A DNA stretch of 64,000 nucleotides from Eubacteriales bacterium (GTDB lineage: Bacteria; Bacillota; Clostridia; Lachnospirales; Lachnospiraceae). The DNA is taken from assembly GCA_030536575.1 (NCBI GenBank), contig JAUNPS010000015.1:1-64000 (forward strand), written 5' to 3'. The notes under the pieces are model-generated. The model did no database searches. It saw only the letters and a program-made list of their open reading frames with translations, and was not told the DNA's origin. A program made the translations under genes and the position numbers. Below, piece by piece: positions 1-64,000 of this stretch. The first letter of the stretch is position 1, and each line of letters starts with the position of its first letter.

Positions 1-71
1 AGAATACACATTCCCAAAAGGCAGGCTAAAAGATAAATTTACCTTTCGGAACTGTCTTATGAATGAAGGAC

Positions 72-100
72 TTGACAAATACAGAAACCTGCCCTATAAT
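72..100 (+). promoter_or_regulatory. marR promoter
   Basis: A consensus sigma-A promoter: -35 TTGACA at 72-77, a 17-base spacer and -10 TATAAT at 95-100. It lies 30 bases upstream of the marR start, directly before the inverted repeat at 103-116, so a protein bound there would block initiation. Bases 1-71 show no recognisable gene. Confidence 0.85.
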
Positions 101-102
101 TA

Positions 103-116
103 CTTAGGAAACTAAG
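103..116. promoter_or_regulatory. MarR operator candidate, copy 1
   Basis: CTTAG-GAAA-CTAAG is an inverted repeat overlapping the expected transcription start of marR. The same motif recurs upstream of the MATE gene at 596-609. Paired operators before the regulator and its neighbouring pump are the usual arrangement for MarR repressors. That this MarR binds them is inference. Confidence 0.7.
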
Positions 117-129
117 AAAGGAGGCATTT

Positions 130-558
130 ATGGTATCTTTATCCCAAAATGCTACCCGTTACATCAGCAAACTTTCCAATAAACTCCGCCGAAAACTCGA
201 CATGCTCTCCTCAAGAGACGATTTCAGCGGCTCCCAGGGCCGAACCCTGTACTTCCTCCTCTCCCAGAGCGACGACATTTTCCAAAAAGACATTGAGGAA
301 GAATACAGCATCCGCCCGTCTACCGCCACAGAGCTTTTGAAGCAGATGGAAAAAAACGGCCTGATTATACGGGAACCCGTCGATTACGACAACCGCCTGA
401 AAAAAATCACTGTGACTGAAAAAGCATTGACTTATAAACAGCAGGTGGTTGAGGAGCTGACCGCGCTGGAAGAAACGTTGATTCGAGATATTCCCGAAGA
501 AGACCTGAATACGTTCTTCGCAGTCATGGAAAAAATGATGGATAACCTGTCCGAATAA
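130..558 (+). CDS. MarR-family transcriptional regulator
   Basis: A 142-residue winged-helix protein of normal MarR length. The core runs from about residue 30 to 100: the recognition region contains IRPSTATELLKQMEKNGLI, followed by the wing with DNRLKKITVTEKA, typical of MarR proteins that repress efflux genes and release DNA on binding small toxic ligands. The start at 130 follows AAAGGAGGC at good spacing. The consensus promoter and operator upstream suggest autorepression, and the second operator before the MATE gene suggests that pump is the target. The ligand cannot be predicted. Confidence 0.9.
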   Translation: MVSLSQNATRYISKLSNKLRRKLDMLSSRDDFSGSQGRTLYFLLSQSDDIFQKDIEEEYSIRPSTATELLKQMEKNGLIIREPVDYDNRLKKITVTEKALTYKQQVVEELTALEETLIRDIPEEDLNTFFAVMEKMMDNLSE

Positions 559-586
559 AGTTTTCGGCCTGTTATCCGTTGTTTTT
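541..586 (+). terminator. terminator or attenuator after marR
   Basis: GATAAC (541-546) pairs with GTTATC (571-576) and CCGAA (551-555) with TTCGG (563-567), followed by a T-run at 582-586. The marR stop codon lies inside the loop. It should separate marR from the MATE gene at least partly. Confidence 0.6.
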
Positions 587-595
587 ACTCAAATA

Positions 596-609
596 CTTAG
601 GAACCTAAA
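596..609. promoter_or_regulatory. MarR operator candidate, copy 2
   Basis: CTTAGGAACCTAAA, nearly the same inverted repeat as at 103-116 and embedded in the same TACTTAGGAA context. It lies 27 bases upstream of the MATE start, just before a weak -10-like TATAAG at 611-616. Confidence 0.6.
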
Positions 610-635
610 TTATAAGAGAAAGAGAGGTAACACAT

Positions 636-2009
636 ATGAACCAAACAAATGATTTCTCAAAAGGGAAGTTATTTCCAATGATCCTGAAATATTCGATCCC
701 TGCGGCAATTTCCCTTTTAATCACCGCAATTTACAACATTGTCGACCGCATTTTCGTCGGAAACTTTAACGGCACTTCCGCATTGGCCGGACTATCGATC
801 TGCTTTCCGCTTTCTTACATGATGATGGCCTTCGGGCTTACCTGCAGCGCAGGCGGCTCTTCGATGTTCAGCCTGTTCGCAGGAAAAGGCAAGCGGGAGG
901 AAATGAATCGTTCTTTTGGAAATGCGCTGATTCTGGTGGTTATTTCTGAGATTTTTTTAACCGTATTTTTACTGCTGTTCGTGGAGCCAATTCTGAGAAT
1001 TTTTGGCGTGACGGAAACGGCATATGAATATGCGGCGGAATATTACCGGATTGTTGCGCTGGGCTGCCTGTTTCAGGGACTGACGCAGGTTTTCTGTGAT
1101 TTCGTGCGGGTTTCCGGGAGGCCTGTTCTGGGGATGTGCGTTACGGGAATTGGTGCGGTGACGAATATTATTCTCGATGCCGTATTCGTGGCTGTTTTGG
1201 GATGGGGCGTCAGAGGGGCGGCCTGGGCGACGGTGATCGGCCAGATTTTATCTGCATTATTCGGCGCTTATTTGGTTTTCAAAGGTTATACGAAGGTAGA
1301 AATAAAAAGGGAGACGTTTTCTTTCGACTGGAAGCTTTCGAAAAAAATCATATCGTGCGGCTTTTCTTTCTGGATTGCGCAGATGGCAATGGGGCTGATC
1401 AGCCTTGTCTATAACAGCCAGTTAGGAAAGTATGGCGGCGATACGGCGATCAGTGTTTATGCGGTTGTTGCAAGTATTATGACGTTTGTGATCATGCCTG
1501 CGAGTGGGATCAGCCAGGGAATCCAGCCGATTGTCGGGAATAATTTCGGGGCGGGACATTACAAACGGGTTATGGAAACTCTGTATCAGGCTTCCGCGCT
1601 TTCTGTAGGCATTACCTGCATCATCTGGCTGATTGTTCTGGTTTTTCCGGAGGAAATTTTGTTGGCTTTTGGAGCTGCGGAAGAAATGCTGGAGATTGGC
1701 GTTCCGGGATTGCGGACGAATTTCTGTATTACGCCGGTGCTGGGATTTGTGATGTTGGTGACGACGTTTTTCCAAGCGATTGCGAAGCCGGTGCCTTCGA
1801 TTGTTATTACGTTTTTGAGGCAGATTTTGTTCCTGATTCCATTTATTTATCTGTTCCCGGTTTTCTGGGGAATGAATGGGATTTTTGCTGCGCAGCCGGT
1901 GAGCGATGCGTTGGCGTTGATTTTGTCCGTGATTCTGGTGGTCAGGGAGCAGAGAAAGCTTTGCGGAAATGCTTCTGCGCCGATGGTAAAAACGGGAACA
2001 GCGTATTAA
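636..2009 (+). CDS. MATE family efflux transporter
   Basis: A 457-residue integral membrane protein of normal length for MATE (MepA/NorM-like) drug/cation antiporters. The N-terminus has the FPMILKYSIPAAISLLI type first helix, followed by about twelve hydrophobic segments in two homologous halves, including NIVDRIFVGNFNGTSALAG after helix 1. Such pumps export cationic drugs and bile- or dye-like compounds using Na+ or H+ gradients. The start follows AGAGAGGTAA. The gene is 77 bases after marR and carries a copy of the same operator, so it is probably repressed by that regulator. Its substrate is unknown. Confidence 0.93.
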   Translation: MNQTNDFSKGKLFPMILKYSIPAAISLLITAIYNIVDRIFVGNFNGTSALAGLSICFPLSYMMMAFGLTCSAGGSSMFSLFAGKGKREEMNRSFGNALILVVISEIFLTVFLLLFVEPILRIFGVTETAYEYAAEYYRIVALGCLFQGLTQVFCDFVRVSGRPVLGMCVTGIGAVTNIILDAVFVAVLGWGVRGAAWATVIGQILSALFGAYLVFKGYTKVEIKRETFSFDWKLSKKIISCGFSFWIAQMAMGLISLVYNSQLGKYGGDTAISVYAVVASIMTFVIMPASGISQGIQPIVGNNFGAGHYKRVMETLYQASALSVGITCIIWLIVLVFPEEILLAFGAAEEMLEIGVPGLRTNFCITPVLGFVMLVTTFFQAIAKPVPSIVITFLRQILFLIPFIYLFPVFWGMNGIFAAQPVSDALALILSVILVVREQRKLCGNASAPMVKTGTAY

Positions 2010-2054
2010 AAAGAGAAGCAGGAGGCGCCTGAACGGCAATGCTCCTGCTTTTTT
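2007..2054. terminator. bidirectional terminator
   Basis: AAGCAGGAG (2016-2024) pairs with CTCCTGCTT (2042-2050). A T-run follows on the plus strand and an A-run precedes it, giving a T-run on the minus strand. It lies between the convergent MATE and AAA ATPase genes. Confidence 0.85.
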
Positions 2055-2072
2055 CTGTGATACAGAATTCTT

Positions 2073-3653
2073 TTATACGACAGCTTCAATCAGCAGTTTA
2101 TCACCAAGGACAATTTCTTTCATGCCGACTTCTTTCTTTTTGTTGAAGTTGAAACTTAGCATATAACCTTTTTTCATGTGGAAGTAATCCAGGTAGCCGG
2201 AGAGCTGCTTTTCTCCGCGTTCGTTGTAAGCATTGCCACGCCAGATTTTCAGTTCGAGGATGTTTTGTTCTCCGCGATAATAGATGACCAAATCCATGCG
2301 TTCGTGATTCCTTGTTTGGGGCTCGATGCTATAATTTCCGATGCCGTTCAGGATAGGCTTCAGAAATAAAATGAAATATTTCCGGCCGACATTTTCCAGA
2401 AAGGCCTCATCCTCTTCGCGGTAAAGTTCATGAAAAGCTTCTATAAATTTTTCAAGAATCCGACGGATATTCAAGTGTCCGCCTACAAGGAACTGGTTTT
2501 TTTCCTGTGCGCCGATATCATACATTTTGCTGAATGCAAATTCTTCCGCAAGGAAGTGATTGTAGAGGACGGATTCAAAAATTCGATTGGAAATGACTGC
2601 GGTATCGTTTTCGTTTCGAATAAAGCCGAACATGGTGGCGTCTTTCATATAGGCGCTTGTTGCGACATAAGGGATGGGCTTTCCATGAAAAAGCAGTTCA
2701 TAAAGCATTGAGCGAAGCTCCGGATAGAGTTCTAATTTCCTTAAAAGGGACTCGTAGAGAGGATTGTCCTCTTTTATAATGGTTTTTTCAGCTTCATAAA
2801 AACCCTCAATGCTCCAGGCGCTGCTTTTTGTAGGATAGTTTGGGGTTTCGGAGATCTCTTCATCTAAAATTTTACACAGACCGGAAACCAGATAGGGATA
2901 TCCGGAGGTATATTCGTAGATGAGGTTGGAAATTGCAGGTATATCCATTCCGGTGTGATAGTCCGCTTCATATTGCTGCAGCATTCCTGCAATTTCGAAA
3001 ACGGAAAAACTCATATCTATACGAAATTTTGCAGCAATGTTCCACGGACTATTCTCCGTATGATCTTCATCCGCCCTTATTTTCCGTTTAACACTGCGAA
3101 CATCATAAACGCTTGCAAGAATTACCGACTGAAAAGTCGGGATTTGTCTTCTTTTTAGATAGTAAAAACGAAGCTGTGCAAGAAAGTCAATGAAAATTTG
3201 ATTCTTTGCGGCGGAATCCACTTCATCAATAATCAGGACTACTTTTTTGCTGGAATTTTGACAGAGTTTTTGAAGCGTGAGGAAGAGCATAGACAAGGTA
3301 GCTTCCTGGACTCTGCCTGTGGCGTAGAAGGTTAGTTCTTCTTTTATATCTTTCGGTAGATTTTTCGATGCTAGTAACAGTTGTCTTGAAAAGGCAGCAG
3401 TAAAATTTTGCTCAGATTGGAAGTCAGCGTAGCTGATGCCCTGGAAATCCAGGCTGATTACGTTATAATCATTCTGGAGATAATTGGCGAGGGCAGTTAA
3501 GGTCGTTGTTTTTCCGTATTGACGAGCCTGATTGATTGCAAAATATTTTTCATGATCAATCATGGATTTGATTTTTTGCAGGCGGCTGGAAAGATCGACC
3601 ATATAGTGTAATTCGGGATCGCAATATCCGTCGGTATTAAATGTTTTATGCAT
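2073..3653 (-). CDS. AAA-like ATPase with C-terminal PD-(D/E)XK nuclease-like domain (DUF1703 type)
   Basis: A 526-residue protein. The N-terminal half has a P-loop variant (ARQYGKTTT near residue 46) and a Walker B-like VVLIIDEVD near residue 140. The C-terminal part has a nuclease-like core with RMDLVIYYRG followed by NILELKIWRG, the D...ExK pattern of the DUF1703 PD-(D/E)XK fold. Families with this pairing are abundant and often multicopy in gut Firmicutes and Bacteroidetes, with no settled function; defence or mobile-element roles have been guessed. The start follows AAAGGGGTG. It lies 146 bases downstream of an XRE regulator on the same strand, in AT-richer DNA than its surroundings, which suggests acquisition. 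Confidence 0.85.
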   Translation of the reverse strand: MHKTFNTDGYCDPELHYMVDLSSRLQKIKSMIDHEKYFAINQARQYGKTTTLTALANYLQNDYNVISLDFQGISYADFQSEQNFTAAFSRQLLLASKNLPKDIKEELTFYATGRVQEATLSMLFLTLQKLCQNSSKKVVLIIDEVDSAAKNQIFIDFLAQLRFYYLKRRQIPTFQSVILASVYDVRSVKRKIRADEDHTENSPWNIAAKFRIDMSFSVFEIAGMLQQYEADYHTGMDIPAISNLIYEYTSGYPYLVSGLCKILDEEISETPNYPTKSSAWSIEGFYEAEKTIIKEDNPLYESLLRKLELYPELRSMLYELLFHGKPIPYVATSAYMKDATMFGFIRNENDTAVISNRIFESVLYNHFLAEEFAFSKMYDIGAQEKNQFLVGGHLNIRRILEKFIEAFHELYREEDEAFLENVGRKYFILFLKPILNGIGNYSIEPQTRNHERMDLVIYYRGEQNILELKIWRGNAYNERGEKQLSGYLDYFHMKKGYMLSFNFNKKKEVGMKEIVLGDKLLIEAVV

Positions 3654-3799
3654 TTGTCAGGACACCCCTTTCGCAAAAGCAGTTGTGGAATGGAGTCTGT
3701 AAGCGCCATGAAAAGGGCGCGGGACTAGTGGTTCATATCATTCTAACATGTGGGAGTTAAAATGACAAGAATTTATACAATTGCGGAAGAAGGGCCAGA

Positions 3800-4114
3800 T
3801 TATGTGACCATAGATTTGATGATTGTATTTAAGCTTTTTAACTCTTCTCGATTTAGTTTCCTGAGATTTGCGACGATTTCCTGATGCCAGGTGGGAACAG
3901 AAATATCGAAGCTGAAAAAATCTTCTGGCGTAATCTGCAGATATTCGCAAATATAAAAAAAGGCGAGCATAGAGGGCAGCATCTGTTTGTTTTCAATATG
4001 ATTGATGTAATTGGGGTTTTGGCCTAGGGCCAAGCTCATTTCACGAGCGGAGACACCTTTTTCGATACGTAGTTGTGCAAGGCGCTCTGCAAATTTATCT
4101 TCATACATAGACAT
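3800..4114 (-). CDS. XRE-family helix-turn-helix regulator
   Basis: A 104-residue protein with one Cro/C1-type domain at about residues 8-65: LAQLRIEKGVSAREMSLALGQNPNYINHIENKQ in two overlapping stretches, then MLPSMLAFFYICEYLQITPEDFF, the usual helix 4-5 continuation. Two in-frame starts are possible: ATG at 4114, only four bases from the ACGAGGT ribosome site, and ATG at 4108, better spaced. It is read toward the AAA ATPase gene and diverges from the large surface protein, so it could control either. No ligand or dimerisation domain is obvious. Confidence 0.85.
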   Translation of the reverse strand: MSMYEDKFAERLAQLRIEKGVSAREMSLALGQNPNYINHIENKQMLPSMLAFFYICEYLQITPEDFFSFDISVPTWHQEIVANLRKLNREELKSLNTIIKSMVT

Positions 4115-4178
4115 TACCTCGTTTTTCTAATTATAGGTTATAAAGTAAGAAAAAAAGGATTTTATAAGTGGTATAGGG

Positions 4179-4208
4179 TTGACGGTACAAGTTTTAAAAA
4201 TGTATAAT
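4179..4208 (+). promoter_or_regulatory. promoter of the surface protein gene
   Basis: -35 TTGACG at 4179-4184, an 18-base spacer, and -10 TATAAT at 4203-4208. This leaves an AT-rich leader of about 80 bases before the ATG at 4296. Confidence 0.7.
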
Positions 4209-4295
4209 AAAAGAAAAAAGCTTTTAAAAATTGTATTAATTAAGTTAGCTTTGTTTGAGCTACACAAAAATTAATTTTGAGGGAGGAAATGTGAG

Positions 4296-7200
4296 ATGAA
4301 AAAAAGAAGTTTGGCTTGCCTATTGGCAATGACGATCTTTTCTGCATCGATTATGCAGAATGGAACTATAGGAAGTGCAGCGGAAACGAAACTGCCGATA
4401 GAGACAGAGGTTCAGGAAACAGAATTTTCGGTAGAGATGGAAACACGGGAAGTAGAAACAGAACTTTCGGTGGAAACAGAGACGCAGGAAGTAGAAACAG
4501 AACTTCCGAAAGAGGCAGAAACACAAGCCAGCGAAACGGAGCTTTCAGTGGAAACAGAGACGTGGGAAGCAGAAACAGAACTTCCGAAAGAAACAGAAAC
4601 GCAAGCCGTTGAAACAGAGCTTTCAGTGGAAACAGAGACGCAGGAAGCAGAAACAGAACTTCCGAAAGAAACAGAAGCGCAAGCCGTTGATACAAAGCTT
4701 TCAGTGGAAATAGAGATGCAGAAAGTAGAAATGGAAACACAAGCCGACGAAACAGAACTTCCAATGGAAACAGAGACACAGTGGAGCGAAGTAGAACTTC
4801 CGGTGGAAACAGAGACACAGGCAACGGAAACGGAATTTCCAGTAGAAACGGAAATACAGGAAACAGAAACGGAAATCAAAGAAAAAGAGTCTGAATTTCA
4901 AATGGAAATGCGAGAATCAGAAGAGGAATCTACGGAAAGTGCAGAGAAGCCAGTAGAAGCAGAAACGACAATGGAAACGGAAGAAACCTCTGAAAATGCG
5001 ATAGAATGTATCAGTAAGATTTCATTAAATCTCTTAAAAGAACAAATAGCAAAAGAATCCGTCTATTATAGTAATTATAAACAGATTTCAGAATATGTAA
5101 GCGTGACGGTAGAATATAACAATGGCGATCAATGGCTAGAGTGTTTTGGAGTAAATGCGACAGATACCTATGGAAATCTTATGAACTGCCAGATAATTAG
5201 AAAAAGTGACGGACAGGAGATAGAGTCCACGGTATCTGTAAATGAACTGGAAAGAGGCAGTTACATTTTAAGTGTCACATGTGGAGATAAGATAGCGGAA
5301 GAGGAACTGGTTATTTTTTCAATTGCGGATCAAGTGGCGGGTGAATTAGTAGCTGATGCTTCAGAAGCGCAGGTGTTTAAAATTGGGGTAAATAATAAGA
5401 ATTGCTACCACATAAGAGTGGAAGAAGGAGGAAATTATAGCTTAAGTTGGGATGAGTATCACCTGGCATATTTTTTTGGAAGCACTGCAAGTGGATTGGA
5501 ATTTTTGGAGCTTGTAGATGATATGGAAGAAGGAGCTTATCAGCTTTTCTTAGAGAGCGAGCGGGATTATTATCTGTATTTTCCGGAAGAAAGTACGGAC
5601 TATATCATCGAGTATGCGCTGAATAGTATTTCTTCGTATGGGTTGGCGGCTTTGGCGGATGAATATCCGGAACTGGTTTTAGGGGAAACAGTTTCAGTAC
5701 CAGCCGGTCAAACAACTACGTATACTCATATAGCAACAGGAGATTGTGGATTTTATGAATTGAATATAGGGGACAAGCAGAGTGGCGTTATTTTTACTTT
5801 ATATAATTCAAATATGGAAGCTTTGGAACCAGTAGAACTATGGTCTTCGGGCAGAGTGATTTATTTGGAAAAAGGCAATACCTATTATTTCGAAGTGTAT
5901 CCGTATGAAGATAGCGGGAGTAGTTTTGAGTTAAATCTGTCAGCATTTGAAGTATGGAATATGGAAGAACCTATAACATTCAAGGCATTTGGCAGATACG
6001 CTTTTATACCAAGTCAGACAAAAAAGTATTTTTTTGAAATTGTAAATCAAGACGGAGATAATAGGCCAAATAGTATGCAGATTCTGGACAAAGATGGGAA
6101 TGATGTTGTGATAGGGACAGAACTGCGCCAGGGAGAAGTCTATTTATTAGAAAATACTACAATTTATCTCGACGACTACTATTTTACTGTCACGGTGGTA
6201 GACTTGCCTGAGGTTCAAGATATAGAGATTCTTCAAACACCGGATATTACAATCTATCCTGTAGGTTCTTATAAATTTAATCCTGAAGGCTTGAAAGTAA
6301 AAATTACTTATGATAACGGAGAGACAAGTGAATTATTGTACGGTCAAAAAGATCTTTACAATAATGTTATTTATGTAGAGCTTGGGGAGAACGACGATAC
6401 TGTATGGGAAGCTGGAAATAGTTATACGGCAACAGTGTATGTGAGCCAAAATGTAAATCCATCGGAGAGTCCAAATGTGACAGCCGAGTTTGAAGTGCAA
6501 GTAAAAAATACTACAGAAGCGGCAACGAAGCTTACAATGGAGGATAATACAATAGCTTATGCGGATGGTAAAAAGAAGCTGTTTTATTTTGAGGCACCTG
6601 AAGCAGGAGAATACCGTTTTACTAGTGAAAGTAATTTATCTATAAAATGGTGGAAAGAATATAAGGAAGATCAAAGTATGGATTGTTGGGTAGGTCCAAC
6701 GAGTTCTTTTTCTTGCGTACTGGAAGAGGATGAAAGAATTCTTTTATTGACAGCGGGAAATGCGGCTACGGATACAGATTTGAAGATTGTAAATGTCCCT
6801 AATATATCTGGAATATCCGTAGAAGCAAATGGAGCTACAGAATTTATAGGAGGCTCAGTTGACTTATATGCGAATACAGTAACCGTATCTTATTCCAATG
6901 GTTCCAGCCAAACGGTTAATTTATTTGATTCATTTGGAAATTATTTTAGCAGACGTCTTTTAGATGCGTCCGGGAATATCGTAACAGCGAATGAAGAGCT
7001 GCCAGCGGGTATCTATTATATTAGTGTTTTTTACGGAAAAATAGAAGGTCGTTTGGAGATCGAGATTGTTTCTATTTATGAGAAAGCGAAGGATAATCCG
7101 TTAGAGCAGGATGTGACAGCAAGCTTTCAATTAGAAGAGACACAGGGAATATGGTATTGTTGCTATACGCCATCTGAGACGAGCCGATATCAGGTTATGC

Positions 7201-9959
7201 TTGAACCGTCAGATAATACAGATATATGTTTTTGGGCAGTAGATGCGGATGACAAAGCGATATCAGACATCTATTCGAAGGATAATTGTTATTATCTTAT
7301 GATGGAGCAAGGTAAAACTTACTATTTTGCGGTAACGGATCAACTTGGAGTGGCAGAGGATGGTACAGAATATCGGGTTACGATCAGTAAATGTAAGGGG
7401 ATAGAGAGTGTCTCTTTGGAAAATACAAAAGAATATCTTGACTTTCAGGGGAGAGGAGCATTTCAGTCTGGAGATATACAAATTCATGTTATATACGATG
7501 ATGGAAGTACCGCTGATACTAATAGAGAGTCAAAGGATGAATATGGAAATGAATTCAAAGTAAAACTTTTGAAGGATGGGGAAGAATACGCTTCATTTAC
7601 TGAGACAAAACAGGGGATTGATTTACCAGCGGGAGAATATCAAGCACAGGTGTTTTGCAATGATGAGGAAAGCAGTATCGCTTCAATAGATATTCAGGTA
7701 AAGGAAATAGTACTGAATGATCTTCCACAAATTACTGAGAACGTTCCATTTAATGTAGATGGGAGTAATGAATTTTTTTGCTTTACGCCAACAGAAAGCG
7801 GTGTTTATTATGCATCTATCTTGTCAGGAAAGAAGAATTTGATAGATGTCGACGAAGTAGCCTTTGGTATAAAAAATAAAGAAGATGGTACATGGCAGTT
7901 TTGCGATTGTATAGAAGTTGCGGCAGGGGAATCTTGTTTGTTTTACTATAATTCTTTTGAAGGACAAGTGACAATTTCGAAATTTGTTACATCGAGTGGA
8001 GGAACATTAAAACTGAATCAATGGCAGGAAGTAGTGATAGCCGATACAGATGACAAAGTATCGTATACTTTTACGCCAGAAAAAACAGGCATCTACATTT
8101 TTGAAGAACGGAACTATACTGACATGTATATCCGATTATGGATCTATCAGGATGGTGTAGAAATTTCCAGAGGCCATTCACAATGTGTTTGTGAATTAGA
8201 AGCTGGTATAACGTATACTCTACAGACTGGATATGACGAAGAGGATATAGGAAGCTACGATATTATTCTTATGGAATATATAAATTGTAGACATAATTTC
8301 TATACAGTTAAAAGAGAAGCTACTTGTGATCGTGTTGGAGGATGGTGGACGGAATGTCAAAATTGTGACATAATGATATTAGAAGGAATGACTGCTCCCA
8401 TGACGGATCATGTATGGGACGATGGAAGTGTAACGAAAGCCGCGACATGTACGGAAGCGGGAATAAAAACATTTGCCTGCCAAATATGTGAGACTACGCG
8501 AACGGAAAGCATTGCAGCTCTGGACCACAGTTATAGTAGCACCTTTACGACCGATAAAGCCGCGACATGTACGGAGAACGGAAGTAAGAGCCGCCATTGT
8601 ACGGTATGTGGGGCAAAGACAGAAGTAACGACACTTTCAGCGACAGGGCATAAATGGGACAGCGGAACGGTAACGAAGGCCGCAACATGTACGGAAGTGG
8701 GAATAAAAACATTTACCTGCCAAACATGTAAAATAGCACGAACAGAAAGCATCGCGGCGCTGGGGCATAGTTATAGCAGCGTATTTACGACCGATAAAGC
8801 CGCGACATGTACGGAGAACGGAAGTAAGAGCCGCCATTGTACAGCATGCGGAGCAAAGACAGAAGTAACGATACTTCCGGCGACAGGGCATAAATGGGAC
8901 AGCGGAACGGTAACGAAGGCTGCAACATGTATGGAAGCGGGCGTAAAAACATTTAACTGCCAAACATGTAAAACAACACGAACGGAAAGTATTGCAGAAT
9001 TAGGGCACAGCTATAGCAGCGAATTTACGACCGATAAAGTTGCGACATGTACGGAAGCTGGAAGTAAGAGCCGCCATTGTACAATATGCGGAGCAAAGAC
9101 AGAAGTAACGACGCTTCCGGCGACAGGACATAAGTGGGATGCTGGAACGGTGACGAAAACAGCAACGTGTGCAGAAGCAGGTGTAAGAACATTTACCTGT
9201 CAAACATGTAAAGCGACACAGACAGAAAGTATTCCGGTTCTGAGCCATAATTATACAGTAATTGTGGACAAGGAAGCTACTTGCGGAGAAAACGGAACTC
9301 AACATGAAGAGTGTACTGTTTGCCATAGTAAGAAAAAGGCAGTTTCAATTCCTGCAACGGGAGAGCATATCTTTGATGAGTATAAAATAACGAAGGCTGC
9401 AACTGTTTTAACGGCAGGAAGACAGGAACGGGAGTGCAAGGTTTGCGGTCAAAAAGAAAGTGCTGTGACTGCAAAACTGAAAGCTACGGTTAAAGTAGCC
9501 AAGAGTAGCGTGAGCGTGTATGTGGGTAAAAGTATCTCTTTCCCGAAAGTAAGTTATGGAGAGGGAGATGCTATTACAGGATATAAATCCAGTAAAACCT
9601 CAGTCGCAACGGTAAAAGGCAATGGGAAAATCACCGGCAAGAAAGCAGGAACAGCGACGATTACAGTTACTTTGAAAAGCGGAAAAACTGCAAAGGTAAA
9701 AGTAACTGTGAAGAAGATCGCGACTACGAAACTCAAGGTAAATAAAAAGACTTTAACGCTGAAAAAGGGGAAAACTTATCAGCTTAAAGTGACAGTAACA
9801 CCGAAAAACAGCCAGGACAAAGTGACTTATAAGAGCTCAAATGCGAAGGTTGCAAAAGTAAGCAGTAAGGGAAAAATTACTGCGAAAAAGAAAGGAACAG
9901 CAACGATTACGATTACATCTGGCAAGAAAAAGGTGACTTGTAAAGTAACTGTGAAATAG
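4296..9959 (+). CDS. large secreted repeat protein with Cys-rich repeats and BIG_2 domains
   Basis: A 1887-residue protein with a signal peptide (MKKRSLACLLAMTIFSASIM, cleavage near GSAAE). Residues about 30-225 are Glu/Thr-rich with a 13-residue period. Residues about 230-1330 hold repeated beta-sandwich-like units, several with Ig-like signatures such as VTVSYSNGSSQTVN, VKITYDNGETSEL and IHVIYDDGSTADT. Residues about 1330-1725 hold an 80-residue Cys-rich repeat with CxxC pairs (HCTVCGAKTE, TFTCQTCK), probably small metal- or disulfide-stabilised modules. The end is two BIG_2 domains rich in lysine. There is no LPXTG motif and no S-layer domain, so attachment may be by the basic C-terminus or another route. 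The start follows GAGGGAGG. This is probably an adhesin or cell-envelope protein; its partner is unknown. Base composition is lower in GC than flanking operons. Confidence 0.85.
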   Translation: MKKRSLACLLAMTIFSASIMQNGTIGSAAETKLPIETEVQETEFSVEMETREVETELSVETETQEVETELPKEAETQASETELSVETETWEAETELPKETETQAVETELSVETETQEAETELPKETEAQAVDTKLSVEIEMQKVEMETQADETELPMETETQWSEVELPVETETQATETEFPVETEIQETETEIKEKESEFQMEMRESEEESTESAEKPVEAETTMETEETSENAIECISKISLNLLKEQIAKESVYYSNYKQISEYVSVTVEYNNGDQWLECFGVNATDTYGNLMNCQIIRKSDGQEIESTVSVNELERGSYILSVTCGDKIAEEELVIFSIADQVAGELVADASEAQVFKIGVNNKNCYHIRVEEGGNYSLSWDEYHLAYFFGSTASGLEFLELVDDMEEGAYQLFLESERDYYLYFPEESTDYIIEYALNSISSYGLAALADEYPELVLGETVSVPAGQTTTYTHIATGDCGFYELNIGDKQSGVIFTLYNSNMEALEPVELWSSGRVIYLEKGNTYYFEVYPYEDSGSSFELNLSAFEVWNMEEPITFKAFGRYAFIPSQTKKYFFEIVNQDGDNRPNSMQILDKDGNDVVIGTELRQGEVYLLENTTIYLDDYYFTVTVVDLPEVQDIEILQTPDITIYPVGSYKFNPEGLKVKITYDNGETSELLYGQKDLYNNVIYVELGENDDTVWEAGNSYTATVYVSQNVNPSESPNVTAEFEVQVKNTTEAATKLTMEDNTIAYADGKKKLFYFEAPEAGEYRFTSESNLSIKWWKEYKEDQSMDCWVGPTSSFSCVLEEDERILLLTAGNAATDTDLKIVNVPNISGISVEANGATEFIGGSVDLYANTVTVSYSNGSSQTVNLFDSFGNYFSRRLLDASGNIVTANEELPAGIYYISVFYGKIEGRLEIEIVSIYEKAKDNPLEQDVTASFQLEETQGIWYCCYTPSETSRYQVMLEPSDNTDICFWAVDADDKAISDIYSKDNCYYLMMEQGKTYYFAVTDQLGVAEDGTEYRVTISKCKGIESVSLENTKEYLDFQGRGAFQSGDIQIHVIYDDGSTADTNRESKDEYGNEFKVKLLKDGEEYASFTETKQGIDLPAGEYQAQVFCNDEESSIASIDIQVKEIVLNDLPQITENVPFNVDGSNEFFCFTPTESGVYYASILSGKKNLIDVDEVAFGIKNKEDGTWQFCDCIEVAAGESCLFYYNSFEGQVTISKFVTSSGGTLKLNQWQEVVIADTDDKVSYTFTPEKTGIYIFEERNYTDMYIRLWIYQDGVEISRGHSQCVCELEAGITYTLQTGYDEEDIGSYDIILMEYINCRHNFYTVKREATCDRVGGWWTECQNCDIMILEGMTAPMTDHVWDDGSVTKAATCTEAGIKTFACQICETTRTESIAALDHSYSSTFTTDKAATCTENGSKSRHCTVCGAKTEVTTLSATGHKWDSGTVTKAATCTEVGIKTFTCQTCKIARTESIAALGHSYSSVFTTDKAATCTENGSKSRHCTACGAKTEVTILPATGHKWDSGTVTKAATCMEAGVKTFNCQTCKTTRTESIAELGHSYSSEFTTDKVATCTEAGSKSRHCTICGAKTEVTTLPATGHKWDAGTVTKTATCAEAGVRTFTCQTCKATQTESIPVLSHNYTVIVDKEATCGENGTQHEECTVCHSKKKAVSIPATGEHIFDEYKITKAATVLTAGRQERECKVCGQKESAVTAKLKATVKVAKSSVSVYVGKSISFPKVSYGEGDAITGYKSSKTSVATVKGNGKITGKKAGTATITVTLKSGKTAKVKVTVKKIATTKLKVNKKTLTLKKGKTYQLKVTVTPKNSQDKVTYKSSNAKVAKVSSKGKITAKKKGTATITITSGKKKVTCKVTVK
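4381..4990 (+). repeat. 39-bp / 13-residue Glu-Thr tandem repeat in the surface protein
   Basis: Units alternate between ELSVETETQEVET and ELPKETETQAVET types, so the effective period is 39 bp (13 residues) or 78 bp for the pair, with drifting copies at both ends. The stretch is extremely acidic and is likely an extended stalk. Long antisense frames here are a by-product of the repeat. Confidence 0.85.
8400..9260 (+). repeat. 240-bp / 80-residue Cys-rich tandem repeat
   Basis: The phrase ACGACCGATAAAG recurs with exact 240-base spacing (near 8548, 8788 and 9028). Each 80-residue unit holds two related 40-residue halves: one with KSRHCTVCGAKTEV and one with KTFTCQTCKTTRTES, each preceded by an ATCTE(N/A)G element. 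Copies differ mainly at synonymous or conservative sites, so the array may vary in length between strains. Confidence 0.85.
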
Positions 9960-9990
9960 TTTGTGGCTGGGAAGGACGAAAGTTAGAAAA

Positions 9991-10030
9991 GCAAGCCGGG
10001 GCGGTGAATAACCGCCCCGAAGCTGTTTTA
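9991..10030. terminator. terminator between the surface protein gene and azlD
   Basis: CGGGGCGGT (9997-10005) pairs perfectly with ACCGCCCCG (10011-10019) around a five-base loop. It lies between convergent genes. A short T-rich tail (TGTTTTA) follows on the plus strand and GCTTGCTTTTC follows on the minus strand. Confidence 0.75.
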
Positions 10031-10035
10031 GCGAA

Positions 10036-10344
10036 CTATACAAGAAATAATTCAAGCAGAAAAACCACCAGGCACGCCGAAACCGACACCTGCAGCAGGC
10101 TCTTCCCCATCCACGCCAGCGCAATCCCAACAATCAGCGCCGCCCATGCCGACCAGATGCTTCCCGTCTCCGAAAGAATCGCGGGGAAAGTCATGACAGC
10201 CAGGGTCACGTAGGGGACATAATATAGGAAGGAACGGATGGTTTTGTTCTTGATTTCTTTGCGGATCAGGGTCAGGGGCAGCATACGGATGATGTAGGTG
10301 ACCAGGGCCATGACGAGAATGTAGAGGTAAATGTTATGCTCCAT
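10036..10344 (-). CDS. azlD: AzlD-type branched-chain amino acid transport protein
   Basis: A 102-residue protein of four hydrophobic segments, the usual size of AzlD, the small partner of AzlC. The characteristic YIIRMLPLTLIRKEIKN segment follows helix 1. AzlCD exports branched-chain amino acids and toxic analogues in Bacillus. The first 11 bases overlap the end of azlC, indicating translational coupling. The divergent LysR gene is the probable regulator. Confidence 0.88.
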   Translation of the reverse strand: MEHNIYLYILVMALVTYIIRMLPLTLIRKEIKNKTIRSFLYYVPYVTLAVMTFPAILSETGSIWSAWAALIVGIALAWMGKSLLQVSVSACLVVFLLELFLV

Positions 10345-11056
10345 GGGTTTCCTCCTCTTTTACCGGGAACAGGATTGCCGCGCCTCCGGCAATCAGGACG
10401 GTAAGGATAATGGTGCGGGTTCCGCTGGACAGGGAAGAGACCAGCGGAAGTTTGGTAAAGGCGAAGCTGGCGGCCATGGAAAGCAGGATGAGGCCGGCCA
10501 GGATGCGGTTTTTCCGGGCTGGCGGGATGATGACAGCCAGGAACATGCCGTAGAGGCCCACGCTGAGGGCGCGGACAATGTTGGCCGGGAGCAGGTTTCC
10601 CATGAGGACGCCAAGGTAGGTGCCGATGGTCCAGCCGGGGATGGCGATCAGGATCAGGCCGTAGGTGTAAAAGGGGTTCAGCTTTCCGGGGACGGCCATG
10701 GAGACGCCGAAGATTTCGTCGGTTACGTCGTAGCTGATCAGGAGGCGGTGCAGCAGGGGGGTGTCCGGCGGGAGTTTTTGGCTGAGGGCGCAGGACATCA
10801 GGAGGTAGCGTGCATTGGCTACGAGCTCCATGATGGCCACTTCCAGGTAGGTGGCGCCGGCGGCGATCAGGGTGAAGCCGGCGAATTCGCCGGCGGAGGC
10901 GTTGTTGGTGAAGCTGGCCAGGGCGGCTTGGAAGGGGGTGAAGCCGGCGTTTTTGGCGGCGATGCCGAGGGTGAAGGCGACGGCGAAGTAGCCGAGGGAG
11001 ATGGGGATGCCGTCGCGGAGGCCTTTGGTGAGGCAGGTTTTGTTTTCGTTTTTCAT
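10334..11056 (-). CDS. azlC: AzlC-type branched-chain amino acid permease
   Basis: A 240-residue membrane protein matching AzlC in length and features: an N-terminal GLRDGIPISLGYFAVAFTLGI segment, then FTNNASAGEFAGFTLI, then ELVANARYLLMSCALSQK and the LISYDVTDEIFG motif. With AzlD it forms an amino-acid exporter of the LIV-E class. GGAGG lies just upstream of the ATG. Only 26 bases separate the start codon from mobile element copy A (11083-11442), whose conserved core reads in the same direction, so azlCD transcription probably begins within or beyond that element. Neighbours: azlD downstream, LysR divergent. Confidence 0.9.
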   Translation of the reverse strand: MKNENKTCLTKGLRDGIPISLGYFAVAFTLGIAAKNAGFTPFQAALASFTNNASAGEFAGFTLIAAGATYLEVAIMELVANARYLLMSCALSQKLPPDTPLLHRLLISYDVTDEIFGVSMAVPGKLNPFYTYGLILIAIPGWTIGTYLGVLMGNLLPANIVRALSVGLYGMFLAVIIPPARKNRILAGLILLSMAASFAFTKLPLVSSLSSGTRTIILTVLIAGGAAILFPVKEEETHGA

Positions 11057-11082
11057 GGGTTCCTCCAGGGTGCAAAAAAATT

Positions 11083-11442
11083 GTTACTTTTCACATAGCT
11101 TCCGACTACGTAATGATGACCGGACGCCACTGTGCCGACGAAAACCTTTCGGGGAACGGGGCAACGTCATCGTCTACGGAAAACCTGCCACTGGCAGCTT
11201 TTTCGCACACTGAGGCGAAACTTCCCCTAACTGCGACTAAGACGCTCAGGAGAGCCTTCCTATTTTATGCGCCTTGCCATGCGAGCATGGTATCCGATTC
11301 ACCGGAAAGTCTTAGTAAGGGGTGATTTCGACTCTTCCTAGAACCGCCCCTCGAAACACGTCCCCGCCAGCTTTCCGTCTTCACAGCGACTGTATATAGC
11401 CTGCTGGGAAGTATCGAAAAAATGATAAGTGTGAAAAGTACC
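11083..11442 (-). mobile_element. MITE-like element with structured core, copy A
   Basis: The ends are GTTACTTTTCACA at 11083 and, on the other strand, GGTACTTTTCACAC from 11442. The core reads on the minus strand and shares with copies B (56752-57041) and C (59618-60001) the blocks GACGTGTTTCGAGGGGCG, CTTAGTCGCAGTTAGGGG and GACGTTGCCCCGTTCCCC. This copy has an extra hairpin (CTGCC-AGT-GGCAG inside A/T arms, about 11177-11203) and shares with copy C a stem containing CCATGC-TC-GCATGG. No target duplication is visible and no transposase is encoded. It fills most of the 481-base azlC-lysR gap and lies immediately upstream of azlC in the same orientation. Confidence 0.75.
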
Positions 11443-11471
11443 TTTTTAATACCTTTATTTTAGCGTGCCCC

Positions 11472-11500
11472 TTGAAATTAGTCTAACGAATTCTTATAAT
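11472..11500 (+). promoter_or_regulatory. lysR promoter
   Basis: -35 TTGAAA at 11472-11477, a 17-base spacer, and -10 TATAAT at 11495-11500. Transcription would begin near 11507, inside the inverted repeat at 11506-11522. Confidence 0.75.
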
Positions 11501-11505
11501 AAAAC

Positions 11506-11522
11506 CATTAGTTTTACTAATG
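11506..11522. promoter_or_regulatory. LysR-type operator candidate
   Basis: CATTAGT-TTT-ACTAATG, a perfect 7-base inverted repeat containing the T-N11-A pattern of LysR-type binding boxes (ATTAG...CTAAT). It covers the predicted transcription start of the lysR gene, fitting autorepression. It also includes an upstream ATG at 11520, which argues against that ATG as the start codon. Confidence 0.6.
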
Positions 11523-11537
11523 AAAGGCGGAAATGTT

Positions 11538-12416
11538 TTGAATCGGTATCGTGTGTTTGTGAAAGTGGTGGAGTGCGGCAGCTTTACGAAGGCCGCGGAG
11601 GAACTGAATTATACGCAGTCGGCGGTCAGCCAGATGGTTCACACGCTGGAGGAGGAGCTGGACACGGTGTTGATTTTGCGGTCGAAGAACGGGGCGGCGC
11701 TGACGGTGGACGGGGAGGAGTATTTCCCTTATATCCGCTCGATTAGCCATGCACATCAGGAGTTGGAGGAGAAGTTCCGGGAGATGCAGGGGCTGAACAG
11801 CGGGAAGATCCGGATCGGCTCCTTTACGAGCGTGAGCCGGAACTGGCTGCCGGGGCTGATGAAGGAGTTTAAGGAGCGGTATCCGGGCGTGCAGTTCGAG
11901 CTGTTCCAGGGGGAGTATACGAACATTGCGCAATGGATTAAGGAGGGGCGCGTGGATTTCGGCTTTGTAAATCCGGAGGCGGTGGAGGGCCTGCAGACGA
12001 TTCCGCTGTACCAGGACGAGATGGTGGCGGTGCTGCCGCGGGGGCATGCGCTTGCCGGAAAGGACGTGGTGACGCTGGCGGAGCTGGCGAAGTGCCCGTA
12101 CATTTTGCTGGACGAGGGGGAAAGCAGCGTGCCGCTGGACGCCTTTGGGAGAAATGGGCTGACGCCGGATATCCAGTACCGGGTTTATGACGATTATTCG
12201 ATTGTGGCGATGGTGGAGCAGGGGCTTGGAATTTCGATTCTGTATAAGCTGGTGGTGGAAGGGCAGGCGAAGTCCTGTGTGACGCGGCCGGTGGAGCCGG
12301 CGGTGGAGCGGACGGTGGCGGTGGCGTGCAAGAACTGGAAGACGCTGCCGATTGCGAGCAGGCATTTTCTGGATTTTATTTTGGAATCCTTCGGGATTTT
12401 GGCAGAGGAGCGCTAA
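11538..12416 (+). CDS. LysR-family transcriptional regulator
   Basis: A 292-residue protein. The N-terminal winged helix runs from NRYRVFVKVVECGSFTKAAE through LNYTQSAVSQMVHTLEEELD (residues 2-40), followed by a periplasmic-binding-like effector domain (from about residue 88, GKIRIGSFTSVSRNWLPGLM). The preferred start is TTG at 11538, because AAAGGCGGAAA precedes it at correct spacing and LysR proteins begin a few residues before this helix. An in-frame ATG at 11520 has no ribosome site and lies in the operator. It diverges from azlCD, so it probably controls that exporter, perhaps sensing an amino acid. Confidence 0.87.
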   Translation: MNRYRVFVKVVECGSFTKAAEELNYTQSAVSQMVHTLEEELDTVLILRSKNGAALTVDGEEYFPYIRSISHAHQELEEKFREMQGLNSGKIRIGSFTSVSRNWLPGLMKEFKERYPGVQFELFQGEYTNIAQWIKEGRVDFGFVNPEAVEGLQTIPLYQDEMVAVLPRGHALAGKDVVTLAELAKCPYILLDEGESSVPLDAFGRNGLTPDIQYRVYDDYSIVAMVEQGLGISILYKLVVEGQAKSCVTRPVEPAVERTVAVACKNWKTLPIASRHFLDFILESFGILAEER

Positions 12417-12434
12417 ATGGCGCTTCTTTTTTTG
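12405..12434 (+). terminator. terminator after lysR
   Basis: GAGGAGCGC (12405-12413) pairs, with two G-T pairs, with GCGCTTCTT (12420-12428), followed by a T-run to 12433. It overlaps the last codons of the gene. Confidence 0.75.
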
Positions 12435-12545
12435 CGCCCAAACGGTTTACCAAATATTTACAAAGAACCCGAAGCAGGATTTACAAACATTCTTTAAGAT
12501 AGGGAGTGTTTCAAGAGAGTGTTCAGAAAAAGGAGAGATACACAC

Positions 12546-13700
12546 ATGTCAAATCTGACTTTACGCAATGTGTCCAAAGTCTATCCAAACCACAATTGCG
12601 TAGTGAGGGATTTTAACCTGCAAATTAAGGATCGGGAATTCATCATTTTCGTAGGCCCTTCCGGCTGCGGAAAATCCACCACCCTGCGCATGATCGCCGG
12701 GCTGGAAGAGATTTCCGAAGGGGAACTGTGGATCGACGGCGAACTGATGAATTATGTGGAACCCAAAGACCGGGGCCTGTCCATGGTTTTCCAGAATTAT
12801 GCTTTGTATCCGCACATGACCGTCTACGGAAACCTGGCCTTTGCCCTGAAAATCCAGAAGATACCGAAAAAGAAGATCGACAAGCAGGTACAGGAAGTGG
12901 CGGAAATCCTGGAAATCAGCCATCTGCTGAAGCGTTACCCCAAAGAACTGTCCGGCGGGCAGAGACAGCGCGTGGCCATCGGGAGCGCAATGATCCGTCA
13001 GCCGAAATTATTTTTAATGGACGAACCGCTGTCAAACCTGGACGCGAAGCTGCGGGCACAGATGCGCGTGGAAATTGCAAAACTGCACAAGGAGCTTGGC
13101 AGCACGATCATCTATGTGACCCATGACCAGACGGAAGCCATGACGCTGGGCACCCGCATTGTAGTGATGAAAGAGGGCGTGATCCAGCAGGTGGACGCAC
13201 CGCAGGAGCTTTACCAGAATCCGGTGAATCAGTTCGTGGCCGGGTTTATCGGTTCCCCGTCCATGAATTTCCTGGAAACTTCCGTGGGATTTTCCGGCGA
13301 CCGGGCCTGCCTGTATGTGGAGGGAACGGAACTTCCATTGTCGGACAATGCCTCGTTTATCCTGAAAAAGAAGGGCTACACGGCAGGAAGCATCCAAATG
13401 GGAATCCGTCCGGAAAACATCCTGAGCGAAAAACTGGCGGCGGAGACGGTCGGAACGCGCCTGAGCCGACCCATTCCGGTAAAAGTGACCGCAAGGGAAC
13501 TGTTGGGCAATGAAGTGATCCTGTACTTTGACCTGGAAGGGAAGCAATGCAGCGCGCGGGTGGAGCCGGAAAACGGCACGAAGGCAGGCGAAAGCACGAA
13601 AATATATCTGGATCTGAATAAAATCTACCTGTTTGACCCGGACACCGGGGAAAGCCTGCTGTATCATCCGGCCGCCGCGCAGGAAAGCATACCGGCATGA
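12546..13700 (+). CDS. ugpC: sugar / glycerol-phosphate ABC transporter ATP-binding protein (UgpC/MsmK type)
   Basis: A 384-residue ATPase. Walker A GPSGCGKST lies at residues 37-45, the ABC signature LSGGQRQR at 135-142 and Walker B LFLMDEP at 155-161. A C-terminal TOBE/OB region (about 240-370) is typical of the MalK/UgpC subclass. The start at 12546 is preceded by AGGAGA; an in-frame upstream ATG at 12519 lacks a site. It is the first gene of an operon with two permeases, a binding protein, a glycerophosphodiesterase and G3P dehydrogenase subunits, which points to glycerol-3-phosphate or its diesters as substrate. MsmK-type ATPases can serve several transporters, so it may be shared. Confidence 0.9.
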   Translation: MSNLTLRNVSKVYPNHNCVVRDFNLQIKDREFIIFVGPSGCGKSTTLRMIAGLEEISEGELWIDGELMNYVEPKDRGLSMVFQNYALYPHMTVYGNLAFALKIQKIPKKKIDKQVQEVAEILEISHLLKRYPKELSGGQRQRVAIGSAMIRQPKLFLMDEPLSNLDAKLRAQMRVEIAKLHKELGSTIIYVTHDQTEAMTLGTRIVVMKEGVIQQVDAPQELYQNPVNQFVAGFIGSPSMNFLETSVGFSGDRACLYVEGTELPLSDNASFILKKKGYTAGSIQMGIRPENILSEKLAAETVGTRLSRPIPVKVTARELLGNEVILYFDLEGKQCSARVEPENGTKAGESTKIYLDLNKIYLFDPDTGESLLYHPAAAQESIPA

Positions 13701-13717
13701 AAGGAAAGGAGAAAGAA

Positions 13718-14587
13718 ATGAAACGCAAACTTTCGGTGAAAGAACGGTTTGGCCCTTACGGCTATTTGGTGCCGAGCCTTCTGATCTTTGCAATCTTTTT
13801 GTTCTATCCGTTTTTTAAAACGATTTTCATCAGCCTGTATAAGACAAACAAGCTGGGGCAGCCCAAACTGTTTGTGGGACTTGGAAACTATATTGAGCTG
13901 CTGCAATCGAAATCTTTCGCAAACAGCCTGGTGGTAACGCTGATCTTCGTGGTCATCGTGGTGGCCGGAAGCATGATTCTGGGCCTGATCGCGGCGGTTC
14001 TGTGCAATAAGGCATTTCCGGGAATCCGGATTTTCAGCACAGCCTACGCGCTGCCGATGGCAATCGCCTCCAGCTCCGCGGCCATGATTTTTAAGATCAT
14101 TCTCCACCCTTCGGTGGGAATTTTAAATAAATTGACGGGTCTTGAGATCAACTGGATCAGCGACCCGAAATATGCTCTTGTCTGCGTTGCGGTTCTGACC
14201 GCCTGGCTGAACAGCGGTATCAATTTCCTCTATTTTTCGGCAGGGCTTGCAAACATTGACGAGAGCATCTACGAGCGGGCTTCCGTGGACGGGGCGAGCA
14301 GCTTTCAAAAATTTTTCCATCTGACCCTTCCGGGGCTCAGCCCGATCCTGTTTTACACGCTGGTGGTCAATATTATCCAGGCGTTCCAGTCCTTCGGCCA
14401 GGTAAAGATCCTGACCCAGGGAGGGCCGGGAGAGTCCACGAACCTGATCGTCTATTCGATTTACCGGGACGCGTTTTTCAACTACCGGTTCGGAAGCGCG
14501 GCGGCGCAGTCGGTGATCCTGTTTCTGATCGTAATGGCGCTGACGCTGATCATGTTCAAGATTGAGAAGAAGGGAGTGAAATACTGA
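13718..14587 (+). CDS. ugpA: ABC transporter permease, MalF/UgpA type
   Basis: A 289-residue inner-membrane protein with six hydrophobic helices. The permease EAA loop reads YERASVDGASSFQKFFHLTLP near residue 190 and contacts the ATPase. The start at 13718 has AAAGGAG upstream; an in-frame ATG at 13697 overlaps the ugpC stop but is less well placed. The end overlaps the next permease by one base (TGATG), showing translational coupling. Context (UgpQ and GlpA/B homologues downstream) supports import of glycerol-3-phosphate or glycerophosphodiesters; the sequence alone would allow another carbohydrate. Confidence 0.88.
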   Translation: MKRKLSVKERFGPYGYLVPSLLIFAIFLFYPFFKTIFISLYKTNKLGQPKLFVGLGNYIELLQSKSFANSLVVTLIFVVIVVAGSMILGLIAAVLCNKAFPGIRIFSTAYALPMAIASSSAAMIFKIILHPSVGILNKLTGLEINWISDPKYALVCVAVLTAWLNSGINFLYFSAGLANIDESIYERASVDGASSFQKFFHLTLPGLSPILFYTLVVNIIQAFQSFGQVKILTQGGPGESTNLIVYSIYRDAFFNYRFGSAAAQSVILFLIVMALTLIMFKIEKKGVKY

Positions 14588-15501
14588 TGGCAGCTTTTGA
14601 TACTGGAATCGGTGTTGTGGGTTATGAAGACCGGGAGAAATTAAAGGAACTGCACCGGGTGATGAATGCCCGTGCGAAGCGGAAAAAGCATCTCCGCCAG
14701 GGAGCGCTGATCCTTGGAAATCTGGTGATGGCGCTTTTCATTCTGTTGCCGCTGCTGTACGCGGTGAGCGTGGCGTTTATGCCGTCCAGCGAATTGTTCA
14801 CAATGGAGCTGAATCTTTTGCCGAAGAACCCGACGCTGGAGAACTTCCGGCAGGCCCTTACGAAGGTTCCGCTGGGACGGTTTGTGCTGAATTCGTTTCT
14901 GGTGGCCGGGCTGATTACGGTAGGACAGATTTTTTCGTGCTCGCTGGCGGCGTTTTCCTTCTCCTTCCTGGAGTTTAAGGGGAAAGGAATCCTGTTTATG
15001 CTGGTGATGGCAACCATGATGATTCCGGGCGAGGCCACGATCATTTCCAACTATCTGACCGTCAGCGGATGGGGATGGCTGGATACGTATCCGGTGCTGA
15101 TTGTGCCGTATTTGACCAGCGCAATGGGGATCTTCCTGTTCCGACAGTTCTATATGACGTTTCCGGTTTCCCTGTTTGAGTCGGCGAAGCTGGACGGATG
15201 CTCGAATCTGCGGTTCATTGTAAAAATTCTGATGCCGCTGACGAAATCGGCGATCGGGGCCATGGCGGTGTACACCTTCATCAATGCATGGAATATGTAC
15301 ATGTGGCCGCTGCTGGTGACCGGGTCGGATAAAATGCGGACGGTGCAGATTGGGATCGGTATGCTAAACAGTGTGGACGCACAGTCCATTACGCTGATGA
15401 TTGCAGGGGTTGTGATGATTATCCTTCCGTCGATTTCGATTTTTATCATTGGACAGAAACAGTTAATTAAAGGAATGTTCTCCGGTGCGGTGAAAGGCTG
15501 A
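14587..15501 (+). CDS. ugpE: ABC transporter permease, MalG/UgpE type
   Basis: A 304-residue permease with an unusually long cytoplasmic N-terminus (about 40 residues, including VMNARAKRKKHLRQG) before the first helix. The six-helix domain carries the EAA motif LFESAKLDGCSNLRFIVKIL near residue 200 and ends in the FIIGQKQLIKGMFSGAVKG tail found in nearly all MalG/UgpE proteins. It is the partner of the preceding permease, starting one base inside its stop codon. Confidence 0.9.
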   Translation: MAAFDTGIGVVGYEDREKLKELHRVMNARAKRKKHLRQGALILGNLVMALFILLPLLYAVSVAFMPSSELFTMELNLLPKNPTLENFRQALTKVPLGRFVLNSFLVAGLITVGQIFSCSLAAFSFSFLEFKGKGILFMLVMATMMIPGEATIISNYLTVSGWGWLDTYPVLIVPYLTSAMGIFLFRQFYMTFPVSLFESAKLDGCSNLRFIVKILMPLTKSAIGAMAVYTFINAWNMYMWPLLVTGSDKMRTVQIGIGMLNSVDAQSITLMIAGVVMIILPSISIFIIGQKQLIKGMFSGAVKG

Positions 15502-15529
15502 CAGCGGGAACCATAAAAAGGAGGCAATT

Positions 15530-16852
15530 ATGAAGAAAAAAATCATTTCCACAATGCTTGTAATGGCAATGCTGGCGTCCGCAGGGACGAGTACCGCGCT
15601 GGCGGAAGAGAGCAGCCTGGCCGGAACCACGATCGAGTTCTGGCATTCTATGGGCGGGGTCAATGGGGAGGCCATTGACTATCTGGTAAAGAAATTTAAT
15701 GAAGAAAATGAGTACGGAATTACGGTCAATGCGCAGTATCAGGGTGAATATGACGATACGATCAACAAGCTGAAGAGCGCGCAGATCGGCAATATGGGCG
15801 CGGATCTGGTGCAGATTTATGACATTGGGACGCGGTTCATGATCGATTCCGGCTGGGTGGTTCCGATGCAGGAGCTGATCGATGCGGCCGGGTATGATGT
15901 GACGCAGATCGAGCCGAACATTGCGGCCTATTATACCATTGATGACCAGCTTTACTCGATGCCGTTCAATTCTTCCACGCCGCTGCTGTACTATAATAAG
16001 GATATGTTCGCGGCGGCCGGGATTGAGGAGGTTCCGACCAGCCTGGAAGGAATCGGGAAAATCGCGGAGAAGCTGACGACGGAAGGCGGTGCCGGAGAGG
16101 CCATTTCGCTGGGCGTTTACGGATGGTTTTTTGAGCAATTTCTCTGCAAGCAGGGTCTTTCCTACGCGGACAATGGAAACGGAAGGGAAGCGGCGGCAAC
16201 CGGCGTAGAATTTGATGAAAACGGCGGAGCGCTGAAGATTCTGGAAGCGTGGCTGGCGCTGTCGGAAAGCGGCGCGGCTCCGAATGTGGGACGCGGAGGC
16301 GATGCGGGACTTGCGGATTTTTCGGCCGGGAAAGCGGCGATGACGCTGGGTTCAACGGCTTCCCTGAAGCAGATTCTGGAAGATGTGAATGGAAAATTTG
16401 AGGTTGGAACCGCGTATTTTCCGAGTGTGACGGCGGATGATGAGGGCGGCGTTTCCATTGGCGGGGCATCGCTGTGGGCGCTGGAGAATCAGGATGAGAC
16501 GCGGAAGGAAGCGACGTGGAAGTTTGTGGAGTTCCTGGTTTCGCCGGAGTCCCAGGCGTATTGGAATGCGCAGACGGGCTATTTCCCAGTAACGACGGCG
16601 GCTCACGAGGAGGAAGTATTCCTGGAAAACATTGCGCAGTATCCGCAGTTCCAGACGGCCATCGACCAGCTTCATGATTCGGCGCCGGCGTATGCGGGGG
16701 CGCTGCTGAGTATCTTCCCGGAGGCGCGCCAGATCGTGGAAACCGAGATTGAGAATATGCTGAATGGAAAAGAAACGGCGGAGGAAGCGGTTGACTCCAT
16801 GGCGGCGAGCATTAATAAATCCATTGAGGAATACAATCTTCTGAACGAATAG
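15530..16852 (+). CDS. ugpB: extracellular solute-binding protein, family 1 (UgpB-like)
   Basis: A 440-residue protein with a signal peptide (MKKKIISTMLVMAMLASAG, likely cut after ALA). The mature part begins with TTIEFWHSMGG and NEYGITVNAQYQGEYDDTIN, the family 1 SBP pattern seen in UgpB. It delivers substrate to the two permeases just upstream. The signal peptide has no lipobox cysteine, unusual for a binding protein in a Gram-positive cell. A strong AAAGGAGG site precedes the start, and a stem-loop with T-run follows the stop, which would enrich its mRNA relative to the downstream genes. Substrate assignment rests on the neighbouring glycerophosphodiesterase and G3P dehydrogenase genes. 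Confidence 0.87.
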   Translation: MKKKIISTMLVMAMLASAGTSTALAEESSLAGTTIEFWHSMGGVNGEAIDYLVKKFNEENEYGITVNAQYQGEYDDTINKLKSAQIGNMGADLVQIYDIGTRFMIDSGWVVPMQELIDAAGYDVTQIEPNIAAYYTIDDQLYSMPFNSSTPLLYYNKDMFAAAGIEEVPTSLEGIGKIAEKLTTEGGAGEAISLGVYGWFFEQFLCKQGLSYADNGNGREAAATGVEFDENGGALKILEAWLALSESGAAPNVGRGGDAGLADFSAGKAAMTLGSTASLKQILEDVNGKFEVGTAYFPSVTADDEGGVSIGGASLWALENQDETRKEATWKFVEFLVSPESQAYWNAQTGYFPVTTAAHEEEVFLENIAQYPQFQTAIDQLHDSAPAYAGALLSIFPEARQIVETEIENMLNGKETAEEAVDSMAASINKSIEEYNLLNE

Positions 16853-16869
16853 GAGCAAATAAAAGATAA

Positions 16870-16898
16870 AGGTGTTGCCCTTTGGCAGCACTTTTTTC
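16870..16898 (+). terminator. intra-operon terminator after the binding protein gene
   Basis: GTGTTGCC pairs with GGCAGCAC around CTT, followed by TTTTTTCTT. It lies between ugpB and ugpQ. Confidence 0.75.
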
Positions 16899-16927
16899 TT
16901 CCCAGCAGAGAGAAGATGCATTATAAT
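16899..16927 (+). promoter_or_regulatory. internal promoter before ugpQ
   Basis: -10 TATAAT at 16922-16927, 17 bases after a -35-like TTCCCA (4 of 6 matches). It starts where the preceding terminator ends, so ugpQ-glpAB may be transcribed separately from the transporter. Confidence 0.5.
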
Positions 16928-16956
16928 AGAAGGACAAGATGAAGGAGGAGTATGCG

Positions 16957-17682
16957 ATGACAAAGGTATGGGCACATCGGGGAGCGTCCGGGTACGCGCC
17001 GGAAAATACGTTGGAGGCATTTGAATTGGCCGCGAAGCAGGGAGCGGACGGCGTGGAACTGGATATCCAGCTTTCGAAGGATGGGGAGCTGGTGGTGATG
17101 CATGACGAAACGGTAGATAGAGTGACGGACGGAAGGGGAAGGGTGCAGGATTTCACGGTAAAGGAGCTGAAGGAGCTGCGGGTGCTGCATCCGGATTACC
17201 AGGATGCGCGGATTCCGACGCTGGCGGAGGTTTATGAGCTGCTGAAGCCGTATGGAATTGAGATCAATGTGGAAGTGAAGACAGGGATTTATTTTTATCC
17301 GGGCATTGAGGAGAAGGCGCTGGAGCTGGCGCGGCGGATGGGAATGGAGGATCGGATCTGGTACTCTTCGTTTAACCATGCGACGGTTGTGCGGCTGAAG
17401 GAGTTGGAGCCGTCTGTGCGGACGGGGATTTTGTATGCGGATGGGTGGCTGCGGCCCTGGGAGTATGCGAAGGAGATCGGAGCCGACGCATTGCATCCGG
17501 CTCTTTATAATATGCAGTTTCCGGGATATCTGGAGGAGAGCCGCCGTTTGGGGCTGCGGACGCATGTCTGGACGGTGAATGAGGAAGATTATATGGAGAA
17601 GCTGGCAAAGGCCGGGGTTGAGGCCATTATTACGAATTATCCGGACATTGCGCGGAAAATCGTGCAGAAATACGGCGATTAA
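16957..17682 (+). CDS. ugpQ: glycerophosphodiester phosphodiesterase
   Basis: A 241-residue cytoplasmic enzyme of the GDPD TIM-barrel family. The N-terminal WAHRGASGYAPENTLEAF holds the catalytic HR and PENT motif, followed by GVELDIQLSKDGELVVMHDE with the E-x-D and HD metal/catalytic residues, then EINVEVKTG. It hydrolyses glycerophosphodiesters to glycerol-3-phosphate and an alcohol. The start at 16957 is chosen because GAAGGAGGAG lies just upstream; the in-frame ATG at 16939 is inside that site. It lacks a signal peptide, so it acts on imported diesters and feeds G3P to the next two gene products. Confidence 0.92.
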   Translation: MTKVWAHRGASGYAPENTLEAFELAAKQGADGVELDIQLSKDGELVVMHDETVDRVTDGRGRVQDFTVKELKELRVLHPDYQDARIPTLAEVYELLKPYGIEINVEVKTGIYFYPGIEEKALELARRMGMEDRIWYSSFNHATVVRLKELEPSVRTGILYADGWLRPWEYAKEIGADALHPALYNMQFPGYLEESRRLGLRTHVWTVNEEDYMEKLAKAGVEAIITNYPDIARKIVQKYGD

Positions 17683-17706
17683 GCGGGAAAGGCAGGAGGA
17701 AAACGG

Positions 17707-19134
17707 ATGTATGATGTGGTGATCATTGGCGCGGGTGTGACCGGGTGTGCGATTGCGCGGGAATTGTCCCGGTACTGTCTGAAGACGGCGGTGCTGGAAC
17801 GGGAAGAGGATGTGTGCTGTGGGACGTCGAAGGCGAACAGCGGCATTGTGCACGCGGGATTTGACGCGAAGCCCGGAAGCTGGAAGGCGAAAATGAATGT
17901 GCGGGGAAGCCGGATGATGGAGGATCTTTCGGTGAAACTGGATTTTCCTTATAAGAGGAACGGGTCTTTGGTGCTGTGCTTTGCGGAGAAGGGCCGGAAG
18001 AAGCTGCAGGCGCTTTTGGAGCAGGGACAGGAAAATGGCGTGGAAGGGCTTTGTATTTTGGAACGGGAACAGGTTTTGGAGATGGAACCGGCGATTTCCG
18101 GGGAGGTGGTCTGCGCGCTTTATGCACCAACCGGGGGAATCGTATGTCCGTTTAAGATGAACATTGCCATGGCGGAAAATGCGGCGGTAAATGGCGTGGA
18201 GTTTTTCTTCAATGAGAAGGTGCTTCAGGTTGAGAAGCAGGGGGATTCGTTTGAGATTCGGACGGAAACGGGCGTTTATCAGGCGCGGGCCGTGGTGAAT
18301 GCGGCGGGCGTTTATGCGGATGAATTTCATAATCAGGTCTGCGGGACGAAGCTGCGGATTACGGCGAGAAAGGGCGAGTATTGTCTGATGGATAAGAAGG
18401 CGGGCGGCCTGGTGGCGCATACGGTTTTCCAGATGCCGACGGCGATGGGGAAGGGCGTGCTGGTGACGCCGACGGTTCATGGGAATTTGATGGTTGGGCC
18501 GACGGCGGCGGACATTTTGGATAAGGAAGGGACGGATACGACACAGGAGGGGCTGGCGGAAGTGCTGAAGAAGGCGGCGCTGAGTGTGGAGTCTCTGCCG
18601 AAAGGACAGATTATTACGTCGTTTGCGGGGCTTCGGGCGCATGAGGACGGGGATGATTTTGTGCTGGGGGAGACGGATGTGCCGGGATTTTTTGATGCGG
18701 CGGGGATTGAGTCGCCGGGCTTAAGCAGCGCGCCGGCCATTGGGGAATGGATGGCAGGGCGGATTGTGGAGCGGCTTGGTACGGTGCCAAAGAAGGCGGA
18801 TTTTGTGGAGACGCGGAGGGATATTCCGGCGATGGCGGAGATGGGGCAGGAGGAAGCGGCGGAGATGATTGCGCGGAATCCGGCTTATGGGGCCATTGTG
18901 TGTCGGTGTGAGAAGGTGACCGAGGGGGAGATTGTGGAGGCGATTCACAGGCCGCTGGGAGCGAGGTCGCTGGATGGAGTGAAGAGGAGGACGCGGGCTG
19001 GGATGGGAAGGTGCCAGGCGGGGTTCTGTTCGACGAAGGTGATGGAGATTTTGGAGAGGGAGTTGGGGATGAAGGCGGAGGATGTGACGAAGTGCGGCGG
19101 AGGTTCGCGGATGATTGTGGGAGGTGGAGAGTGA
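17707..19134 (+). CDS. glpA: FAD-dependent glycerol-3-phosphate dehydrogenase, GlpA-like
   Basis: A 475-residue oxidoreductase. The dinucleotide motif GAGVTG lies at residues 8-13, followed by CGTSKANSGIVHAGFDAKPGS, the DAO/GlpA substrate-domain signature. The C-terminal 80 residues form a BFD-like [2Fe-2S] domain: IVCRCEKVTEGEI and MGRCQAGFCSTKV carry four cysteines. It oxidises glycerol-3-phosphate to dihydroxyacetone phosphate. The start has GGAGG upstream, 24 bases after ugpQ. The stop overlaps the next start (GTGATGG). With the next two genes it forms the three-gene GlpA/GlpB-like/DUF1667 set seen in many Clostridia. Confidence 0.88.
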   Translation: MYDVVIIGAGVTGCAIARELSRYCLKTAVLEREEDVCCGTSKANSGIVHAGFDAKPGSWKAKMNVRGSRMMEDLSVKLDFPYKRNGSLVLCFAEKGRKKLQALLEQGQENGVEGLCILEREQVLEMEPAISGEVVCALYAPTGGIVCPFKMNIAMAENAAVNGVEFFFNEKVLQVEKQGDSFEIRTETGVYQARAVVNAAGVYADEFHNQVCGTKLRITARKGEYCLMDKKAGGLVAHTVFQMPTAMGKGVLVTPTVHGNLMVGPTAADILDKEGTDTTQEGLAEVLKKAALSVESLPKGQIITSFAGLRAHEDGDDFVLGETDVPGFFDAAGIESPGLSSAPAIGEWMAGRIVERLGTVPKKADFVETRRDIPAMAEMGQEEAAEMIARNPAYGAIVCRCEKVTEGEIVEAIHRPLGARSLDGVKRRTRAGMGRCQAGFCSTKVMEILERELGMKAEDVTKCGGGSRMIVGGGE

Positions 19135-20786
19135 TGGAGATGAGAAGGATGGACGGCGCGGCGCGCGGGGCGGGCGCTGCGGAAAGCGCGAGGGTTGCGG
19201 AAAATTCGACGCGCGGGGCGGCTGGTGCGGAAATAGCCGGAGCTGAGGAAAATTTGGCGCGCAGCGTCGAGGCGGGCAACGCGGGAGTGAAGAGACTCGC
19301 GGTGGGCCTTGCGGTGATTGGCGGCGGCCCGGCGGGGCTTGCGGCGGCTCTGGAAGCGGCGAAGCAGGGGGTGCGGGATATTCTGATTCTGGAGCGGGAC
19401 AATGTGCTCGGAGGAATTTTGAATCAATGCATTCATAATGGATTTGGCCTGCACACTTTTCAGGAGGAGCTTACCGGGCCGGAGTATGCGGCGCGGTTCG
19501 TGGAACAGGTCGAGGAGCTTGGAATTCTGTACAGGCTGGAAACGATGGTTACGGATATCCGGGCGACGGAGTATGGGAAGGAGATTACGGCGGTCAGTCG
19601 GAAGGACGGGCTGACTGTGATCTGCGCCCAGGCGGTGATTCTGGCTATGGGATGCCGGGAGCGGCCAAGAGGGGCGCTGAATATTCCGGGATTCCGGCCC
19701 GCGGGGATTTACAGCGCGGGGACGGCCCAGCGGCTGGTGAATATGGAAGGGCAGATGCCAGGCCGGGAGGTTGTGATTCTGGGGTCGGGCGATATCGGGC
19801 TGATTATGGCGCGGCGGATGACGCTGGAAGGGGCGAAGGTGAAGGCGGTGGCGGAGGTGATGCCGTATTCCGGAGGGCTGAAGCGAAATATTGTGCAATG
19901 CCTGGAGGACTATGGGATTCCGCTGAAGCTTTCGACGACGGTTGTGCGGATTCATGGGAAGGAACGGGTGGAAGGGGTGACGCTGGCGAAGGTGGATGAG
20001 AGGCGAAATACGATTCCGGGGACGGAGGAGTTTTTTGCCTGTGATACGCTGCTGCTTTCGGTGGGGCTGATTCCGGAGAATGAGCTGACGGAGGGACTGG
20101 GAGCGGAAATGTCGGGGTGCACCCACGGGCCAGTGGTGAATGAAAGTATGGAGACGAGTGTGGAGGGCGTGTTCGCGTGTGGGAATGTGCTGCATGTGCA
20201 TGATTTAGTGGATTATGTGAGTCAGGAGGCGGCGATGGCGGGGAGGGCCGCGGCGGTGTATTTGGGAGAAAAAGCCGGATGCGCGGAGCACGGAATGCCC
20301 GTGTCAGGCGGACACGCGAGCCGCGAGTCAGTCGCTGGGGCCGAAAACGCGAAAACTGCGGCGGCCGGGCAGGGCGAACTGGCAGCACCGGGGCACGGAA
20401 TGCCCGTGTCAGGCGGACACATGGACTGCGAGCCAATCACTGGGGCCGAAAACGCGAAAACTGCGGCGACCGGGCAGGATGAACTGGCAGCACCAGGCCA
20501 CGAGCCAGTTGTTCCGGCGGTTCTCGTGATCCCAGGCGCCCATGTGCGCTACACCGTTCCCTCCTTCATCCGTCCTTCCTACGCGGACACCGAAACCTTA
20601 ATCCGCTTCCGCGTGGACGACGTCCTGCAAGACCGCTGCGTCTGCGTTTCCCTTGACGGCGAACAAATCCTCCGCCGCAAAAAACGCATCCTGGCCCCCG
20701 GCGAAATGGAACAAGTCACCATAAAAAAGACCGACCTGATTTCCCGCCCAGGCCTCACCGAAATCACCATCAGCATCGAAGCATAA
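19134..20786 (+). CDS. FAD/NAD-dependent oxidoreductase, GlpB-like, with two repeat insertions
   Basis: A 550-residue flavoprotein; relatives in GlpA/GlpB/DUF1667 operons are about 415-430. The FAD motif GGGPAG lies at residues 63-68, GCRERPRGALNIPG in the middle, and a second nucleotide motif ILGSGDIG follows. Presumed role: electron transfer partner of the GlpA-like protein. The size excess comes from an Ala/Gly/Glu-rich N-terminal extension of about 55 residues with a 48-bp repeat (19164-19290) and an insertion of about 75 residues near the C-terminus built on a 105-bp repeat (20289-20510). The start overlaps the glpA stop and has GGAGGTGGAG upstream. Both insertions preserve frame, so the gene looks intact. 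Confidence 0.85.
   Translation: MEMRRMDGAARGAGAAESARVAENSTRGAAGAEIAGAEENLARSVEAGNAGVKRLAVGLAVIGGGPAGLAAALEAAKQGVRDILILERDNVLGGILNQCIHNGFGLHTFQEELTGPEYAARFVEQVEELGILYRLETMVTDIRATEYGKEITAVSRKDGLTVICAQAVILAMGCRERPRGALNIPGFRPAGIYSAGTAQRLVNMEGQMPGREVVILGSGDIGLIMARRMTLEGAKVKAVAEVMPYSGGLKRNIVQCLEDYGIPLKLSTTVVRIHGKERVEGVTLAKVDERRNTIPGTEEFFACDTLLLSVGLIPENELTEGLGAEMSGCTHGPVVNESMETSVEGVFACGNVLHVHDLVDYVSQEAAMAGRAAAVYLGEKAGCAEHGMPVSGGHASRESVAGAENAKTAAAGQGELAAPGHGMPVSGGHMDCEPITGAENAKTAATGQDELAAPGHEPVVPAVLVIPGAHVRYTVPSFIRPSYADTETLIRFRVDDVLQDRCVCVSLDGEQILRRKKRILAPGEMEQVTIKKTDLISRPGLTEITISIEA
19164..19290 (+). repeat. 48-bp tandem repeat in the GlpB-like N-terminus
   Basis: Units begin at 19164, 19212 and (partial) 19260, each starting CGC followed by GC-rich sequence. 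The first two translate as RGAGAAESARVAENST and RGAAGAEIAGAEENLA, 16 residues each. They sit before the FAD motif, where related enzymes have almost nothing. Confidence 0.8.
20289..20510 (+). repeat. 105-bp tandem repeat in the GlpB-like C-terminal region
   Basis: Two units, at 20289 and 20394, each 35 codons, followed by a short third remnant. Both begin CACGGAATGCCCGTGTCAGG, which includes a small hairpin, GTGTC-AGGCG-GACAC. The encoded units begin HGMPVSGGH and contain GAENAKTAA. They interrupt the protein between LGEKAG and VIPGAHVRY. Confidence 0.85.
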
Positions 20787-20800
20787 CGGAGGCATTATCT

Positions 20801-21187
20801 ATGGAAAAAAGAGAACTAACCTGCATCGGCTGCCCACTGGGCTGCCATCTGACCGTAACCCTCGAAAACCGCCAGGTGACCTCCGTGGAAGGCTACACCT
20901 GCAAACGCGGCAAAGACTACGGCGCAAAAGAATGCACCCACCCGGAACGTACCGTAACCTCCAGCGTCCCGGTAACCGGCGGAACCCTCCCAATGGTATC
21001 CGTCAAAACAGCCAAAGACATTCCAAAAGAAAAAATCCGGGACTGTATGGAAGCCATCCATAGCCTGCACATCCAGGCCCCGGTTCGGATTGGCACGGTA
21101 CTCCTGGAAAACATTGCCGGAACTGGCGCAGACCTGGTCGCTACCAGAAACGTACCGGAAAAACCGGCGCCTACGTCTCTTCCGTAG
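20801..21187 (+). CDS. DUF1667 domain protein, GlpAB-associated
   Basis: A 128-residue cysteine-rich protein. The start LTCIGCPLGCHLTV gives a CxxCxxxC cluster, and GYTCKRGKDYGAKECTHPER supplies two more cysteines, the hallmark of DUF1667. This family is almost always encoded behind GlpA- and GlpB-like oxidoreductases and probably provides an iron-sulfur or redox subunit, taking the place of GlpC. Clear ribosome site ACGGAGG. The last 17 bases overlap the end of the convergent PucR gene, so no terminator separates them. Confidence 0.88.
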   Translation: MEKRELTCIGCPLGCHLTVTLENRQVTSVEGYTCKRGKDYGAKECTHPERTVTSSVPVTGGTLPMVSVKTAKDIPKEKIRDCMEAIHSLHIQAPVRIGTVLLENIAGTGADLVATRNVPEKPAPTSLP

Positions 21188-22400
21188 TATCCTTCAGATA
21201 ATGATAAATCATCATAGAAATCTGAAGATCATAGAAAACCGCATTATCATTTAAATCAATGCCAAGCAACGATTCAATCTTATTCAGTCTGAGAATCATC
21301 GTATTCCGGTGCAGATAGAGAAGGGAAGCGGCCTTCGAGACATTCCCCCGGCAGTTCAGGTAAGTCTCCAGCGTCTCCACCAGGGGAACCGAAAGGTCTT
21401 TTTCCTTCTCTTCCAGAAAGAAAATACTATCCTGAATATACTCTTCCAAGACACTTCTGGAACCCACCTCAAACAAAAGCTTGTAAAATCCAATATCTGC
21501 GTAATCCGCAATCTTTCCGTCCGGCTGCGAAAGCACCGAGAGCGAACGCCGGGCCTGAATATAGCTTTGTCGAATATTGCTGATATTTTTAAAGGGAAGC
21601 CCCTTCCCAATGACAAACTCCGCCCCCGGATAGGAAGCCTCCAGCTTTCCGGCGATCCGGCACAGGGCCTCATTGGTTTTTTGAACCGAATTCCGGGAGG
21701 AGACGGGAGAAACCAGGATAAATTCCCGCTTCCGGGGAAGTGTCCAGACCTCTGGCAGAGAACTGGCAATATAATAGTCCGTTTTCCGGTTTACGGTGTC
21801 CAGAAAATCATTGAAAAACCGGAGTTCATCGACGCCCTGGTTCAATTCCGCATAGCGCTCCAGATTCAGAAAGCGCAGGATGTAGACGCAGTAATTCCCG
21901 GAGGGGTCGATTCCGAAATAGTGCGCCTTGTTATTTAAAGAACGGTGATCCTGGGTCTCTGTGTCAAAGAAAAGGGAACTCCAGAAATCGGCTTTTTCCT
22001 GCTTATGCTGTTCCTGGCGCGTGATAAAGTCCATAATCGCCTGCTGCATGGAAGTGATGTAGGAGGCCGTATCCGTGGCAAAAAGCGGGATTTTCAGGCG
22101 GTTCGCCGTATCGATGACGCTCTGGGGGACGTCCAGAATGTAGGTATCCCCGACCATGATGACCAGGCCGGAAAGATTGGAATCATAGGCTTCTTCCACA
22201 AGGCGGCACAGCCCTTCCTCGGAATTATCCATCCCTGCGCCGTAATAAAAGGCGAATTCGCCGCCGTTCGTCCAGGGGCGGATCGGGCGGGTTAAAATGG
22301 AATAGGGCCAGGTAATGACCCGTTCCAGGCCTTCCCTGCCGCCCAGCAGTTCCAGGTTATGAATCTGGCTGTGGTATAAAAGATCTTTGCATGTCGCCAT
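21171..22400 (-). CDS. PucR-family transcriptional regulator
   Basis: A 409-residue protein with the PucR layout: an N-terminal purine-catabolism-like sensory domain (about residues 5-125, GLERVITWPYS...), a GGDEF-like/CdaR central region, and a C-terminal helix-turn-helix (about 345-400: YLNCRGNVSKAASLLYLHRNTM, then RLNKIESLLGIDL). PucR/CdaR proteins usually activate catabolic genes in response to the pathway's substrate. It diverges from the tldD operon across a 550-base gap, so that operon is its likeliest target, though it also converges on the G3P operon. The start has GGGAG upstream. Confidence 0.88.
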   Translation of the reverse strand: MATCKDLLYHSQIHNLELLGGREGLERVITWPYSILTRPIRPWTNGGEFAFYYGAGMDNSEEGLCRLVEEAYDSNLSGLVIMVGDTYILDVPQSVIDTANRLKIPLFATDTASYITSMQQAIMDFITRQEQHKQEKADFWSSLFFDTETQDHRSLNNKAHYFGIDPSGNYCVYILRFLNLERYAELNQGVDELRFFNDFLDTVNRKTDYYIASSLPEVWTLPRKREFILVSPVSSRNSVQKTNEALCRIAGKLEASYPGAEFVIGKGLPFKNISNIRQSYIQARRSLSVLSQPDGKIADYADIGFYKLLFEVGSRSVLEEYIQDSIFFLEEKEKDLSVPLVETLETYLNCRGNVSKAASLLYLHRNTMILRLNKIESLLGIDLNDNAVFYDLQISMMIYHYLKDTTEET

Positions 22401-22641
22401 AAGGGTTCTCCCGACTGTGCATGTTGTAAGAAAATCGATGGATTAATTATACAAGATCAATATTGAAAATACAAGAGCTATGTGATACTTTAAAGTGGTG
22501 AAACGCCGGAAAATCTATAGATTTAAAAGAGCAAGATCAAGGTAGAAAGACAAATAGCCCATAAAATAATGTAATATAATGTATAATATGCACATTGTAT
22601 AAATACGCAGAAGATGTTATGCTTATTCAAGAAACTGCGGT

Positions 22642-22871
22642 GCATGCCCTTCCGGGCAGGCACTTGCGCGGGTTGTGACAGGCTTTTAAAGTTTCGGAAC
22701 GGTTCGAGCATGTCCTTCCGAGCAGACATTTGCGCGGGTCGTGACAGGCTTCCGAAATTTGGGGACAGCTTGTGCATGCCCTTCCGGGCAGGCACTTGCG
22801 CGGGTCGTGATAAGCTTTCGAAGTTTCGAAACGGCTCGTACATGTCCTTCCGGGCAGGCATTTACGCGGGA
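22642..22871 (+). repeat. 66-bp tandem repeat between pucR and tldD
   Basis: About 3.5 units begin at 22642, 22708, 22774 and 22840 (exact 66-base period). Each has the core TGCCC-TTCC-GGGCA (some with T for C), a small hairpin, followed by GGCACTTGCGCGGGTCGTGA. There are no spacers. Because 66 is divisible by three, frames stay open through the array on both strands, but no start site supports translation. The rest of this 550-base gap (22401-22950) holds an AT-rich stretch near 22560-22605 with several TATAAT-like boxes, probably promoter region, and nothing else recognised. Confidence 0.85.
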
Positions 22872-22950
22872 AATACTGATTAACAAACAAAGGCGTTGCG
22901 GAAAAGCGGCGCTTTTCGCATATTTGCAGAAAAAATGGGGAGGTGTTTTT

Positions 22951-24354
22951 GTGATTTCCACACAGGAAATGGAAGCAATCCTGGCAGAAGCCAGAAAAAC
23001 AGGCGCAGATTTCGCGGAATTGTACCTGGAAGACCGGAACGACACGATTCTGAAATGCCTGAACAAAACCATAAACGGCGTGACATCCCTTCACATTCAC
23101 GGCGCAGGGATTTACGTATTAAGCGGGATTCACAGCGTTTATGTTTATACAAATGACACAAGTTTGCATTCTTTGAAAAATCTGGCGAAAAAAGCGGCAG
23201 CCCTCATCGAGCGGAAAATTAAAAATCCGGGCGTGTGCATGGAAAGCCGCAGACTTTCCTTCCAGCGTTATCCGTCCCCGGTTCGGACGGAAATTGCTCC
23301 AAATACCGTCGCGGTGAGCCGGAAACAGGACATTGTACGGGAAATGGATCTGGCGGCCAGAAGCGCAGGCCCGGCCGTCCGCTCTCTGAATACAGAATAT
23401 TACGACGAAATTCAGCACATCACAATCGCCAACAGCGAAGGGCTTCTGACCGAGGACACGCGGGTCTTTACCAGAGTCAGGCTGGCCGGGTGCGTGGAAT
23501 GGCAGGATCAGTCCACCTTTGCATTTCAGGATTATGTGAAACCGGCCGGGTTCGAAATTTTCCAGGAAAAGGAAGACTACATTGGATTCGCCCAGGACAG
23601 CATCCGCGCCATGGAAGCGAGGCTGAAAGCCGCGGATGTGAAGCCGTGCGTGGTTCCGGTGGTCTTTGAGGGAGGAACTTCCGGCGTGTTCTGGCACGAA
23701 GCCTGCGGGCATAACCTGGAAACCACCGGAATTGCCGAAGGAATCGGCGATTTCGGCGACAAAATGGGGAAACAGGTGGCGTCGGAAAAGGTAACGCTCA
23801 TCGACGACGGAACTGTTCCAGGCTTGTGCGGATCCGAGGCCATTGACGACGAAGGCTGTCCGACCCGGAAAAATGTATTGATTGAGAACGGCGTCATTAA
23901 AAATTTCCTCTGTGACCGCCTGGGGGCCAGACGGTTCGGCCTTTCCCAGAACGGCAGCGGAAGGCGGCAGAGCTACAGCTTCGCACCCGCGGCCAGGATG
24001 CACAACACCTACCTGGCGGCAGGAGAGGACGATGAGGAAGAGATGATCCGTTCCCTCCCGGAAGGGCTGTATGTGACCGGCCTGGGCGGAGGAAACAGCG
24101 GTTCCGAGTTTGCCATTGCGGTGACGGATGGCTTCTGGATCAAAAACGGCCAGATTTCCCATCAGGTAAAAGGCGTGACGTTAAGCGGGAACGCTTCGGA
24201 TATCATTAAGCGGGTAGACCGGGTAGGCAAAAAAGTGATCCCAGATCTGGGCGGCGGCTTCTGCGGCGCAAGCTCCGGCCTGGTGCAGACCACCGCCTAC
24301 CAGCCAAGAATGCGGGTTTCCGCCATGAATGTGGCCGGAACCGCAAAAGAGTAG
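22951..24354 (+). CDS. tldD: TldD-family metallopeptidase
   Basis: A 467-residue protein. The zinc motif HEACGH lies near residue 249, preceded by VVFEGGTSGVFW, and GNASDIIKRVDRVG lies near the end, as in TldD. TldD and TldE form a heterodimeric protease that degrades small unfolded or modified peptides; in E. coli they mature microcin B17 and process CcdA. The start is GTG at 22951 because TGGGGAGG lies eight bases upstream and family members begin here; the open frame extends further up only through the repeat array. It is first of a long same-strand gene series and is followed at once by tldE. Confidence 0.92.
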   Translation: MISTQEMEAILAEARKTGADFAELYLEDRNDTILKCLNKTINGVTSLHIHGAGIYVLSGIHSVYVYTNDTSLHSLKNLAKKAAALIERKIKNPGVCMESRRLSFQRYPSPVRTEIAPNTVAVSRKQDIVREMDLAARSAGPAVRSLNTEYYDEIQHITIANSEGLLTEDTRVFTRVRLAGCVEWQDQSTFAFQDYVKPAGFEIFQEKEDYIGFAQDSIRAMEARLKAADVKPCVVPVVFEGGTSGVFWHEACGHNLETTGIAEGIGDFGDKMGKQVASEKVTLIDDGTVPGLCGSEAIDDEGCPTRKNVLIENGVIKNFLCDRLGARRFGLSQNGSGRRQSYSFAPAARMHNTYLAAGEDDEEEMIRSLPEGLYVTGLGGGNSGSEFAIAVTDGFWIKNGQISHQVKGVTLSGNASDIIKRVDRVGKKVIPDLGGGFCGASSGLVQTTAYQPRMRVSAMNVAGTAKE

Positions 24355-24365
24355 GGGGCGAAAAC

Positions 24366-25784
24366 ATGGATTATTTGGAAGCATACCGGCAGGCATTTGC
24401 GCACCTTCCTTCCGGAGCGAAGGAGGCGGAGGTCAATGCGGAAACCCACCGGATCACAGACATTGCCGTGGAAAACGGGGAAATGACGAAAATCGAGACT
24501 TCCGAAAAAACCGCCCTTTATGTGCGGGTGAGCGGGGAAAAGACAGGTTACGTTTATACGGAAGATTTGGAAGAGGATGCGTCCCAAGTGCTGGAAAGGG
24601 CTTATGAAAACAGCTTTTGTTCGAACCGGGAGAAGCCGGAGGCGCTGAATCGGGAAGCCGGAAACCGTTCCTATGAAACAGCTGAGGCCATCGGCGAGCC
24701 GGAGACGCTGAATCGGGAAGCCGGAAACCGTTCCTATGAAACAGCCGAGGCCATCGGCGAACCGGAGCAGCTTGAGGGATACGCGGCTGCGATGGAAAAG
24801 GAACTTTTGGAAAAATCCGGGATTATCCAGGAAGTGTATGTGTCCTTGAAAGCGGAAACCGTGGATCAGCGGACGCTGAATTCTTACGGGCTGGATGCGC
24901 AATGTGTCACGCCGCTGTATATCATGCGCGTGACGGCGGGCCTCCGGGAAGGTGAAAAAAATTACACGTTTTCTTATTTGAAATCGGCCAAAAGCCCGGA
25001 CGCTTTCCAGCCGGAAGAATTCCGGAGAAATCTGGAGGCCGGGCTGGAAAGTCAGAAAAATCCGGCGTCCGGCTTCGTTTCGGGGGATTATCCGGTGATT
25101 CTCTCCGCCAGAGTCGTCTGCAATCTGTTCATTACCGCATGGCAGCTCTTTTCCGGGTATAAATATGCGGAGAAATCCACGGCTCTTGCGGGAATGCTCT
25201 CAAAACGGCTGGGGAAAGACGTGCTGAATATCACCGATTATCCGGAGCACCCGGACAGCGGTTTTGTGATGAAATACGACTGCGAGGGAAGCGAAGGAAA
25301 GCCGGTCAAACTCGTGGAAAACGGGATTTTTACAGGGCTTATGACGAATGCGGCGTCTGCGCAGGAACTGGGACTGCCGTGCACTGGAAATGCCGGGAGA
25401 AGGCCGCTGCTTTTTGGAAACATTGCGACGGATATCCTGGTGACGCCGAAAAATTTCGTGATCGAGCCGGGGACTTCCACGGTGGAGGAATTGATGGAGC
25501 ACATGGGGGACGGCGTCTATATTACGACCTCTTATGATGTGTTCCACACGGTCAATATCAGTTCCGGCGATTTTTCCGTTCCATGCAAAGGAACCCGAAT
25601 TCGGGACGGAAAGAGGGCGGAAAATGTCACAGCCATTTCCATATCCGGAAATCTGAAAGACTTTTTTGCACAGATCGAGGAAGTGGGGAATGATCTTTTG
25701 ATTACCCCGATGGAAGATCTGGAAAACTATGGGATCGGAGCATGCAGCATTCGTCTGCGTTCCTGCCGTGTCAGCGGCGAATAA
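24366..25784 (+). CDS. tldE: TldE/PmbA-family protein with a duplicated 21-residue segment
   Basis: A 472-residue PmbA/TldE-type protein, the non-zinc partner of TldD. Evidence includes TDIAVENGEMTKIETSEKTALYVRV at the start (in two short stretches), GVYITTSYDVFHTVNISSGDFSV near residue 390, and the AENVTAISISGNLKDFF ending. It lacks the HExxxH site, as expected for TldE. Odd feature: residues about 94-135 contain two near-identical 21-residue copies (NREAGNRSYETAEAIGEPE) that normal family members lack. The start has GGGGGCG upstream, 11 bases after tldD, so the two are co-transcribed. Confidence 0.9.
   Translation: MDYLEAYRQAFAHLPSGAKEAEVNAETHRITDIAVENGEMTKIETSEKTALYVRVSGEKTGYVYTEDLEEDASQVLERAYENSFCSNREKPEALNREAGNRSYETAEAIGEPETLNREAGNRSYETAEAIGEPEQLEGYAAAMEKELLEKSGIIQEVYVSLKAETVDQRTLNSYGLDAQCVTPLYIMRVTAGLREGEKNYTFSYLKSAKSPDAFQPEEFRRNLEAGLESQKNPASGFVSGDYPVILSARVVCNLFITAWQLFSGYKYAEKSTALAGMLSKRLGKDVLNITDYPEHPDSGFVMKYDCEGSEGKPVKLVENGIFTGLMTNAASAQELGLPCTGNAGRRPLLFGNIATDILVTPKNFVIEPGTSTVEELMEHMGDGVYITTSYDVFHTVNISSGDFSVPCKGTRIRDGKRAENVTAISISGNLKDFFAQIEEVGNDLLITPMEDLENYGIGACSIRLRSCRVSGE
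24645..24770 (+). repeat. 63-bp tandem duplication inside tldE
   Basis: Two almost identical 63-base units begin at 24645 and 24708 with CTGAATCGGGAAGCCGGAAA. They add 21 codons each without breaking frame. Near identity suggests a recent or length-variable duplication. Confidence 0.9.
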
Positions 25785-25810
25785 ATATTCAATTACAGGA
25801 GGAAGCATTT

Positions 25811-27427
25811 ATGAAAAAGAAACTTGCAGCAGTCTTGATGAGCATGGTAATGGCGGCGTCCGGGATGACCGCATTGGCAGCGGAAACGGGCGATGGCTCG
25901 AAAGTGATCCGGATTGGCTGGCGCTATGAACCGGAGACGATGGATCCGGCCAATGCCAGTGCGGACGGGGCTTATACGGCGGTGCGTCTCTGCGTGGAGC
26001 CGCTGCTGCGAAATGTGAACGGGGAGGCCCAGCCAGGCATTGCGGAATCTTATGAGGCCAGCGAGGATCTTCTGGAGTACACGTTCCATTTAAGAGAAAG
26101 CACCTATTCGGACGGGACGGCCGTTACCGCGAATGACATTGCCTATGCGGTGACCCGTGTGCTGGACCCGACGGTCGCGTATGACAATGCCTATATGGTT
26201 TATTTCATCGAAGGAGCCGAGGAGTATAACAGCGGGGAAGGCAGCGTGGAAGACCTGGGGATCGAAGTGATCGATGATTATACCATCAAATTTACCCTTT
26301 GCCAGACGACGTATCCCCTGGCGTTTGCACAGCAGGAATTTGCTCCGATGAATGAGGAATTTGTGGAATCCTGCGGCCTGCAATATGGCGCTGAAGCGGA
26401 GTACACCCTGACAAACGGCCCGTTCACGCTGGTAAGCTGGGTTCATGACGGAACCTTTGAACTGGTGAAAAATGAAAATTACTGGAATGCCGATGCCATC
26501 AACTTGGACGGGATCACCGGCGTGATTAATGCAATGAACGAGACGGCTGTAGACATGATGCTGGCCGGCGAGCTGGACGTATGCTCCTTTACCAACGCTA
26601 ATCAGGTCGCTACTCTGGAGGCAACCGGGGAGGTTTATACCAGCACCTACTACAGCGGCTTCCAGTTCCTTCATATCTGCCACAAGGGCAAGACTGAGGA
26701 AACCGGAAAATGGCTTTCGAATGCGAATTTCCGCCGGGCCCTTTCCGCCGCGATTGACCGGGACGTTATGGTTCAGGTGGTTTATACGACAGATGAAGCG
26801 GCGAACCGGTTGGAACTGCCTTCGGAAATCGGCGTGGATGGGCTGGTGGTAGACGAATATCCTTATGAGGGTTGGAGTACGGCTGCCGAACCGGAGAAAG
26901 CGGTGGAATATTTAAATGCGGCGATGGAAGAGCTGGGATGCAGCGACGTCAGTGAAATTCCGGTCTTTTCACTGTTGTGCTATGATTCGGAGAGCAATAT
27001 GATTGCGCTGAATGCGATTGCGGACATGTGGCTGAGTACCCTGGGAATCCGGGCGGAAATTGATGCGCAGCCCATTGCTTCGATGTTGGATAAGGCTTAT
27101 TCCGGCGACTATGATTTTTGGAAAGGCGGACAGGCAAACGGTTATATCGACTGGCTGGGCGATACCGCTACGGAATATCTTTCCACAGCGGGAGGCCCCT
27201 ACTTCTGTACCTATCCGGAATACGATGAAATTTATCAGAAAGCGGCCAATGCTCCAAGCTGGGAGGAACGAAAAGAGGCGATGTTTGAACTGGAACAGTA
27301 TTACTGTGAAAATATGCTGGATCTGGTGATTACCTGGTCGAAGGATAATGTTGTGGCGGTCAATGGACTGACGGGCATCGGCACGGCGGGGTATGCGGAT
27401 TATACTTTTGCGGATATTACGGAATAA
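25811..27427 (+). CDS. peptide/oligopeptide-binding protein, SBP family 5
   Basis: A 538-residue DppA/OppA-like protein. The signal peptide (MKKKLAAVLMSMVMAASGMT) is cut near ALAAE. The mature part shows the family 5 pattern VIRIGWRYEPETMDPANAS, LLEYTFHLRESTYSDGT and AYAVTRVLDP. No lipobox cysteine is present. No permease or ATPase lies nearby, so it is an orphan binding protein that must use another transporter or act as a secreted scavenger. The start has ACAGGAGG upstream and lies 26 bases after tldE. Its place in a peptidase operon suggests it captures peptides degraded by the other products. Confidence 0.88.
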   Translation: MKKKLAAVLMSMVMAASGMTALAAETGDGSKVIRIGWRYEPETMDPANASADGAYTAVRLCVEPLLRNVNGEAQPGIAESYEASEDLLEYTFHLRESTYSDGTAVTANDIAYAVTRVLDPTVAYDNAYMVYFIEGAEEYNSGEGSVEDLGIEVIDDYTIKFTLCQTTYPLAFAQQEFAPMNEEFVESCGLQYGAEAEYTLTNGPFTLVSWVHDGTFELVKNENYWNADAINLDGITGVINAMNETAVDMMLAGELDVCSFTNANQVATLEATGEVYTSTYYSGFQFLHICHKGKTEETGKWLSNANFRRALSAAIDRDVMVQVVYTTDEAANRLELPSEIGVDGLVVDEYPYEGWSTAAEPEKAVEYLNAAMEELGCSDVSEIPVFSLLCYDSESNMIALNAIADMWLSTLGIRAEIDAQPIASMLDKAYSGDYDFWKGGQANGYIDWLGDTATEYLSTAGGPYFCTYPEYDEIYQKAANAPSWEERKEAMFELEQYYCENMLDLVITWSKDNVVAVNGLTGIGTAGYADYTFADITE

Positions 27428-27432
27428 GGATT

Positions 27433-27545
27433 GGCCGGAGGGCCGCGGCTTCTGCGGAGGCTGCGGCCTTGCGCCGGGAAGAAAGGCGGCCGGAGGGATG
27501 TGGTTTCTGCGCCGCGACCTTGGGCCGGGAAGAAAGCCGGTTTCG
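27433..27545 (+). repeat. 55-bp imperfect tandem repeat, intergenic
   Basis: Two diverged GC-rich units begin GGCCGGAGGG at 27433 and 27488 and both end GCCGGGAAGAAAG. Unlike the coding arrays in this region, the unit is not divisible by three, and it lies outside genes, between the binding protein and the aminotransferase. Confidence 0.7.
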
Positions 27546-27615
27546 GTGGGAATGGAAAAGGCCGCGTTTGGTTGGTATGCGGGCAAGAGAATAGATGGAT
27601 GAAAGGGGTGAAACG

Positions 27616-28788
27616 ATGATTGAAGAAAGGGATATGCGGGAATTCGCTTATCTGAAAGATACGGCTTATTTAGATGTGGCTTCGGTGGGTTTGCAGCCCC
27701 AGCGGACGCTGGATTATTGCCGGAATTTCCAGCAGGAATTCGTGGACTCTAGGGGCAGGATCTGTTTTGGCCCATATGGGGAAATGCGCCGCAGCACGGC
27801 GGGACTGGCCGCACAGCTCATAGGCGCGGACGCGCCGGGAAACGGGGACGCCGGAGAGATTCTGTTCACTTCCAATACGACGGAGGGAGACAGTCTTCTG
27901 GCCGCCTGTTATCCGCTGAAAGCGGGGGATTCGGTGCTTACATGTGTCGGGGAATATCCTTCCGTGTCGCTGGGCTGGGCAATGAAGCGGGCGGAGGGCA
28001 TCCGATTGCAGCTCGTACCGATGAAAAACGGCGTACTGGATGCGGACGAAATCATTGCCCGGATGGATGACACGACGAAGGTCGCCGCTTTTTCTTTCGT
28101 CCAGTTTCAGTCCGGATTTAAGCTGGATCTGGCGAAAATCGGGCGCGCATGCAGAGAACGGGGGATCCTGTTTCTGGTGGACGGCATTCAGGGAGTCGGG
28201 CGTAATCCGGTGAATGTGAAAGAGATGTGCATCGACGTTTTAAGCTGCGGGGCATTCAAAGGACTCCTGGGGCCTTTGGGGACGGGCTTTGTCTATGTCA
28301 GGAAGGAAATCATTCCGCGGCTGACGCCGTATGTGTTCAGTTCCGGCAACATTGCCGCGGAGGAGGAAGAGATGGAGCACTGGGAGGACTTTCCGCCGCT
28401 CACTTACCGGGAAGGAATCCAGAGGCTGGAAGGAGGCTCGAAGAATACCTATGGAATTACAGCTATGGGGGAAAGTATCGGCCTTCTTCTGGAAATCGGC
28501 ATCGAGAACATTCATGCGTATATTCTTGGGCTGGAACGGGAATTCCGAAATTACGTGAGAGAACAGGGGATTCCGGTTACATTTTTGGGCGCTGAGGAAG
28601 AAGCGTACTGGTCGGGAAATATTTGTATGCGTTTCCGGAAGGAAAAAACGGAAGAGCTGCGGAAAGCCTTTACGGAACAGGATATTTATGCGAAAATTGA
28701 GGAAGGATTTTTAAGGCTGGGCCTGCATTTTTATAATACGCAGGAGCATCTGATGCGGGCGGCGCGGGTACTACAGGAGGTTCTATGA
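27616..28788 (+). CDS. class V aminotransferase / cysteine-desulfurase-like PLP enzyme
   Basis: A 390-residue fold-type I PLP enzyme. Visible features are YLDVASVGLQPQRTLD near the N-terminus, ILFTSNTTEGDSLLAAC (cofactor phosphate region), ILFLVDGIQGVGRNPV with the PLP-pyridine Asp, and the Schiff-base lysine in LSCGAFKGLLGPLGTGF. The active-site cysteine loop of true SufS/IscS is not evident, so it may be an aminotransferase, lyase or hydrolase of the kynureninase/isopenicillin-epimerase-like group. The start at 27616 follows GAAAGGGGTG; an ATG at 27595 is less likely. The stop overlaps the next start (ATGA). The substrate is probably an amino acid released by the neighbouring peptidases (inference). 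Confidence 0.82.
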   Translation: MIEERDMREFAYLKDTAYLDVASVGLQPQRTLDYCRNFQQEFVDSRGRICFGPYGEMRRSTAGLAAQLIGADAPGNGDAGEILFTSNTTEGDSLLAACYPLKAGDSVLTCVGEYPSVSLGWAMKRAEGIRLQLVPMKNGVLDADEIIARMDDTTKVAAFSFVQFQSGFKLDLAKIGRACRERGILFLVDGIQGVGRNPVNVKEMCIDVLSCGAFKGLLGPLGTGFVYVRKEIIPRLTPYVFSSGNIAAEEEEMEHWEDFPPLTYREGIQRLEGGSKNTYGITAMGESIGLLLEIGIENIHAYILGLEREFRNYVREQGIPVTFLGAEEEAYWSGNICMRFRKEKTEELRKAFTEQDIYAKIEEGFLRLGLHFYNTQEHLMRAARVLQEVL

Positions 28789-29594
28789 AAAAAAGGATTC
28801 GTCTTGCGGTGATGGGAACCGGAAACCTTGCGGGAATTCTCGTGGAAAATTTGAAAAAGCCGGAGTATGATGCATTTGAGCTGGAAGCAGTGTGGGGAAG
28901 GACGCTTTCCAAGGCGGAGAAGCTGACGGAGGGGACGCAGGCGCGGCCGGTTACGGAGCTTCGGGCAATGCTGGATCGAAAGCCGGATTTTGTGTTGGAA
29001 GCTACGGCTCCGGATTGTTTAAAGGAGACGGCTCCGCAGATTCTGCGGGCGGGGAGTTCCATGGTGATTCTTTCCGCGGGAGCGCTGGCGGATTCGGCGT
29101 TTCGGGAGCAGGTGACGGAGGCAGGGAAAGAGGGAAATTCCAGGATGTATGTGGCGAGCGGGGCCATCGGCGGTTTTGATTTCCTGACAACGGCAATGCT
29201 CATGGGAGATTTGTCCGTTACGGTGCGGAATCGGAAGCCGCCGGCCGCTTACGAAAATGCGCCTTTTCTGGAAGGGCGGGAAATTTCGCAGGAGGAAGCG
29301 CAGGTTTTGTTTGAAGGAAGCGCCAGGGAAGCCATCCGGCGGTTCCCGAAGAATGTGAATGTGGCGGTGGCGGCGGCCGAGGCCACGGTGGGGTCTGATC
29401 GGGCGCGGGTGACGGTGGTATCCGACCCGGCTCTTGTACGAAACACCCATACCATCGAGCTTTCGGGAAATTTTGGCGAGGCGTCCCTGACGATGGGGAG
29501 TAATCCTTCCGCGAAAAATCCGGGTTCCAGTGAGATGGCGGCTTACAGTGTGCTAAGTCTTTTGAAGAGGATGACACAGGTGATTGTGTTTTAA
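28785..29594 (+). CDS. aspartate dehydrogenase-like NAD(P)-binding protein
   Basis: A 269-residue protein. The Rossmann motif is AVMGTGNLAGILVENL at residues 8-23, followed by FVLEATAPDCLKETAPQIL and VILSAGALAD, then the C-terminal SGAIGGFDFLTTAMLMGDL and NVAVAAAEATVGSDRARV of the L-aspartate dehydrogenase (DUF108) family. Known members oxidise L-aspartate to iminoaspartate with NAD(P), often for NAD synthesis. No nad genes are nearby, so here it more probably acts on an amino acid in the salvage pathway. Overlaps the aminotransferase stop by four bases. Confidence 0.82.
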   Translation: MKKRIRLAVMGTGNLAGILVENLKKPEYDAFELEAVWGRTLSKAEKLTEGTQARPVTELRAMLDRKPDFVLEATAPDCLKETAPQILRAGSSMVILSAGALADSAFREQVTEAGKEGNSRMYVASGAIGGFDFLTTAMLMGDLSVTVRNRKPPAAYENAPFLEGREISQEEAQVLFEGSAREAIRRFPKNVNVAVAAAEATVGSDRARVTVVSDPALVRNTHTIELSGNFGEASLTMGSNPSAKNPGSSEMAAYSVLSLLKRMTQVIVF

Positions 29595-29611
29595 ACAGAA
29601 GGAGGGCAAGG

Positions 29612-30628
29612 ATGGGAGAGCTTTTGGTATTGTCCCGGAAAGAGATTGAAGAGATTTTAGATATGGAGATGGCTATAAAGGCGGTAGAGAGCGCGTATCG
29701 GCAGAAATCCCTGGGAAAGGGGAGTTTGTTTCCGCTTGTAACCCATGTGTTTGAAGAAGGAAAAGCAGATATGGATATTAAATCAGGCCACTTGTCAGAA
29801 AGCGGCCTGTTTGGCTTTAAGGTGGTCAGTTGGTTTGATGAGAATACGCAGAAGGCGCTTCCGAAGCTTTTTGGTACGATGATGGTGTTTGACGATGCGA
29901 CCGGGGAGCCGCTGGCGCTGCTGAACGCGGGGCCGATTACGGCTATGCGTACCGGAGCCGCGGGGGCGGTTGGAGCAAAATATCTGGCAAATGAAGAAGC
30001 CGGGACAATGCTTATGATGGGAACCGGTGCGCAGGCGGCTTACCAGATTGCGGCGCTGTTGACGGTGAAGCCTGAGATTCGGCGTGTATTTCTTGCCAGC
30101 CCGCATGGGCCGGAACGGGCGCGGGAGAGGGCTGCGGAAATTCAGGGAGAAGTGGAACGGCTGCTGAGAGGGAAAAAACGGGATTATCGGTTGCTGCTCG
30201 TGGAAGATCTGGAACAGGCGGTTCGGGAAAGTGAGATTCTTGTAACGGCTACGATTTCCAGAGAGCCGTTGATTCAGAAGGAATGGGTGATGCCTGGGAT
30301 GCATTTCTCCTGTATCGGCGCGGATATGGAGGGAAAACAGGAGATCGACGGAAGGATTTTGGGATGTGCTTCGGTGTTTGTGGATGATCGGAAGCAGGCT
30401 GAGACGGTTGGGGAATGCGAAGTTCCGATTAAGCAGGGGTTGTTGGCGCCGGAGGATTTTAAGGGAGAAATCGGGGAGGTGATTGCCGGGATGATTCCGG
30501 GAAGGACGGCGAAGGAGGAGATTACGGTGTTTGATTCAAGCGGAATTGGCTTGCAGGATCTGACGCTGGCTGGGGAATTGGTGGATTATGCGAAGAAAAA
30601 TGGGAAGGGGCGGTGGATAACTTTATGA
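29612..30628 (+). CDS. ornithine cyclodeaminase / mu-crystallin family protein
   Basis: A 338-residue protein. LVLSRKEIEEILDMEMAIKA is the normal N-terminus of the family, LNAGPITAMRTGAAGAVGAK is the substrate/NAD signature, and LMMGTGAQAAYQIAALL is the Rossmann motif. Members include ornithine cyclodeaminase, ketimine reductase, alanine dehydrogenase and N-alkyl amino acid enzymes, so the exact reaction is open. Ribosome site AAGGAGGG. Its end overlaps the deacylase start (ATGA), so the two are translationally coupled. Confidence 0.85.
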   Translation: MGELLVLSRKEIEEILDMEMAIKAVESAYRQKSLGKGSLFPLVTHVFEEGKADMDIKSGHLSESGLFGFKVVSWFDENTQKALPKLFGTMMVFDDATGEPLALLNAGPITAMRTGAAGAVGAKYLANEEAGTMLMMGTGAQAAYQIAALLTVKPEIRRVFLASPHGPERARERAAEIQGEVERLLRGKKRDYRLLLVEDLEQAVRESEILVTATISREPLIQKEWVMPGMHFSCIGADMEGKQEIDGRILGCASVFVDDRKQAETVGECEVPIKQGLLAPEDFKGEIGEVIAGMIPGRTAKEEITVFDSSGIGLQDLTLAGELVDYAKKNGKGRWITL

Positions 30629-32643
30629 AGATTGTGATTGCGGGTGGGACGATTGTGGATGGGAGCGGTGGGAGGCCGTATCGCGGCGATCTCGTGATTG
30701 AAGGCGAAAAAATTGCCCGGATTATCCGGAGGGAGGCGGCGAGTGCCTGGGTGGATGCGGATTTCCGGGGGTCGGAGGAGAGCGCCAAGGCGGCTGAAGA
30801 TTTTCGGGGGTCGGAGGAGAGTGCTAGGGGGAGCGAAGATTTCCGGCGACCGGAGGAGAGCGTCTGGGTAGATGCGGATTTCCGGCGGAAGGCGGCGAGT
30901 GCCTGGGCGGATGCGGATTTCCGGCGGGAGGCAGAGAACGCTTGGGCTGATGAGGATTTTCAGCAGGCGGATATAGTTCTTTCTGCGCGGGGAAAGCTGG
31001 TGCTGCCGGGGCTGATTGATATGCATTCCCATGCGGATGTGACGATGCCTGCTTATCCGGCAATGGAAAATTATCTGGTGCAGGGAATCACGACGCTTTC
31101 TGTGGGCCATTGCAGCATGGGGCTTTGCCCGATCGACCACTGGTACGCATCCCAATGCCTGGAGGAACCGGCGCTGAAGGCCCTGGGCTGCGCCTCGAAA
31201 AACGGCTACGACCCCGGCAAGCCAATCGTGGTAAGAACCGAAGAAATGCGTCGGGTGGCCGGAAGGACGCTGGGCTTCGAAATCGACTGGACAACCTATG
31301 AAGAATTCCTGAACCACATGGAAAAGGAAGGCGTAGGCTGTAATTTCCGCGGCTACGTTTCCTACGGCATGCTCCGCCTGCAAGCCATGAACGGCGACTG
31401 CGAAAGAAGCGCCACAGAGGAAGAAATCCGTGAAATGCAAAGGCTTCTTCGAAGGGAACTGGACGGCGGAGCCTATGGCATGGACTGTGGTTTCGACTAC
31501 ATGCCGGATCTGTATGCTACACCGGAGGAAGTGGCAAAGGTGGCGGAAGTCCTGAAAGAATATGACGGCGTACTGGAAGCCCATACCCAGCATGGGACGA
31601 GCCGCTACGGGAAGGAACAGCCCGATCACACGGCGAAAGACGGAATCCGGGAGCTGATCGAAATCGGCAGGAAAGCGGGCGTCCGGGTGCATATCAGCCA
31701 TCTCCCGAATGATTTCCTGGGCGCGCCCGCGATCGATGCGGAAAAGAGCCGGGAATCCTCAAGGGAAATTCTGGAAATGATCGAAGCATATAAGCGAATG
31801 GGCGTTTCCGTCACCTGGGATGTGATTCCGCCCAATTGCATGAGCATGCTTTCCTATCCGCAGCTTGCATCCTTTTTTGCGCCGCTTTTGACGGAGGAAG
31901 GCGGCATTACCCCGTTTGTGGAGAGACTGCGCCGGGACAAAGCCTATGAGGCGTGGATCCTGGACTGCGTGGAAACAAAACAGCTTGACAAAATTGCAAA
32001 TATCTTTCCGCCGTTTCGGCGATTTCTGTCGGATCCCCAGGGTGAACGCACGAGTGCGATTCAGATTATCCGTTCGGCGTGCCCGGAAATCCAGGGAAAG
32101 ACGCTTGGGGAGCTTTCCGAAGAGTGGCAGCTTCCGAATGTCCAGGTGATTCTGGAAATCCTGAAACGGGATCCGAAGGCTTTTTACCACAGCAGCCATG
32201 CACCTTCGGTTTCCGGCGGGGAGGAGGTTTACCTTGCCAGCCCGGATGCGTCCGTGGGATTTGACAGCACGGCGGCGGATTTTTCCTATAACATTGCAGG
32301 TTATGATTTTCCGCTTGATACCTGTCCCCCGAATAATTTTAATGCCATGATAAAGTATTTGAAAGAAACAACGCTTCCGTTTGAACAGGCCGTTTACAAG
32401 GCCAGCGGGCACAGCGCGGACATTCTGGGATTAAAAAACCGGGGCCGCCTGCTTGCCGGGAATTATGCGGATGTGGTAATATTAAATCCTAAGACACTGG
32501 AACCCGCCAAGGATTACGCGGAACCGACGAAAGGGCCCAAAGGCGTGGATTACGTGCTGGTAAACGGCGTTTTTGCCGTGGTGGACGGCCGGGCGACGCA
32601 TGCGCGAAGCGGGAAGATTTTACGGAGAGGAGCATTGCAATGA
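30625..32643 (+). CDS. N-acyl-D-amino-acid deacylase-like amidohydrolase with 39-bp repeat insertion
   Basis: A 672-residue amidohydrolase-superfamily protein. KIVIAGGTIVDGSGGRPYRG is the N-terminal beta-sandwich start. The metal motif HSHAD lies at about residue 134, VLEAHTQHG and VHISHLPND further on, and the C-terminus ends GRLLAGNYADVVILNPKTLE. Family members remove acyl groups from N-acyl-D-amino acids or act on related amides. The HSHAD motif is displaced because residues about 40-117 are six copies of a 13-residue repeat (SAWVDADFRGSEE type) inserted between strands. The start is ATG 30625, overlapping the previous stop; an upstream GTG at 30613 is too close to the ribosome site. A role on D- or modified amino acids fits the operon. 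Confidence 0.84.
   Translation: MKIVIAGGTIVDGSGGRPYRGDLVIEGEKIARIIRREAASAWVDADFRGSEESAKAAEDFRGSEESARGSEDFRRPEESVWVDADFRRKAASAWADADFRREAENAWADEDFQQADIVLSARGKLVLPGLIDMHSHADVTMPAYPAMENYLVQGITTLSVGHCSMGLCPIDHWYASQCLEEPALKALGCASKNGYDPGKPIVVRTEEMRRVAGRTLGFEIDWTTYEEFLNHMEKEGVGCNFRGYVSYGMLRLQAMNGDCERSATEEEIREMQRLLRRELDGGAYGMDCGFDYMPDLYATPEEVAKVAEVLKEYDGVLEAHTQHGTSRYGKEQPDHTAKDGIRELIEIGRKAGVRVHISHLPNDFLGAPAIDAEKSRESSREILEMIEAYKRMGVSVTWDVIPPNCMSMLSYPQLASFFAPLLTEEGGITPFVERLRRDKAYEAWILDCVETKQLDKIANIFPPFRRFLSDPQGERTSAIQIIRSACPEIQGKTLGELSEEWQLPNVQVILEILKRDPKAFYHSSHAPSVSGGEEVYLASPDASVGFDSTAADFSYNIAGYDFPLDTCPPNNFNAMIKYLKETTLPFEQAVYKASGHSADILGLKNRGRLLAGNYADVVILNPKTLEPAKDYAEPTKGPKGVDYVLVNGVFAVVDGRATHARSGKILRRGALQ
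30742..30975 (+). repeat. 39-bp x 6 tandem repeat inside the deacylase gene
   Basis: Six contiguous 13-codon units: SAWVDADFRGSEE, SAKAAEDFRGSEE, SARGSEDFRRPEE, SVWVDADFRRKAA, SAWADADFRREAE, NAWADEDFQQADI. The common DNA core is GATTTYCGGCGG or GATTTYCGGGGG (Y is C or T). The array lies between the first beta strands and the metal-binding motif. Confidence 0.9.
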
Positions 32644-34040
32644 TTGAAAAAATCCGGGAATTTATCGAGGCACACGAGGCGGAGATGCTGGAGGATGCGA
32701 AAGCATTGATCGCGATTAACAGTGAACGGATGGAGGCAAAACCGGGGATGCCCTACGGGGAAGGGACGGCAAAAGTCTTCCAGGAGGCGGAAAAAATTTT
32801 ACAGAGCCACGGGTTTGCACCGAAAAACTATGAGAACTATGTTTTGGCGGCGGATTTGAACGAAAATCCGGCCAGGCTGGACATTCTGGCTCATCTGGAC
32901 GTGGTTCCGGCGGGGGAGGGCTTTACGGTGACGGAGCCGTTCTGCCCGGTGGTGCAGGATGGAAAGCTTTATGGGAGAGGCGCGGCGGACGATAAGGGCC
33001 CGGCGGTGGCGGCGCTCTACGCGATGCGCGCGGTCAAAGAGCTGGGGATTCCGCTTAGCGGAAACTGCCGTCTGATTTTGGGAGCCGATGAGGAATGCGG
33101 CAGCAGCGACATTGCTTATTATTATCAGAAGGAAAAGGAAGCGCCCATGACGTTTTCGCCGGATGCGGATTTTCCGCTGATCAATCTGGAAAAAGGCGGG
33201 CTTCAGCTTGGCTTTACGGCGGAAGCGGGGGAGCAGGGCGAAGGGATTCGGCTGGTTTCCATTCAGGCGGGAACGAAGATCAATGTGGTGCCCGGAAAAG
33301 CGGAGGCAGTTCTGAAAAATGCCGAAAAGGAAAGCCTGGTTTCGCTGGCGCAGGAAATCACGGAAGAGACGGGCGTTTCGTTTACCTTTACGGAGGAGAA
33401 GGACGGGATTCATGTGCTGGCAGAGGGAAGTTTTGCGCATGCGGCTTCTCCGGAGGGCGGGAAGAATGCCCTGACGGCGCTGGTGTGGTTTTTGAGCCGG
33501 ATTCCTTTTGGCGCGGAGGAGGTGCGCTCTTTGCTTGGAGCGCTGCATGCAATGTTCCCACATGGGGATTGTCACGGCGAAGCCCTGGGCGTGAATCATG
33601 CGGATGAGAAATCCGGGCGTCTGACGCTGAGTTTTGATATGCTGAAGTTTGACGGGAAGACGTTGGCGGGGGCTTTCGACTGCCGCGCGCCGCTGTGTGC
33701 GAATGAAGAGAATACCGGGGACGTGATCCGGAAGCGGCTTCGGGAGGCAGGCTTTATGCCGGATGACGGCAGCATGTATGAGCCGCATTATGTGCCGGAG
33801 GATTCGGCGCTGGTTCAGACGCTGCTTGCCTGCTATGAGGATGTTACCGGGAAAAAGGGGAAGCCGCTGGCGATTGGCGGCGGGACTTATGTGCACCATA
33901 TTGAAAACGGTGTGGCTTTTGGATGTGCGGAGGAGGATGTGGACAATCATATGCATGGGGCGGATGAGTTTATGCTGGTGGAGCAGATGAAGAAGAGCGC
34001 GGTGATTTTTGCGCTGGCGATTCTGCGCTTGTGCGAATAA
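32640..34040 (+). CDS. pepV: M20-family dipeptidase, PepV type
   Basis: A 466-residue zinc dipeptidase. Ligand motifs are LDILAHLDVVPAGEG, GRGAADDKGPAVAALYAMRA and LGADEECGSSD, followed by the lid domain and a final GGGTYVHHIENGVAFG with the last histidine ligand. PepV-type enzymes cleave dipeptides with free N-termini, including beta-alanyl and some D-containing substrates. Length is normal (465-470). It overlaps the deacylase stop by four bases and is the last gene of the run, followed by a strong terminator, so it would finish peptide breakdown in this operon. Confidence 0.92.
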   Translation: MIEKIREFIEAHEAEMLEDAKALIAINSERMEAKPGMPYGEGTAKVFQEAEKILQSHGFAPKNYENYVLAADLNENPARLDILAHLDVVPAGEGFTVTEPFCPVVQDGKLYGRGAADDKGPAVAALYAMRAVKELGIPLSGNCRLILGADEECGSSDIAYYYQKEKEAPMTFSPDADFPLINLEKGGLQLGFTAEAGEQGEGIRLVSIQAGTKINVVPGKAEAVLKNAEKESLVSLAQEITEETGVSFTFTEEKDGIHVLAEGSFAHAASPEGGKNALTALVWFLSRIPFGAEEVRSLLGALHAMFPHGDCHGEALGVNHADEKSGRLTLSFDMLKFDGKTLAGAFDCRAPLCANEENTGDVIRKRLREAGFMPDDGSMYEPHYVPEDSALVQTLLACYEDVTGKKGKPLAIGGGTYVHHIENGVAFGCAEEDVDNHMHGADEFMLVEQMKKSAVIFALAILRLCE

Positions 34041-34052
34041 CAGAAACAATAC

Positions 34053-34092
34053 AAAGGCTGTGCACCTCTGCGAAAGGAGCACAGCCTTTTTA
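34053..34092. terminator. bidirectional terminator after pepV
   Basis: AAAGGCTGTGC (34053-34063) pairs with GCACAGCCTTT, followed by T's on the plus strand and preceded by A's. It separates pepV from the convergent MATE gene. Confidence 0.85.
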
Positions 34093-34145
34093 AAAAGAGT
34101 GAAAGGATGAGAAAGCTTGAAAAGTGCCGGGGCGTGGCAGCTTCC

Positions 34146-35504
34146 TTAGGTAAGCGACATAGCCAGCCGCTTGCGGGGATGCTGCATCCGATGCATTGTC
34201 ATATAGTAAGCGGCGCACAGCGGGATGCAGGCTCCAATCCACGCCAGCGGATTTGCGAAGCATGCCCCGGTAAATCCGGCGTACTCCACCAGAATCAGCG
34301 CGGCGAAGGCCCGCATGATCAGCTCCATGATTCCGGCTACGGTCGGCACCAGGCCTTTGCCAAGGCCCTGCAACGTAAAACGATAGATGAACAGCAGAGC
34401 CAGAACCCAGTACAGCGTGCCGGAGATGGACAGGAACGTTTTGGCAAGTTCCAGAACTTCCGTTTCGGCGGTTCCGACGAAGATGGCGGCCAGATTGCTC
34501 CCAAAGCAGACATTTACGAGTCCCGCCACCAGGCTGAAGCTGACGGACATGAGGATGCACTGGAAAACGCCTTTGCGGATGCGGTCAATTTTATGCGCAC
34601 CGTAATTCTGTGCCGCATAAGTCGCCATAGCTGCGCCGAAGGAATTCAGCGGCATGGTGGCAATGCTGTCGATTTTCTGCGCGGCCGTGTAGGCAGCCAC
34701 GGAGGTAGCCCCCAGGCCATTTAACGCAAACTGAAGAATCAGGCTTCCGATGGCGATAATGGACATTTGAAAGGCCATCGGGAAAGCGGTATTTAAATGA
34801 AGCTTCACTTCCTGGCGCGTCAGGTGGAAATGACGCCGTTCTACCCAGAAAGCGGGCTGCTTTTTCCGAATGTAAAGGGAGCAGCAGAGGCCGGAAACAA
34901 GCTGCGCGAGGATGGTAGCGGCTCCGGCGCCCAGGACGCCCAGACCGAAAACCAGGATGAAAATCAGATCCAGGACAATGTTCACGCAGCAGGCGATCAC
35001 CAGGAAATACAGCGGCATCCGGCTGTCGCCCAGGGCGCGCAGCATATTGGACGTAATGTTATAAAGCACCGTGGCGGAAATGCCGCAGAAAATGACGGTG
35101 AGGTAGCGGGTCGCATCATCGATGATTTCTTCCGGCGTCTGTAAAAGCTCCAGGGCAGGCCGCGCAACCAAAACAGCCAGAATGGTCATGCAGACGGACA
35201 GCACCGCGCTTAACACAATACTCGCGGCAAAGCTCCGTTTTACCCCTTCCGAATCACCCGCCCCGAACCGCTGGGAAGTAATGATAGACAGGCCGGAAGT
35301 GAAGCCGTTTACGAAGCCTAAGATGAAGAAGGTCAGGCTTCCGGTGCAGCCTACGGCGGCCAGGGCATTGACGCCAATGGTCCGTCCTACGATCACGGTG
35401 TCCGCCATGCTGTAAAATTGCTGGAAGATATTTCCAACGATCAGCGGCAGGGCAAAGAAGAAAATCAGTTTAGCGGGATTCCCCGTTGTCATACTTTTTG
35501 TCAT
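34146..35504 (-). CDS. MATE family efflux transporter (second copy)
   Basis: A 452-residue, twelve-helix MATE protein. GNPAKLIFFFALPLIVGNIF is helix 1, and QQFYSMADTVIVGRTIGVNALAAVG is the NorM/DinF-like signature (in two short stretches). It is not close to the first MATE in this window by eye. The start at 35504 is chosen because GGAGGGATACGAA precedes it; an ATG 36 bases upstream has no site. It diverges from an AraC-type regulator across 181 bases, so that regulator may control it. The substrate is unknown. Confidence 0.92.
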   Translation of the reverse strand: MTKSMTTGNPAKLIFFFALPLIVGNIFQQFYSMADTVIVGRTIGVNALAAVGCTGSLTFFILGFVNGFTSGLSIITSQRFGAGDSEGVKRSFAASIVLSAVLSVCMTILAVLVARPALELLQTPEEIIDDATRYLTVIFCGISATVLYNITSNMLRALGDSRMPLYFLVIACCVNIVLDLIFILVFGLGVLGAGAATILAQLVSGLCCSLYIRKKQPAFWVERRHFHLTRQEVKLHLNTAFPMAFQMSIIAIGSLILQFALNGLGATSVAAYTAAQKIDSIATMPLNSFGAAMATYAAQNYGAHKIDRIRKGVFQCILMSVSFSLVAGLVNVCFGSNLAAIFVGTAETEVLELAKTFLSISGTLYWVLALLFIYRFTLQGLGKGLVPTVAGIMELIMRAFAALILVEYAGFTGACFANPLAWIGACIPLCAAYYMTMHRMQHPRKRLAMSLT

Positions 35505-35685
35505 TTCGTATCCCTCCTGGATTTGTTCTTGTACCCCCATTATAAAATTTTCTTCAAAAAGAGGAATGTAATTTTCTGTACTTTAGATGTGCAATATTGT
35601 ATACTTACTGGAAAAGGATGACGGCATGCTGCCGCCGCGAAAAGGGCGGCCGCATACTTCGAATTTTATGACAGGAGGGGTTTCT

Positions 35686-36579
35686 ATGTGTACGCCGGCT
35701 TATGATATGACTTATACGGACTTGAATCCGAAATTTTTGTTTACCTGCATGCAGTCCCGGACGGAGGAAACGACGTTCCATTGCCACGATTTTGTGGAGC
35801 TTACCTTTATCCTGAAGGGGGAATGCCGTTTCCGCATCGACGGCGGGGAGCATCTGGTGGAAGAAGGGGATCTGATCATGCTGAACCCTGGCACGTATCA
35901 TCAGAGCATTCCGGGGGAGGATTTGGAGCATCCGGCCAGGGAATGTCACATTGCGTTCTCCGATGTGGAATTCGTCAACTGCCCGAAGGGTTTTCTCCCG
36001 TTGTTCCAGGGCGGCACAAACATTGTCCGGCTTCCCGAAGGGACGAAAAAGGAGCTGGTTTCTTTGTGCAATGCGATGAATCAGGAGGCGAATTCCCGCG
36101 AACCGGGCCGGTATTTCATGCTGAAGGCCTACCTGATCCAGGTGCTGTGTCTGATCGAGCGGTTCCGGCACCAGGAACGGGCGATTATCGACGTGCAGAA
36201 AGGAAAAGCCCCGACGGGACGAGAATTTAAATCCATTAATAAAAAATATGTAATTCAGCAGATTATGGACTATATGGAGACTCATTATCAGGAAAAAATT
36301 TCGCTGGATCAGATTGCGGAAAATATGTATCTGAGTTCTTATTACATTTCGAAACTGTTTAAGAGTGAAACTGGGGATACGCCGATCAATTTCCTGATCA
36401 GCCTGCGCATGCGGAAAGCCAGGGAGATCCTGGATGCCAGTCCGGAGTGCCCGATTCAGGAGGTGGCCGCGGCGGTAGGCTATGAGGACGCCTATCATTT
36501 CAGCAAGCTTTTTAAGAGATATTACGGGCTGTCGCCGATGTATTATAAGGCGCGGCGTTACTATTCGGACAATACCTGA
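35686..36579 (+). CDS. AraC-family regulator with cupin sensor
   Basis: A 297-residue regulator. The N-terminal cupin (about residues 25-150, FHCHDFVELTFILKGECRF and EGDLIMLNPGTYH) is followed by two AraC helix-turn-helix units (about 195-295: ISLDQIAENMYLSSYYISKL and IQEVAAAVGYEDAYHFSKL, then FKRYYGLSPMYY). Such proteins usually sense a sugar or small metabolite. The start at 35686 follows ACAGGAGGGG; longer open sequence upstream lacks a site. The stop codon lies at the border of a dispersed repeat (36578-36635). It diverges from the MATE gene. Confidence 0.88.
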   Translation: MCTPAYDMTYTDLNPKFLFTCMQSRTEETTFHCHDFVELTFILKGECRFRIDGGEHLVEEGDLIMLNPGTYHQSIPGEDLEHPARECHIAFSDVEFVNCPKGFLPLFQGGTNIVRLPEGTKKELVSLCNAMNQEANSREPGRYFMLKAYLIQVLCLIERFRHQERAIIDVQKGKAPTGREFKSINKKYVIQQIMDYMETHYQEKISLDQIAENMYLSSYYISKLFKSETGDTPINFLISLRMRKAREILDASPECPIQEVAAAVGYEDAYHFSKLFKRYYGLSPMYYKARRYYSDNT

Positions 36580-36635
36580 GCAGGTTTTTTTGCGAAGCAA
36601 AACTTAAAATGAGCCTGTGAATCGTTACTGGAACG
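36578..36635 (+). repeat. dispersed repeat, partial relative of the 42.6-kb element
   Basis: Shares with 42699-42756 the run GCGAAGCAAAA, then TTAAAATGA(G/A)CCTG, then TGAATCGTTACTGGAACG. Both form CAGG...TTTTGC-GAA-GCAAAA...CCTG hairpins. This copy lacks the inverted-repeat ends and begins exactly at the araC stop codon. Confidence 0.75.
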
Positions 36636-36653
36636 GAATGGGAGGAAACGGCG

Positions 36654-37226
36654 ATGGAGATCGGAAAATTTTTGGAAATTATGGATTTGGCGGAGAATCT
36701 GAAGAACAATACGCGTCATTCCTGGACGTCCGCCGGGCGGCGGGAGAGCGTGGCCGAGCATAGCTGGCGGCTGGTGCTGATGGCCTATTTTGTGAAGGAT
36801 GAATTCCCGGAGGCGGACATGGACAAGGTGCTGAAAATGTGTCTGTTCCACGATATGGGGGAGGCCTTTACCGGGGACATTCCGGCGTTTCTGAAGACGG
36901 AGGGTGACGAGCAGACGGAGGAAGCGCAGATTCAGAAGTGGCTTTCGACATTGCCCGCGCCTTACCGGACGGAATTGGAAGAGCTGTTTGCGGAGATGAG
37001 TGCCCTTGCTACCACCGAGGCGAGGATTTATAAGGCTTTGGATAAGATGGAGGCGCTGATCCAGCACAATGAGGCGGACATTTCCACCTGGCTTCCGCTG
37101 GAATATGAGCTTCAGATGACCTACGGGACAAAAGAAGTCCAGTTTTCCGCATATATGCAGGCATTGAAAAAAGAAGTGAACCGCATTTCGCAGGAAAAAA
37201 TCGACGCGAAGGAGAAAGAAGGATGA
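36654..37226 (+). CDS. HD-domain hydrolase, YfbR-like
   Basis: A 190-residue HD-superfamily phosphohydrolase. Metal ligands are His36 (SVAEHSWR), His66-Asp67 (CLFHDMGEAFTGDIP) and a distal Asp near residue 129 (YKALDKMEAL). The nearest described group is the HD family 5'-deoxynucleotidases (YfbR) and related small hydrolases. The start has GGGAGG upstream. It overlaps the next NUDIX gene by four bases, and two nucleotide-hydrolase-like genes together suggest nucleotide-pool cleaning. Substrate not predictable. Confidence 0.85.
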   Translation: MEIGKFLEIMDLAENLKNNTRHSWTSAGRRESVAEHSWRLVLMAYFVKDEFPEADMDKVLKMCLFHDMGEAFTGDIPAFLKTEGDEQTEEAQIQKWLSTLPAPYRTELEELFAEMSALATTEARIYKALDKMEALIQHNEADISTWLPLEYELQMTYGTKEVQFSAYMQALKKEVNRISQEKIDAKEKEG

Positions 37227-37843
37227 AAGAGGAAAAATGGCTGGACTGGATCATCGAGCTGCAGAGCCTGGCCCAGAGCGGCCTGTTTTATGGAAAGGAC
37301 GTTTATGACCGGGAGCGGTACGAGCGGATTCGGGAAATTTCTGCGGAAATGATGGGCAGCCTGACGGATCTGCCGCTTTCGGCGGTGCGGGGCCTGTTCT
37401 GCAATGAGGTGGGCTACCAGACGCCGAAGCTGGACACACGGGCGGCGATTTTTGACGGGCAGGGAAAGATTTTGCTGGTTCATGAGAACAATGGAACCTG
37501 GTCGATGCCGGGCGGCTGGGTGGATGTGAACGTTTCGGTAAAGGAAAATGTGGAGAAGGAAGTCCTGGAGGAGGCGGGGCTTGTCGTCCGGGCCGGAAGA
37601 GTGATTGCGGTGCAGGATCGGGAAAAGCATAATCAGCCCCGGTACGCTTATAAAGTGTGCAAGATTTTTGTCCAATGCGCGGTGGAGGGCGGAAGCTTTC
37701 AGGAAAATATTGAGACGACGGAAAGCGCTTATTTTGCGGAGGATGCGCTTCCGGTGCTGGCAGAAGAAAAATGCAATGAAGAGCAGGTGCGGATGTGTTT
37801 TCAGGCGTACCGGGCAAAAGATTGGGAGACACTTTTGGAGTAG
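37223..37843 (+). CDS. NUDIX hydrolase with N-terminal NUDIX-associated domain
   Basis: A 206-residue protein. The N-terminal 65 residues (WLDWIIELQSLAQSGLFYGK, YERIREISAEMM) match the small helical domain often found before ADP-ribose-pyrophosphatase-like NUDIX units. The NUDIX box is GGWVDVNVSVKENVEKEVLE followed by EAGL, i.e. Gx5Ex7REUxEExGU with K at the usual R position. Members hydrolyse nucleoside diphosphates linked to another moiety. Translationally coupled to the HD gene (ATGA overlap). Confidence 0.85.
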   Translation: MKEEKWLDWIIELQSLAQSGLFYGKDVYDRERYERIREISAEMMGSLTDLPLSAVRGLFCNEVGYQTPKLDTRAAIFDGQGKILLVHENNGTWSMPGGWVDVNVSVKENVEKEVLEEAGLVVRAGRVIAVQDREKHNQPRYAYKVCKIFVQCAVEGGSFQENIETTESAYFAEDALPVLAEEKCNEEQVRMCFQAYRAKDWETLLE

Positions 37844-37857
37844 GAAGGATTTGGAAA

Positions 37858-38586
37858 ATGAGAGGGTTCGGAACCATTGTGAATGTGGCGGCAGTCCTGG
37901 CAGGAGGAGGCCTGGGGCTGCTTTTGAAAAATGGATTGAAGGAGCGGTATCAGCAGATTTTGATGCAGGCGCTGGGGCTTTGTACGATTTTCATCGGGAT
38001 ATCCGGGGCATTGAAAGGGATGTTCCAGGTGAACGGCGAGACTCTGGAGACGGGCGGGACAATGCTGATGATCGCTTCGTTGGTGATTGGCTCCCTTTTG
38101 GGGGAGTGGATGGACATTGAAGAAAAGATGGAACGGTTTGGCGAGTGGCTGAAGGCGCATTTCGGCGGACAGGGAGACAGCCAGTTTGTGGAGGGATTTG
38201 TGGCGACTTCGCTGGTGATCTGTGTCGGGGCGATGGCGATTGTGGGTGCATTGGAGGACGGGCTGACAGGGGATTCGTCCATGCTGCTGGCGAAGGCGGT
38301 GCTGGACGGCGTGATCGTAATGGTTTTTGCTTCAACGTATGGGAAAGGGGCGCTGTTTTCGGCGATTCCGGTGGGAATCTGGCAGGGAGGCATTACGCTG
38401 TTTGCCGGGGTGCTGAAGCCGCTTCTGACGGAGGCGATGATCGGGGATTTGTCTTTCGTGGGGAATATGCTGATTTTCTGCGTGGGGATTAACCTGGCGT
38501 TCGGGAAGAAGTTCCGGGTGGGGAATATGCTTCCGGCGTTGGTGATTGTGGTGCTGTATGATGTGATTCAAATAAATTTTTTCTGA
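37858..38586 (+). CDS. DUF554 family membrane protein
   Basis: A 242-residue membrane protein with about seven hydrophobic segments. GFGTIVNVAAVLAGGGLGLL at the start and VIVMVFASTYGKGALFSAIP in the middle are typical of DUF554 (YdfK/YqgA-like), a family of uncharacterised putative transporters of normal length 220-245. The start at 37858 follows AGTAGGAAGG, 14 bases after the NUDIX gene, so it is probably co-transcribed. Function unknown. Confidence 0.88.
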   Translation: MRGFGTIVNVAAVLAGGGLGLLLKNGLKERYQQILMQALGLCTIFIGISGALKGMFQVNGETLETGGTMLMIASLVIGSLLGEWMDIEEKMERFGEWLKAHFGGQGDSQFVEGFVATSLVICVGAMAIVGALEDGLTGDSSMLLAKAVLDGVIVMVFASTYGKGALFSAIPVGIWQGGITLFAGVLKPLLTEAMIGDLSFVGNMLIFCVGINLAFGKKFRVGNMLPALVIVVLYDVIQINFF

Positions 38587-38685
38587 AAACCGGGAACCAA
38601 ACTGCGGGAAGACTCCTCTAATAAGTGTAAGGAACAAAAAACAAGATTGCTGCAGCAAAGACCTTGGGATTGGAGGCTTACAATT

Positions 38686-39171
38686 ATGAAGAAGGAGCAG
38701 TTTATCCAGGCGGCGAGAGAGCTGGAGACTCCTTTGTACTATACCGCACGCTCGATTCTGAGAAATGACGAGGACTGCGCGGACGCGGTGCAGGAAGGGC
38801 TGATGCACGCTTTTGAAAAGCTGCATACGCTGAAGGAGGATCGCTATTTCAAGACCTGGCTGACAAAGATTGTGATCAGGGAATGCTATGATATCCTGAG
38901 AAAACAGAAAAAGCAGGTGCCCTATGAGGATTCCATGCAGGAAGACGCCGCATGGGAACCGGACAGGTATTCGGAGCTTTATCAGGCGATTCTGGAATTG
39001 CCGGAGGAGCTGCGGGTTTCGGTGACGCTCTATTATCTGGAAGGATTTTCCGTGAAGGAGACGGCGGAAATCCTCCAGGTGCGGGAGGGAACCGTAAAGA
39101 GCCGCCTGTCCAGGGCGCGTGGGAAACTGAAGGAATGTCTGGATTACAGCAGGGAGGTATCGGTATGTTAG
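38686..39171 (+). CDS. RNA polymerase sigma factor, ECF / sigma-70 family
   Basis: A 161-residue group 4 sigma factor. Region 2 (about residues 18-85: LYYTARSILRNDEDCADAVQ and YFKTWLTKIVIRECYDILRK) binds the -10 element. Region 4 (about 100-155: LPEELRVSVTLYYLEGFSVK and ILQVREGTVKSRLSRARGKL) binds the -35. The start at 38686 has GGAGG nine bases upstream; an ATG at 38647 is less likely. It overlaps the next gene, a membrane protein with DUF4179, the usual cognate regulator arrangement. A GGAACC at 38593 might be part of an autoregulated ECF promoter (weak). Confidence 0.9.
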   Translation: MKKEQFIQAARELETPLYYTARSILRNDEDCADAVQEGLMHAFEKLHTLKEDRYFKTWLTKIVIRECYDILRKQKKQVPYEDSMQEDAAWEPDRYSELYQAILELPEELRVSVTLYYLEGFSVKETAEILQVREGTVKSRLSRARGKLKECLDYSREVSVC

Positions 39172-40304
39172 AAGAAAAAAGATGGGAACAGTCCGGGCCG
39201 GAAGTGCCGGAGAATTTTCATAAGAGATTTGAGGAGACGTTGGAGCAGATTGAACGGAAGCCTACGGCGCGGAAGTGGAAAACGGCTTACCGGGTGCTGG
39301 CGGCAGCGGCGGCGGTGGCAGCCCTGGGAGGAGGAACCGTCCTGGCGGCGGGAGTTTTTGGATGGAACCCCAAGGCTGTGGAGAAATGGCAGCCGTCGGA
39401 TGTGCAGCAGGAGGAGCTTGTGGAAGCGAAGGCTGCGCAGTCTTATGAGGAAGCGGGCGTTACCCAGGACGGCGTGACGGTGAAGCTTCTTCAGACTCTT
39501 CAGGATGAGCGGCAGATTTATATGATGCTGCAGGTGGATTTTCCGGAGGGGATGGCATTTTCATCAGAGTATACCTTTGACCAGTGGGAGGTTCTTGTGG
39601 ACGGGAAGCCGATTACGGATCTGGCCGAGCAGGAGCAGAGCAGCCTGGCCTGCGGTGGGAACTTTGTGAGTACGCCGGAGACGGACACCGGGGAAGTCTA
39701 TGAGGCGCTTTATGAAGTGAATGCGAGTTTTGCGAAAAAGGTGGATCTGGCCGGGAAGGAGATCGGCCTTGTGCTGAAGGATCTGTGCGATACGGAGAAG
39801 GGGGATGTGACGGAGAAGCTGGCGGAAGGAAGCTGGGAGTTTTCGTGGACGGCAGAGGATGCGTCGAAGATTGTGCGGACGTTTGCGGTGGAGCAGACGT
39901 ATGACTTTGGCGGGTATGAGATTCTGATTCAGAAGATTGAGCTGTCACCGCTGGGGTATACGGTTTATGCGGATTATGAGTCGGCGATGGCGGTGGAAGA
40001 GGATGAGCGGAACCGGTTTGAGTACAATGGGGATGATCCGGGGATGGAGCTGGATACGCGGCTGGCGATCCGGGGCGTGAAGATGAAGGATGGAACGGTC
40101 ATGCTGGCGAGTACGGAGAATGGAGATGCGGAAGGGGAAACGGGCGAGTTCCTTGCGTATGTCCTGGGAGGCAGCGGAATGAATAAGAACCAGGAGGAGG
40201 GGACGGTTGAGGTTTATCAGAACTTCTCGAAGGTTTTGGATATGGAGAATGTGGAGAGTGTGTATTTGATGAGGGGGGATGTGGAGATTTCTTTGGAAGG
40301 ATAA
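39165..40304 (+). CDS. DUF4179 membrane protein, probable anti-sigma factor
   Basis: A 379-residue protein: a cytoplasmic N-terminus of about 45 residues, one transmembrane helix (about 47-67, YRVLAAAAAVAALGGGTVLA) and a large extracellular region. The first extracellular part matches DUF4179 (from TQDGVTVKLLQTLQDERQIY), found in proteins encoded beside ECF sigma factors in Clostridia. It probably binds the sigma factor through the N-terminal tail and releases it on an outside signal (inference from gene order). The start overlaps the sigma stop by seven bases and has AGGGAGG upstream. Confidence 0.85.
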   Translation: MLEEKRWEQSGPEVPENFHKRFEETLEQIERKPTARKWKTAYRVLAAAAAVAALGGGTVLAAGVFGWNPKAVEKWQPSDVQQEELVEAKAAQSYEEAGVTQDGVTVKLLQTLQDERQIYMMLQVDFPEGMAFSSEYTFDQWEVLVDGKPITDLAEQEQSSLACGGNFVSTPETDTGEVYEALYEVNASFAKKVDLAGKEIGLVLKDLCDTEKGDVTEKLAEGSWEFSWTAEDASKIVRTFAVEQTYDFGGYEILIQKIELSPLGYTVYADYESAMAVEEDERNRFEYNGDDPGMELDTRLAIRGVKMKDGTVMLASTENGDAEGETGEFLAYVLGGSGMNKNQEEGTVEVYQNFSKVLDMENVESVYLMRGDVEISLEG

Positions 40305-40316
40305 AAGGAGTGGGGA

Positions 40317-40345
40317 AAAGTCCGGCGGGAGCCGGGCTTTTTCTT
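40317..40345 (+). terminator. terminator after the DUF4179 gene
   Basis: AAGTCCGGC pairs with GCCGGGCTT around GGGA, followed by TTTCTT. Confidence 0.8.
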
Positions 40346-40421
40346 GTCATATTTCAGACAGAAATCCCCTTTGAATGAGGTGAAAATGCAAGAATGTAGT
40401 TTGTTCCTGACGAAATAGAAC

Positions 40422-40450
40422 TTGTATTTCTTACACCGCTATTGTAGAAT
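40422..40450 (+). promoter_or_regulatory. candidate promoter
   Basis: -35 TTGTAT at 40422-40427, a 17-base spacer, and -10 TAGAAT at 40445-40450. It would drive the remnant coding segments and the unknown gene at 40668. Confidence 0.5.
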
Positions 40451-40675
40451 GAAAAGAGAAACACATACTTGGGTGACATTGCATACCAGAATTGTGACCT
40501 CACTTTAAAACTTCTGGCAGATGCACTGAAGAGAAAAAGCCTGAGAGGTTAAAAACAAATATAGACAAAAACGGGAAAACTTGCAGCGAAAATCGCGCAG
40601 AAATTTTCAGTATCCCAGGAAGAAGAAAGCGATTCCTACATTGCACGCTATTGGAGTGAAGAAGAACATGAATAA
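40451..40675 (+). pseudogene. remnant coding segments of unknown origin
   Basis: Two coding-looking stretches lie in this gap of more than 300 bases. Segment 1 (40451-40552) reads YLGDIAYQNCDLTLKLLADA, continues LKRKSLRG and stops. Segment 2 (40565-40675) is in another frame and reads GKLAAKIAQKFSVSQEEESD followed by SYIARYWSEEEHE and a stop. Neither has a plausible start codon. The amino-acid composition is protein-like, so this may be a decayed small gene. The identity is not recognised. Segment 2 supplies the ribosome site and first bases of the next gene. Confidence 0.4.
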
Positions 40676-41636
40676 AAAATTAAACGTCTATTTTGGCGCA
40701 AATTTCTGGCGAAAAAAAAGCGCCGCCCGGCCCGGCGTCGAAATCCCCATCCGGAAATCTTTCACCTGGGCCGGCCGCCAGTGGAACCTTTTGTCCCTCT
40801 ATACCTTCCCGGAAGGAGTCACAGCCGATTTTTGCATCCGGATTCCCAGGGAAGAAGTCGAAGTATTTCTGGAAAAATGGAGCGAACCGCGTCGGCTCGA
40901 AGCCATCCAAAACGACGACTACGAAGCCTGTGAACGCGAAAATCCCTTCCGCATGGACTTCTGGACGGAAGCCCGTTTAAACGGCGAACCCCTGAAATCC
41001 GAAGGAATGTGCATGATCTCCTGGCACCCCTGCGAAAAAGAACGGAACTTTGTCGAACCGGAAGCCGAAGAACTGATGGAAGTTTACGCCTGCGACCGAA
41101 ATTCCGGATGGTGTTTCGTGCGCGCATCCTTCCGCTATCCCTCGGAAAGTCAAAGCCAGCCGGATATCCGCACCTTGTCCATTACCCTGAAAGGCCGTCC
41201 GACACCTTTTCCCGGCGAACGCTTTCGGATAAAAGCAGGAGAAACCGAACGGGAAATCCCATTTACCCATCCGGTCACCGGTGAAGAACACCTCCTCAAA
41301 ATCCTGAGCTGCGAACCCTGCCGCCTGCCGGATCGCGCATTCCCGGACGAGGACTGTGAGTACCCCAGGGAGGGACTCAGTCTGACCTACACGGTTTCCC
41401 CGCGGATTGTTCCGGAAGAACTGCACATTACTGACTGTACACGAAGCGACCCGCCCAGAAAACTGCATGCGAATGCGGTATCCAGCGCATGCATTGCCGC
41501 TATTTTCACAAAGGGACAGCATCCGGACGCACAGAACGCCTGCTCCTCCCTGCATTTTGAACCCGTCACCGAAACGGAATGGAAAATGACTTTCTATCGA
41601 AATACAAAAGAAGAACTTGAACTGGAGGTAATCTGA
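40668..41636 (+). CDS. unrecognised protein, 322 residues
   Basis: Not recognised. The protein has no signal peptide or membrane helix, is mixed alpha/beta in character, and has many Trp, Pro and Cys residues (WAGRQWNLLSLYTFPEGVTA, MISWHPCEKERNF, EDCEYPREGLSLTYTVSPR). The start ATG 40668 follows GGAGTGAAGAAG; open sequence continues upstream without a better site. It ends three bases before the aldo/keto reductase start, so the two are surely co-expressed. Codon use resembles the C-ending style of the neighbouring reductase, unlike the older remnants upstream. Confidence 0.75.
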   Translation: MNKKLNVYFGANFWRKKSAARPGVEIPIRKSFTWAGRQWNLLSLYTFPEGVTADFCIRIPREEVEVFLEKWSEPRRLEAIQNDDYEACERENPFRMDFWTEARLNGEPLKSEGMCMISWHPCEKERNFVEPEAEELMEVYACDRNSGWCFVRASFRYPSESQSQPDIRTLSITLKGRPTPFPGERFRIKAGETEREIPFTHPVTGEEHLLKILSCEPCRLPDRAFPDEDCEYPREGLSLTYTVSPRIVPEELHITDCTRSDPPRKLHANAVSSACIAAIFTKGQHPDAQNACSSLHFEPVTETEWKMTFYRNTKEELELEVI

Positions 41637-41639
41637 CCT

Positions 41640-42626
41640 ATGAAGTACATCACATTGGAACATACGGACCTGGAACTTAGCCGTCTCTGCCTGGGCGGCG
41701 GCCAGTTCGGCGCGAAGCTGAACCGGGAACAGTCCTTCGAAATCCTGGACGCCTACGTGCGGGAAGGGGGCACCTTCATTGACACCGCGAACGTCTACTG
41801 CCGCTGGGTTCCGGGCGCGGAAAACAGCAGCGAAAAAATACTGGGAGAATGGATGAGAAGCCGGGGAGCTTCCCGGAACGTCGTCATTGCCACAAAAGGC
41901 GGACACTACGACCTGGCCCATCCGGAGATTAATCGGGTGACGAAAGAAGACGTCGCCAAAGACCTGGACGAAAGCCTGGAAAGCCTGGGCCTTGACACCC
42001 TTGATTTTTACTGGCTGCATCGGGACGATCCCCAAAAGCCCATCGAAGAAATCCTCGATATGCTGGAAGATTTCCGGAAGAGCGGGAAAATCCGCTACTA
42101 CGGGCTGTCGAACTATACGACGGACAGAATCCGCCAGGGAAAAGCTTATCTGGAGAGCAAAGGGATTTCCGGCCCCTGGGGCGTCTCGAACCAGTGGAGC
42201 CTGGCGACGTTCAATGATTGGAAAGACCCGAATCAAGATCCGACCATCGTAAAATTTACGCCGGAAGAATACGCATGGCACAAAGAAACGAAGGTTCCTA
42301 TCATCCCGTTTTCGTCTACCGCTTCGGGTTTTTTCGAAAAGCTGAAGCGTGCCGGAGTTCGTGTGGAGAATGGCGTCCTGATTGATTCGGGCAGAGCCAA
42401 GCAGGAGCTGCCCGCTTCCATGAGAGCCACCTACTGGAACGAAGAAAACCTGCGGATTTATGAAAAGCTTTTGAAAGTTCAGAGCGAAACCGGATACAGC
42501 CTTCAGGCGCTGTCGCTGGCCTATTTGCAGGAGCAGCCTTTCCAGGTCATTCCCATTGGCGGTGTGCGGAATCTGGAACAGTTAAAAGGCTTTCTGGAAG
42601 CCGGGGAAATGGACTTGAAGGAATGA
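41640..42626 (+). CDS. aldo/keto reductase
   Basis: A 328-residue NADPH-dependent TIM-barrel reductase. LSRLCLGGGQFGAKLNREQS leads in, GGTFIDTANVYCRW holds the catalytic Asp and Tyr, VVIATKGGHYDL the Lys, LDTLDFYWLHRDDP the His, and VIPIGGVRNLEQL the cofactor-binding end. It reduces sugar aldehydes or ketones, or works in the oxidative direction. The start follows TGGAGGTAATC inside the end of the upstream unknown gene. A mobile element (42635-42776) has inserted eight bases after the stop codon. Confidence 0.9.
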   Translation: MKYITLEHTDLELSRLCLGGGQFGAKLNREQSFEILDAYVREGGTFIDTANVYCRWVPGAENSSEKILGEWMRSRGASRNVVIATKGGHYDLAHPEINRVTKEDVAKDLDESLESLGLDTLDFYWLHRDDPQKPIEEILDMLEDFRKSGKIRYYGLSNYTTDRIRQGKAYLESKGISGPWGVSNQWSLATFNDWKDPNQDPTIVKFTPEEYAWHKETKVPIIPFSSTASGFFEKLKRAGVRVENGVLIDSGRAKQELPASMRATYWNEENLRIYEKLLKVQSETGYSLQALSLAYLQEQPFQVIPIGGVRNLEQLKGFLEAGEMDLKE

Positions 42627-42784
42627 GAACGTGTGTTACTGTTCAGACAGTACCTGAGCACTTAGCTGCTCAGGTACGTAAGAACGTGATTCAGGTGTGA
42701 GCAGGCTCTTTTGCGAAGCAAAATTTAAAATGAACCTGTGAATCGTTACTGGAACGAGGTACGAGGGAACAGTAATGAACGTGT
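42627..42784 (+). mobile_element. 142-bp MITE-like element with 8-bp target duplication (copy D)
   Basis: The element proper is 42635-42776. It begins GTTACTGTTC and ends GAACAGTAAT (9 of 10 bases inverted), and is flanked by perfect direct repeats GAACGTGT at 42627-42634 and 42777-42784. Inside are a 10-bp hairpin (TACCTGAGCA-CTTAGC-TGCTCAGGTA, 42651-42676) and the TTTTGC-GAA-GCAAAA hairpin shared with 36578-36635. No coding capacity. Its ends resemble those of elements A-C. Confidence 0.85.
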
Positions 42785-42869
42785 AATTTAATGTGAATTT
42801 TCTAAAAAAATGCCTTTGATTTTACATGAATGTTTGCTATACTATATTCAGTACCTTGGAGGAGGGCGA

Positions 42870-44168
42870 ATGATGTATAGAAAGATTATGGACTTTTTAG
42901 AAGCATGGAAGAGAAACGAACACCGCAAGCCTCTCATATTGCAGGGGGCAAGACAGGTGGGGAAAACTTACTCGATTCTGGAGTTCGGACGTACCCATTA
43001 TGAGAATGTGGCATATTTTAATTTTGAGACGAACCCGAAATTAAATAAAACCTTTGAGGAAAATATTAGCCCCAGCTATCTGATCCCGATTTTGTCCCAT
43101 ATCGCAGGCCAGACGATCATAAAAGAAAAAACGCTGATTGTATTTGACGAGGTGCAGCTATGTGAACGGGCTTTGACTTCCTTGAAATATTTTTGTGAGG
43201 ATGCTCCAGATTATCATGTGATCGTGGCAGGCAGCTTGCTCGGTGTGGCTGTTAATCGGGCGAAATTTTCTTTCCCTGTCGGTAAGGTAGATATGAAAAC
43301 TTTATATCCTATGGATATGGAGGAATTTCTGATTGCGATGGGCGAAGATGCTTTAGTAGAACAGATTAAAAAGTGTTTTGAAACAGATACGCCAATGCCG
43401 TCTGCGCTCCACGATGCGGCAATGCAGCTTTATCGCCAATACCTCGTTGTAGGCGGTATGCCGGAATGTGTTACACAGTTTGTTCAGACAAAGGACTATA
43501 TTCTGGTACGCCATACGCAGGATACGATTCTTGTAAGTTACCTCAATGATATGAGCAAATACAATAATCTGAATGAAATTAAGAAAACCAGACTTGCCTA
43601 CGACAATATTACCGTTCAGCTGTCAAAAAAGAATACCCGTTTTCAATATAAGCTGATTAAGAAAGGCGGACGGGCTTCCGAATTTGAAAACGCGATTGAA
43701 TGGCTTTGCTTGTCTGGTATCGTGTCGCAGGTTTACAAGGTGGAGCAAATCAAAAAGCCATTGGAAAACTACCGGGATATTGATGCTTTCAAGATTTATG
43801 TGTCGGATGTAGGCTTGCTTTCCGCCAAGAAAGATTTAGCTGCAAACGATATCCTCTATATGGTTGAGGAATTGAATGATTTTAAGGGCGGTATGGCTGA
43901 AAATTATGTTAATGTACAGCTTACCATTAATGGATACAACACTTACTATTGGGAGTCCGTGCGAGGGGCTGAAATTGATTTCGTCATTCAGCGTGACAGG
44001 AAGCTCATCCCGATTGAGGTTAAATCTGCTGACAATACCAGAGCCAAGAGCTTAAAGGTTTATATGGACACCTATAAACCTGCTTATGCGATCAAGCTCT
44101 CTGCGAAAAACTTTGCCGTTGAGGATAATAAAAAAATTGTTCCTCTTTATGCGGCATTTTGTATCTGA
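42870..44168 (+). CDS. AAA ATPase with DUF4143 C-terminal domain
   Basis: A 432-residue protein. The P-loop ILQGARQVGKTYSILEFG lies near residue 25, and Walker B-like TLIVFDEVQLCERALTSLKY near residue 90. The C-terminal DUF4143 region has GGMPECVTQFVQTKD and a nuclease-like GAEIDFVIQRDRKLIPIEVK with the D...ExK pattern. This family is widespread and multicopy in gut bacteria, with unknown role. The start at 42870 has TTGGAGGAGGG upstream. AT-richer than its neighbours and flanked by a mobile element, it is probably acquired. It differs from the 2-3.6 kb ATPase but shares the ATPase-plus-nuclease plan. Confidence 0.88.
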   Translation: MMYRKIMDFLEAWKRNEHRKPLILQGARQVGKTYSILEFGRTHYENVAYFNFETNPKLNKTFEENISPSYLIPILSHIAGQTIIKEKTLIVFDEVQLCERALTSLKYFCEDAPDYHVIVAGSLLGVAVNRAKFSFPVGKVDMKTLYPMDMEEFLIAMGEDALVEQIKKCFETDTPMPSALHDAAMQLYRQYLVVGGMPECVTQFVQTKDYILVRHTQDTILVSYLNDMSKYNNLNEIKKTRLAYDNITVQLSKKNTRFQYKLIKKGGRASEFENAIEWLCLSGIVSQVYKVEQIKKPLENYRDIDAFKIYVSDVGLLSAKKDLAANDILYMVEELNDFKGGMAENYVNVQLTINGYNTYYWESVRGAEIDFVIQRDRKLIPIEVKSADNTRAKSLKVYMDTYKPAYAIKLSAKNFAVEDNKKIVPLYAAFCI

Positions 44169-44219
44169 ATTTTAGACTGGAAGAGAAGATATCGGTGTCT
44201 CATTCATCGTGTTCCGCAA

Positions 44220-44258
44220 TGGATTTCGCGGCAAGCGGTAGTCCACCGGCGAAATCCA
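44220..44258. repeat. inverted repeat before cwlD
   Basis: TGGATTTCGC (44220-44229) and GCGAAATCCA (44249-44258) form a 10-bp stem with a 19-base loop. There is no T-run, so it may be a decayed element or a weak terminator for the ATPase gene. Confidence 0.55.
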
Positions 44259-44314
44259 CTCATAATTCCAGGCATCTCCGCTTATAAATGTAACAAACCT
44301 TCGGAGTATGCAGA

Positions 44315-45016
44315 ATGATGAGCCGAAAACTGCCGGAAATTCTTGTGACCGTGCTCCTGCTTTTCGGGGCGTTCTTTGTGGGGCGTGCGGGGGGCCGCCT
44401 GGCGGCGGCTACTGCCGGGAGCGAAAGCGTGAGCGGGGGAGCAGTAATTGTCGTGGACGCGGGGCACGGCGGCGATGACCCCGGAAAAGTCAGCGTCACC
44501 GGAACAAACGAAAAAGACCTGAACCTCTCCATCGCAAAGAAAGTAAAAGCCTGCCTGGAAGCCTATGGCTGTACTGTAACCATGACCCGCACCACCGACG
44601 CCGCCCTCTGCGACGACAGCACCACAAACAAAAAGCAGCAGGACATGAAAAACCGCTGCCGCATCATCGATGAAACCGCCCCAGCCCTGACTGTCAGCAT
44701 CCACCAGAACAGCTACACGGACAGCGCGGTGAAAGGCCCGCAGGTCTTTTATTATGAAAATTCCGAGGAAGGGAAGAAGGCGGCCGCGTGTATTCAGGAA
44801 GCGATGAATACGGGGCTGGCCATCGAGCGGCCAAGGGCAATCAAGGCGAATGATACATACTATCTGCTGAAGCGGACGAAAGCGGCTGTCCTGATTGTTG
44901 AATGTGGATTTTTGAGTAATCCGGAGGAAGCGGCGAAGCTGGAGACGGAAGAGTACCAGCAGCAGGTGGCGGAGTCGATCTGCGAGGGAGTTGCGGCGTA
45001 TTTGAAGGGTCTGTAG
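44315..45016 (+). CDS. cwlD: N-acetylmuramoyl-L-alanine amidase, CwlD type
   Basis: A 233-residue protein with an N-terminal membrane anchor (LPEILVTVLLLFGAFFVGRA). The amidase_3 domain carries zinc ligands in VVDAGHGGDDPGK, an NEKDLNLSIAKK glutamate segment, LTVSIHQNSYTD and the catalytic LIVECGFLSNPEEAAKL. CwlD removes peptide side chains from muramic acid in the spore cortex, with PdaA making the muramic-delta-lactam needed for germination. This supports a spore-forming host, though similar amidases have vegetative roles. It stands alone, with a GGAG upstream. Confidence 0.85.
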   Translation: MMSRKLPEILVTVLLLFGAFFVGRAGGRLAAATAGSESVSGGAVIVVDAGHGGDDPGKVSVTGTNEKDLNLSIAKKVKACLEAYGCTVTMTRTTDAALCDDSTTNKKQQDMKNRCRIIDETAPALTVSIHQNSYTDSAVKGPQVFYYENSEEGKKAAACIQEAMNTGLAIERPRAIKANDTYYLLKRTKAAVLIVECGFLSNPEEAAKLETEEYQQQVAESICEGVAAYLKGL

Positions 45017-45097
45017 AAGTCGGAAGCACAGGGTTGAGAATGATTCTGAAGTGCCGGAAGGCTCCAAACGCGCGCCGCCTGACTGCGTACACGCCGA

Positions 45098-45117
45098 GAG
45101 GGCGCCGAAGCGCCCTC
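45098..45117. repeat. GC-rich hairpin between cwlD and the dehydrogenase gene
   Basis: GAGGGCGC-CGAA-GCGCCCTC, a perfect 8-bp stem. No T-run on either strand, so it is only a possible terminator for the convergent genes. Confidence 0.5.
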
Positions 45118-45140
45118 CCGAAAACCCATAAAGCATCTGT

Positions 45141-46184
45141 TTAGAACTTAATTACAGATTTAATAACTTCATCCTTGTGCTTCAGGCTATAATCCACCCC
45201 TTCAATCACATCCTTAAAGTCATAAACATGCGAAACAATCTTCTTCAGCGGAATCAATCCCCCGCTCACCGCCTGAATCGCCGTCGGATACAGGTTCCGA
45301 TACCGATACACCGAATAAATCGTCCCCTCCATCGCATTCAGCGTCGCAATATCCAGCTCCAAAACCGGCTCCGGCGACACGCCAACCAGCGTAATCTTCC
45401 CAGCCCGCTTAATCAGCCTCGCCGTCTGCAGCGTCGAATGCCGGTTCCCGGCGCATTCATACACCAGATCCGCCCCGCCTCCGGGCAGCGTTTTCGCGAA
45501 CTCTTCAATACTCTCGTATTTGCCGTTAAAGGTACGCGTCGCACCGATTTCCTTCGCCTTTTCCAGACGTTTGTCCAGCATATCCACCGCGTAAATTTCG
45601 GTGATTCCTCTGGCCCGCAGGGACATAATCGTGACAAGCCCGATGCATCCGCACCCCAGGACAATGGCCGTCTGCCCGATCTTCGCATTGGAAAGCTCAC
45701 AGGCATGCATCCCGACAGCCAGCGGCTCCATCAGTGCACCTTCCATGGTGGAAACATTGTCCGGAAGCTTAAAGGTCATGCTTGCCGCATGGGTGCAGTA
45801 TTCGGAGAAAACGCCATCCTTTTCGCCGGGGATTGCCATAAATTTCACGTGGGAGCACAGGTTATAGTGGCCTTTCAGGCAGTCCTCACAGTGGCCGCAG
45901 GGAACGCCCGGTTCCAGCGCAACCCGGTCGCCCGGCGCAAAGCCTTCCACATCAGGCCCAACTTCCACAACCACGCCGCCCGGCTCATGTCCCAGCACCA
46001 GCGGCCCGTCCGGAACCCAGTTCGCCAGACGTCCATCCGAATAAAAGTGAAGGTCTGACCCGCAGACGCCCACATATTCCAGCTTGATCAGCAGTTCACC
46101 GGGGCCGGGAACGGGAATTTCGCGTTCGTCCCATTCCATTTTCATCGGCCCGGTCATCACAGCAACTTTCATTTTACCTTCCAT
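45141..46184 (-). CDS. zinc-dependent medium-chain dehydrogenase (sorbitol/xylitol dehydrogenase-like)
   Basis: A 347-residue MDR enzyme. The catalytic zinc site is in YVGVCGSDLHFYSDGR and LGHEPGGVVVEVG, structural zinc cysteines are in CGHCEDCLKGHYNLC, and the NAD motif is AIVLGCGCIGLVTIMSL. Relatives oxidise polyols to ketoses. An alternative in-frame ATG lies 12 bases inside. It is the last gene of the reverse-strand sugar operon, four bases after the trehalase-like gene, so it probably acts on a sugar or polyol released from the imported substrate. Confidence 0.88.
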   Translation of the reverse strand: MEGKMKVAVMTGPMKMEWDEREIPVPGPGELLIKLEYVGVCGSDLHFYSDGRLANWVPDGPLVLGHEPGGVVVEVGPDVEGFAPGDRVALEPGVPCGHCEDCLKGHYNLCSHVKFMAIPGEKDGVFSEYCTHAASMTFKLPDNVSTMEGALMEPLAVGMHACELSNAKIGQTAIVLGCGCIGLVTIMSLRARGITEIYAVDMLDKRLEKAKEIGATRTFNGKYESIEEFAKTLPGGGADLVYECAGNRHSTLQTARLIKRAGKITLVGVSPEPVLELDIATLNAMEGTIYSVYRYRNLYPTAIQAVSGGLIPLKKIVSHVYDFKDVIEGVDYSLKHKDEVIKSVIKF

Positions 46185-46188
46185 GGTT

Positions 46189-47460
46189 TCACCTCGTGTT
46201 CTTTCGCAGATTCGCTTGTGCCAGCTCTTTTTCCATATTCAGAGCCAGAATGTTCCAGTTAATAAACCCGCCGTTCATGATCGGGCTGCCGTCAAAGGGG
46301 TTATAGTATTCGTGCAGGCAGCCGGTTTTCGCCAGATCCTCCCCCAGAAGCCGGAGGGTACGGCGGCACATTTCCTCGGCTTCTTCCAGATACCCGTAGT
46401 CCAGAAAACCCTTGAAGACCACATAATTGGCCACCAGCCAGACAGGGCCCAGCCAGTTGGAGGGGTTATTCGTGACAGACAGGTCAAACATTTTTTCATC
46501 CTTCGCCAGGGTCGTAATGCCGTAAGGCGTATGGAAGGTCGTTTCATCCTTCCAGTGATTTACCAGGCTCGCCGCCTGCTTTGGCGTGGCGAATCCCGCC
46601 CACATAGGGATAAAGCCGGACCATACCCGGATTTTGATCGGGAGGGTCTTCCAGAAGACGCCCAGGCCCTCATGGAACCAGTCGAACTTCCGGGTTTTGA
46701 TATCCACGTCCACCGAGTAGAAAAACTGGTCGCGTTTGTCCCAGCATTCGGACTGGATGGCCTGAACCAGGGCATCCGCTTTCGCGCGGTAAACGCCGGC
46801 CCGTTCCGTCTGGCCGAACTGTTCCAGGATCTGTGCCATGCAGCCAAGTTCTTTCACCATGAAGCTGTTCAGGAAAATGTTCGCGGTGGAGAACTTCGGG
46901 CGGCCAAAGGAGGCGGGGTCGTTATCCATGCCGATCATGATATCGTCGCACCAGACATAAAGGCCGCAGTTCTCGAAGTAATAGTTTTTGTCATAGCATT
47001 CAAAGTATTTCTCAAGCTTCGAAAGACTGTCCTGAACCCAGGAATAGTCGCCGGTGTAGTCCGAAATCAGGCAGATCTGGCCGCATAAGAAGGGTTTGTG
47101 CATGTTCATTAAGACGCCTTCTTTATGCTTCATGTTTAAGTAGGGCTCCGGCCAGTCCTTCACCTCGATCATCATCGGGATGTAGCCGTCCGCAAGCTGA
47201 TGATCCAGGAAATTCTGAACATTGCCCCTGGCGTGGGTTAAGATTTTCTCCTGAAGCTCCTCGTCGAAGGAATCCATCATGCCAAGGAGGCCGTAGACCG
47301 ACCAGTACGTGTCCCAGTCCCAGACGTTTCCGTCATAGACGGAGCCGGGATCGATGAAGGGATAGCGGATAAAGCTTCGGGGTTCTTTTAAGAGGGAGCG
47401 GACGTTTTCCTTTATGTAGGTTCTTAAGTCCGCTGCATAATCGTGGTAAATCGCTTCCAT
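46189..47460 (-). CDS. trehalase-like / MGH1-type glycoside hydrolase
   Basis: A 423-residue alpha/alpha-barrel protein. Motifs are VYDGNVWDWDTYWSVYGLLG near residue 38, DGYIPMMIEV, FDWFHEGLGVFWKTLPI, SNWLGPVWLVANYVVFKG and HEYYNPFDGSPIMNGGFINW near the C-terminus. This pattern places it with GH37 trehalases and related GH63/MGH1 enzymes, intracellular because there is no signal peptide. It probably cleaves the oligosaccharide brought in by the adjacent ABC transporter; whether trehalose is the substrate cannot be settled. The start has GAAAGGAGC upstream. Confidence 0.82.
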   Translation of the reverse strand: MEAIYHDYAADLRTYIKENVRSLLKEPRSFIRYPFIDPGSVYDGNVWDWDTYWSVYGLLGMMDSFDEELQEKILTHARGNVQNFLDHQLADGYIPMMIEVKDWPEPYLNMKHKEGVLMNMHKPFLCGQICLISDYTGDYSWVQDSLSKLEKYFECYDKNYYFENCGLYVWCDDIMIGMDNDPASFGRPKFSTANIFLNSFMVKELGCMAQILEQFGQTERAGVYRAKADALVQAIQSECWDKRDQFFYSVDVDIKTRKFDWFHEGLGVFWKTLPIKIRVWSGFIPMWAGFATPKQAASLVNHWKDETTFHTPYGITTLAKDEKMFDLSVTNNPSNWLGPVWLVANYVVFKGFLDYGYLEEAEEMCRRTLRLLGEDLAKTGCLHEYYNPFDGSPIMNGGFINWNILALNMEKELAQANLRKNTR

Positions 47461-47556
47461 TGAAAAATGCTCCTTTCTATCGCTGTTTGCTTCGCTGCTG
47501 CGTGTGGAAAGCCGGGAGATCCTTCTCAGGGCACGGCTTTTGGAAGGGCAGCCGCA

Positions 47557-48399
47557 TTATCCTTTGACTGCGCCGGAGGTCATTCCTTCGATCACCTTTT
47601 TATTCAGGAACAGGTACATGATCAGCATCGGAACCACACAGATGGAAACCGAAGCAAAGATTGCGCCCCAGTCCTTGGTGCCGAATTCATCCTCGAAAAA
47701 CAGAAGTCCGGTCTGAATGGTCTTCAGCTTTGTACTGCTGACGAAGGTCATGGAGTACAGCAGGTCATTCCATTTAAAGAAAAACTGGATAACCAGCACG
47801 GTAATGATCGCATTTTTCGTCAGAGGCAGCACAATCCGGCAAAGCATAGAATAAATTCCGCAGCCGTCGATCACCGACGCTTCCAGAATCTCATCCGGCA
47901 GGGATTTCATGTAGCTCTGCAGCAGGTAAATCGAAAAGGAAATCCCGGAAGCCGCATAGACCAGGATCAGACAGGTTCTGGTATTGATCAGATGCATTTT
48001 CTGGAAAATCTGAAACAGCGGGATCAGGCAGGTGGCTACTGGTATCATTATACCAAAGGCAAAATATTTGTCAAACAGCCCTCTGCCTTTCCAGCGCATT
48101 TTCGTCAGGGCAAAGGAACTGGTCACAGTCAGGATAATAATCAGCACCAGGGAGGCCACGGTACAGATCAGGCTGTTCTTAAAAAACAGGGCCATTTTCC
48201 CGCGCGTCCAGGCTTCAATATAGTTCTGAATGTAAAAGCCGCTGTTCAGGGCATAGGCGGGCTTGGTTACAAATTCGCCGGGCTCCTTAAAGGAAGCGGT
48301 CAGCATCCAGAAAAGGGGGTAGACATCGATCAGCACAATCAGGGCTACGATCAGCTTCATCAGAAAGGATTTGATTTTTCTTTTTGTCTTATAAGTCAT
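47557..48399 (-). CDS. carbohydrate ABC transporter permease, MalG type
   Basis: A 280-residue permease with six helices. The EAA loop is LPDEILEASVIDGCGIYSML, and the C-terminus YLFLNKKVIEGMTSGAVKG is the standard MalG tail. Ribosome site CAAGGAGG, 15 bases after the partner permease. No ATPase is encoded in this operon, so it probably borrows a shared MsmK-like ATPase, for example the UgpC homologue at 12.5 kb. Confidence 0.9.
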   Translation of the reverse strand: MTYKTKRKIKSFLMKLIVALIVLIDVYPLFWMLTASFKEPGEFVTKPAYALNSGFYIQNYIEAWTRGKMALFFKNSLICTVASLVLIIILTVTSSFALTKMRWKGRGLFDKYFAFGIMIPVATCLIPLFQIFQKMHLINTRTCLILVYAASGISFSIYLLQSYMKSLPDEILEASVIDGCGIYSMLCRIVLPLTKNAIITVLVIQFFFKWNDLLYSMTFVSSTKLKTIQTGLLFFEDEFGTKDWGAIFASVSICVVPMLIMYLFLNKKVIEGMTSGAVKG

Positions 48400-48414
48400 G
48401 GCGCATCCTCCTTG

Positions 48415-49296
48415 TCAGTCGATGGGTTTTTCAAATTTTCGTATGATGGCGGAGCCGACCACGCAGATCAGGAAAATGATCAGGGCAATGACGCTTCCGT
48501 ATCCGGTCTTACTGTAAGTAAAGGCCGTATCATACATGTACATGGAAAGGGATTTCGTCGCGCCGCCGGGGCCGCCGCCGGTGAGAGCCGTCGCGGATTC
48601 AAACATTTTCACGGTTCCGGTAAAACTGAAGATCAAACAGGTGATGATCATAGGGCGGAGCAGAGGCGCCAGCACCAGCCGGAAAAGCGGAAAGGCTTTA
48701 CAGCCGTCGATCCGGGCAGCTTCGATCACATCGTCGGAAATATCCAGAAGCGCCCCGTAAAAAATAATGGCATAGAAGCCAGTGGCAGTCCAGATATCCA
48801 TGACGCTCAATGCGCCAAGGGCAGTTGAGGCCTGGCCGATCCAGGGCTGAACCAGATTCTCAAGGCCCACCGCGTCCAGAAGGCTGTTTAACAGGCCGTA
48901 ATGCGGCTGAATTTCATAAATTTTTGCAAAAAGCTGCGCCACCGCAACGGTCGGAAGCACAACCGGGAAAAAGACGATTGTCCGGATCAGGTTGGCGAAA
49001 CGTTTCAGCCAGAACTTGAAGATCAGGGCCATGCAGAGCCCCAGGCAGACCTGACCGGTGGTAACGATTAAAATATACTTGACATTGACAATCAGGGCTT
49101 TCGTAAAATTTTTGTCTTTAAAAATCCGAAGGTAGTTGTCAATGCCGCAGAATTCCCATTTGATACCTGGCATCCCATTATAAAAGGTATAATAGACAGA
49201 CCAGAGAACAGGTAAGATGACAAAAATGCTGTACAGGACGGCCGTAGGGGCAATGAACCAGAAGACCGCTTTTTTATTTCCTAAAACTTTATTCAT
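48415..49296 (-). CDS. carbohydrate ABC transporter permease, MalF type
   Basis: A 293-residue permease with six helices, beginning VFWFIAPTAVLYSIFVILPV. The EAA loop is SDDVIEAARIDGCKAFPLFR, and ALTGGGPGGATKSLSMYMYD is the common MalF sequence near the C-terminus. The start has GAAAGGAGC upstream. It follows the binding protein gene across 154 bases containing a minus-strand terminator. Confidence 0.9.
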   Translation of the reverse strand: MNKVLGNKKAVFWFIAPTAVLYSIFVILPVLWSVYYTFYNGMPGIKWEFCGIDNYLRIFKDKNFTKALIVNVKYILIVTTGQVCLGLCMALIFKFWLKRFANLIRTIVFFPVVLPTVAVAQLFAKIYEIQPHYGLLNSLLDAVGLENLVQPWIGQASTALGALSVMDIWTATGFYAIIFYGALLDISDDVIEAARIDGCKAFPLFRLVLAPLLRPMIITCLIFSFTGTVKMFESATALTGGGPGGATKSLSMYMYDTAFTYSKTGYGSVIALIIFLICVVGSAIIRKFEKPID

Positions 49297-49393
49297 GAGT
49301 CGGCTCCTTTCTGTCGATGAGAGAAAACGCGCATGGCGAAATTTTCCTCGTTATCGCGACAGCCGCCAAAGATCCTTGGCACGTTGTTCGCGT

Positions 49394-49437
49394 AAAAAAG
49401 CGTGTCCGCTCTTTTTGGTAAGTTCGGACACGCTTTG
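49394..49437 (-). terminator. intra-operon terminator after the binding protein gene
   Basis: Read on the minus strand, AAAGCGTGTCCG pairs with CGGACACGCTTT, followed by a T-run. It would let only part of transcription continue into the permeases, giving excess binding protein. Confidence 0.85.
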
Positions 49438-49450
49438 GGATTCCTGTGCG

Positions 49451-50740
49451 TTAGTGAGCTGCGTCGTAGATATCCTGCAGGGACTGTGCGTATTCTTCCG
49501 GTGTCATATCGCCGTTCATCAGGGTCTGTACGTTTTCCTGAGCGATCTGGGAGAGTTCACTGTCCATAGCGGCTTCGAACCAGGCGCTGCTTCCGGTTAC
49601 TTTGTCAAGCTCGTCCGAAACAAGCTGGGTGTAGGTGCCAACGGTTTCCGGCATCTCGGAAATGGTGTAGCCTCTAAAGGAACCCTGCTCGTTCATGGCG
49701 TAATTGCCGACATGGGTTACGAAATATTCCAGCCAGCCATCGGTGATTTCGTCGTATTTGCCGCTGCTGAGTGCAAGGATGGTGCCGCAGTTCATGGAGT
49801 ATTCGGTGATGGTTCCAACGCCGCCTTCCACTTCCGGAATGTTGAAGAAACCGATTCCGTCTTCACCGGCTGCATTTGCATCGGAATTTAAGGAGGATAC
49901 GTACCAGCTTCCGTTATAGATCATGGCGGCTTCGCCGTTCATAACCATATTTGCGGCGGTGTTCATATCTACGGTGGTAGCGCCTACGCCGAAGTAGCCT
50001 TTGTCAACCATATCCTGGAGCATAGCGGCTGCTTCTACGAGGGGTTCGTCCGTGTATTTCTTTTCGCCTGCATAGGCAAGATCCATGAAGTCAACGCCGC
50101 CTTTCCGCATAACATATGCGTTCAGGATACGGGTTGCGGGCCACAGGTCTGCGCCGCCTACCGCGAAGGGCTGAATACCTGCGTCGAGAAGCTTCTGTGC
50201 ATCTTCCAGCATTTCGTCCCAGGTGGTGGGAGCTGCTTCGATGCCTGCCTGCTCGAACAGGGCTTTGTTATACCAGAAACCTTCGATGTTCTGGCCAAGC
50301 GGAAGGGCATACAGGTCTTCAGTGAGGGAAAGGTTCGTCAGGAATCCGGCTGCTCCGGAATCGATCTGGTCAGCTACGCCAAGGGCTTCCAGTTTTTCGC
50401 TGACATCCACGACCAGGCCTGCATCGATCAGTTCAATCAGGGGCGTACCGGCATCATAGGCGAATACGTCCGGAAGGTCGTTCGAAGCGGCGAGGGTGGC
50501 GATTTTCTGTTTGAGGTTATCGGAGGAAACGACTTCAATTTCGTAGTCGAAATCCGGGTTTTCCTGCTTATAGGCTTCGGTGACGTCTTTTAAGATGGAA
50601 CCGCTGTCGTTGTCGTCCTCGGCCCACATGGAGAGGATCTTAAAGGTGCGGTTTTCTTCTGCGGAAACGGACAGGCCTGTGGCCATAAGCCCCATTACCA
50701 TTGTCCCGGCCAATAAAGCTGCGGTAAATTTTCTTTTCAT
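49451..50740 (-). CDS. extracellular sugar-binding protein, family 1
   Basis: A 429-residue protein with a signal peptide (MKRKFTAALLAGTMVMGLMA, cut near VSAEE) and no lipobox cysteine. The mature sequence has TFKILSMWAEDDNDSGSILK, NPDFDYEIEVVSSDNLKQKI and ATLAASNDLPDVFAYDAGTP, typical of family 1 binding proteins for oligosaccharides. The start at 50740 is chosen because GGGGGT precedes it and the signal peptide begins there. It is the first gene after the YesM/YesN pair and carries palindromes in its leader, so it is the likely regulated promoter of the operon. Confidence 0.9.
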   Translation of the reverse strand: MKRKFTAALLAGTMVMGLMATGLSVSAEENRTFKILSMWAEDDNDSGSILKDVTEAYKQENPDFDYEIEVVSSDNLKQKIATLAASNDLPDVFAYDAGTPLIELIDAGLVVDVSEKLEALGVADQIDSGAAGFLTNLSLTEDLYALPLGQNIEGFWYNKALFEQAGIEAAPTTWDEMLEDAQKLLDAGIQPFAVGGADLWPATRILNAYVMRKGGVDFMDLAYAGEKKYTDEPLVEAAAMLQDMVDKGYFGVGATTVDMNTAANMVMNGEAAMIYNGSWYVSSLNSDANAAGEDGIGFFNIPEVEGGVGTITEYSMNCGTILALSSGKYDEITDGWLEYFVTHVGNYAMNEQGSFRGYTISEMPETVGTYTQLVSDELDKVTGSSAWFEAAMDSELSQIAQENVQTLMNGDMTPEEYAQSLQDIYDAAH

Positions 50741-50780
50741 AAATAATACCCCCAAATTCGTTGATGGACTGTGTCTGCTG

Positions 50781-50815
50781 CATTTCCGGAAATGCTTGAT
50801 AGCATTATCCTATCA
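50781..50815. promoter_or_regulatory. palindromes upstream of the binding protein gene
   Basis: CATTTCCGGAAATG (50781-50794) is a perfect 14-bp palindrome, followed by TGATAG-CATTATC-CTATCA (50797-50815). They lie 40-75 bases upstream of the start codon and are candidate sites for the YesN-like regulator or another factor. Function inferred only from position. Confidence 0.45.
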
Positions 50816-50877
50816 CAAGAACCGGGGGCTTTCCAGTGGTAATATTTTTACAACTTGTTTAAATTTTTAAAGAAAAA

Positions 50878-51969
50878 TCAAATTTTTTGTGCACTATCAC
50901 GGCACTTGTCCCGGTATTCCGTGGGAGTCATATGTTCAAGTTTCTTAAAAACCTGACTGAAATAGCGGTAATCATTGTAACCCACCATTTCGCCGATCTC
51001 GGAGGCGCGCTCACCGCTTCGCAGCAGTTCCTTTGCCCGGTCAATGCGGATTTTTGTCAGATATTTGATGTAGCTCATGCCGACCTGTTCTTTGAAAAAA
51101 ATGCTTAAATTCGCCGGGCTCATGTTGACCAGACCAGCCAGCTCGGTCAGGCCGATATCCTGCGTGTAATGGGCATGGATATAGTCCAGAAGCACGCGGA
51201 TATCCCGGCTTTTGGAAGATTTTTCCGGTGTCTGCAAAGAAGAGGTAAATTCCCGGACGGCTTCCAGCGTGTAAAGGCGGACTTCTTCGAAGGAGCGAAG
51301 CTGTTTCATTTCGGCATAAGGGACGACATTCCGGGAAATGTTTGGGGAAGGGATGCGTTCCTGTAAGATTTCCATTGCCACATAAATATTTTTGACACAC
51401 TCGTCCTTAAATTTTTCCAGGGAAATGCCGGTGGCACAGATTTCCTCCAGGGCGCTTTCCAGAAAGCGGAGGATCGAATCCGCGGATTCTTTTTCCAGAA
51501 CAGCAGAAAATTCCTCCGAAATTTTCCGGCAGATGTGGGCGCTTTCCTGCTCGCGGAAGCCGGGATTGTCCCGCAGGGAATGGTACTCCTTTTTCCGGGC
51601 AATGTATGCGGCGGCCCGATCCAGGGCGGCAAATAATTTTTCCTGGTTCAGCGGCTTGTCGATGTAGTCCAGAACCTGAAGGGTCAGCGCGCGTTTCGCA
51701 TATTCAAATTCCTGGTAGCCGCTGATGACGAGAAAGGCCGTAAAGGGAAGCTCCTCCATGGTCTGTTCGATCAGGGAGAGGCCGTCCAGGCCCGGAATCC
51801 GGATGTCCGTGATCACAATGTCCGGCTTTTTCTGGCGGACGACGGCCAGGCCCCGGATGCCGTTTCCGGCGCTGCCGATGACCCGGAAGTCCCGCCCGGC
51901 CCGCTCGATGACGGTGGTCACCCATTCTACAACGATTTTTTCATCATCAATCACAACAAGATTCAGCAT
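50878..51969 (-). CDS. response regulator with AraC DNA-binding domain (YesN-like)
   Basis: A 363-residue protein. The receiver domain at residues 1-120 has the acidic pair in VVIDDEKIVVEWV, the phospho-acceptor Asp in DIVITDIRIPGLDGLS and the Lys in LDYIDKPLNQEKL. The C-terminal AraC unit (about 255-360) has IGLTELAGLVNMSPANLSIF and ASEIGEMVGYNDYRYFSQVF. Paired with the upstream sensor kinase (7-base overlap), it should activate the sugar operon that follows on the same strand. Confidence 0.92.
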   Translation of the reverse strand: MLNLVVIDDEKIVVEWVTTVIERAGRDFRVIGSAGNGIRGLAVVRQKKPDIVITDIRIPGLDGLSLIEQTMEELPFTAFLVISGYQEFEYAKRALTLQVLDYIDKPLNQEKLFAALDRAAAYIARKKEYHSLRDNPGFREQESAHICRKISEEFSAVLEKESADSILRFLESALEEICATGISLEKFKDECVKNIYVAMEILQERIPSPNISRNVVPYAEMKQLRSFEEVRLYTLEAVREFTSSLQTPEKSSKSRDIRVLLDYIHAHYTQDIGLTELAGLVNMSPANLSIFFKEQVGMSYIKYLTKIRIDRAKELLRSGERASEIGEMVGYNDYRYFSQVFKKLEHMTPTEYRDKCRDSAQKI

Positions 51970-53702
51970 TTATCGAGCACCTCCCTTTCCATAACCGGAA
52001 TGCGTATTTCAATTTTTGTTCCAACGTGCGCTTCACTTGAGACGGTTATCCCGTATTCCTCCCCGTAAAACAGGTGAATCCGGTCAATGACATTTTTGAC
52101 GCCGAAGCCGGAATAGAGCACCGAAGGGTCTTCCATGCCGATCCCGTCGTCCGTGATGGTAAAGTAGATTTCATCGCCGATCCGCTCGCCCTTCAGTTCG
52201 ATGAAGCCTTTCCCGATTTTGGCTTCGAGTCCGTGGTACATGGCATTTTCCACAAAAGGCTGAAGGATCAGCTTAATAATATGAAGTTCCAGGATGTCCT
52301 CATCCACTTCCAGAATGAGTTCAAAACGATTCTCATAGCGGATATTCTGAATCTGCATGTATTTCTTAATGTAGGCAAGCTCCTCGCTGATCTTAATTTC
52401 GCTGTTTCCGCGGCTCAGGGAAATTTTGAAGATATCGGAGAGGGCTCCTACCATGCAGGCGATTTCGGTTTGATTTTCGATTTCGGCTTTACAGTAGATG
52501 GAATCCAGCGTGTTGTAGAGGAAATGCGGATTGATCTGGGCCTGCAGAAGCAGAAGCTCGGACTCCCGTTCTTTTAAGCGAAGGGAGAGGAGACGTTCTT
52601 TCAGCTCAATGTTGTGGTTGACGGTTTCTTTCAGGGCGTTGCCGATCTCACCGATCTCGCTGTCGTCGAATTCTTCGGTGATATTGCGGCTGCCTTCCCG
52701 GACTTCTTCCAGAACCCGCTTCAGCTTGCCGAGGGGGCGGTAGATGGTATGGCTTAACAGGTTCGAAAGAAGCAGACAGGCGATCAGTATTGGAAATACC
52801 ATGGCGAAGACCATGGTTCGCAGGTAGACGCTTTCTTTGCTGAGTTCGTTTTTATCAATGCCGTTGATGATCTTCCAGCCGGTGGCGTAGTTCGTGTATT
52901 CAGTGAACAGGAAGCGGGAGGTTTCCTGGGATTCGGCGTAGTCCTGATACATTTCTTCAGCGTAGTCCTGGGTGTTCGTGTAATAGATGAGGGGGCTGGC
53001 GGATTTGCCGTCCACGACCATCAGGGTATCGCTGTCGAAGTCGGTTCCGCTGCCGACCAGAGTGGTGCTTAAAAAGGAATTGGAGAGCAGGACGACGACC
53101 ATTCCCAGCTTTTCGCGGGTCTGGAGATCCTTGATCTCTTTGACCAGGGAAACGGTGTTTGTATCGGAGGAGACGGAGAGGACGTTTTCGCCGAAGTAGA
53201 CTTCTTTTCCCTCATAGGCGTCGGCGGTCTGATACCAGAGTTCTTCGGTGCAGTCTTTTTCCGTATAATAGTCCAGATAGTCGGCGGCGAAGGTGTTGCT
53301 TTTGTTCCAGAAGGAGAAGCGGCCCTGTTCGTCGAAGATGGCGATGCCTTTTACCAGGTCGCTCTGGTTTTCCATCTGGCGGCAGAAGCGGGCCAGGGCG
53401 AGTTCGTCGCTGCTGGTGTAGTAGGGGCTTTGGCGGTCGTTGGCGGTTTTCAGGATGTCGAGGAAGTCGGTGCTTAGGAAGACAGCGCGGACGAGGTCGT
53501 TCAGGACCTGGAGGCGGTCGTCGATGATGCCGTTGAAGGTCGAAAGGTTGGTTTTGTAGACGGCGCGGTAGTTTTCCTCGATTTTGTTTTTGCAGATGTG
53601 CCAGGCGGTGAAGGAGACGGTGAGGGTGGCAAACAGGGTGAGGACGAGGAGGGAGGATAATATTTGGGTGCGGAGGGTGAGTTTTGGGAATTTTTGTTTC
53701 AT
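51963..53702 (-). CDS. sensor histidine kinase, YesM family
   Basis: A 579-residue membrane kinase. Helix 1 (about 15-37, LSSLLVLTLFATLTVSFTAW) is followed by a dCache-like extracellular sensor (about 40-290), helix 2, a HAMP region, the histidine-kinase core ALQINPHFLYNTLDSIYCKA-like segment (QAQINPHFLYNTLDSIYC), and the ATPase N-box QPFVENAMYHGLE with the G-box ITDDGIGM. The start at 53702 is preceded by AAAGGAG; the long open stretch upstream is not coding. It senses an extracellular sugar, probably with the binding protein, and phosphorylates the YesN partner. Confidence 0.92.
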   Translation of the reverse strand: MKQKFPKLTLRTQILSSLLVLTLFATLTVSFTAWHICKNKIEENYRAVYKTNLSTFNGIIDDRLQVLNDLVRAVFLSTDFLDILKTANDRQSPYYTSSDELALARFCRQMENQSDLVKGIAIFDEQGRFSFWNKSNTFAADYLDYYTEKDCTEELWYQTADAYEGKEVYFGENVLSVSSDTNTVSLVKEIKDLQTREKLGMVVVLLSNSFLSTTLVGSGTDFDSDTLMVVDGKSASPLIYYTNTQDYAEEMYQDYAESQETSRFLFTEYTNYATGWKIINGIDKNELSKESVYLRTMVFAMVFPILIACLLLSNLLSHTIYRPLGKLKRVLEEVREGSRNITEEFDDSEIGEIGNALKETVNHNIELKERLLSLRLKERESELLLLQAQINPHFLYNTLDSIYCKAEIENQTEIACMVGALSDIFKISLSRGNSEIKISEELAYIKKYMQIQNIRYENRFELILEVDEDILELHIIKLILQPFVENAMYHGLEAKIGKGFIELKGERIGDEIYFTITDDGIGMEDPSVLYSGFGVKNVIDRIHLFYGEEYGITVSSEAHVGTKIEIRIPVMEREVLDKC

Positions 53703-53768
53703 GGGAAGGCTCCTTTGGGGTGTGATGAAGTTATTATAACGTATTTTGGGAAGAAAAGCACGGGGAAA

Positions 53769-53780
53769 GTTACTGTTCAC
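53769..53780 (+). repeat. solitary GTTACTGTTCAC end
   Basis: Matches the terminal sequence of element D and resembles the ends of A-C, but no partner end is found nearby. Probably a remnant of the same element family, located between yesM and the next kinase gene. Confidence 0.4.
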
Positions 53781-53849
53781 GTAATACTGGATTTTCCAGG
53801 AGTCTGAGAGTATAATGAAGGGGAAGGAAAAAGGAAAGAAGGTATCTGC

Positions 53850-54713
53850 ATGTCTGTACGGAAGCTGTCTGCTATGCTGTTTCTGGTCAATGGAATGCAG
53901 TTTCTGCTGGGTGCGGGTATGCTGATCGGTTTGCAGAGCAATGCGATCGGCTATTCGGAAATGGTCGTGGATCTGGCAATGGGGCTGGTGCTGCTCTCCA
54001 GCATTTTGTCCATTGCAGGGCTGTTTTCTGTGACCCGCTACCAGAAACTGAGCTACCAGAAAAGCATGGAAAATCTGGAAAATCTGAACACCAAGCTTCG
54101 GGAACAGCGCCATGATTATATAAATCAGCTCCAGGTCGTCTATGGCCTTCTGGAGCTGGAAGAATATACGGATGCGTTAGAGTATCTGCGGCCGGTGTAC
54201 CGGGACATTTTAAAGGTAAACCGGGCGCTGAAGACCGCCCAGCCCGCCGTCAATGCGCTTTTGCAGGCGAAGATGGACGAGGCGGAGCAGCACGGGATTA
54301 TCTTTTCGCTGGACATTGCGACCCAACTGAAAGGGTTGAAAACAGAGCCATGGGAACTGTGTAAAATCCTGGCAAACCTGATCGACAATGCCATCACCGC
54401 CGTCAAGCCTCTGGAGGGCGAGCGGAAAATCACCCTCCGCATGGCCGAACAGGACGGCCGCTACCAGTTCGCCGTGAGCAACAACGGCCCGGAAATCCCC
54501 AAACAGCAGCAAAAGCTGATCTTCCGCAAAGGCTACACCACCAAAAAAGAAGAGGGCCACGGGATGGGCCTTTCCATCGTATCGTCGGTACTGAAAGAGG
54601 CGGGCGGCGAAATCCATCTGGGGAGCACGCCGGAGGAAACCGTGTTTTCCTTTTCGCTTCCTGTCAGTTCATCCTCAAAAACTGACAAGTTGCGGGAAAA
54701 ATTGTATAAATAA
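53850..54713 (+). CDS. sensor histidine kinase with Spo0B-alpha-type dimerisation domain
   Basis: A 287-residue kinase. Two N-terminal membrane helices (about 5-30 and 40-60) precede a dimerisation helix pair with the phospho-accepting His in LREQRHDYINQLQVVYGLLE. The GHKL ATPase has the N-box ILANLIDNAITAVKPLE, the G-boxes NNGPEIP and GHGMGLSIV. There is no large sensor domain, so it reads a membrane or intracellular signal. The likely partner is the LytTR response regulator at 57059, three genes downstream; the flotillin genes lie between them. A -10-like TATAAT lies at 53811-53816. Confidence 0.87.
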   Translation: MSVRKLSAMLFLVNGMQFLLGAGMLIGLQSNAIGYSEMVVDLAMGLVLLSSILSIAGLFSVTRYQKLSYQKSMENLENLNTKLREQRHDYINQLQVVYGLLELEEYTDALEYLRPVYRDILKVNRALKTAQPAVNALLQAKMDEAEQHGIIFSLDIATQLKGLKTEPWELCKILANLIDNAITAVKPLEGERKITLRMAEQDGRYQFAVSNNGPEIPKQQQKLIFRKGYTTKKEEGHGMGLSIVSSVLKEAGGEIHLGSTPEETVFSFSLPVSSSSKTDKLREKLYK

Positions 54714-54856
54714 TGGATTTTGTCTTTTATCTTTCTCCTGTTTTCTGTAAAATGTAGACTATAAAGATATTCGTTTCATCAGGGAATGCCGTTCTGCAAG
54801 GGGCGCGCATTACCGTGCAGCGAAATGTATGATTTTACTGGAAAGGGGGAAAGCTT

Positions 54857-55342
54857 ATGGATACGATGACATTGATCGGGATTCTTTTGCTGGTGGCCGG
54901 TTTTATTCTGGTAGGGATCGAGATCGTGCTTCCGGGATTTTCGGTTCCGGGAGTCAGCGGGATCATCTGTCTGGTAGTCGGGGTATTTCTTCTGGCGGAT
55001 ACCGTGACGGAAGGCGTTTTCATCACGATCGCCGTGCTTGCGCTTCTGGGAATCCTTATGGCCGTGCTCCTGTGGCTCCTGTCGAAAGGGAAGCTTCGGA
55101 CGCCGCTGATTCTCAAGGAGGAGCAGAACCGGGAGGAAGGCTATTTAAGCTCCAGCGATCTGAATTACCTGCTGAACAAAAAAGGCTACGCGGTGACGGA
55201 TTTGCGGCCCGCCGGAGTCGGAAACATCGACGAGATCAAGTTTGACGTTATGTCGGAAGGAAATTACATATCCAAAGGAGCAGAGATTCAGATCATAAAA
55301 GTAGAGGGATCGAAACTGGTCGTTCGGGAAATCAGAAAGTGA
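54857..55342 (+). CDS. NfeD-like membrane protein
   Basis: A 161-residue protein: a short N-terminal segment, three membrane helices (about 5-70, with [20 protein letters not shown]) and a C-terminal OB-fold (about 100-160, [20 protein letters not shown]). This is the short NfeD form that accompanies flotillins and lacks the ClpP-like protease domain. It is encoded directly before floA, 10 bases apart, and presumably works with it in membrane-domain organisation. Ribosome site AAAGGGGG. Confidence 0.88.
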
Positions 55343-55352
55343 GGAGAAGAGA

Positions 55353-56312
55353 ATGGGTAATATTTGGTGGATTGTACTGTTATGTATTATTGGATTACTG
55401 GTTATTTTATTTTTCACGTTTGTTCCGGTGGGGCTTTGGGTATCCTCGCTGGCGGCGAACGTAAAAGTCAGCATCTTTAACATGATCGGTATGCGTTTAA
55501 GACGCGTAAAACCGGCGAAGATCGTGATGCCGCTGATCAAGGCGAGAAAAGCCGGGCTGGATATGGCTGTGAATCAGCTGGAAGCCCATTATCTGGCTGG
55601 CGGAAATGTTGACAATGTCGTGAACGCATTGATCGCGTCCGAAAGAGCAGGCATTGAGCTGAAATTCGAGAAAGCCGCCGCCATCGACCTGGCCGGACGA
55701 AACGTCCTGGAAGCCGTAAAAATGAGCGTAAACCCGAAAGTCATCGAGACGCCGAACGTTTCCGCGGTCGCGAAAGACGGTATCGAGCTTCTGGTAAAAG
55801 CCCGTGTAACCGTGCGCGCAGACCTGGAACGCCTGGTCGGCGGCGCGGGCGAAGCGACGATTCTTGCGCGAATCGGCGAAGGCATCGTCACCACCGTGGG
55901 TTCCGCGAACTCGCATAAAGAAGTCCTGGAAAACCCGGACGATATTTCGAAACGCGTCCTCAGCAAAGGGTTGGATTCCGGAACTGCTTTCGAGATTCTT
56001 TCCATTGACATTGCGGATATCGACGTTGGACGGAATATCGGTGCACAGCTTCAGAGCCTTCAGGCGGAAGCGGATAAGAACATTGCGCAGGCAAAGGCAG
56101 AGGAGCGCCGCGCCATGGCCGTTGCGAAAGAACAGGAAATGCGCGCCTACGTGGTGGAAGCGGAAGCCGAAGTGCCAAAAGCCATGGCTTATGCCCTGCG
56201 TGAAGGAAAGATTGGCGTGATGGACTATTATGAATTGCAGAACCTGAAAGCCGATACCGAGATGCGCGAGACCATCGGCGGAAAAGGCGGGGAGAAAGAG
56301 ACCCTGGATTAA
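55353..56312 (+). CDS. floA: flotillin-like protein FloA
   Basis: A 319-residue protein of normal FloA (YqfA) length. An N-terminal membrane hairpin ([20 protein letters not shown]) is followed by a PHB/SPFH domain ([20 protein letters not shown]-type segment through [20 protein letters not shown]), then a Glu/Ala-rich coiled region ([20 protein letters not shown]) and the end [16 protein letters not shown]. FloA forms membrane microdomains that host signalling proteins and secretion factors. It lies between a sensor kinase and its probable response regulator, which suggests the kinase works in these domains. Confidence 0.95.
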
Positions 56313-56333
56313 GCGGACAGAGGGGGCGAAGGC

Positions 56334-56759
56334 ATGAAGAAAAACAGCGTATGGGATTCCATTGCCATGATGAGCGGCGGGCGGGTGACCGGCTTAGGCA
56401 GCCATCAGGTGGATCTGGATAAAATATACCAGTCCCTGTCCAAGGCCGGGCGGGAACTGAGCGGCGCGAAAAAGAAAGAGAAGGCAAAGGACTGGGCGGA
56501 AGAAGCGGTTTTGGAAGCAGAAGAAGCGGAAGAAATGTACGTGCAGGAAGAGCTCAACTTCGATTTCGAAGAAAAGAAACGCCCCCGAATGGAAGCTGTC
56601 CCAGCCAGGCCAAAGCCGGAGCGGATGGCGTATGTTCAGACGCGAAGCTGCTTCGGGCAGGAGGAATTGTCCCCGGAGATGCTGCAGAAAGCTATGGTGT
56701 GGGCGGAGATTCTGGGGGAGCCTGTGGCGAAGAAGCGGCGCAGAAGAAGGAGTTACTAA
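56334..56759 (+). CDS. small acidic/basic protein of the flotillin operon
   Basis: A 141-residue protein of unknown family. It has no membrane helix; a charged central region (EEAVLEAEEAEEMYVQEELN) is probably helical, and the C-terminus is an arginine run (KKRRRRRSY). Strong ribosome site AGGGGGCG, 21 bases after floA. The last two codons and the stop come from the end of an inserted mobile element (56752-57041). Before insertion the protein probably ended RRRMR with a TAA one base before the LytTR gene. It may be a cytoplasmic partner of FloA. Confidence 0.72.
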   Translation: MKKNSVWDSIAMMSGGRVTGLGSHQVDLDKIYQSLSKAGRELSGAKKKEKAKDWAEEAVLEAEEAEEMYVQEELNFDFEEKKRPRMEAVPARPKPERMAYVQTRSCFGQEELSPEMLQKAMVWAEILGEPVAKKRRRRRSY

Positions 56760-57049
56760 TCACACTTACGCCAGCTGTCCAATAGGAACCAGTTCTTTTG
56801 CTACAGTCGCCGGGAAGGCGGAAACCTTGCGGGGACGTGTTTCGAGGGGCGTTTTTAGGAAGAGTCGAAATCGCCCCTTATCTAAGACTTAGGCGCGAAG
56901 GCGTTCCTGAGCGTCTTAGTCGCAGTTAGGGGAAGTTTGACGATGACGTTGCCCCGTTCCCCGAAAGGTTTTCGACGGCACGGTGGCGTCCGGTACGATT
57001 ATGTAGTAAGAAATGATAAAGCTGGCGTTGTGTGATGTAACAAAAAGGA
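56744..57049 (+). mobile_element. MITE-like element with structured core, copy B
   Basis: The element proper is 56752-57041 (290 bp). Inverted ends: GTTACTAATCACACTTACGC and, from the other end, GTTACATCACACAACGCC, both leading into CCAGC. Flanking 8-bp direct repeats AAGAAGGA (56744-56751) and AAAAAGGA (57042-57049) differ at one base. The core matches copies A and C in blocks GACGTGTTTCGAGGGGCG, CTTAGTCGCAGTTAGGGG and GACGTTGCCCCGTTCCCC, but with the shortest helices. GAGGGGCG pairs with CGCCCCTT, CTAAGAC with GTCTTAG, GGGGAA with TTCCCC. No protein is encoded. Confidence 0.85.
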
Positions 57050-57058
57050 TGAGGTAAA

Positions 57059-57799
57059 ATGGCAATAAAAGTAATGCTCGTAGAAGATGAAGCCGGTATC
57101 CGGCTTCTTCTTCGTAAAATGATCGAAAAGCAGGAAGGGTTCGAGGTGGTGGCGGAGTGCGACACCCTCTCCGAATCCGTGATCCAGTTCCATCGGAAAC
57201 AGCCCGAAGTGGTCTTCCTTGACATTGAAATCAAAGGTGAGAATGGAATTGAATGCGCGCGCGTCCTGACAGACTTAAACCCAAAAGTGAAGCTCATCTT
57301 CGCCACAGCCCACGCGGAGTACATGCGGGAGGCCTTTGAACTCTATGCCTTCGACTATCTGGTGAAGCCCTTCGACCTGGAGCGGGTGAACCGCACCCTG
57401 GAACGCATCGCTGCCCTGGAACGCCCGGCAGCCTGCGAACAGGAAGAAAAAGTCGTCCGCCTGGACTGTCTCCAGGAAAAGCTCCTGGTAAAAGGAAAAG
57501 AAAGCATGAGCTTTATCAATATTCCGGATATCGTGCTGATCCAGCGGGAAAATAACGCGACCGTGATCTACACAGAAACGGACAGCTACGTAACCTCGGC
57601 GAGCCTGGCCGACCTGGAAAAAAAGCTGAACCCTATGCAGTTCCTGCGCAGCCATAAATCCTACATCATTAACCTGTCGCGCATTCGAAAAATCGAGCCA
57701 TACGGAAGATGGACGCACGTAGTACATTTCCAGGGGAGAAAAGAAGACGCGCTTCTGACAGCAGAGAAATTCGAAGAGCTGAAAAAGCGGTTCCAGTAG
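57059..57799 (+). CDS. LytTR-family response regulator
   Basis: A 246-residue regulator. The receiver domain (1-120) has acidic Glu9-Asp10-Glu11, phospho-acceptor Asp55 (VVFLDIEIKGENG) and Lys in FDYLVKPFDLERV. The LytTR DNA-binding domain (about 140-245) shows INIPDIVLIQRENNATVIYT, FLRSHKSYIINLSRIRKIEP and LLTAEKFEELKKRF. It probably pairs with the kinase at 53850. The ribosome site AAAAAGGATGAGG is formed by the downstream target-duplication copy of mobile element B, which now separates this gene from the flotillin operon. Confidence 0.9.
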   Translation: MAIKVMLVEDEAGIRLLLRKMIEKQEGFEVVAECDTLSESVIQFHRKQPEVVFLDIEIKGENGIECARVLTDLNPKVKLIFATAHAEYMREAFELYAFDYLVKPFDLERVNRTLERIAALERPAACEQEEKVVRLDCLQEKLLVKGKESMSFINIPDIVLIQRENNATVIYTETDSYVTSASLADLEKKLNPMQFLRSHKSYIINLSRIRKIEPYGRWTHVVHFQGRKEDALLTAEKFEELKKRFQ

Positions 57800-57823
57800 A
57801 GAAAAAGAAATCCGATTAAAAAA

Positions 57824-57852
57824 TTTACAGAATGCCCCCGATGGGTTATAAT
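57824..57852 (+). promoter_or_regulatory. mtn promoter embedded in a terminator
   Basis: -35 TTTACA at 57824-57829, a 17-base spacer, and -10 TATAAT at 57847-57852. The spacer is the left arm of the hairpin at 57829-57879, so read-through transcripts carry the hairpin while transcripts from this promoter do not. Confidence 0.75.
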
Positions 57853-57880
57853 AACAAAAGAACCCACCAGGGGCATTCTT
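57829..57880 (+). terminator. long hairpin after the LytTR gene
   Basis: AGAATGCCCC (57829-57838) pairs with GGGGCATTCT (57870-57879), and inside it TGGGTT pairs with AACCCA. The tail TTGTATTT is only moderately T-rich. Confidence 0.65.
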
Positions 57881-57910
57881 GTATTTATAATAGAAAGCAG
57901 AGGAAACCAT

Positions 57911-58612
57911 ATGAGCACAATCGGAATCATCGGGGCAATGGAAATCGAAGTCGAAGCCCTCAAAAAACACATGAAAGTCCGCCGCACCGTCCAGAAAGCC
58001 GGCATGGAATTCTGCGAAGGCGTCCTCTCCGGCCACGAAGCCGTCGTAGTCCGCAGCGGCATCGGAAAAGTAAACGCCGCCATCTGCGCCCACATCCTGA
58101 TCAACGACTTCCACGCAGACGCCGTCCTGAACACCGGCGTCGCAGGCTCCTTAAAAAACGAAATCAACATCGGCGACATCGTCATCTCCACCGACCTTCT
58201 CTACCACGACATGGACGCGACCGGCTTCGGCTACGCGCCCGGCAAGATCCCTCAGATGGACGTAGACACCTTCCAGGCAGATGAACGTCTTTGTGAACTT
58301 GCTGAGAAAGCCTGTAAAGAGGCGAATCCGGACATTCAGGTCTTTCACGGCCGGATCGTCAGCGGCGACCAGTTCGTCTCCAGCCGGGAAGTCAAGGATC
58401 GGATCTCAAAACTGTTCGACGCATTTTGCACGGAAATGGAGGGTGCAGCCATCGCCCATGCGGCCTGGCTGAACAAGACGTCTTTTGTCGTTTTAAGGGC
58501 AATCTCCGACAAGGCGGATGACAGCGCTTCCATGGATTACGACGTTTTTGAACGCCAGGCCGCGGAGAACTCCGTCCGCCTGGTTGAGAAATTACTGGAA
58601 CTTGACCTTTAA
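57911..58612 (+). CDS. mtnN: 5'-methylthioadenosine / S-adenosylhomocysteine nucleosidase
   Basis: A 233-residue enzyme of normal length. The N-terminal GIIGAMEIEVEALKKHM has the catalytic Glu, VVVRSGIGKVNAAICAHILI follows, then NTGVAGSLKNEINIGDIVIS, the substrate-binding FCTEMEGAAIAHAAWLNKT and VLRAISDKADDSASMDYDVF with the catalytic Asp. It cleaves MTA and SAH to adenine and the ribosyl thioether, serving methionine salvage and AI-2 production. Ribosome site AGAGGAAACC; its own promoter and terminator make it a single-gene unit. Confidence 0.95.
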   Translation: MSTIGIIGAMEIEVEALKKHMKVRRTVQKAGMEFCEGVLSGHEAVVVRSGIGKVNAAICAHILINDFHADAVLNTGVAGSLKNEINIGDIVISTDLLYHDMDATGFGYAPGKIPQMDVDTFQADERLCELAEKACKEANPDIQVFHGRIVSGDQFVSSREVKDRISKLFDAFCTEMEGAAIAHAAWLNKTSFVVLRAISDKADDSASMDYDVFERQAAENSVRLVEKLLELDL

Positions 58613-58625
58613 AAACTTCATCTGC

Positions 58626-58662
58626 AAAAAGTCCGGAAATCCGCGGGTTCCGGGCTTTTTTT
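58626..58662 (+). terminator. terminator after mtnN
   Basis: AAGTCCGGAA (58629-58638) pairs with TTCCGGGCTT (58648-58657) with one T-G pair, followed by a T-run to 58662. Confidence 0.88.
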
Positions 58663-58779
58663 GTCGAACAAAACTGCTTGCAAAATCCGAAAAATCAGGT
58701 AATAATGGCTGGGACAGGCGGCCGGCGCCCGACAAACCACACCACATGCTGGTGGACAACCAAAAAGGGGGATTCATTT

Positions 58780-59574
58780 ATGTTACAGTTTTTGATGGAA
58801 ACGAACACATTGCTCTACGCGATGGCTGCGGTATGCGTCCTGGGTGTGATCAGCCAGATCTTCTTAGGCAGAGTTTACGCCAGGTTGGAAAAGGATACGG
58901 CCAGGGGCGGACAGGCCCAGGGAAAACTGATGAAGCGGATACGGCAGAGGCTGTCGGCCAGCCGGAATCATGCGATACTGATCGAGAACAGCCTGATGGA
59001 ATACCACGTACTGGGGCGCAGCCTGCACAGTTGGCAGCGTACCGGGTTTCTGGCCATGGCGGTCGGACTGGTTCTTGGAACCATTGGCTGGTATTTTGCC
59101 GGAAGCAGAAATATGGGAAATGCCCTGCAGCAGCGGTATTTATGGGCGATGGCCGCCACCGTGGCCATAACCGTACTGGCCTACCTGTTCGCAGATAACG
59201 GATATAAGAAAAGAAACCTGGAAACCTGCCTGCTGGACTATCTGGAAAACACCCTCGGAGAAGGGAGCTATGAGCACGCCGAGGCCGCTGCCTCCGCAGA
59301 GCCCGCAAAGACCCAGCCGATAAAAACCGCGCCGGAAAAATCCCAGCCCGCCTCCTTCACCCCGGCTCCCAGAGACCGCCAGCTCAAAATAAAAGAGACG
59401 AAAGCCCAGCGCGACAAACGCGAACTCAAAGAAAACCTCTCGCGCCTCAAAGAGGGCCTAAGCGAATCCGCCGCCGCCCAGGAAAAAGAGCGCAACACCG
59501 AAATCCTGAAGCAAATGGACCCCAAAGAGCAGGAACGCGTCATACGGGAGGTACTGAAAGAATTTCTGTCATGA
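58780..59574 (+). CDS. unrecognised membrane protein, 264 residues
   Basis: Not recognised. Three hydrophobic segments (about 10-31 LLYAMAAVCVLGVISQIFLG, about 86-108 TGFLAMAVGLVLGTIGWYFA, about 120-140 YLWAMAATVAITVLAYLFAD) are followed by a hydrophilic C-terminal half of about 110 residues rich in Glu, Lys and Ala (LKENLSRLKEGLSESAAAQE), predicted helical or coiled-coil. The start at 58780 has AAAAAGGGGG upstream. It stands alone after the mtn terminator and before mobile element C. Could be a membrane-anchored scaffold; this is only a description of its shape. Confidence 0.75.
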   Translation: MLQFLMETNTLLYAMAAVCVLGVISQIFLGRVYARLEKDTARGGQAQGKLMKRIRQRLSASRNHAILIENSLMEYHVLGRSLHSWQRTGFLAMAVGLVLGTIGWYFAGSRNMGNALQQRYLWAMAATVAITVLAYLFADNGYKKRNLETCLLDYLENTLGEGSYEHAEAAASAEPAKTQPIKTAPEKSQPASFTPAPRDRQLKIKETKAQRDKRELKENLSRLKEGLSESAAAQEKERNTEILKQMDPKEQERVIREVLKEFLS

Positions 59575-59617
59575 CGGGCCGCCCGCCGGGTGACTCCTGA
59601 TTCGGCCGGGCCGTCGG

Positions 59618-60001
59618 GTTACAGTTCACAGCCATGCCAGCCTTCTTACATTTCCCAGTCATCTATATACAGTTGCCGGGAAGGCGGAAAGCTTACGGGG
59701 ACGTGTTTCGAGGGGCGCACTTCACCGGAATCTCCGTTTCAGGCGGAGATGTAGGCGTGCCGTATACGGCAAGGAAGGATGTCGAAATCGCCCTTTCTAA
59801 GACTTTCCGGTGAATCGGATACCATGCTCGCATGGCAAGGCGTATGAAATAAGAAGGCTCTCCTGAGCGGCTTAGTCGCAGTTAGGGGAAGTTTGACGAT
59901 GACGTTGCCCCGTTCCCCGGAAGGTTTTCGACGGCACGGTGACGTTCGATTATCCCACAGTGGTTAAAAACTAGAAAGGCTGGCGATGTGTGAACTGTAA
60001 T
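59618..60001 (+). mobile_element. MITE-like element with structured core, copy C
   Basis: A 384-bp element. It begins GTTACAGTTCACAGCCATGC and the other end, read inward, is ATTACAGTTCACACATCGCC; both continue into CAGCCTT(C/T), giving inverted ends of about 28 bases. The flanking octamers GCCGTCGG and GCCTCCCG match at only 5 of 8 positions, so a target duplication is uncertain. The core shares the three conserved blocks with A and B. It has a unique extra region with CTCCG-TTTCAGG-CGGAG and GCCGTATACGGC hairpins (about 59726-59772), and with copy A a 39-base stretch including CCATGC-TC-GCATGG. It fills most of the gap before pgi, reading in the same direction. Confidence 0.82.
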
Positions 60002-60066
60002 GCCTCCCGGATCGATCGCACGAATTCACACGATTAGACTTGCGAACTGAAAAGGAGTCTGCTACA

Positions 60067-60120
60067 ATGAAACTGGAAAAGAAAATAAACCTTCCGTACC
60101 GAAATTACCATTACGATTAA
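60067..60120 (+). CDS. 17-residue leader peptide upstream of pgi
   Basis: ATG to TAA encodes [25 protein letters not shown] at 60050-60057 gives a near-ideal ribosome site nine bases before the ATG. The stop lies 11 bases before the pgi start codon and overlaps its ribosome-site region (TTAAGGAGCG). It may be a translated leader controlling pgi through coupling or ribosome position; the peptide has three tyrosines among its last seven residues. Too short for homology. Confidence 0.55.
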
Positions 60121-60131
60121 GGAGCGAGATT

Positions 60132-61481
60132 ATGGAAAACAGAGTAACGTTCGACTATTCCAGAGCCAAAACATTCATCCGTGACAATGAAATGGAGTCC
60201 ATGAAAAAACTGGTCGCAGACGCCAAAGAAGTCCTGGTAGGGAAATCCGGCGCCGGCAATGACTTCCTGGGCTGGATCGACCTTCCCGTCGACTACGACA
60301 AAGAAGAGTTCGCCCGCATTCAGGCAGCCGCCAAAAAAATTCAGGAAGACAGCGAAGTCCTCCTCGTGATCGGCATCGGCGGTTCCTACTTGGGAGCCAG
60401 AGCCGCCATCGAGTTCCTGCGCCACAGCTTCTACAACGTCGTTTCCAAAGAAATCCGCAAAACCCCGGAAATCTACTACGTTGGAAACAGCATCAGCAGC
60501 ACCTATTTATCCGAGCTGATCGACGTCATCGGCGACCGTGACTTCTCCGTAAACATCATCTCCAAGTCCGGCACCACCACCGAGCCGGCCATCGCATTCC
60601 GCATTTTCAAAGAAATGCTGGAGAAAAAATACGGCAAAGAAGGCGCAGCCAAGAGGATCTACGCCACCACGGACAAAGCCAGAGGCGCTCTGAAGAACCT
60701 CTCCACCGAAGAAGGCTATGAGACCTTCGTTGTTCCGGATGATGTCGGCGGACGTTTCTCTGTACTGACCGCAGTCGGCCTGCTTCCCATCGCCGCCAGC
60801 GGCGCAGACATCGAAGCGCTGATGCAGGGCGCAGCAGACGGAAGAAAACGTGCACTGGAAAATGAATTCGAGGAAAATGACGCGCTGCTCTACGCCGCAG
60901 TCCGCAACATCCTCCTGCGCAAAGGCAAATCCATCGAAATCCTGTGCAACTACGAACCGAACCTGCACTACGTCAGCGAATGGTGGAAGCAGCTCTACGG
61001 CGAATCCGAAGGAAAAGACCAGAAAGGCCTCTTCCCCGCATCCGTAGACCTGACCACAGACCTGCATTCCATGGGCCAGTTCATCCAGGACGGCGCCAGA
61101 ATCATGTTTGAAACCGTTCTGAAAGTCGAGAAACCCAGAAGACAGATCGTCATCGGCGAAGAACCGGTAGACCTGGACGGCCTGAACTACCTGGCCGGAA
61201 AAGATATGGATTTCGTAAATAAAAATGCGATGAACGGGACCATCCTGGCCCACACCGACGGAAACGTGCCGAACCTGATGGTAACCATCCCGGCCATGGA
61301 CGAGCACTCCCTTGGCGAACTGTTCTACTTCTTCGAGTTCGCATGCGGCATCAGCGGCTATCTGCTGGGCGTGAACCCGTTCAACCAGCCAGGCGTGGAA
61401 AGCTATAAGAAAAACATGTTTGCGCTCCTTGGCAAGCCCGGCTACGAAAAAGAGAGAGAAGAGCTCTTAAAGAGACTGTAA
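60132..61481 (+). CDS. pgi: glucose-6-phosphate isomerase
   Basis: A 449-residue enzyme of the short bacterial Pgi class. Motifs are [40 protein letters not shown] (sugar-phosphate loop), [20 protein letters not shown] (the PGI signature with the catalytic Arg/Glu neighbourhood) and [20 protein letters not shown] (signature 2 with the catalytic Lys). It interconverts glucose-6-phosphate and fructose-6-phosphate in the cytoplasm. The start at 60132 follows TTAAGGAGCG. A short leader peptide and mobile element C lie directly upstream. Codon choice is strongly C-ending, as in highly expressed genes. Confidence 0.97.
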
Positions 61482-61490
61482 AAGGCAGCC

Positions 61491-62450
61491 ATGCAAAACA
61501 TTGTATTTCTGGAAGCGGGCACCCTGGGATCGGATATGGACTTTTCGCCCTTTGAAAAGCTCGGCAGGGTCACCCGCTACGAAAAGAGCACGGCAGCCGA
61601 GACGCCCGGCCGGGTCGCGGACGCCGATATCGTAATCGTAAACAAAATTAATATGAACGCCAAAACCCTGGCGGGGGCGGATCACCTGAAAATGATTGCC
61701 ATCACCGCCACGGGTTACAACATGATCGATCTGGACTATACCAGAAAAAAGGGAATCGCCGTAGCGAATGTCGCCGGGTACTCCACAGACGCAGTCGCCC
61801 AGCACACCTTTGCGCTGCTGTTTTATGTGATGCATAAGCTTGCCTATTATGACGCCTATGTAAAAGAAGGGAATTACTGTCACTGTGATACCTTCACCCA
61901 TATTGAAGAGCGGTTTCATGAGCTTGCCGGAAAGAACTGGGGCATTATCGGAATGGGAGCCATTGGGCATAAAGTTGCCCGGATTGCCGAAGCATTTGGC
62001 TGCAATGTCATCTATCATTCCATGTCCGGATGCCTCAGAGAAGAGCCCTATGAGCATGTGGAGCTGGATACCTTGTTCGCGGAATCGGACATTTTATCCA
62101 TCCACGCGCCGCTGACCCCGGCGACGGAAGGCCTGATGAACCGGGACGCCTTCCGGAAAATGAAAAACTCGGCGATTTTCCTGAACCTGGCCAGAGGCCC
62201 CATTGTGAATGAGGCCGACCTGGTATGGGCTCTTGAGACCGGCGAGATCGCGGCTGCCGGGCTGGACGTATTAAGCGCGGAACCCATGCGGGAGGACAAT
62301 CCGCTGCTCGCGTACAAAGACAGCCGGAAGCTGATCATTACGCCCCATGTGGCCTGGGCCCCGGTGGAAACCAGAGCCAGGCTTCTGGAAGAAGTCTATC
62401 GGAATATTGAAGCCTTTTTAAAAGGCGAAGAGCGGAATCGTATTCATTAA
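61491..62450 (+). CDS. D-2-hydroxyacid dehydrogenase (glycerate dehydrogenase-like)
   Basis: A 319-residue NAD-dependent enzyme. LKMIAITATGYNMIDLDYTR leads in, the Rossmann motif is WGIIGMGAIGHKVARIAEAF, the catalytic Arg lies in FLNLARGPIVNEADLVWALE, Glu in AGLDVLSAEPMREDNPLL, and His in ITPHVAWAPVETRARLLEEV. The closest described group is hydroxypyruvate/glycerate dehydrogenase, but other 2-ketoacids are possible. The start lies 9 bases after pgi with a weak AAAGGCAG site, so co-transcription with pgi is likely. Confidence 0.9.
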   Translation: MQNIVFLEAGTLGSDMDFSPFEKLGRVTRYEKSTAAETPGRVADADIVIVNKINMNAKTLAGADHLKMIAITATGYNMIDLDYTRKKGIAVANVAGYSTDAVAQHTFALLFYVMHKLAYYDAYVKEGNYCHCDTFTHIEERFHELAGKNWGIIGMGAIGHKVARIAEAFGCNVIYHSMSGCLREEPYEHVELDTLFAESDILSIHAPLTPATEGLMNRDAFRKMKNSAIFLNLARGPIVNEADLVWALETGEIAAAGLDVLSAEPMREDNPLLAYKDSRKLIITPHVAWAPVETRARLLEEVYRNIEAFLKGEERNRIH

Positions 62451-62531
62451 AATACGCGGGATGCGACCTGAGACTGCAGCCAGGAAGCATCCTGTTCGTT
62501 TCGGAAAAATTGACACACCGGAGGAAATAGC

Positions 62532-63776
62532 ATGAAAGACACCAAACAGAAATGGTTTAAAGAAGCGAAATTCGGCCTGTTCATTCACTGGGGCCTGTAT
62601 GCGCTGCTGGCAGGAGAATATAAAGGAGTCAAGACGAACCAGATTGCAGAGTGGATCATGAACTATCTGGATATTCCTGTGGAAGAATATGAAAAACTGG
62701 CCGGGCAGTTCGACCCGGTGAATTTCGACGCGGAAGCGATCGTGAAGCTGGCGAAAGACTGTGGGATGCGCTATATTGTTTTCACATCCAAACACCACGA
62801 AGGGTTTGCGATGTACCATTCCGCCTGCAGCCCCTATAACGTGGTAGACGCCACGCCCTGTAAGCGGGATATTCTGAAAGAACTCCAGCTTGCCTGTGAA
62901 AAATATGATATGAAATTGGGGCTTTACTATTCCCAGGCCCAGGACTGGCACGATCCGGACGGCTACATGGCGAAAAAGGATAATTCCGGCAAGAATTACC
63001 GGGCCTACCTGGATCGGAAATGCATGCCGCAGTTACGGGAACTGCTGACCAATTACGGGGAAATTGCCCTGATCTGGTTCGATACCCCCATGGGAACGAC
63101 CCCGGAGGAAAGCATGGAGATGGCGAAGCTTGTCAAAGAGCTGCAGCCAAACTGCATTGTCAGCGGCAGAATCGGGAACGGCCTTGGGGAATACATGACC
63201 ACCGGGGATAATTTCATCCCGCGGCTGCCTTTCGAAGGCGACTGGGAAGTCCCGGCGACCTTAAACGATACCTGGGGCTTTAATAAAGACGACCACAACT
63301 GGAAATCCGCGGAGGAAATCATCCAGCTCCTGGTGAAAATCAACAGCAGAGGCGGAAACTACCTCCTGAACATCGGCCCGGACGGCACCGGAAACGTGCC
63401 GGAAGAATCCGTGCAGATCCTGAAAAAGGTCGGCGCTTATGTGCGCGCGAACGAGGAAGCCATTTTCGCGACAAAGCGGATGCCGGTGTACCCCTACGAC
63501 CTGACCTGGGGCGACCTGACCTGTAAAGAACACCATCTTTACGCCCACGTTTTCCGGAAAATCCCGCGGGTGGAAATTTTGAATATTAATAACCAGGTGA
63601 AACGCGCTTATCTGGTGGAAACCGGCGAAGAGCTGGCCTGGAAGGTCGGAAAGAGCTGCGAAGGGGACGGCTATATTGTCGTCGAGCTTCCAAAGGAATA
63701 TCTGAAGAAAGAATATTTCTGCATTGGCATCGAATTGGAAGAAGAAATGCCGAATTTCGAACCGATCAAAGAATAA
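62532..63776 (+). CDS. alpha-L-fucosidase, GH29
   Basis: A 414-residue single-domain GH29 enzyme without a signal peptide, hence cytoplasmic. WFKEAKFGLFIHWGLYALLA is the family N-terminus, MRYIVFTSKHHEGFAMYHSA and KLGLYYSQAQDWHDPDGY follow, and the nucleophile Asp lies in ALIWFDTPMGTTPEES. NSRGGNYLLNIGPDGTGNVP closes the barrel. It removes L-fucose from oligosaccharides, probably host mucin or milk glycans taken up by a transporter outside the window. Ribosome site GGAGG. The convergent LacI-type regulator may control it. Confidence 0.92.
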   Translation: MKDTKQKWFKEAKFGLFIHWGLYALLAGEYKGVKTNQIAEWIMNYLDIPVEEYEKLAGQFDPVNFDAEAIVKLAKDCGMRYIVFTSKHHEGFAMYHSACSPYNVVDATPCKRDILKELQLACEKYDMKLGLYYSQAQDWHDPDGYMAKKDNSGKNYRAYLDRKCMPQLRELLTNYGEIALIWFDTPMGTTPEESMEMAKLVKELQPNCIVSGRIGNGLGEYMTTGDNFIPRLPFEGDWEVPATLNDTWGFNKDDHNWKSAEEIIQLLVKINSRGGNYLLNIGPDGTGNVPEESVQILKKVGAYVRANEEAIFATKRMPVYPYDLTWGDLTCKEHHLYAHVFRKIPRVEILNINNQVKRAYLVETGEELAWKVGKSCEGDGYIVVELPKEYLKKEYFCIGIELEEEMPNFEPIKE

Positions 63777-63790
63777 ATGTCCTGTTTCAC

Positions 63791-63831
63791 AAAAATGCTG
63801 GGCGCCCCAAGTTTGAGCGTCCAGCTTTTTT
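63791..63831. terminator. bidirectional terminator
   Basis: GCTGGGCG (63797-63804) pairs with CGTCCAGC (63818-63825). A T-run follows on the plus strand and an A-run precedes, giving T's on the minus strand. It lies between the fucosidase and the convergent regulator and overlaps that gene's stop. Confidence 0.85.
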
Positions 63832-64000
63832 ACGCGAGCATCCGAACCGAATCCCCTTCTAAAAACGTCGTCTTCACCAGCCGCATCTCCGGCGTTCCCT
63901 CCTCATCCTCCGAAAGCCGTTTCAGCAGAAGCGCTGCGGCCTCCTGTCCAATTGCAGCAAAATCCTGGGAAATCACCGTCATCCTCGGCGTCAGCGTATC
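63830..64000 (-). CDS. LacI-family transcriptional regulator, C-terminal end (partial)
   Basis: The last 56 codons of a gene that continues beyond the window edge. The sequence DTLTPRMTVISQDFAAIGQE, then AAALLLKRLSEDEEGTPEMR, then LVKTTFLEGDSVRMLA matches the end of LacI/GalR proteins (TPxLTVIxQdf..iG..Aa.lLl.rl and the final L-x-RxS-like strand). The DNA-binding domain is not in view. It converges on the fucosidase gene, so it could regulate that enzyme or a gene beyond the window. Confidence 0.82.
   Translation of the reverse strand, partial: DTLTPRMTVISQDFAAIGQEAAALLLKRLSEDEEGTPEMRLVKTTFLEGDSVRMLA

Follow-up and report, generated by a model that had tools for sequence, protein, structure and literature searches.

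Dispersed intergenic fold-back elements include the BOX elements of Streptococcus pneumoniae, which carry variable modules, and the ERIC sequences. Neither is known to have stems that are private to each copy, and their likeness to the elements reported here is one of general architecture. CGTC-tagged REPs are palindromic units of 20-40 bp with a stem of 8-9 bp and a loop of 4-5 nt; they lie mostly downstream of genes, form pairs of opposite orientation and lack a dedicated transposase (Di Nocera et al., 2013, PMC3733652). The word “clostridi” is absent from the main text of that paper.

The window (the whole stretch of DNA analysed, 64,000 nt) contains three copies, A, B and C, of a repeat that a preliminary description had presented as a mobile element family with inverted ends. 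All three lie where that description had placed them, and the three sequence blocks it quoted are present letter for letter. The features are as follows.

10334..11056, minus strand: azlC, the gene behind copy A (Pfam AzlC, 9.3e-37)
11083..11442, minus strand: copy A, whole MITE, with terminal repeats GGTACTTTTCACA / GTTACTTTTCACA
11122..11392, minus strand: inner hairpin unit of copy A, CA to GTCC, including the conserved core (read from the sequence)
11175..11217, minus strand: hairpin module M3 of copy A
11263..11306, minus strand: hairpin module M2 of copy A (limits approximate)
56752..57041, plus strand: copy B, whole MITE, extra module absent, flanking 8-mers matching at 7/8
56804..56991, plus strand: inner hairpin unit of copy B, CA to GTCC, with the core
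56831-56962, plus strand: core of copy B, GGGGACG to TTCCCC
57059..57799, plus strand: response regulator with LytTR domain (Pfam), behind copy B
59618..60001, plus strand: copy C, whole MITE, with terminal repeats GTTACAGTTCACA / ATTACAGTTCACA
59670..59947, plus strand: inner hairpin unit of copy C, CA to GTTC, with the core (read from the sequence)
59723..59771, plus strand: hairpin module M1 of copy C
59806..59849, plus strand: hairpin module M2 of copy C (limits approximate)
60132..61481, plus strand: pgi, behind copy C (Pfam PGI, 8.2e-22)

The Pfam matches agree with the neighbours named at the outset (azlC, a LytTR regulator and pgi). The frame of the copy A inner unit is borrowed from the border searches described below, copy A itself lying outside that test set. 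A short ATG frame can be read in the gap between copy C and pgi. The two terminal repeats agree at 12 of 13 bases in copy A, 9 of 13 in copy B and 12 of 13 in copy C. They are generally of the GTTAC..TCACA type first reported, but the left end of copy A reads GGTAC; the reported CTAAGAC/GTCTTAG stem is likewise present, except that one half reads GGCTTAG in copy C. Taken singly, only copy B suggests a target duplication, with flanking 8-mers identical at 7/8 positions (2/8 for copy A, 5/8 for copy C). Copy A carries modules 2 and 3, copy C modules 1 and 2, and copy B none. Copy B folds far better than shuffled sequences on both of its strands (z of -6.4 and -5.9), and thus folding gives no choice of strand.

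The genome that contains the window has at least 48 loci of this family (A, B, C and 45 others), far beyond chance, and 43 of them retain both core ends. The extra hairpins had been taken for modules, and across the 43 aligned copies they are indeed gained and lost as such: a tally by hand gave 29 copies with none, two with M1, one with M3, one with M2 and M3, five with M1 and M2, and five with all three. Terminal repeats of the GTTACAGTTCACA type, assigned by inspection and in some cases degenerate, are present in 36 of the 43 copies, and both ends lie within two mismatches of GTTACNGTTCAC in 24. No copy among the seven that lack paired repeats has both ends within this distance; three of them (L017, L026 and L063) show by eye a possible trace of one end. 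In strict register, target duplications are exact (8/8) at seven of the 43 copies and match at 7/8 at seven more. The terminal repeats and 8-bp duplications bear out the mobility claimed for the family and indicate that in this genome the core moves as MITE cargo; the hairpin seems to have been taken up here by a small transposon, which then spread it. A second MITE shares the GTTACTGTTCAC end around an unrelated interior, and at least seven of its displayed copies carry 8-bp duplications by eye. The end motif occurs at 83 sites in the genome versus none for the backwards control. We saw no transposase between paired ends in the ten stretches of motif context read, two of them with ORFs listed, of the 83 sites. 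End-motif pairs with spacings of 1.3 and 2.6 kb, considered as a candidate full transposon, turned out to consist of two separate MITEs flanking ordinary-looking ORFs.

The preliminary description had called for a covariance-model search of the genome and its relatives, and a search of this kind over 397 genomes from the same bacterial family found the core in 34, including the window genome and G028, the source of the model. Only nine G028 copies were used to build it because the outer helix falls out of register between genera in alignment A2. The distinct places listed number 46 in G419, 35 in G128 and 20 in G028, from 48, 38 and 31 matches, some of which are antisense readings of the same palindrome or unlisted. 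The core and its internal-loop sequences are conserved across genera and the flanks are not. The core is not tied to the transposon that carries it in the window genome: the MITE ends are missing at 7 of 43 copies here and at 83 of the 84 relative copies examined elsewhere. The one relative copy within MITE-like ends (L092, in G250) suggests that capture may not be unique. Collections of plasmids, phages and viruses contained no match to the core, and an exact 18-mer scan of a genome contig collection returned nine stretches in distant bacteria. For an empty site of copy C we compared G001, where the intergenic DNA is too diverged for the junction to be placed. In the G033 comparison for L120, with ~250 bp vs ~719 bp between the aligned flanks and a junction that is not placeable, the L120 element and its TwoAYGGAY neighbour seem to be absent from G033.

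The unit consists of a 5′ CA, a G-C closed stem, a conserved imperfect hairpin of ~125 nt, the other arm and GTCC. A border search in which CA was required found paired arms with CA and GTCC at their borders in 49 of the 84 copies outside the window genome; the 35 that failed include all nine of G360 and G405, and one of 21 window-genome copies tested passed. Of 71 rows from a search without the CA requirement, 65 had CAG before the left arm. The framed arms, near-perfect in pairing and private to each copy, are 16-98 nt long (26-30 nt in 36 of the 49) around the ~125-nt core. An anchored arm extension (171 GU, 168 AC) overran the true stem ends and was replaced by the border search. Where two elements lie close together, their CCA ends face one another. 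No transposase for the CA..GTCC frame or the MITE ends was found in the genomes and stretches examined. At L177 the left arm complements its own right arm at 27 of 28 positions, and the orthologue L212 has the imperfect arm, a pair in which one arm has been rewritten as a copy of its partner, probably by a template switch. By eye, the apical hairpin has been replaced at five of 13 orthologous elements.

Double-sided changes occur in 24 of 41 pairs among the nine G028 copies, in 53 cells, compared with 14.3 for shuffled and 5-9 for slid controls, with a single one-sided change beside these 53. The framed stems of the 49 copies contain 1488 Watson-Crick, 23 GU, 21 AC and 39 other pairs and lack a wobble preference whichever strand is read, versus 162 Watson-Crick, 11 GU and no AC pairs in a control of eight tRNAs (Fisher p = 0.004 for GU/AC). 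These counts gave no support to a functional RNA read from the opposite strand. In the core, 652 double changes are accompanied on the sense strand by 50 GU and 20 AC, a count that leaves out pairs with <60% Watson-Crick within a group and to which the window genome contributes 10 GU and no AC; with conserved G.U positions kept, there are 174 GU vs 34 AC (4.1% of all cells; tRNA 6.4%). The GU/AC ratio of the core is not clearly different from that of tRNA (p = 0.057) and barely different from that of the framed stems (p = 0.046). Since most changes are double and the stems lack a wobble preference, covariation is not safe evidence for an RNA here; the excess of GU over AC in the core means that RNA-level tolerance or selection possibly acts on it. 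The core does covary strongly and has a partial wobble preference. Rfam at gathering score gave no match in the window or across the elements at 11 loci, in agreement with the view that the core lies outside known RNA classes; miRNA-type matches over L033 and L120 were far below the cut-off. As candidate identities we also considered and dropped HEARO, group I and II introns, retron RNA, bridge RNA and integron attC, with the Rfam scans as the test applied.

In the window genome, 37 of 43 copies are upstream of and codirectional with a gene (34 with a cruder caller), and the early remark that each core reads toward the next gene holds there. It fails as a general rule, as copies in relatives are mostly reversed: of 74 copies, 54 have a stop codon on the same (tag) side, comprising 26 of 35 in G128, 7 of 10 in G028 and 21 of 29 in other species, at median distances of 42, 81 and 44 nt, respectively. 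For the small sets of G360 and G405 together the count is 2 of 9, and for the window genome it is 6 of 43. This opposite placement makes the conserved mobile 5′ leader that had been proposed unlikely across species. Local skew, used to look for replication-strand bias, gave no information.

We favour, at a little better than even confidence, a DNA hairpin repeat that is maintained by template switching and gene conversion and resembles the CGTC-tagged REPs but is far larger. Its strong pairing seems better accounted for by DNA arm-to-arm copying than by an RNA gene. The contrary view, possible but doubtful, is that of a functional structured RNA (a mobile 5′ leader, a small RNA or the RNA component of a larger system) that the MITE has spread in the window genome; it would be transcribed together with the downstream gene or ahead of it and would fold via conserved helices and internal loops. 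Internal-loop sequences kept across genera and the GU excess in the core point toward such an RNA, as does the codirectional placement in the window genome, against which stands the reversed placement in the other sets. The double changes, so far above shuffled expectation, would also fit, yet they come almost free of one-sided intermediates and with no wobble preference in the framed stems, and template switching accounts for multi-base compensation (PMC8794818).

That the family is a MITE and nothing else, a decaying non-autonomous DNA transposon with a functionless fold-back middle whose orientation bias reflects selection against harmful insertions, we regard as decidedly improbable. The terminal repeats, the duplications, the second MITE with the same ends, the possible one-end traces and the relative copy within similar ends all fit, but the core is kept without such ends in nearly all copies examined outside the window genome and is conserved across genera where flanks are not. 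Least probable, and very unlikely, is movement of a REP-like element by a tag-recognising tyrosine HUH transposase (RAYT). Although tag and tail resemble those of CGTC REPs and close pairs have facing CCA ends, Y1_Tnp was not found in three of ten carrier genomes (G389, G083 and G360, with 10, 8 and 12 places listed), and among the places listed in all ten no Y1_Tnp match is flanked by elements; the nearest, one of three like copies, is 1.25 kb from an element in G028. A Y1 transposase as partner is thus disfavoured. It is also unlikely, if slightly less so than a bare MITE, that these are a new class of mobile hairpin, in which a putative enzyme would recognise the apical core, each new insertion would gain its private stem of fairly constant length (~27 bp) by fold-back copying within a CCA/GTCC frame, and cores such as this one and TwoAYGGAY would be interchangeable cassettes.

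Under the DNA hairpin repeat that we prefer, the core would be the apex of a dispersed palindromic repeat that shares its tag and tail with the CGTC-tagged REPs. When the locus becomes single-stranded the hairpin would form, template switching during replication would copy one arm from the other and keep the pairing, and recombination between copies would move the apical cassettes. In the window genome the hairpin would have been enclosed by terminal repeats recognised in trans by a putative DDE-type transposase and would afterwards have multiplied as a MITE that leaves 8-bp duplications; selection or insertion preference may have left the surviving insertions mostly upstream of and codirectional with genes, and an effect of these copies on downstream genes is possible. 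The observation from which this work started is confirmed and its interpretation partly supported. The family provides a natural setting in which to ask whether covariation of the textbook kind proves an RNA, given its strong compensation, its scarcity of one-sided intermediates, its exchange of cassettes and the one template switch caught.

With MITEs, the copies in the window genome share terminal inverted repeats, 8-bp target duplications and high copy number, and they differ in that the cargo is a conserved hairpin existing independently in other genera. The frame is also found around an orphan Rfam family, TwoAYGGAY RNA (RF01731), whose core differs. All four copies found in G374 have the CCA..GTCC frame with long paired arms, and one adjoins an element of the core-hairpin family; eight further copies in four other genomes (two cut by contig ends) showed no such frame. 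This suggests that TwoAYGGAY can occupy such a frame. Compared with the CGTC-tagged REPs as described in PMC3733652, the elements share CGTC at one end (49 of the 84 outside copies), an unpaired CCA-type tail at the other (CAG in 65 of 71 rows), dispersal, oppositely oriented pairs and the lack of a dedicated transposase. They differ in size, with arms of 16-98 nt in place of an 8-9 bp stem in a 20-40 bp unit, most arms being 26-30 nt and private to each copy, and in the conserved ~125-nt core. These comparisons suggest that relatives several-fold larger and with a conserved core exist for the CGTC-tagged REPs, whose mobility is unexplained.

Three copies of the element lie in the window, as the preliminary description had reported, and the gene behind each is the one it named:

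11083-11442, minus strand: copy A, core with terminal repeats, azlC (AzlC) behind it
56752-57041, plus strand: copy B, core with terminal repeats, a response regulator with a LytTR domain behind it
59618-60001, plus strand: copy C, core with terminal repeats, pgi (PGI) behind it

DNA searches of the window's genome with B, A and contig-end fragments recovered at least 45 loci beyond A-C, at least 48 in all; this is a lower bound, since the best 40 of 70 candidates were scored per search and further copies are possible. Both ends of the core, an imperfect hairpin of about 125 nt running from GGGGACG to TTCCCC, are held by 43 of the 48 loci, which were aligned; the other five are interrupted by contig ends. 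Three hairpin modules are gained or lost in six combinations, in keeping with the modular pattern described from A-C, and the rest of the core is near-constant. The comparison with Rfam proposed at that stage gave no match to the core. One MITE copy (G000:C40 15273, L230) has lost the apical half of the core through an internal deletion.

A plain DNA search of 60 relatives gave only weak matches, in one genome (G028) besides the window's own; two genomes of the same genus gave no match. Over their full length, nine G028 cores can be aligned with those of the window's genome, and a covariance model built from these nine, rather than from A-C as had been suggested, matches 34 genomes out of 397 in the window's bacterial family, probably Lachnospiraceae, the window's genome and G028 included. 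In an order-level set of 392 genomes (share of other families not given), six match, all within the window's family and four already among the 34. Nine genomes gave 38, 10, 8, 48, 14, 13, 31, 8 and 7 matches, counts that include some antisense readings of one palindrome; among the matches listed, distinct places number 35 in G128, 46 in G419 and 20 in G028. A hand-written five-helix structure was tested on the nine G028 cores, from which it had also been drawn, which favours the structure: 96.2% of cells are paired (shuffle mean 83.6%), 24 of 41 pairs show double-sided changes (shuffle mean 10.7) and 53 cells carry one (shuffle mean 14.3; slid controls 5-9). Further pair types (33) show no excess over shuffles. 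The element family is a real, multi-genus, structured DNA repeat, and among the matches listed in open-licence papers we found no description of it.

In other genomes the core often tops a long inverted repeat with a different sequence in each copy. A search for paired arms with CA and GTCC as borders covered 105 copies (114 model matches minus eight antisense rows and one duplicate locus); such arms were found in 49 of 84 from other genomes and 1 of 21 from the window's genome. The left arm of the 49 framed copies measures 26-30 nt in 36 (range 16-98). When G128, G419 and G028 were scanned from CGTCC with CA not required, 65 of 71 rows had CAG ahead of the left arm, some rows being second readings of one element. 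At four loci (L174, L164, L035, L210) a partial second 3′ arm with CGTCC lies downstream of the element, like a remnant of earlier arms or a tandem duplication. Close pairs run minus-then-plus with CCA ends facing (G391, G255, G128, G419, G028, G669, G323); contig 45 of G419 has a cluster of four (minus, minus, minus, plus), and G225 (L138) has two tandem plus copies.

In the window's genome the core is carried by a MITE. Flanking 8-mers, compared in strict register for 43 copies, form an exact 8-bp duplication in seven and match at 7 of 8 positions in seven more, the others being decayed or lacking one. By inspection, seven copies are without paired terminal repeats (L007, L017, L022, L026, L027, L049, L063), of which L017, L026 and L063 may retain traces of one end; on a stricter count, both ends lie within two mismatches of GTTACNGTTCAC in 24 of 43. 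The genome has 83 occurrences of that motif (backwards control, 0), and the sites inspected are mostly ends of a second, abundant MITE with the same ends, 8-bp duplications (at least seven copies by eye; for example L233 393, L234 325 and L236 399) and an interior, about 150 bp long, of unrelated sequence. Ends and duplications shared by two MITEs suggest that a transposase acting on GTTACNGTTCAC-type ends is or was present in this genome; none was found among the end-motif sites inspected. At 53769-53780 of the window a lone GTTACTGTTCAC motif resembling a second-MITE end lies immediately upstream of a gene, with no partner end in the 900 bases inspected. Of the 84 copies from other genomes, 83 have no MITE ends around them. 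One copy differs: L092 in G250 (another genus; around 1501-1627) is a framed hairpin inside further inverted repeats with GTTGCTGTTCAC / TTTACTGATCAC ends and matching inner repeats, perhaps a second, independent MITE capture.

Placement was taken from codon-scored gene calls, on the GTCC side. In the window's genome that side faces a codirectional gene start in 30 of the 36 MITE copies and in all 7 others (one-sided p 8e-7 for a departure from one half; a cruder caller gave 34 of 43). The upstream, codirectional placement first described from A-C thus holds there (37/43). It is local rather than general, since the GTCC side faces a stop codon in G128 (26/35, median distance 42 nt), G028 (7/10, 81 nt) and a mixed set (21/29, 44 nt). 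The small sets of G360 and G405 trend the opposite way, only 2 of 9 facing a stop.

Pairing selected in RNA predicts GU far in excess of AC among mismatches, and eight tRNAs in the fetched DNA gave GU 11, AC 0. The 49 framed stems gave GU 23, AC 21 (Fisher p = 0.004 against tRNA); when the strand is set by the nearest gene (stop facing the element within 250 nt), and with the one framed copy of the window's genome included, the count is GU 22, AC 17. The core is intermediate. With pairs below 60% Watson-Crick in a group left out, it shows 652 double changes, GU 50, AC 20 and other 69, and compares with stems at p = 0.046 and with tRNA at p = 0.057, so the core data neither establish an RNA signal nor rule one out. 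Over all pairs the count is GU 174, AC 34 and other 254 of 4211 cells, where a single conserved G.U position supplies some of the GU, and misregistration of window-genome copies some of what remains; the wobble share is 4.1%, against 6.4% in tRNA. We consider an RNA role for the family rather unlikely, though well short of negligible.

Between G128 and its congener G419, 13 orthologous elements, out of a larger set of orthologous loci, were aligned and judged by eye. Six keep their type, in five the apical hairpin and its supporting helix have been replaced (L162; L164, first element; L170; L179; and L190, the weakest, with flanks about 80%), and one has the inner helix alone exchanged. At L177/L212 the left strand now complements the right (27 of 28 positions) and 3 nt have been gained, which is what replication template switching predicts; PMC8794818 argues for this mechanism in RNA genes. 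The flanks of L161 (G128) correspond to those of two separate elements in G419 (L202 and L219), suggesting a rearrangement through repeats, as expected from recombination between copies.

The TwoAYGGAY RNA shares the CCA..GTCC frame in one genome, G374 (4/4 copies); eight copies in four other genomes, two of them interrupted by contig ends, are without it. At L120 (3359-3523, minus strand) a TwoAYGGAY RNA of 78 bits sits within a long palindrome bordered by CCAG/CGTCC and is paired, minus then plus, with a member of the core family. The ORFs on either side resemble argG and argC when their translations are read by eye. Ten carrier genomes were searched for Y1_Tnp: three gave no match, and in none of the carriers do listed elements flank one. 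CGTC REPs (PMC3733652) carry a CGTC tag and a CCA-type tail, and the framed family has the same tag and tail. Its size falls outside that of REPs as described there, and for that reason we do not claim REP membership; the family is probably best described as a repeat that behaves like a giant CGTC-tagged REP and that travels, in the window's genome, as MITE cargo.
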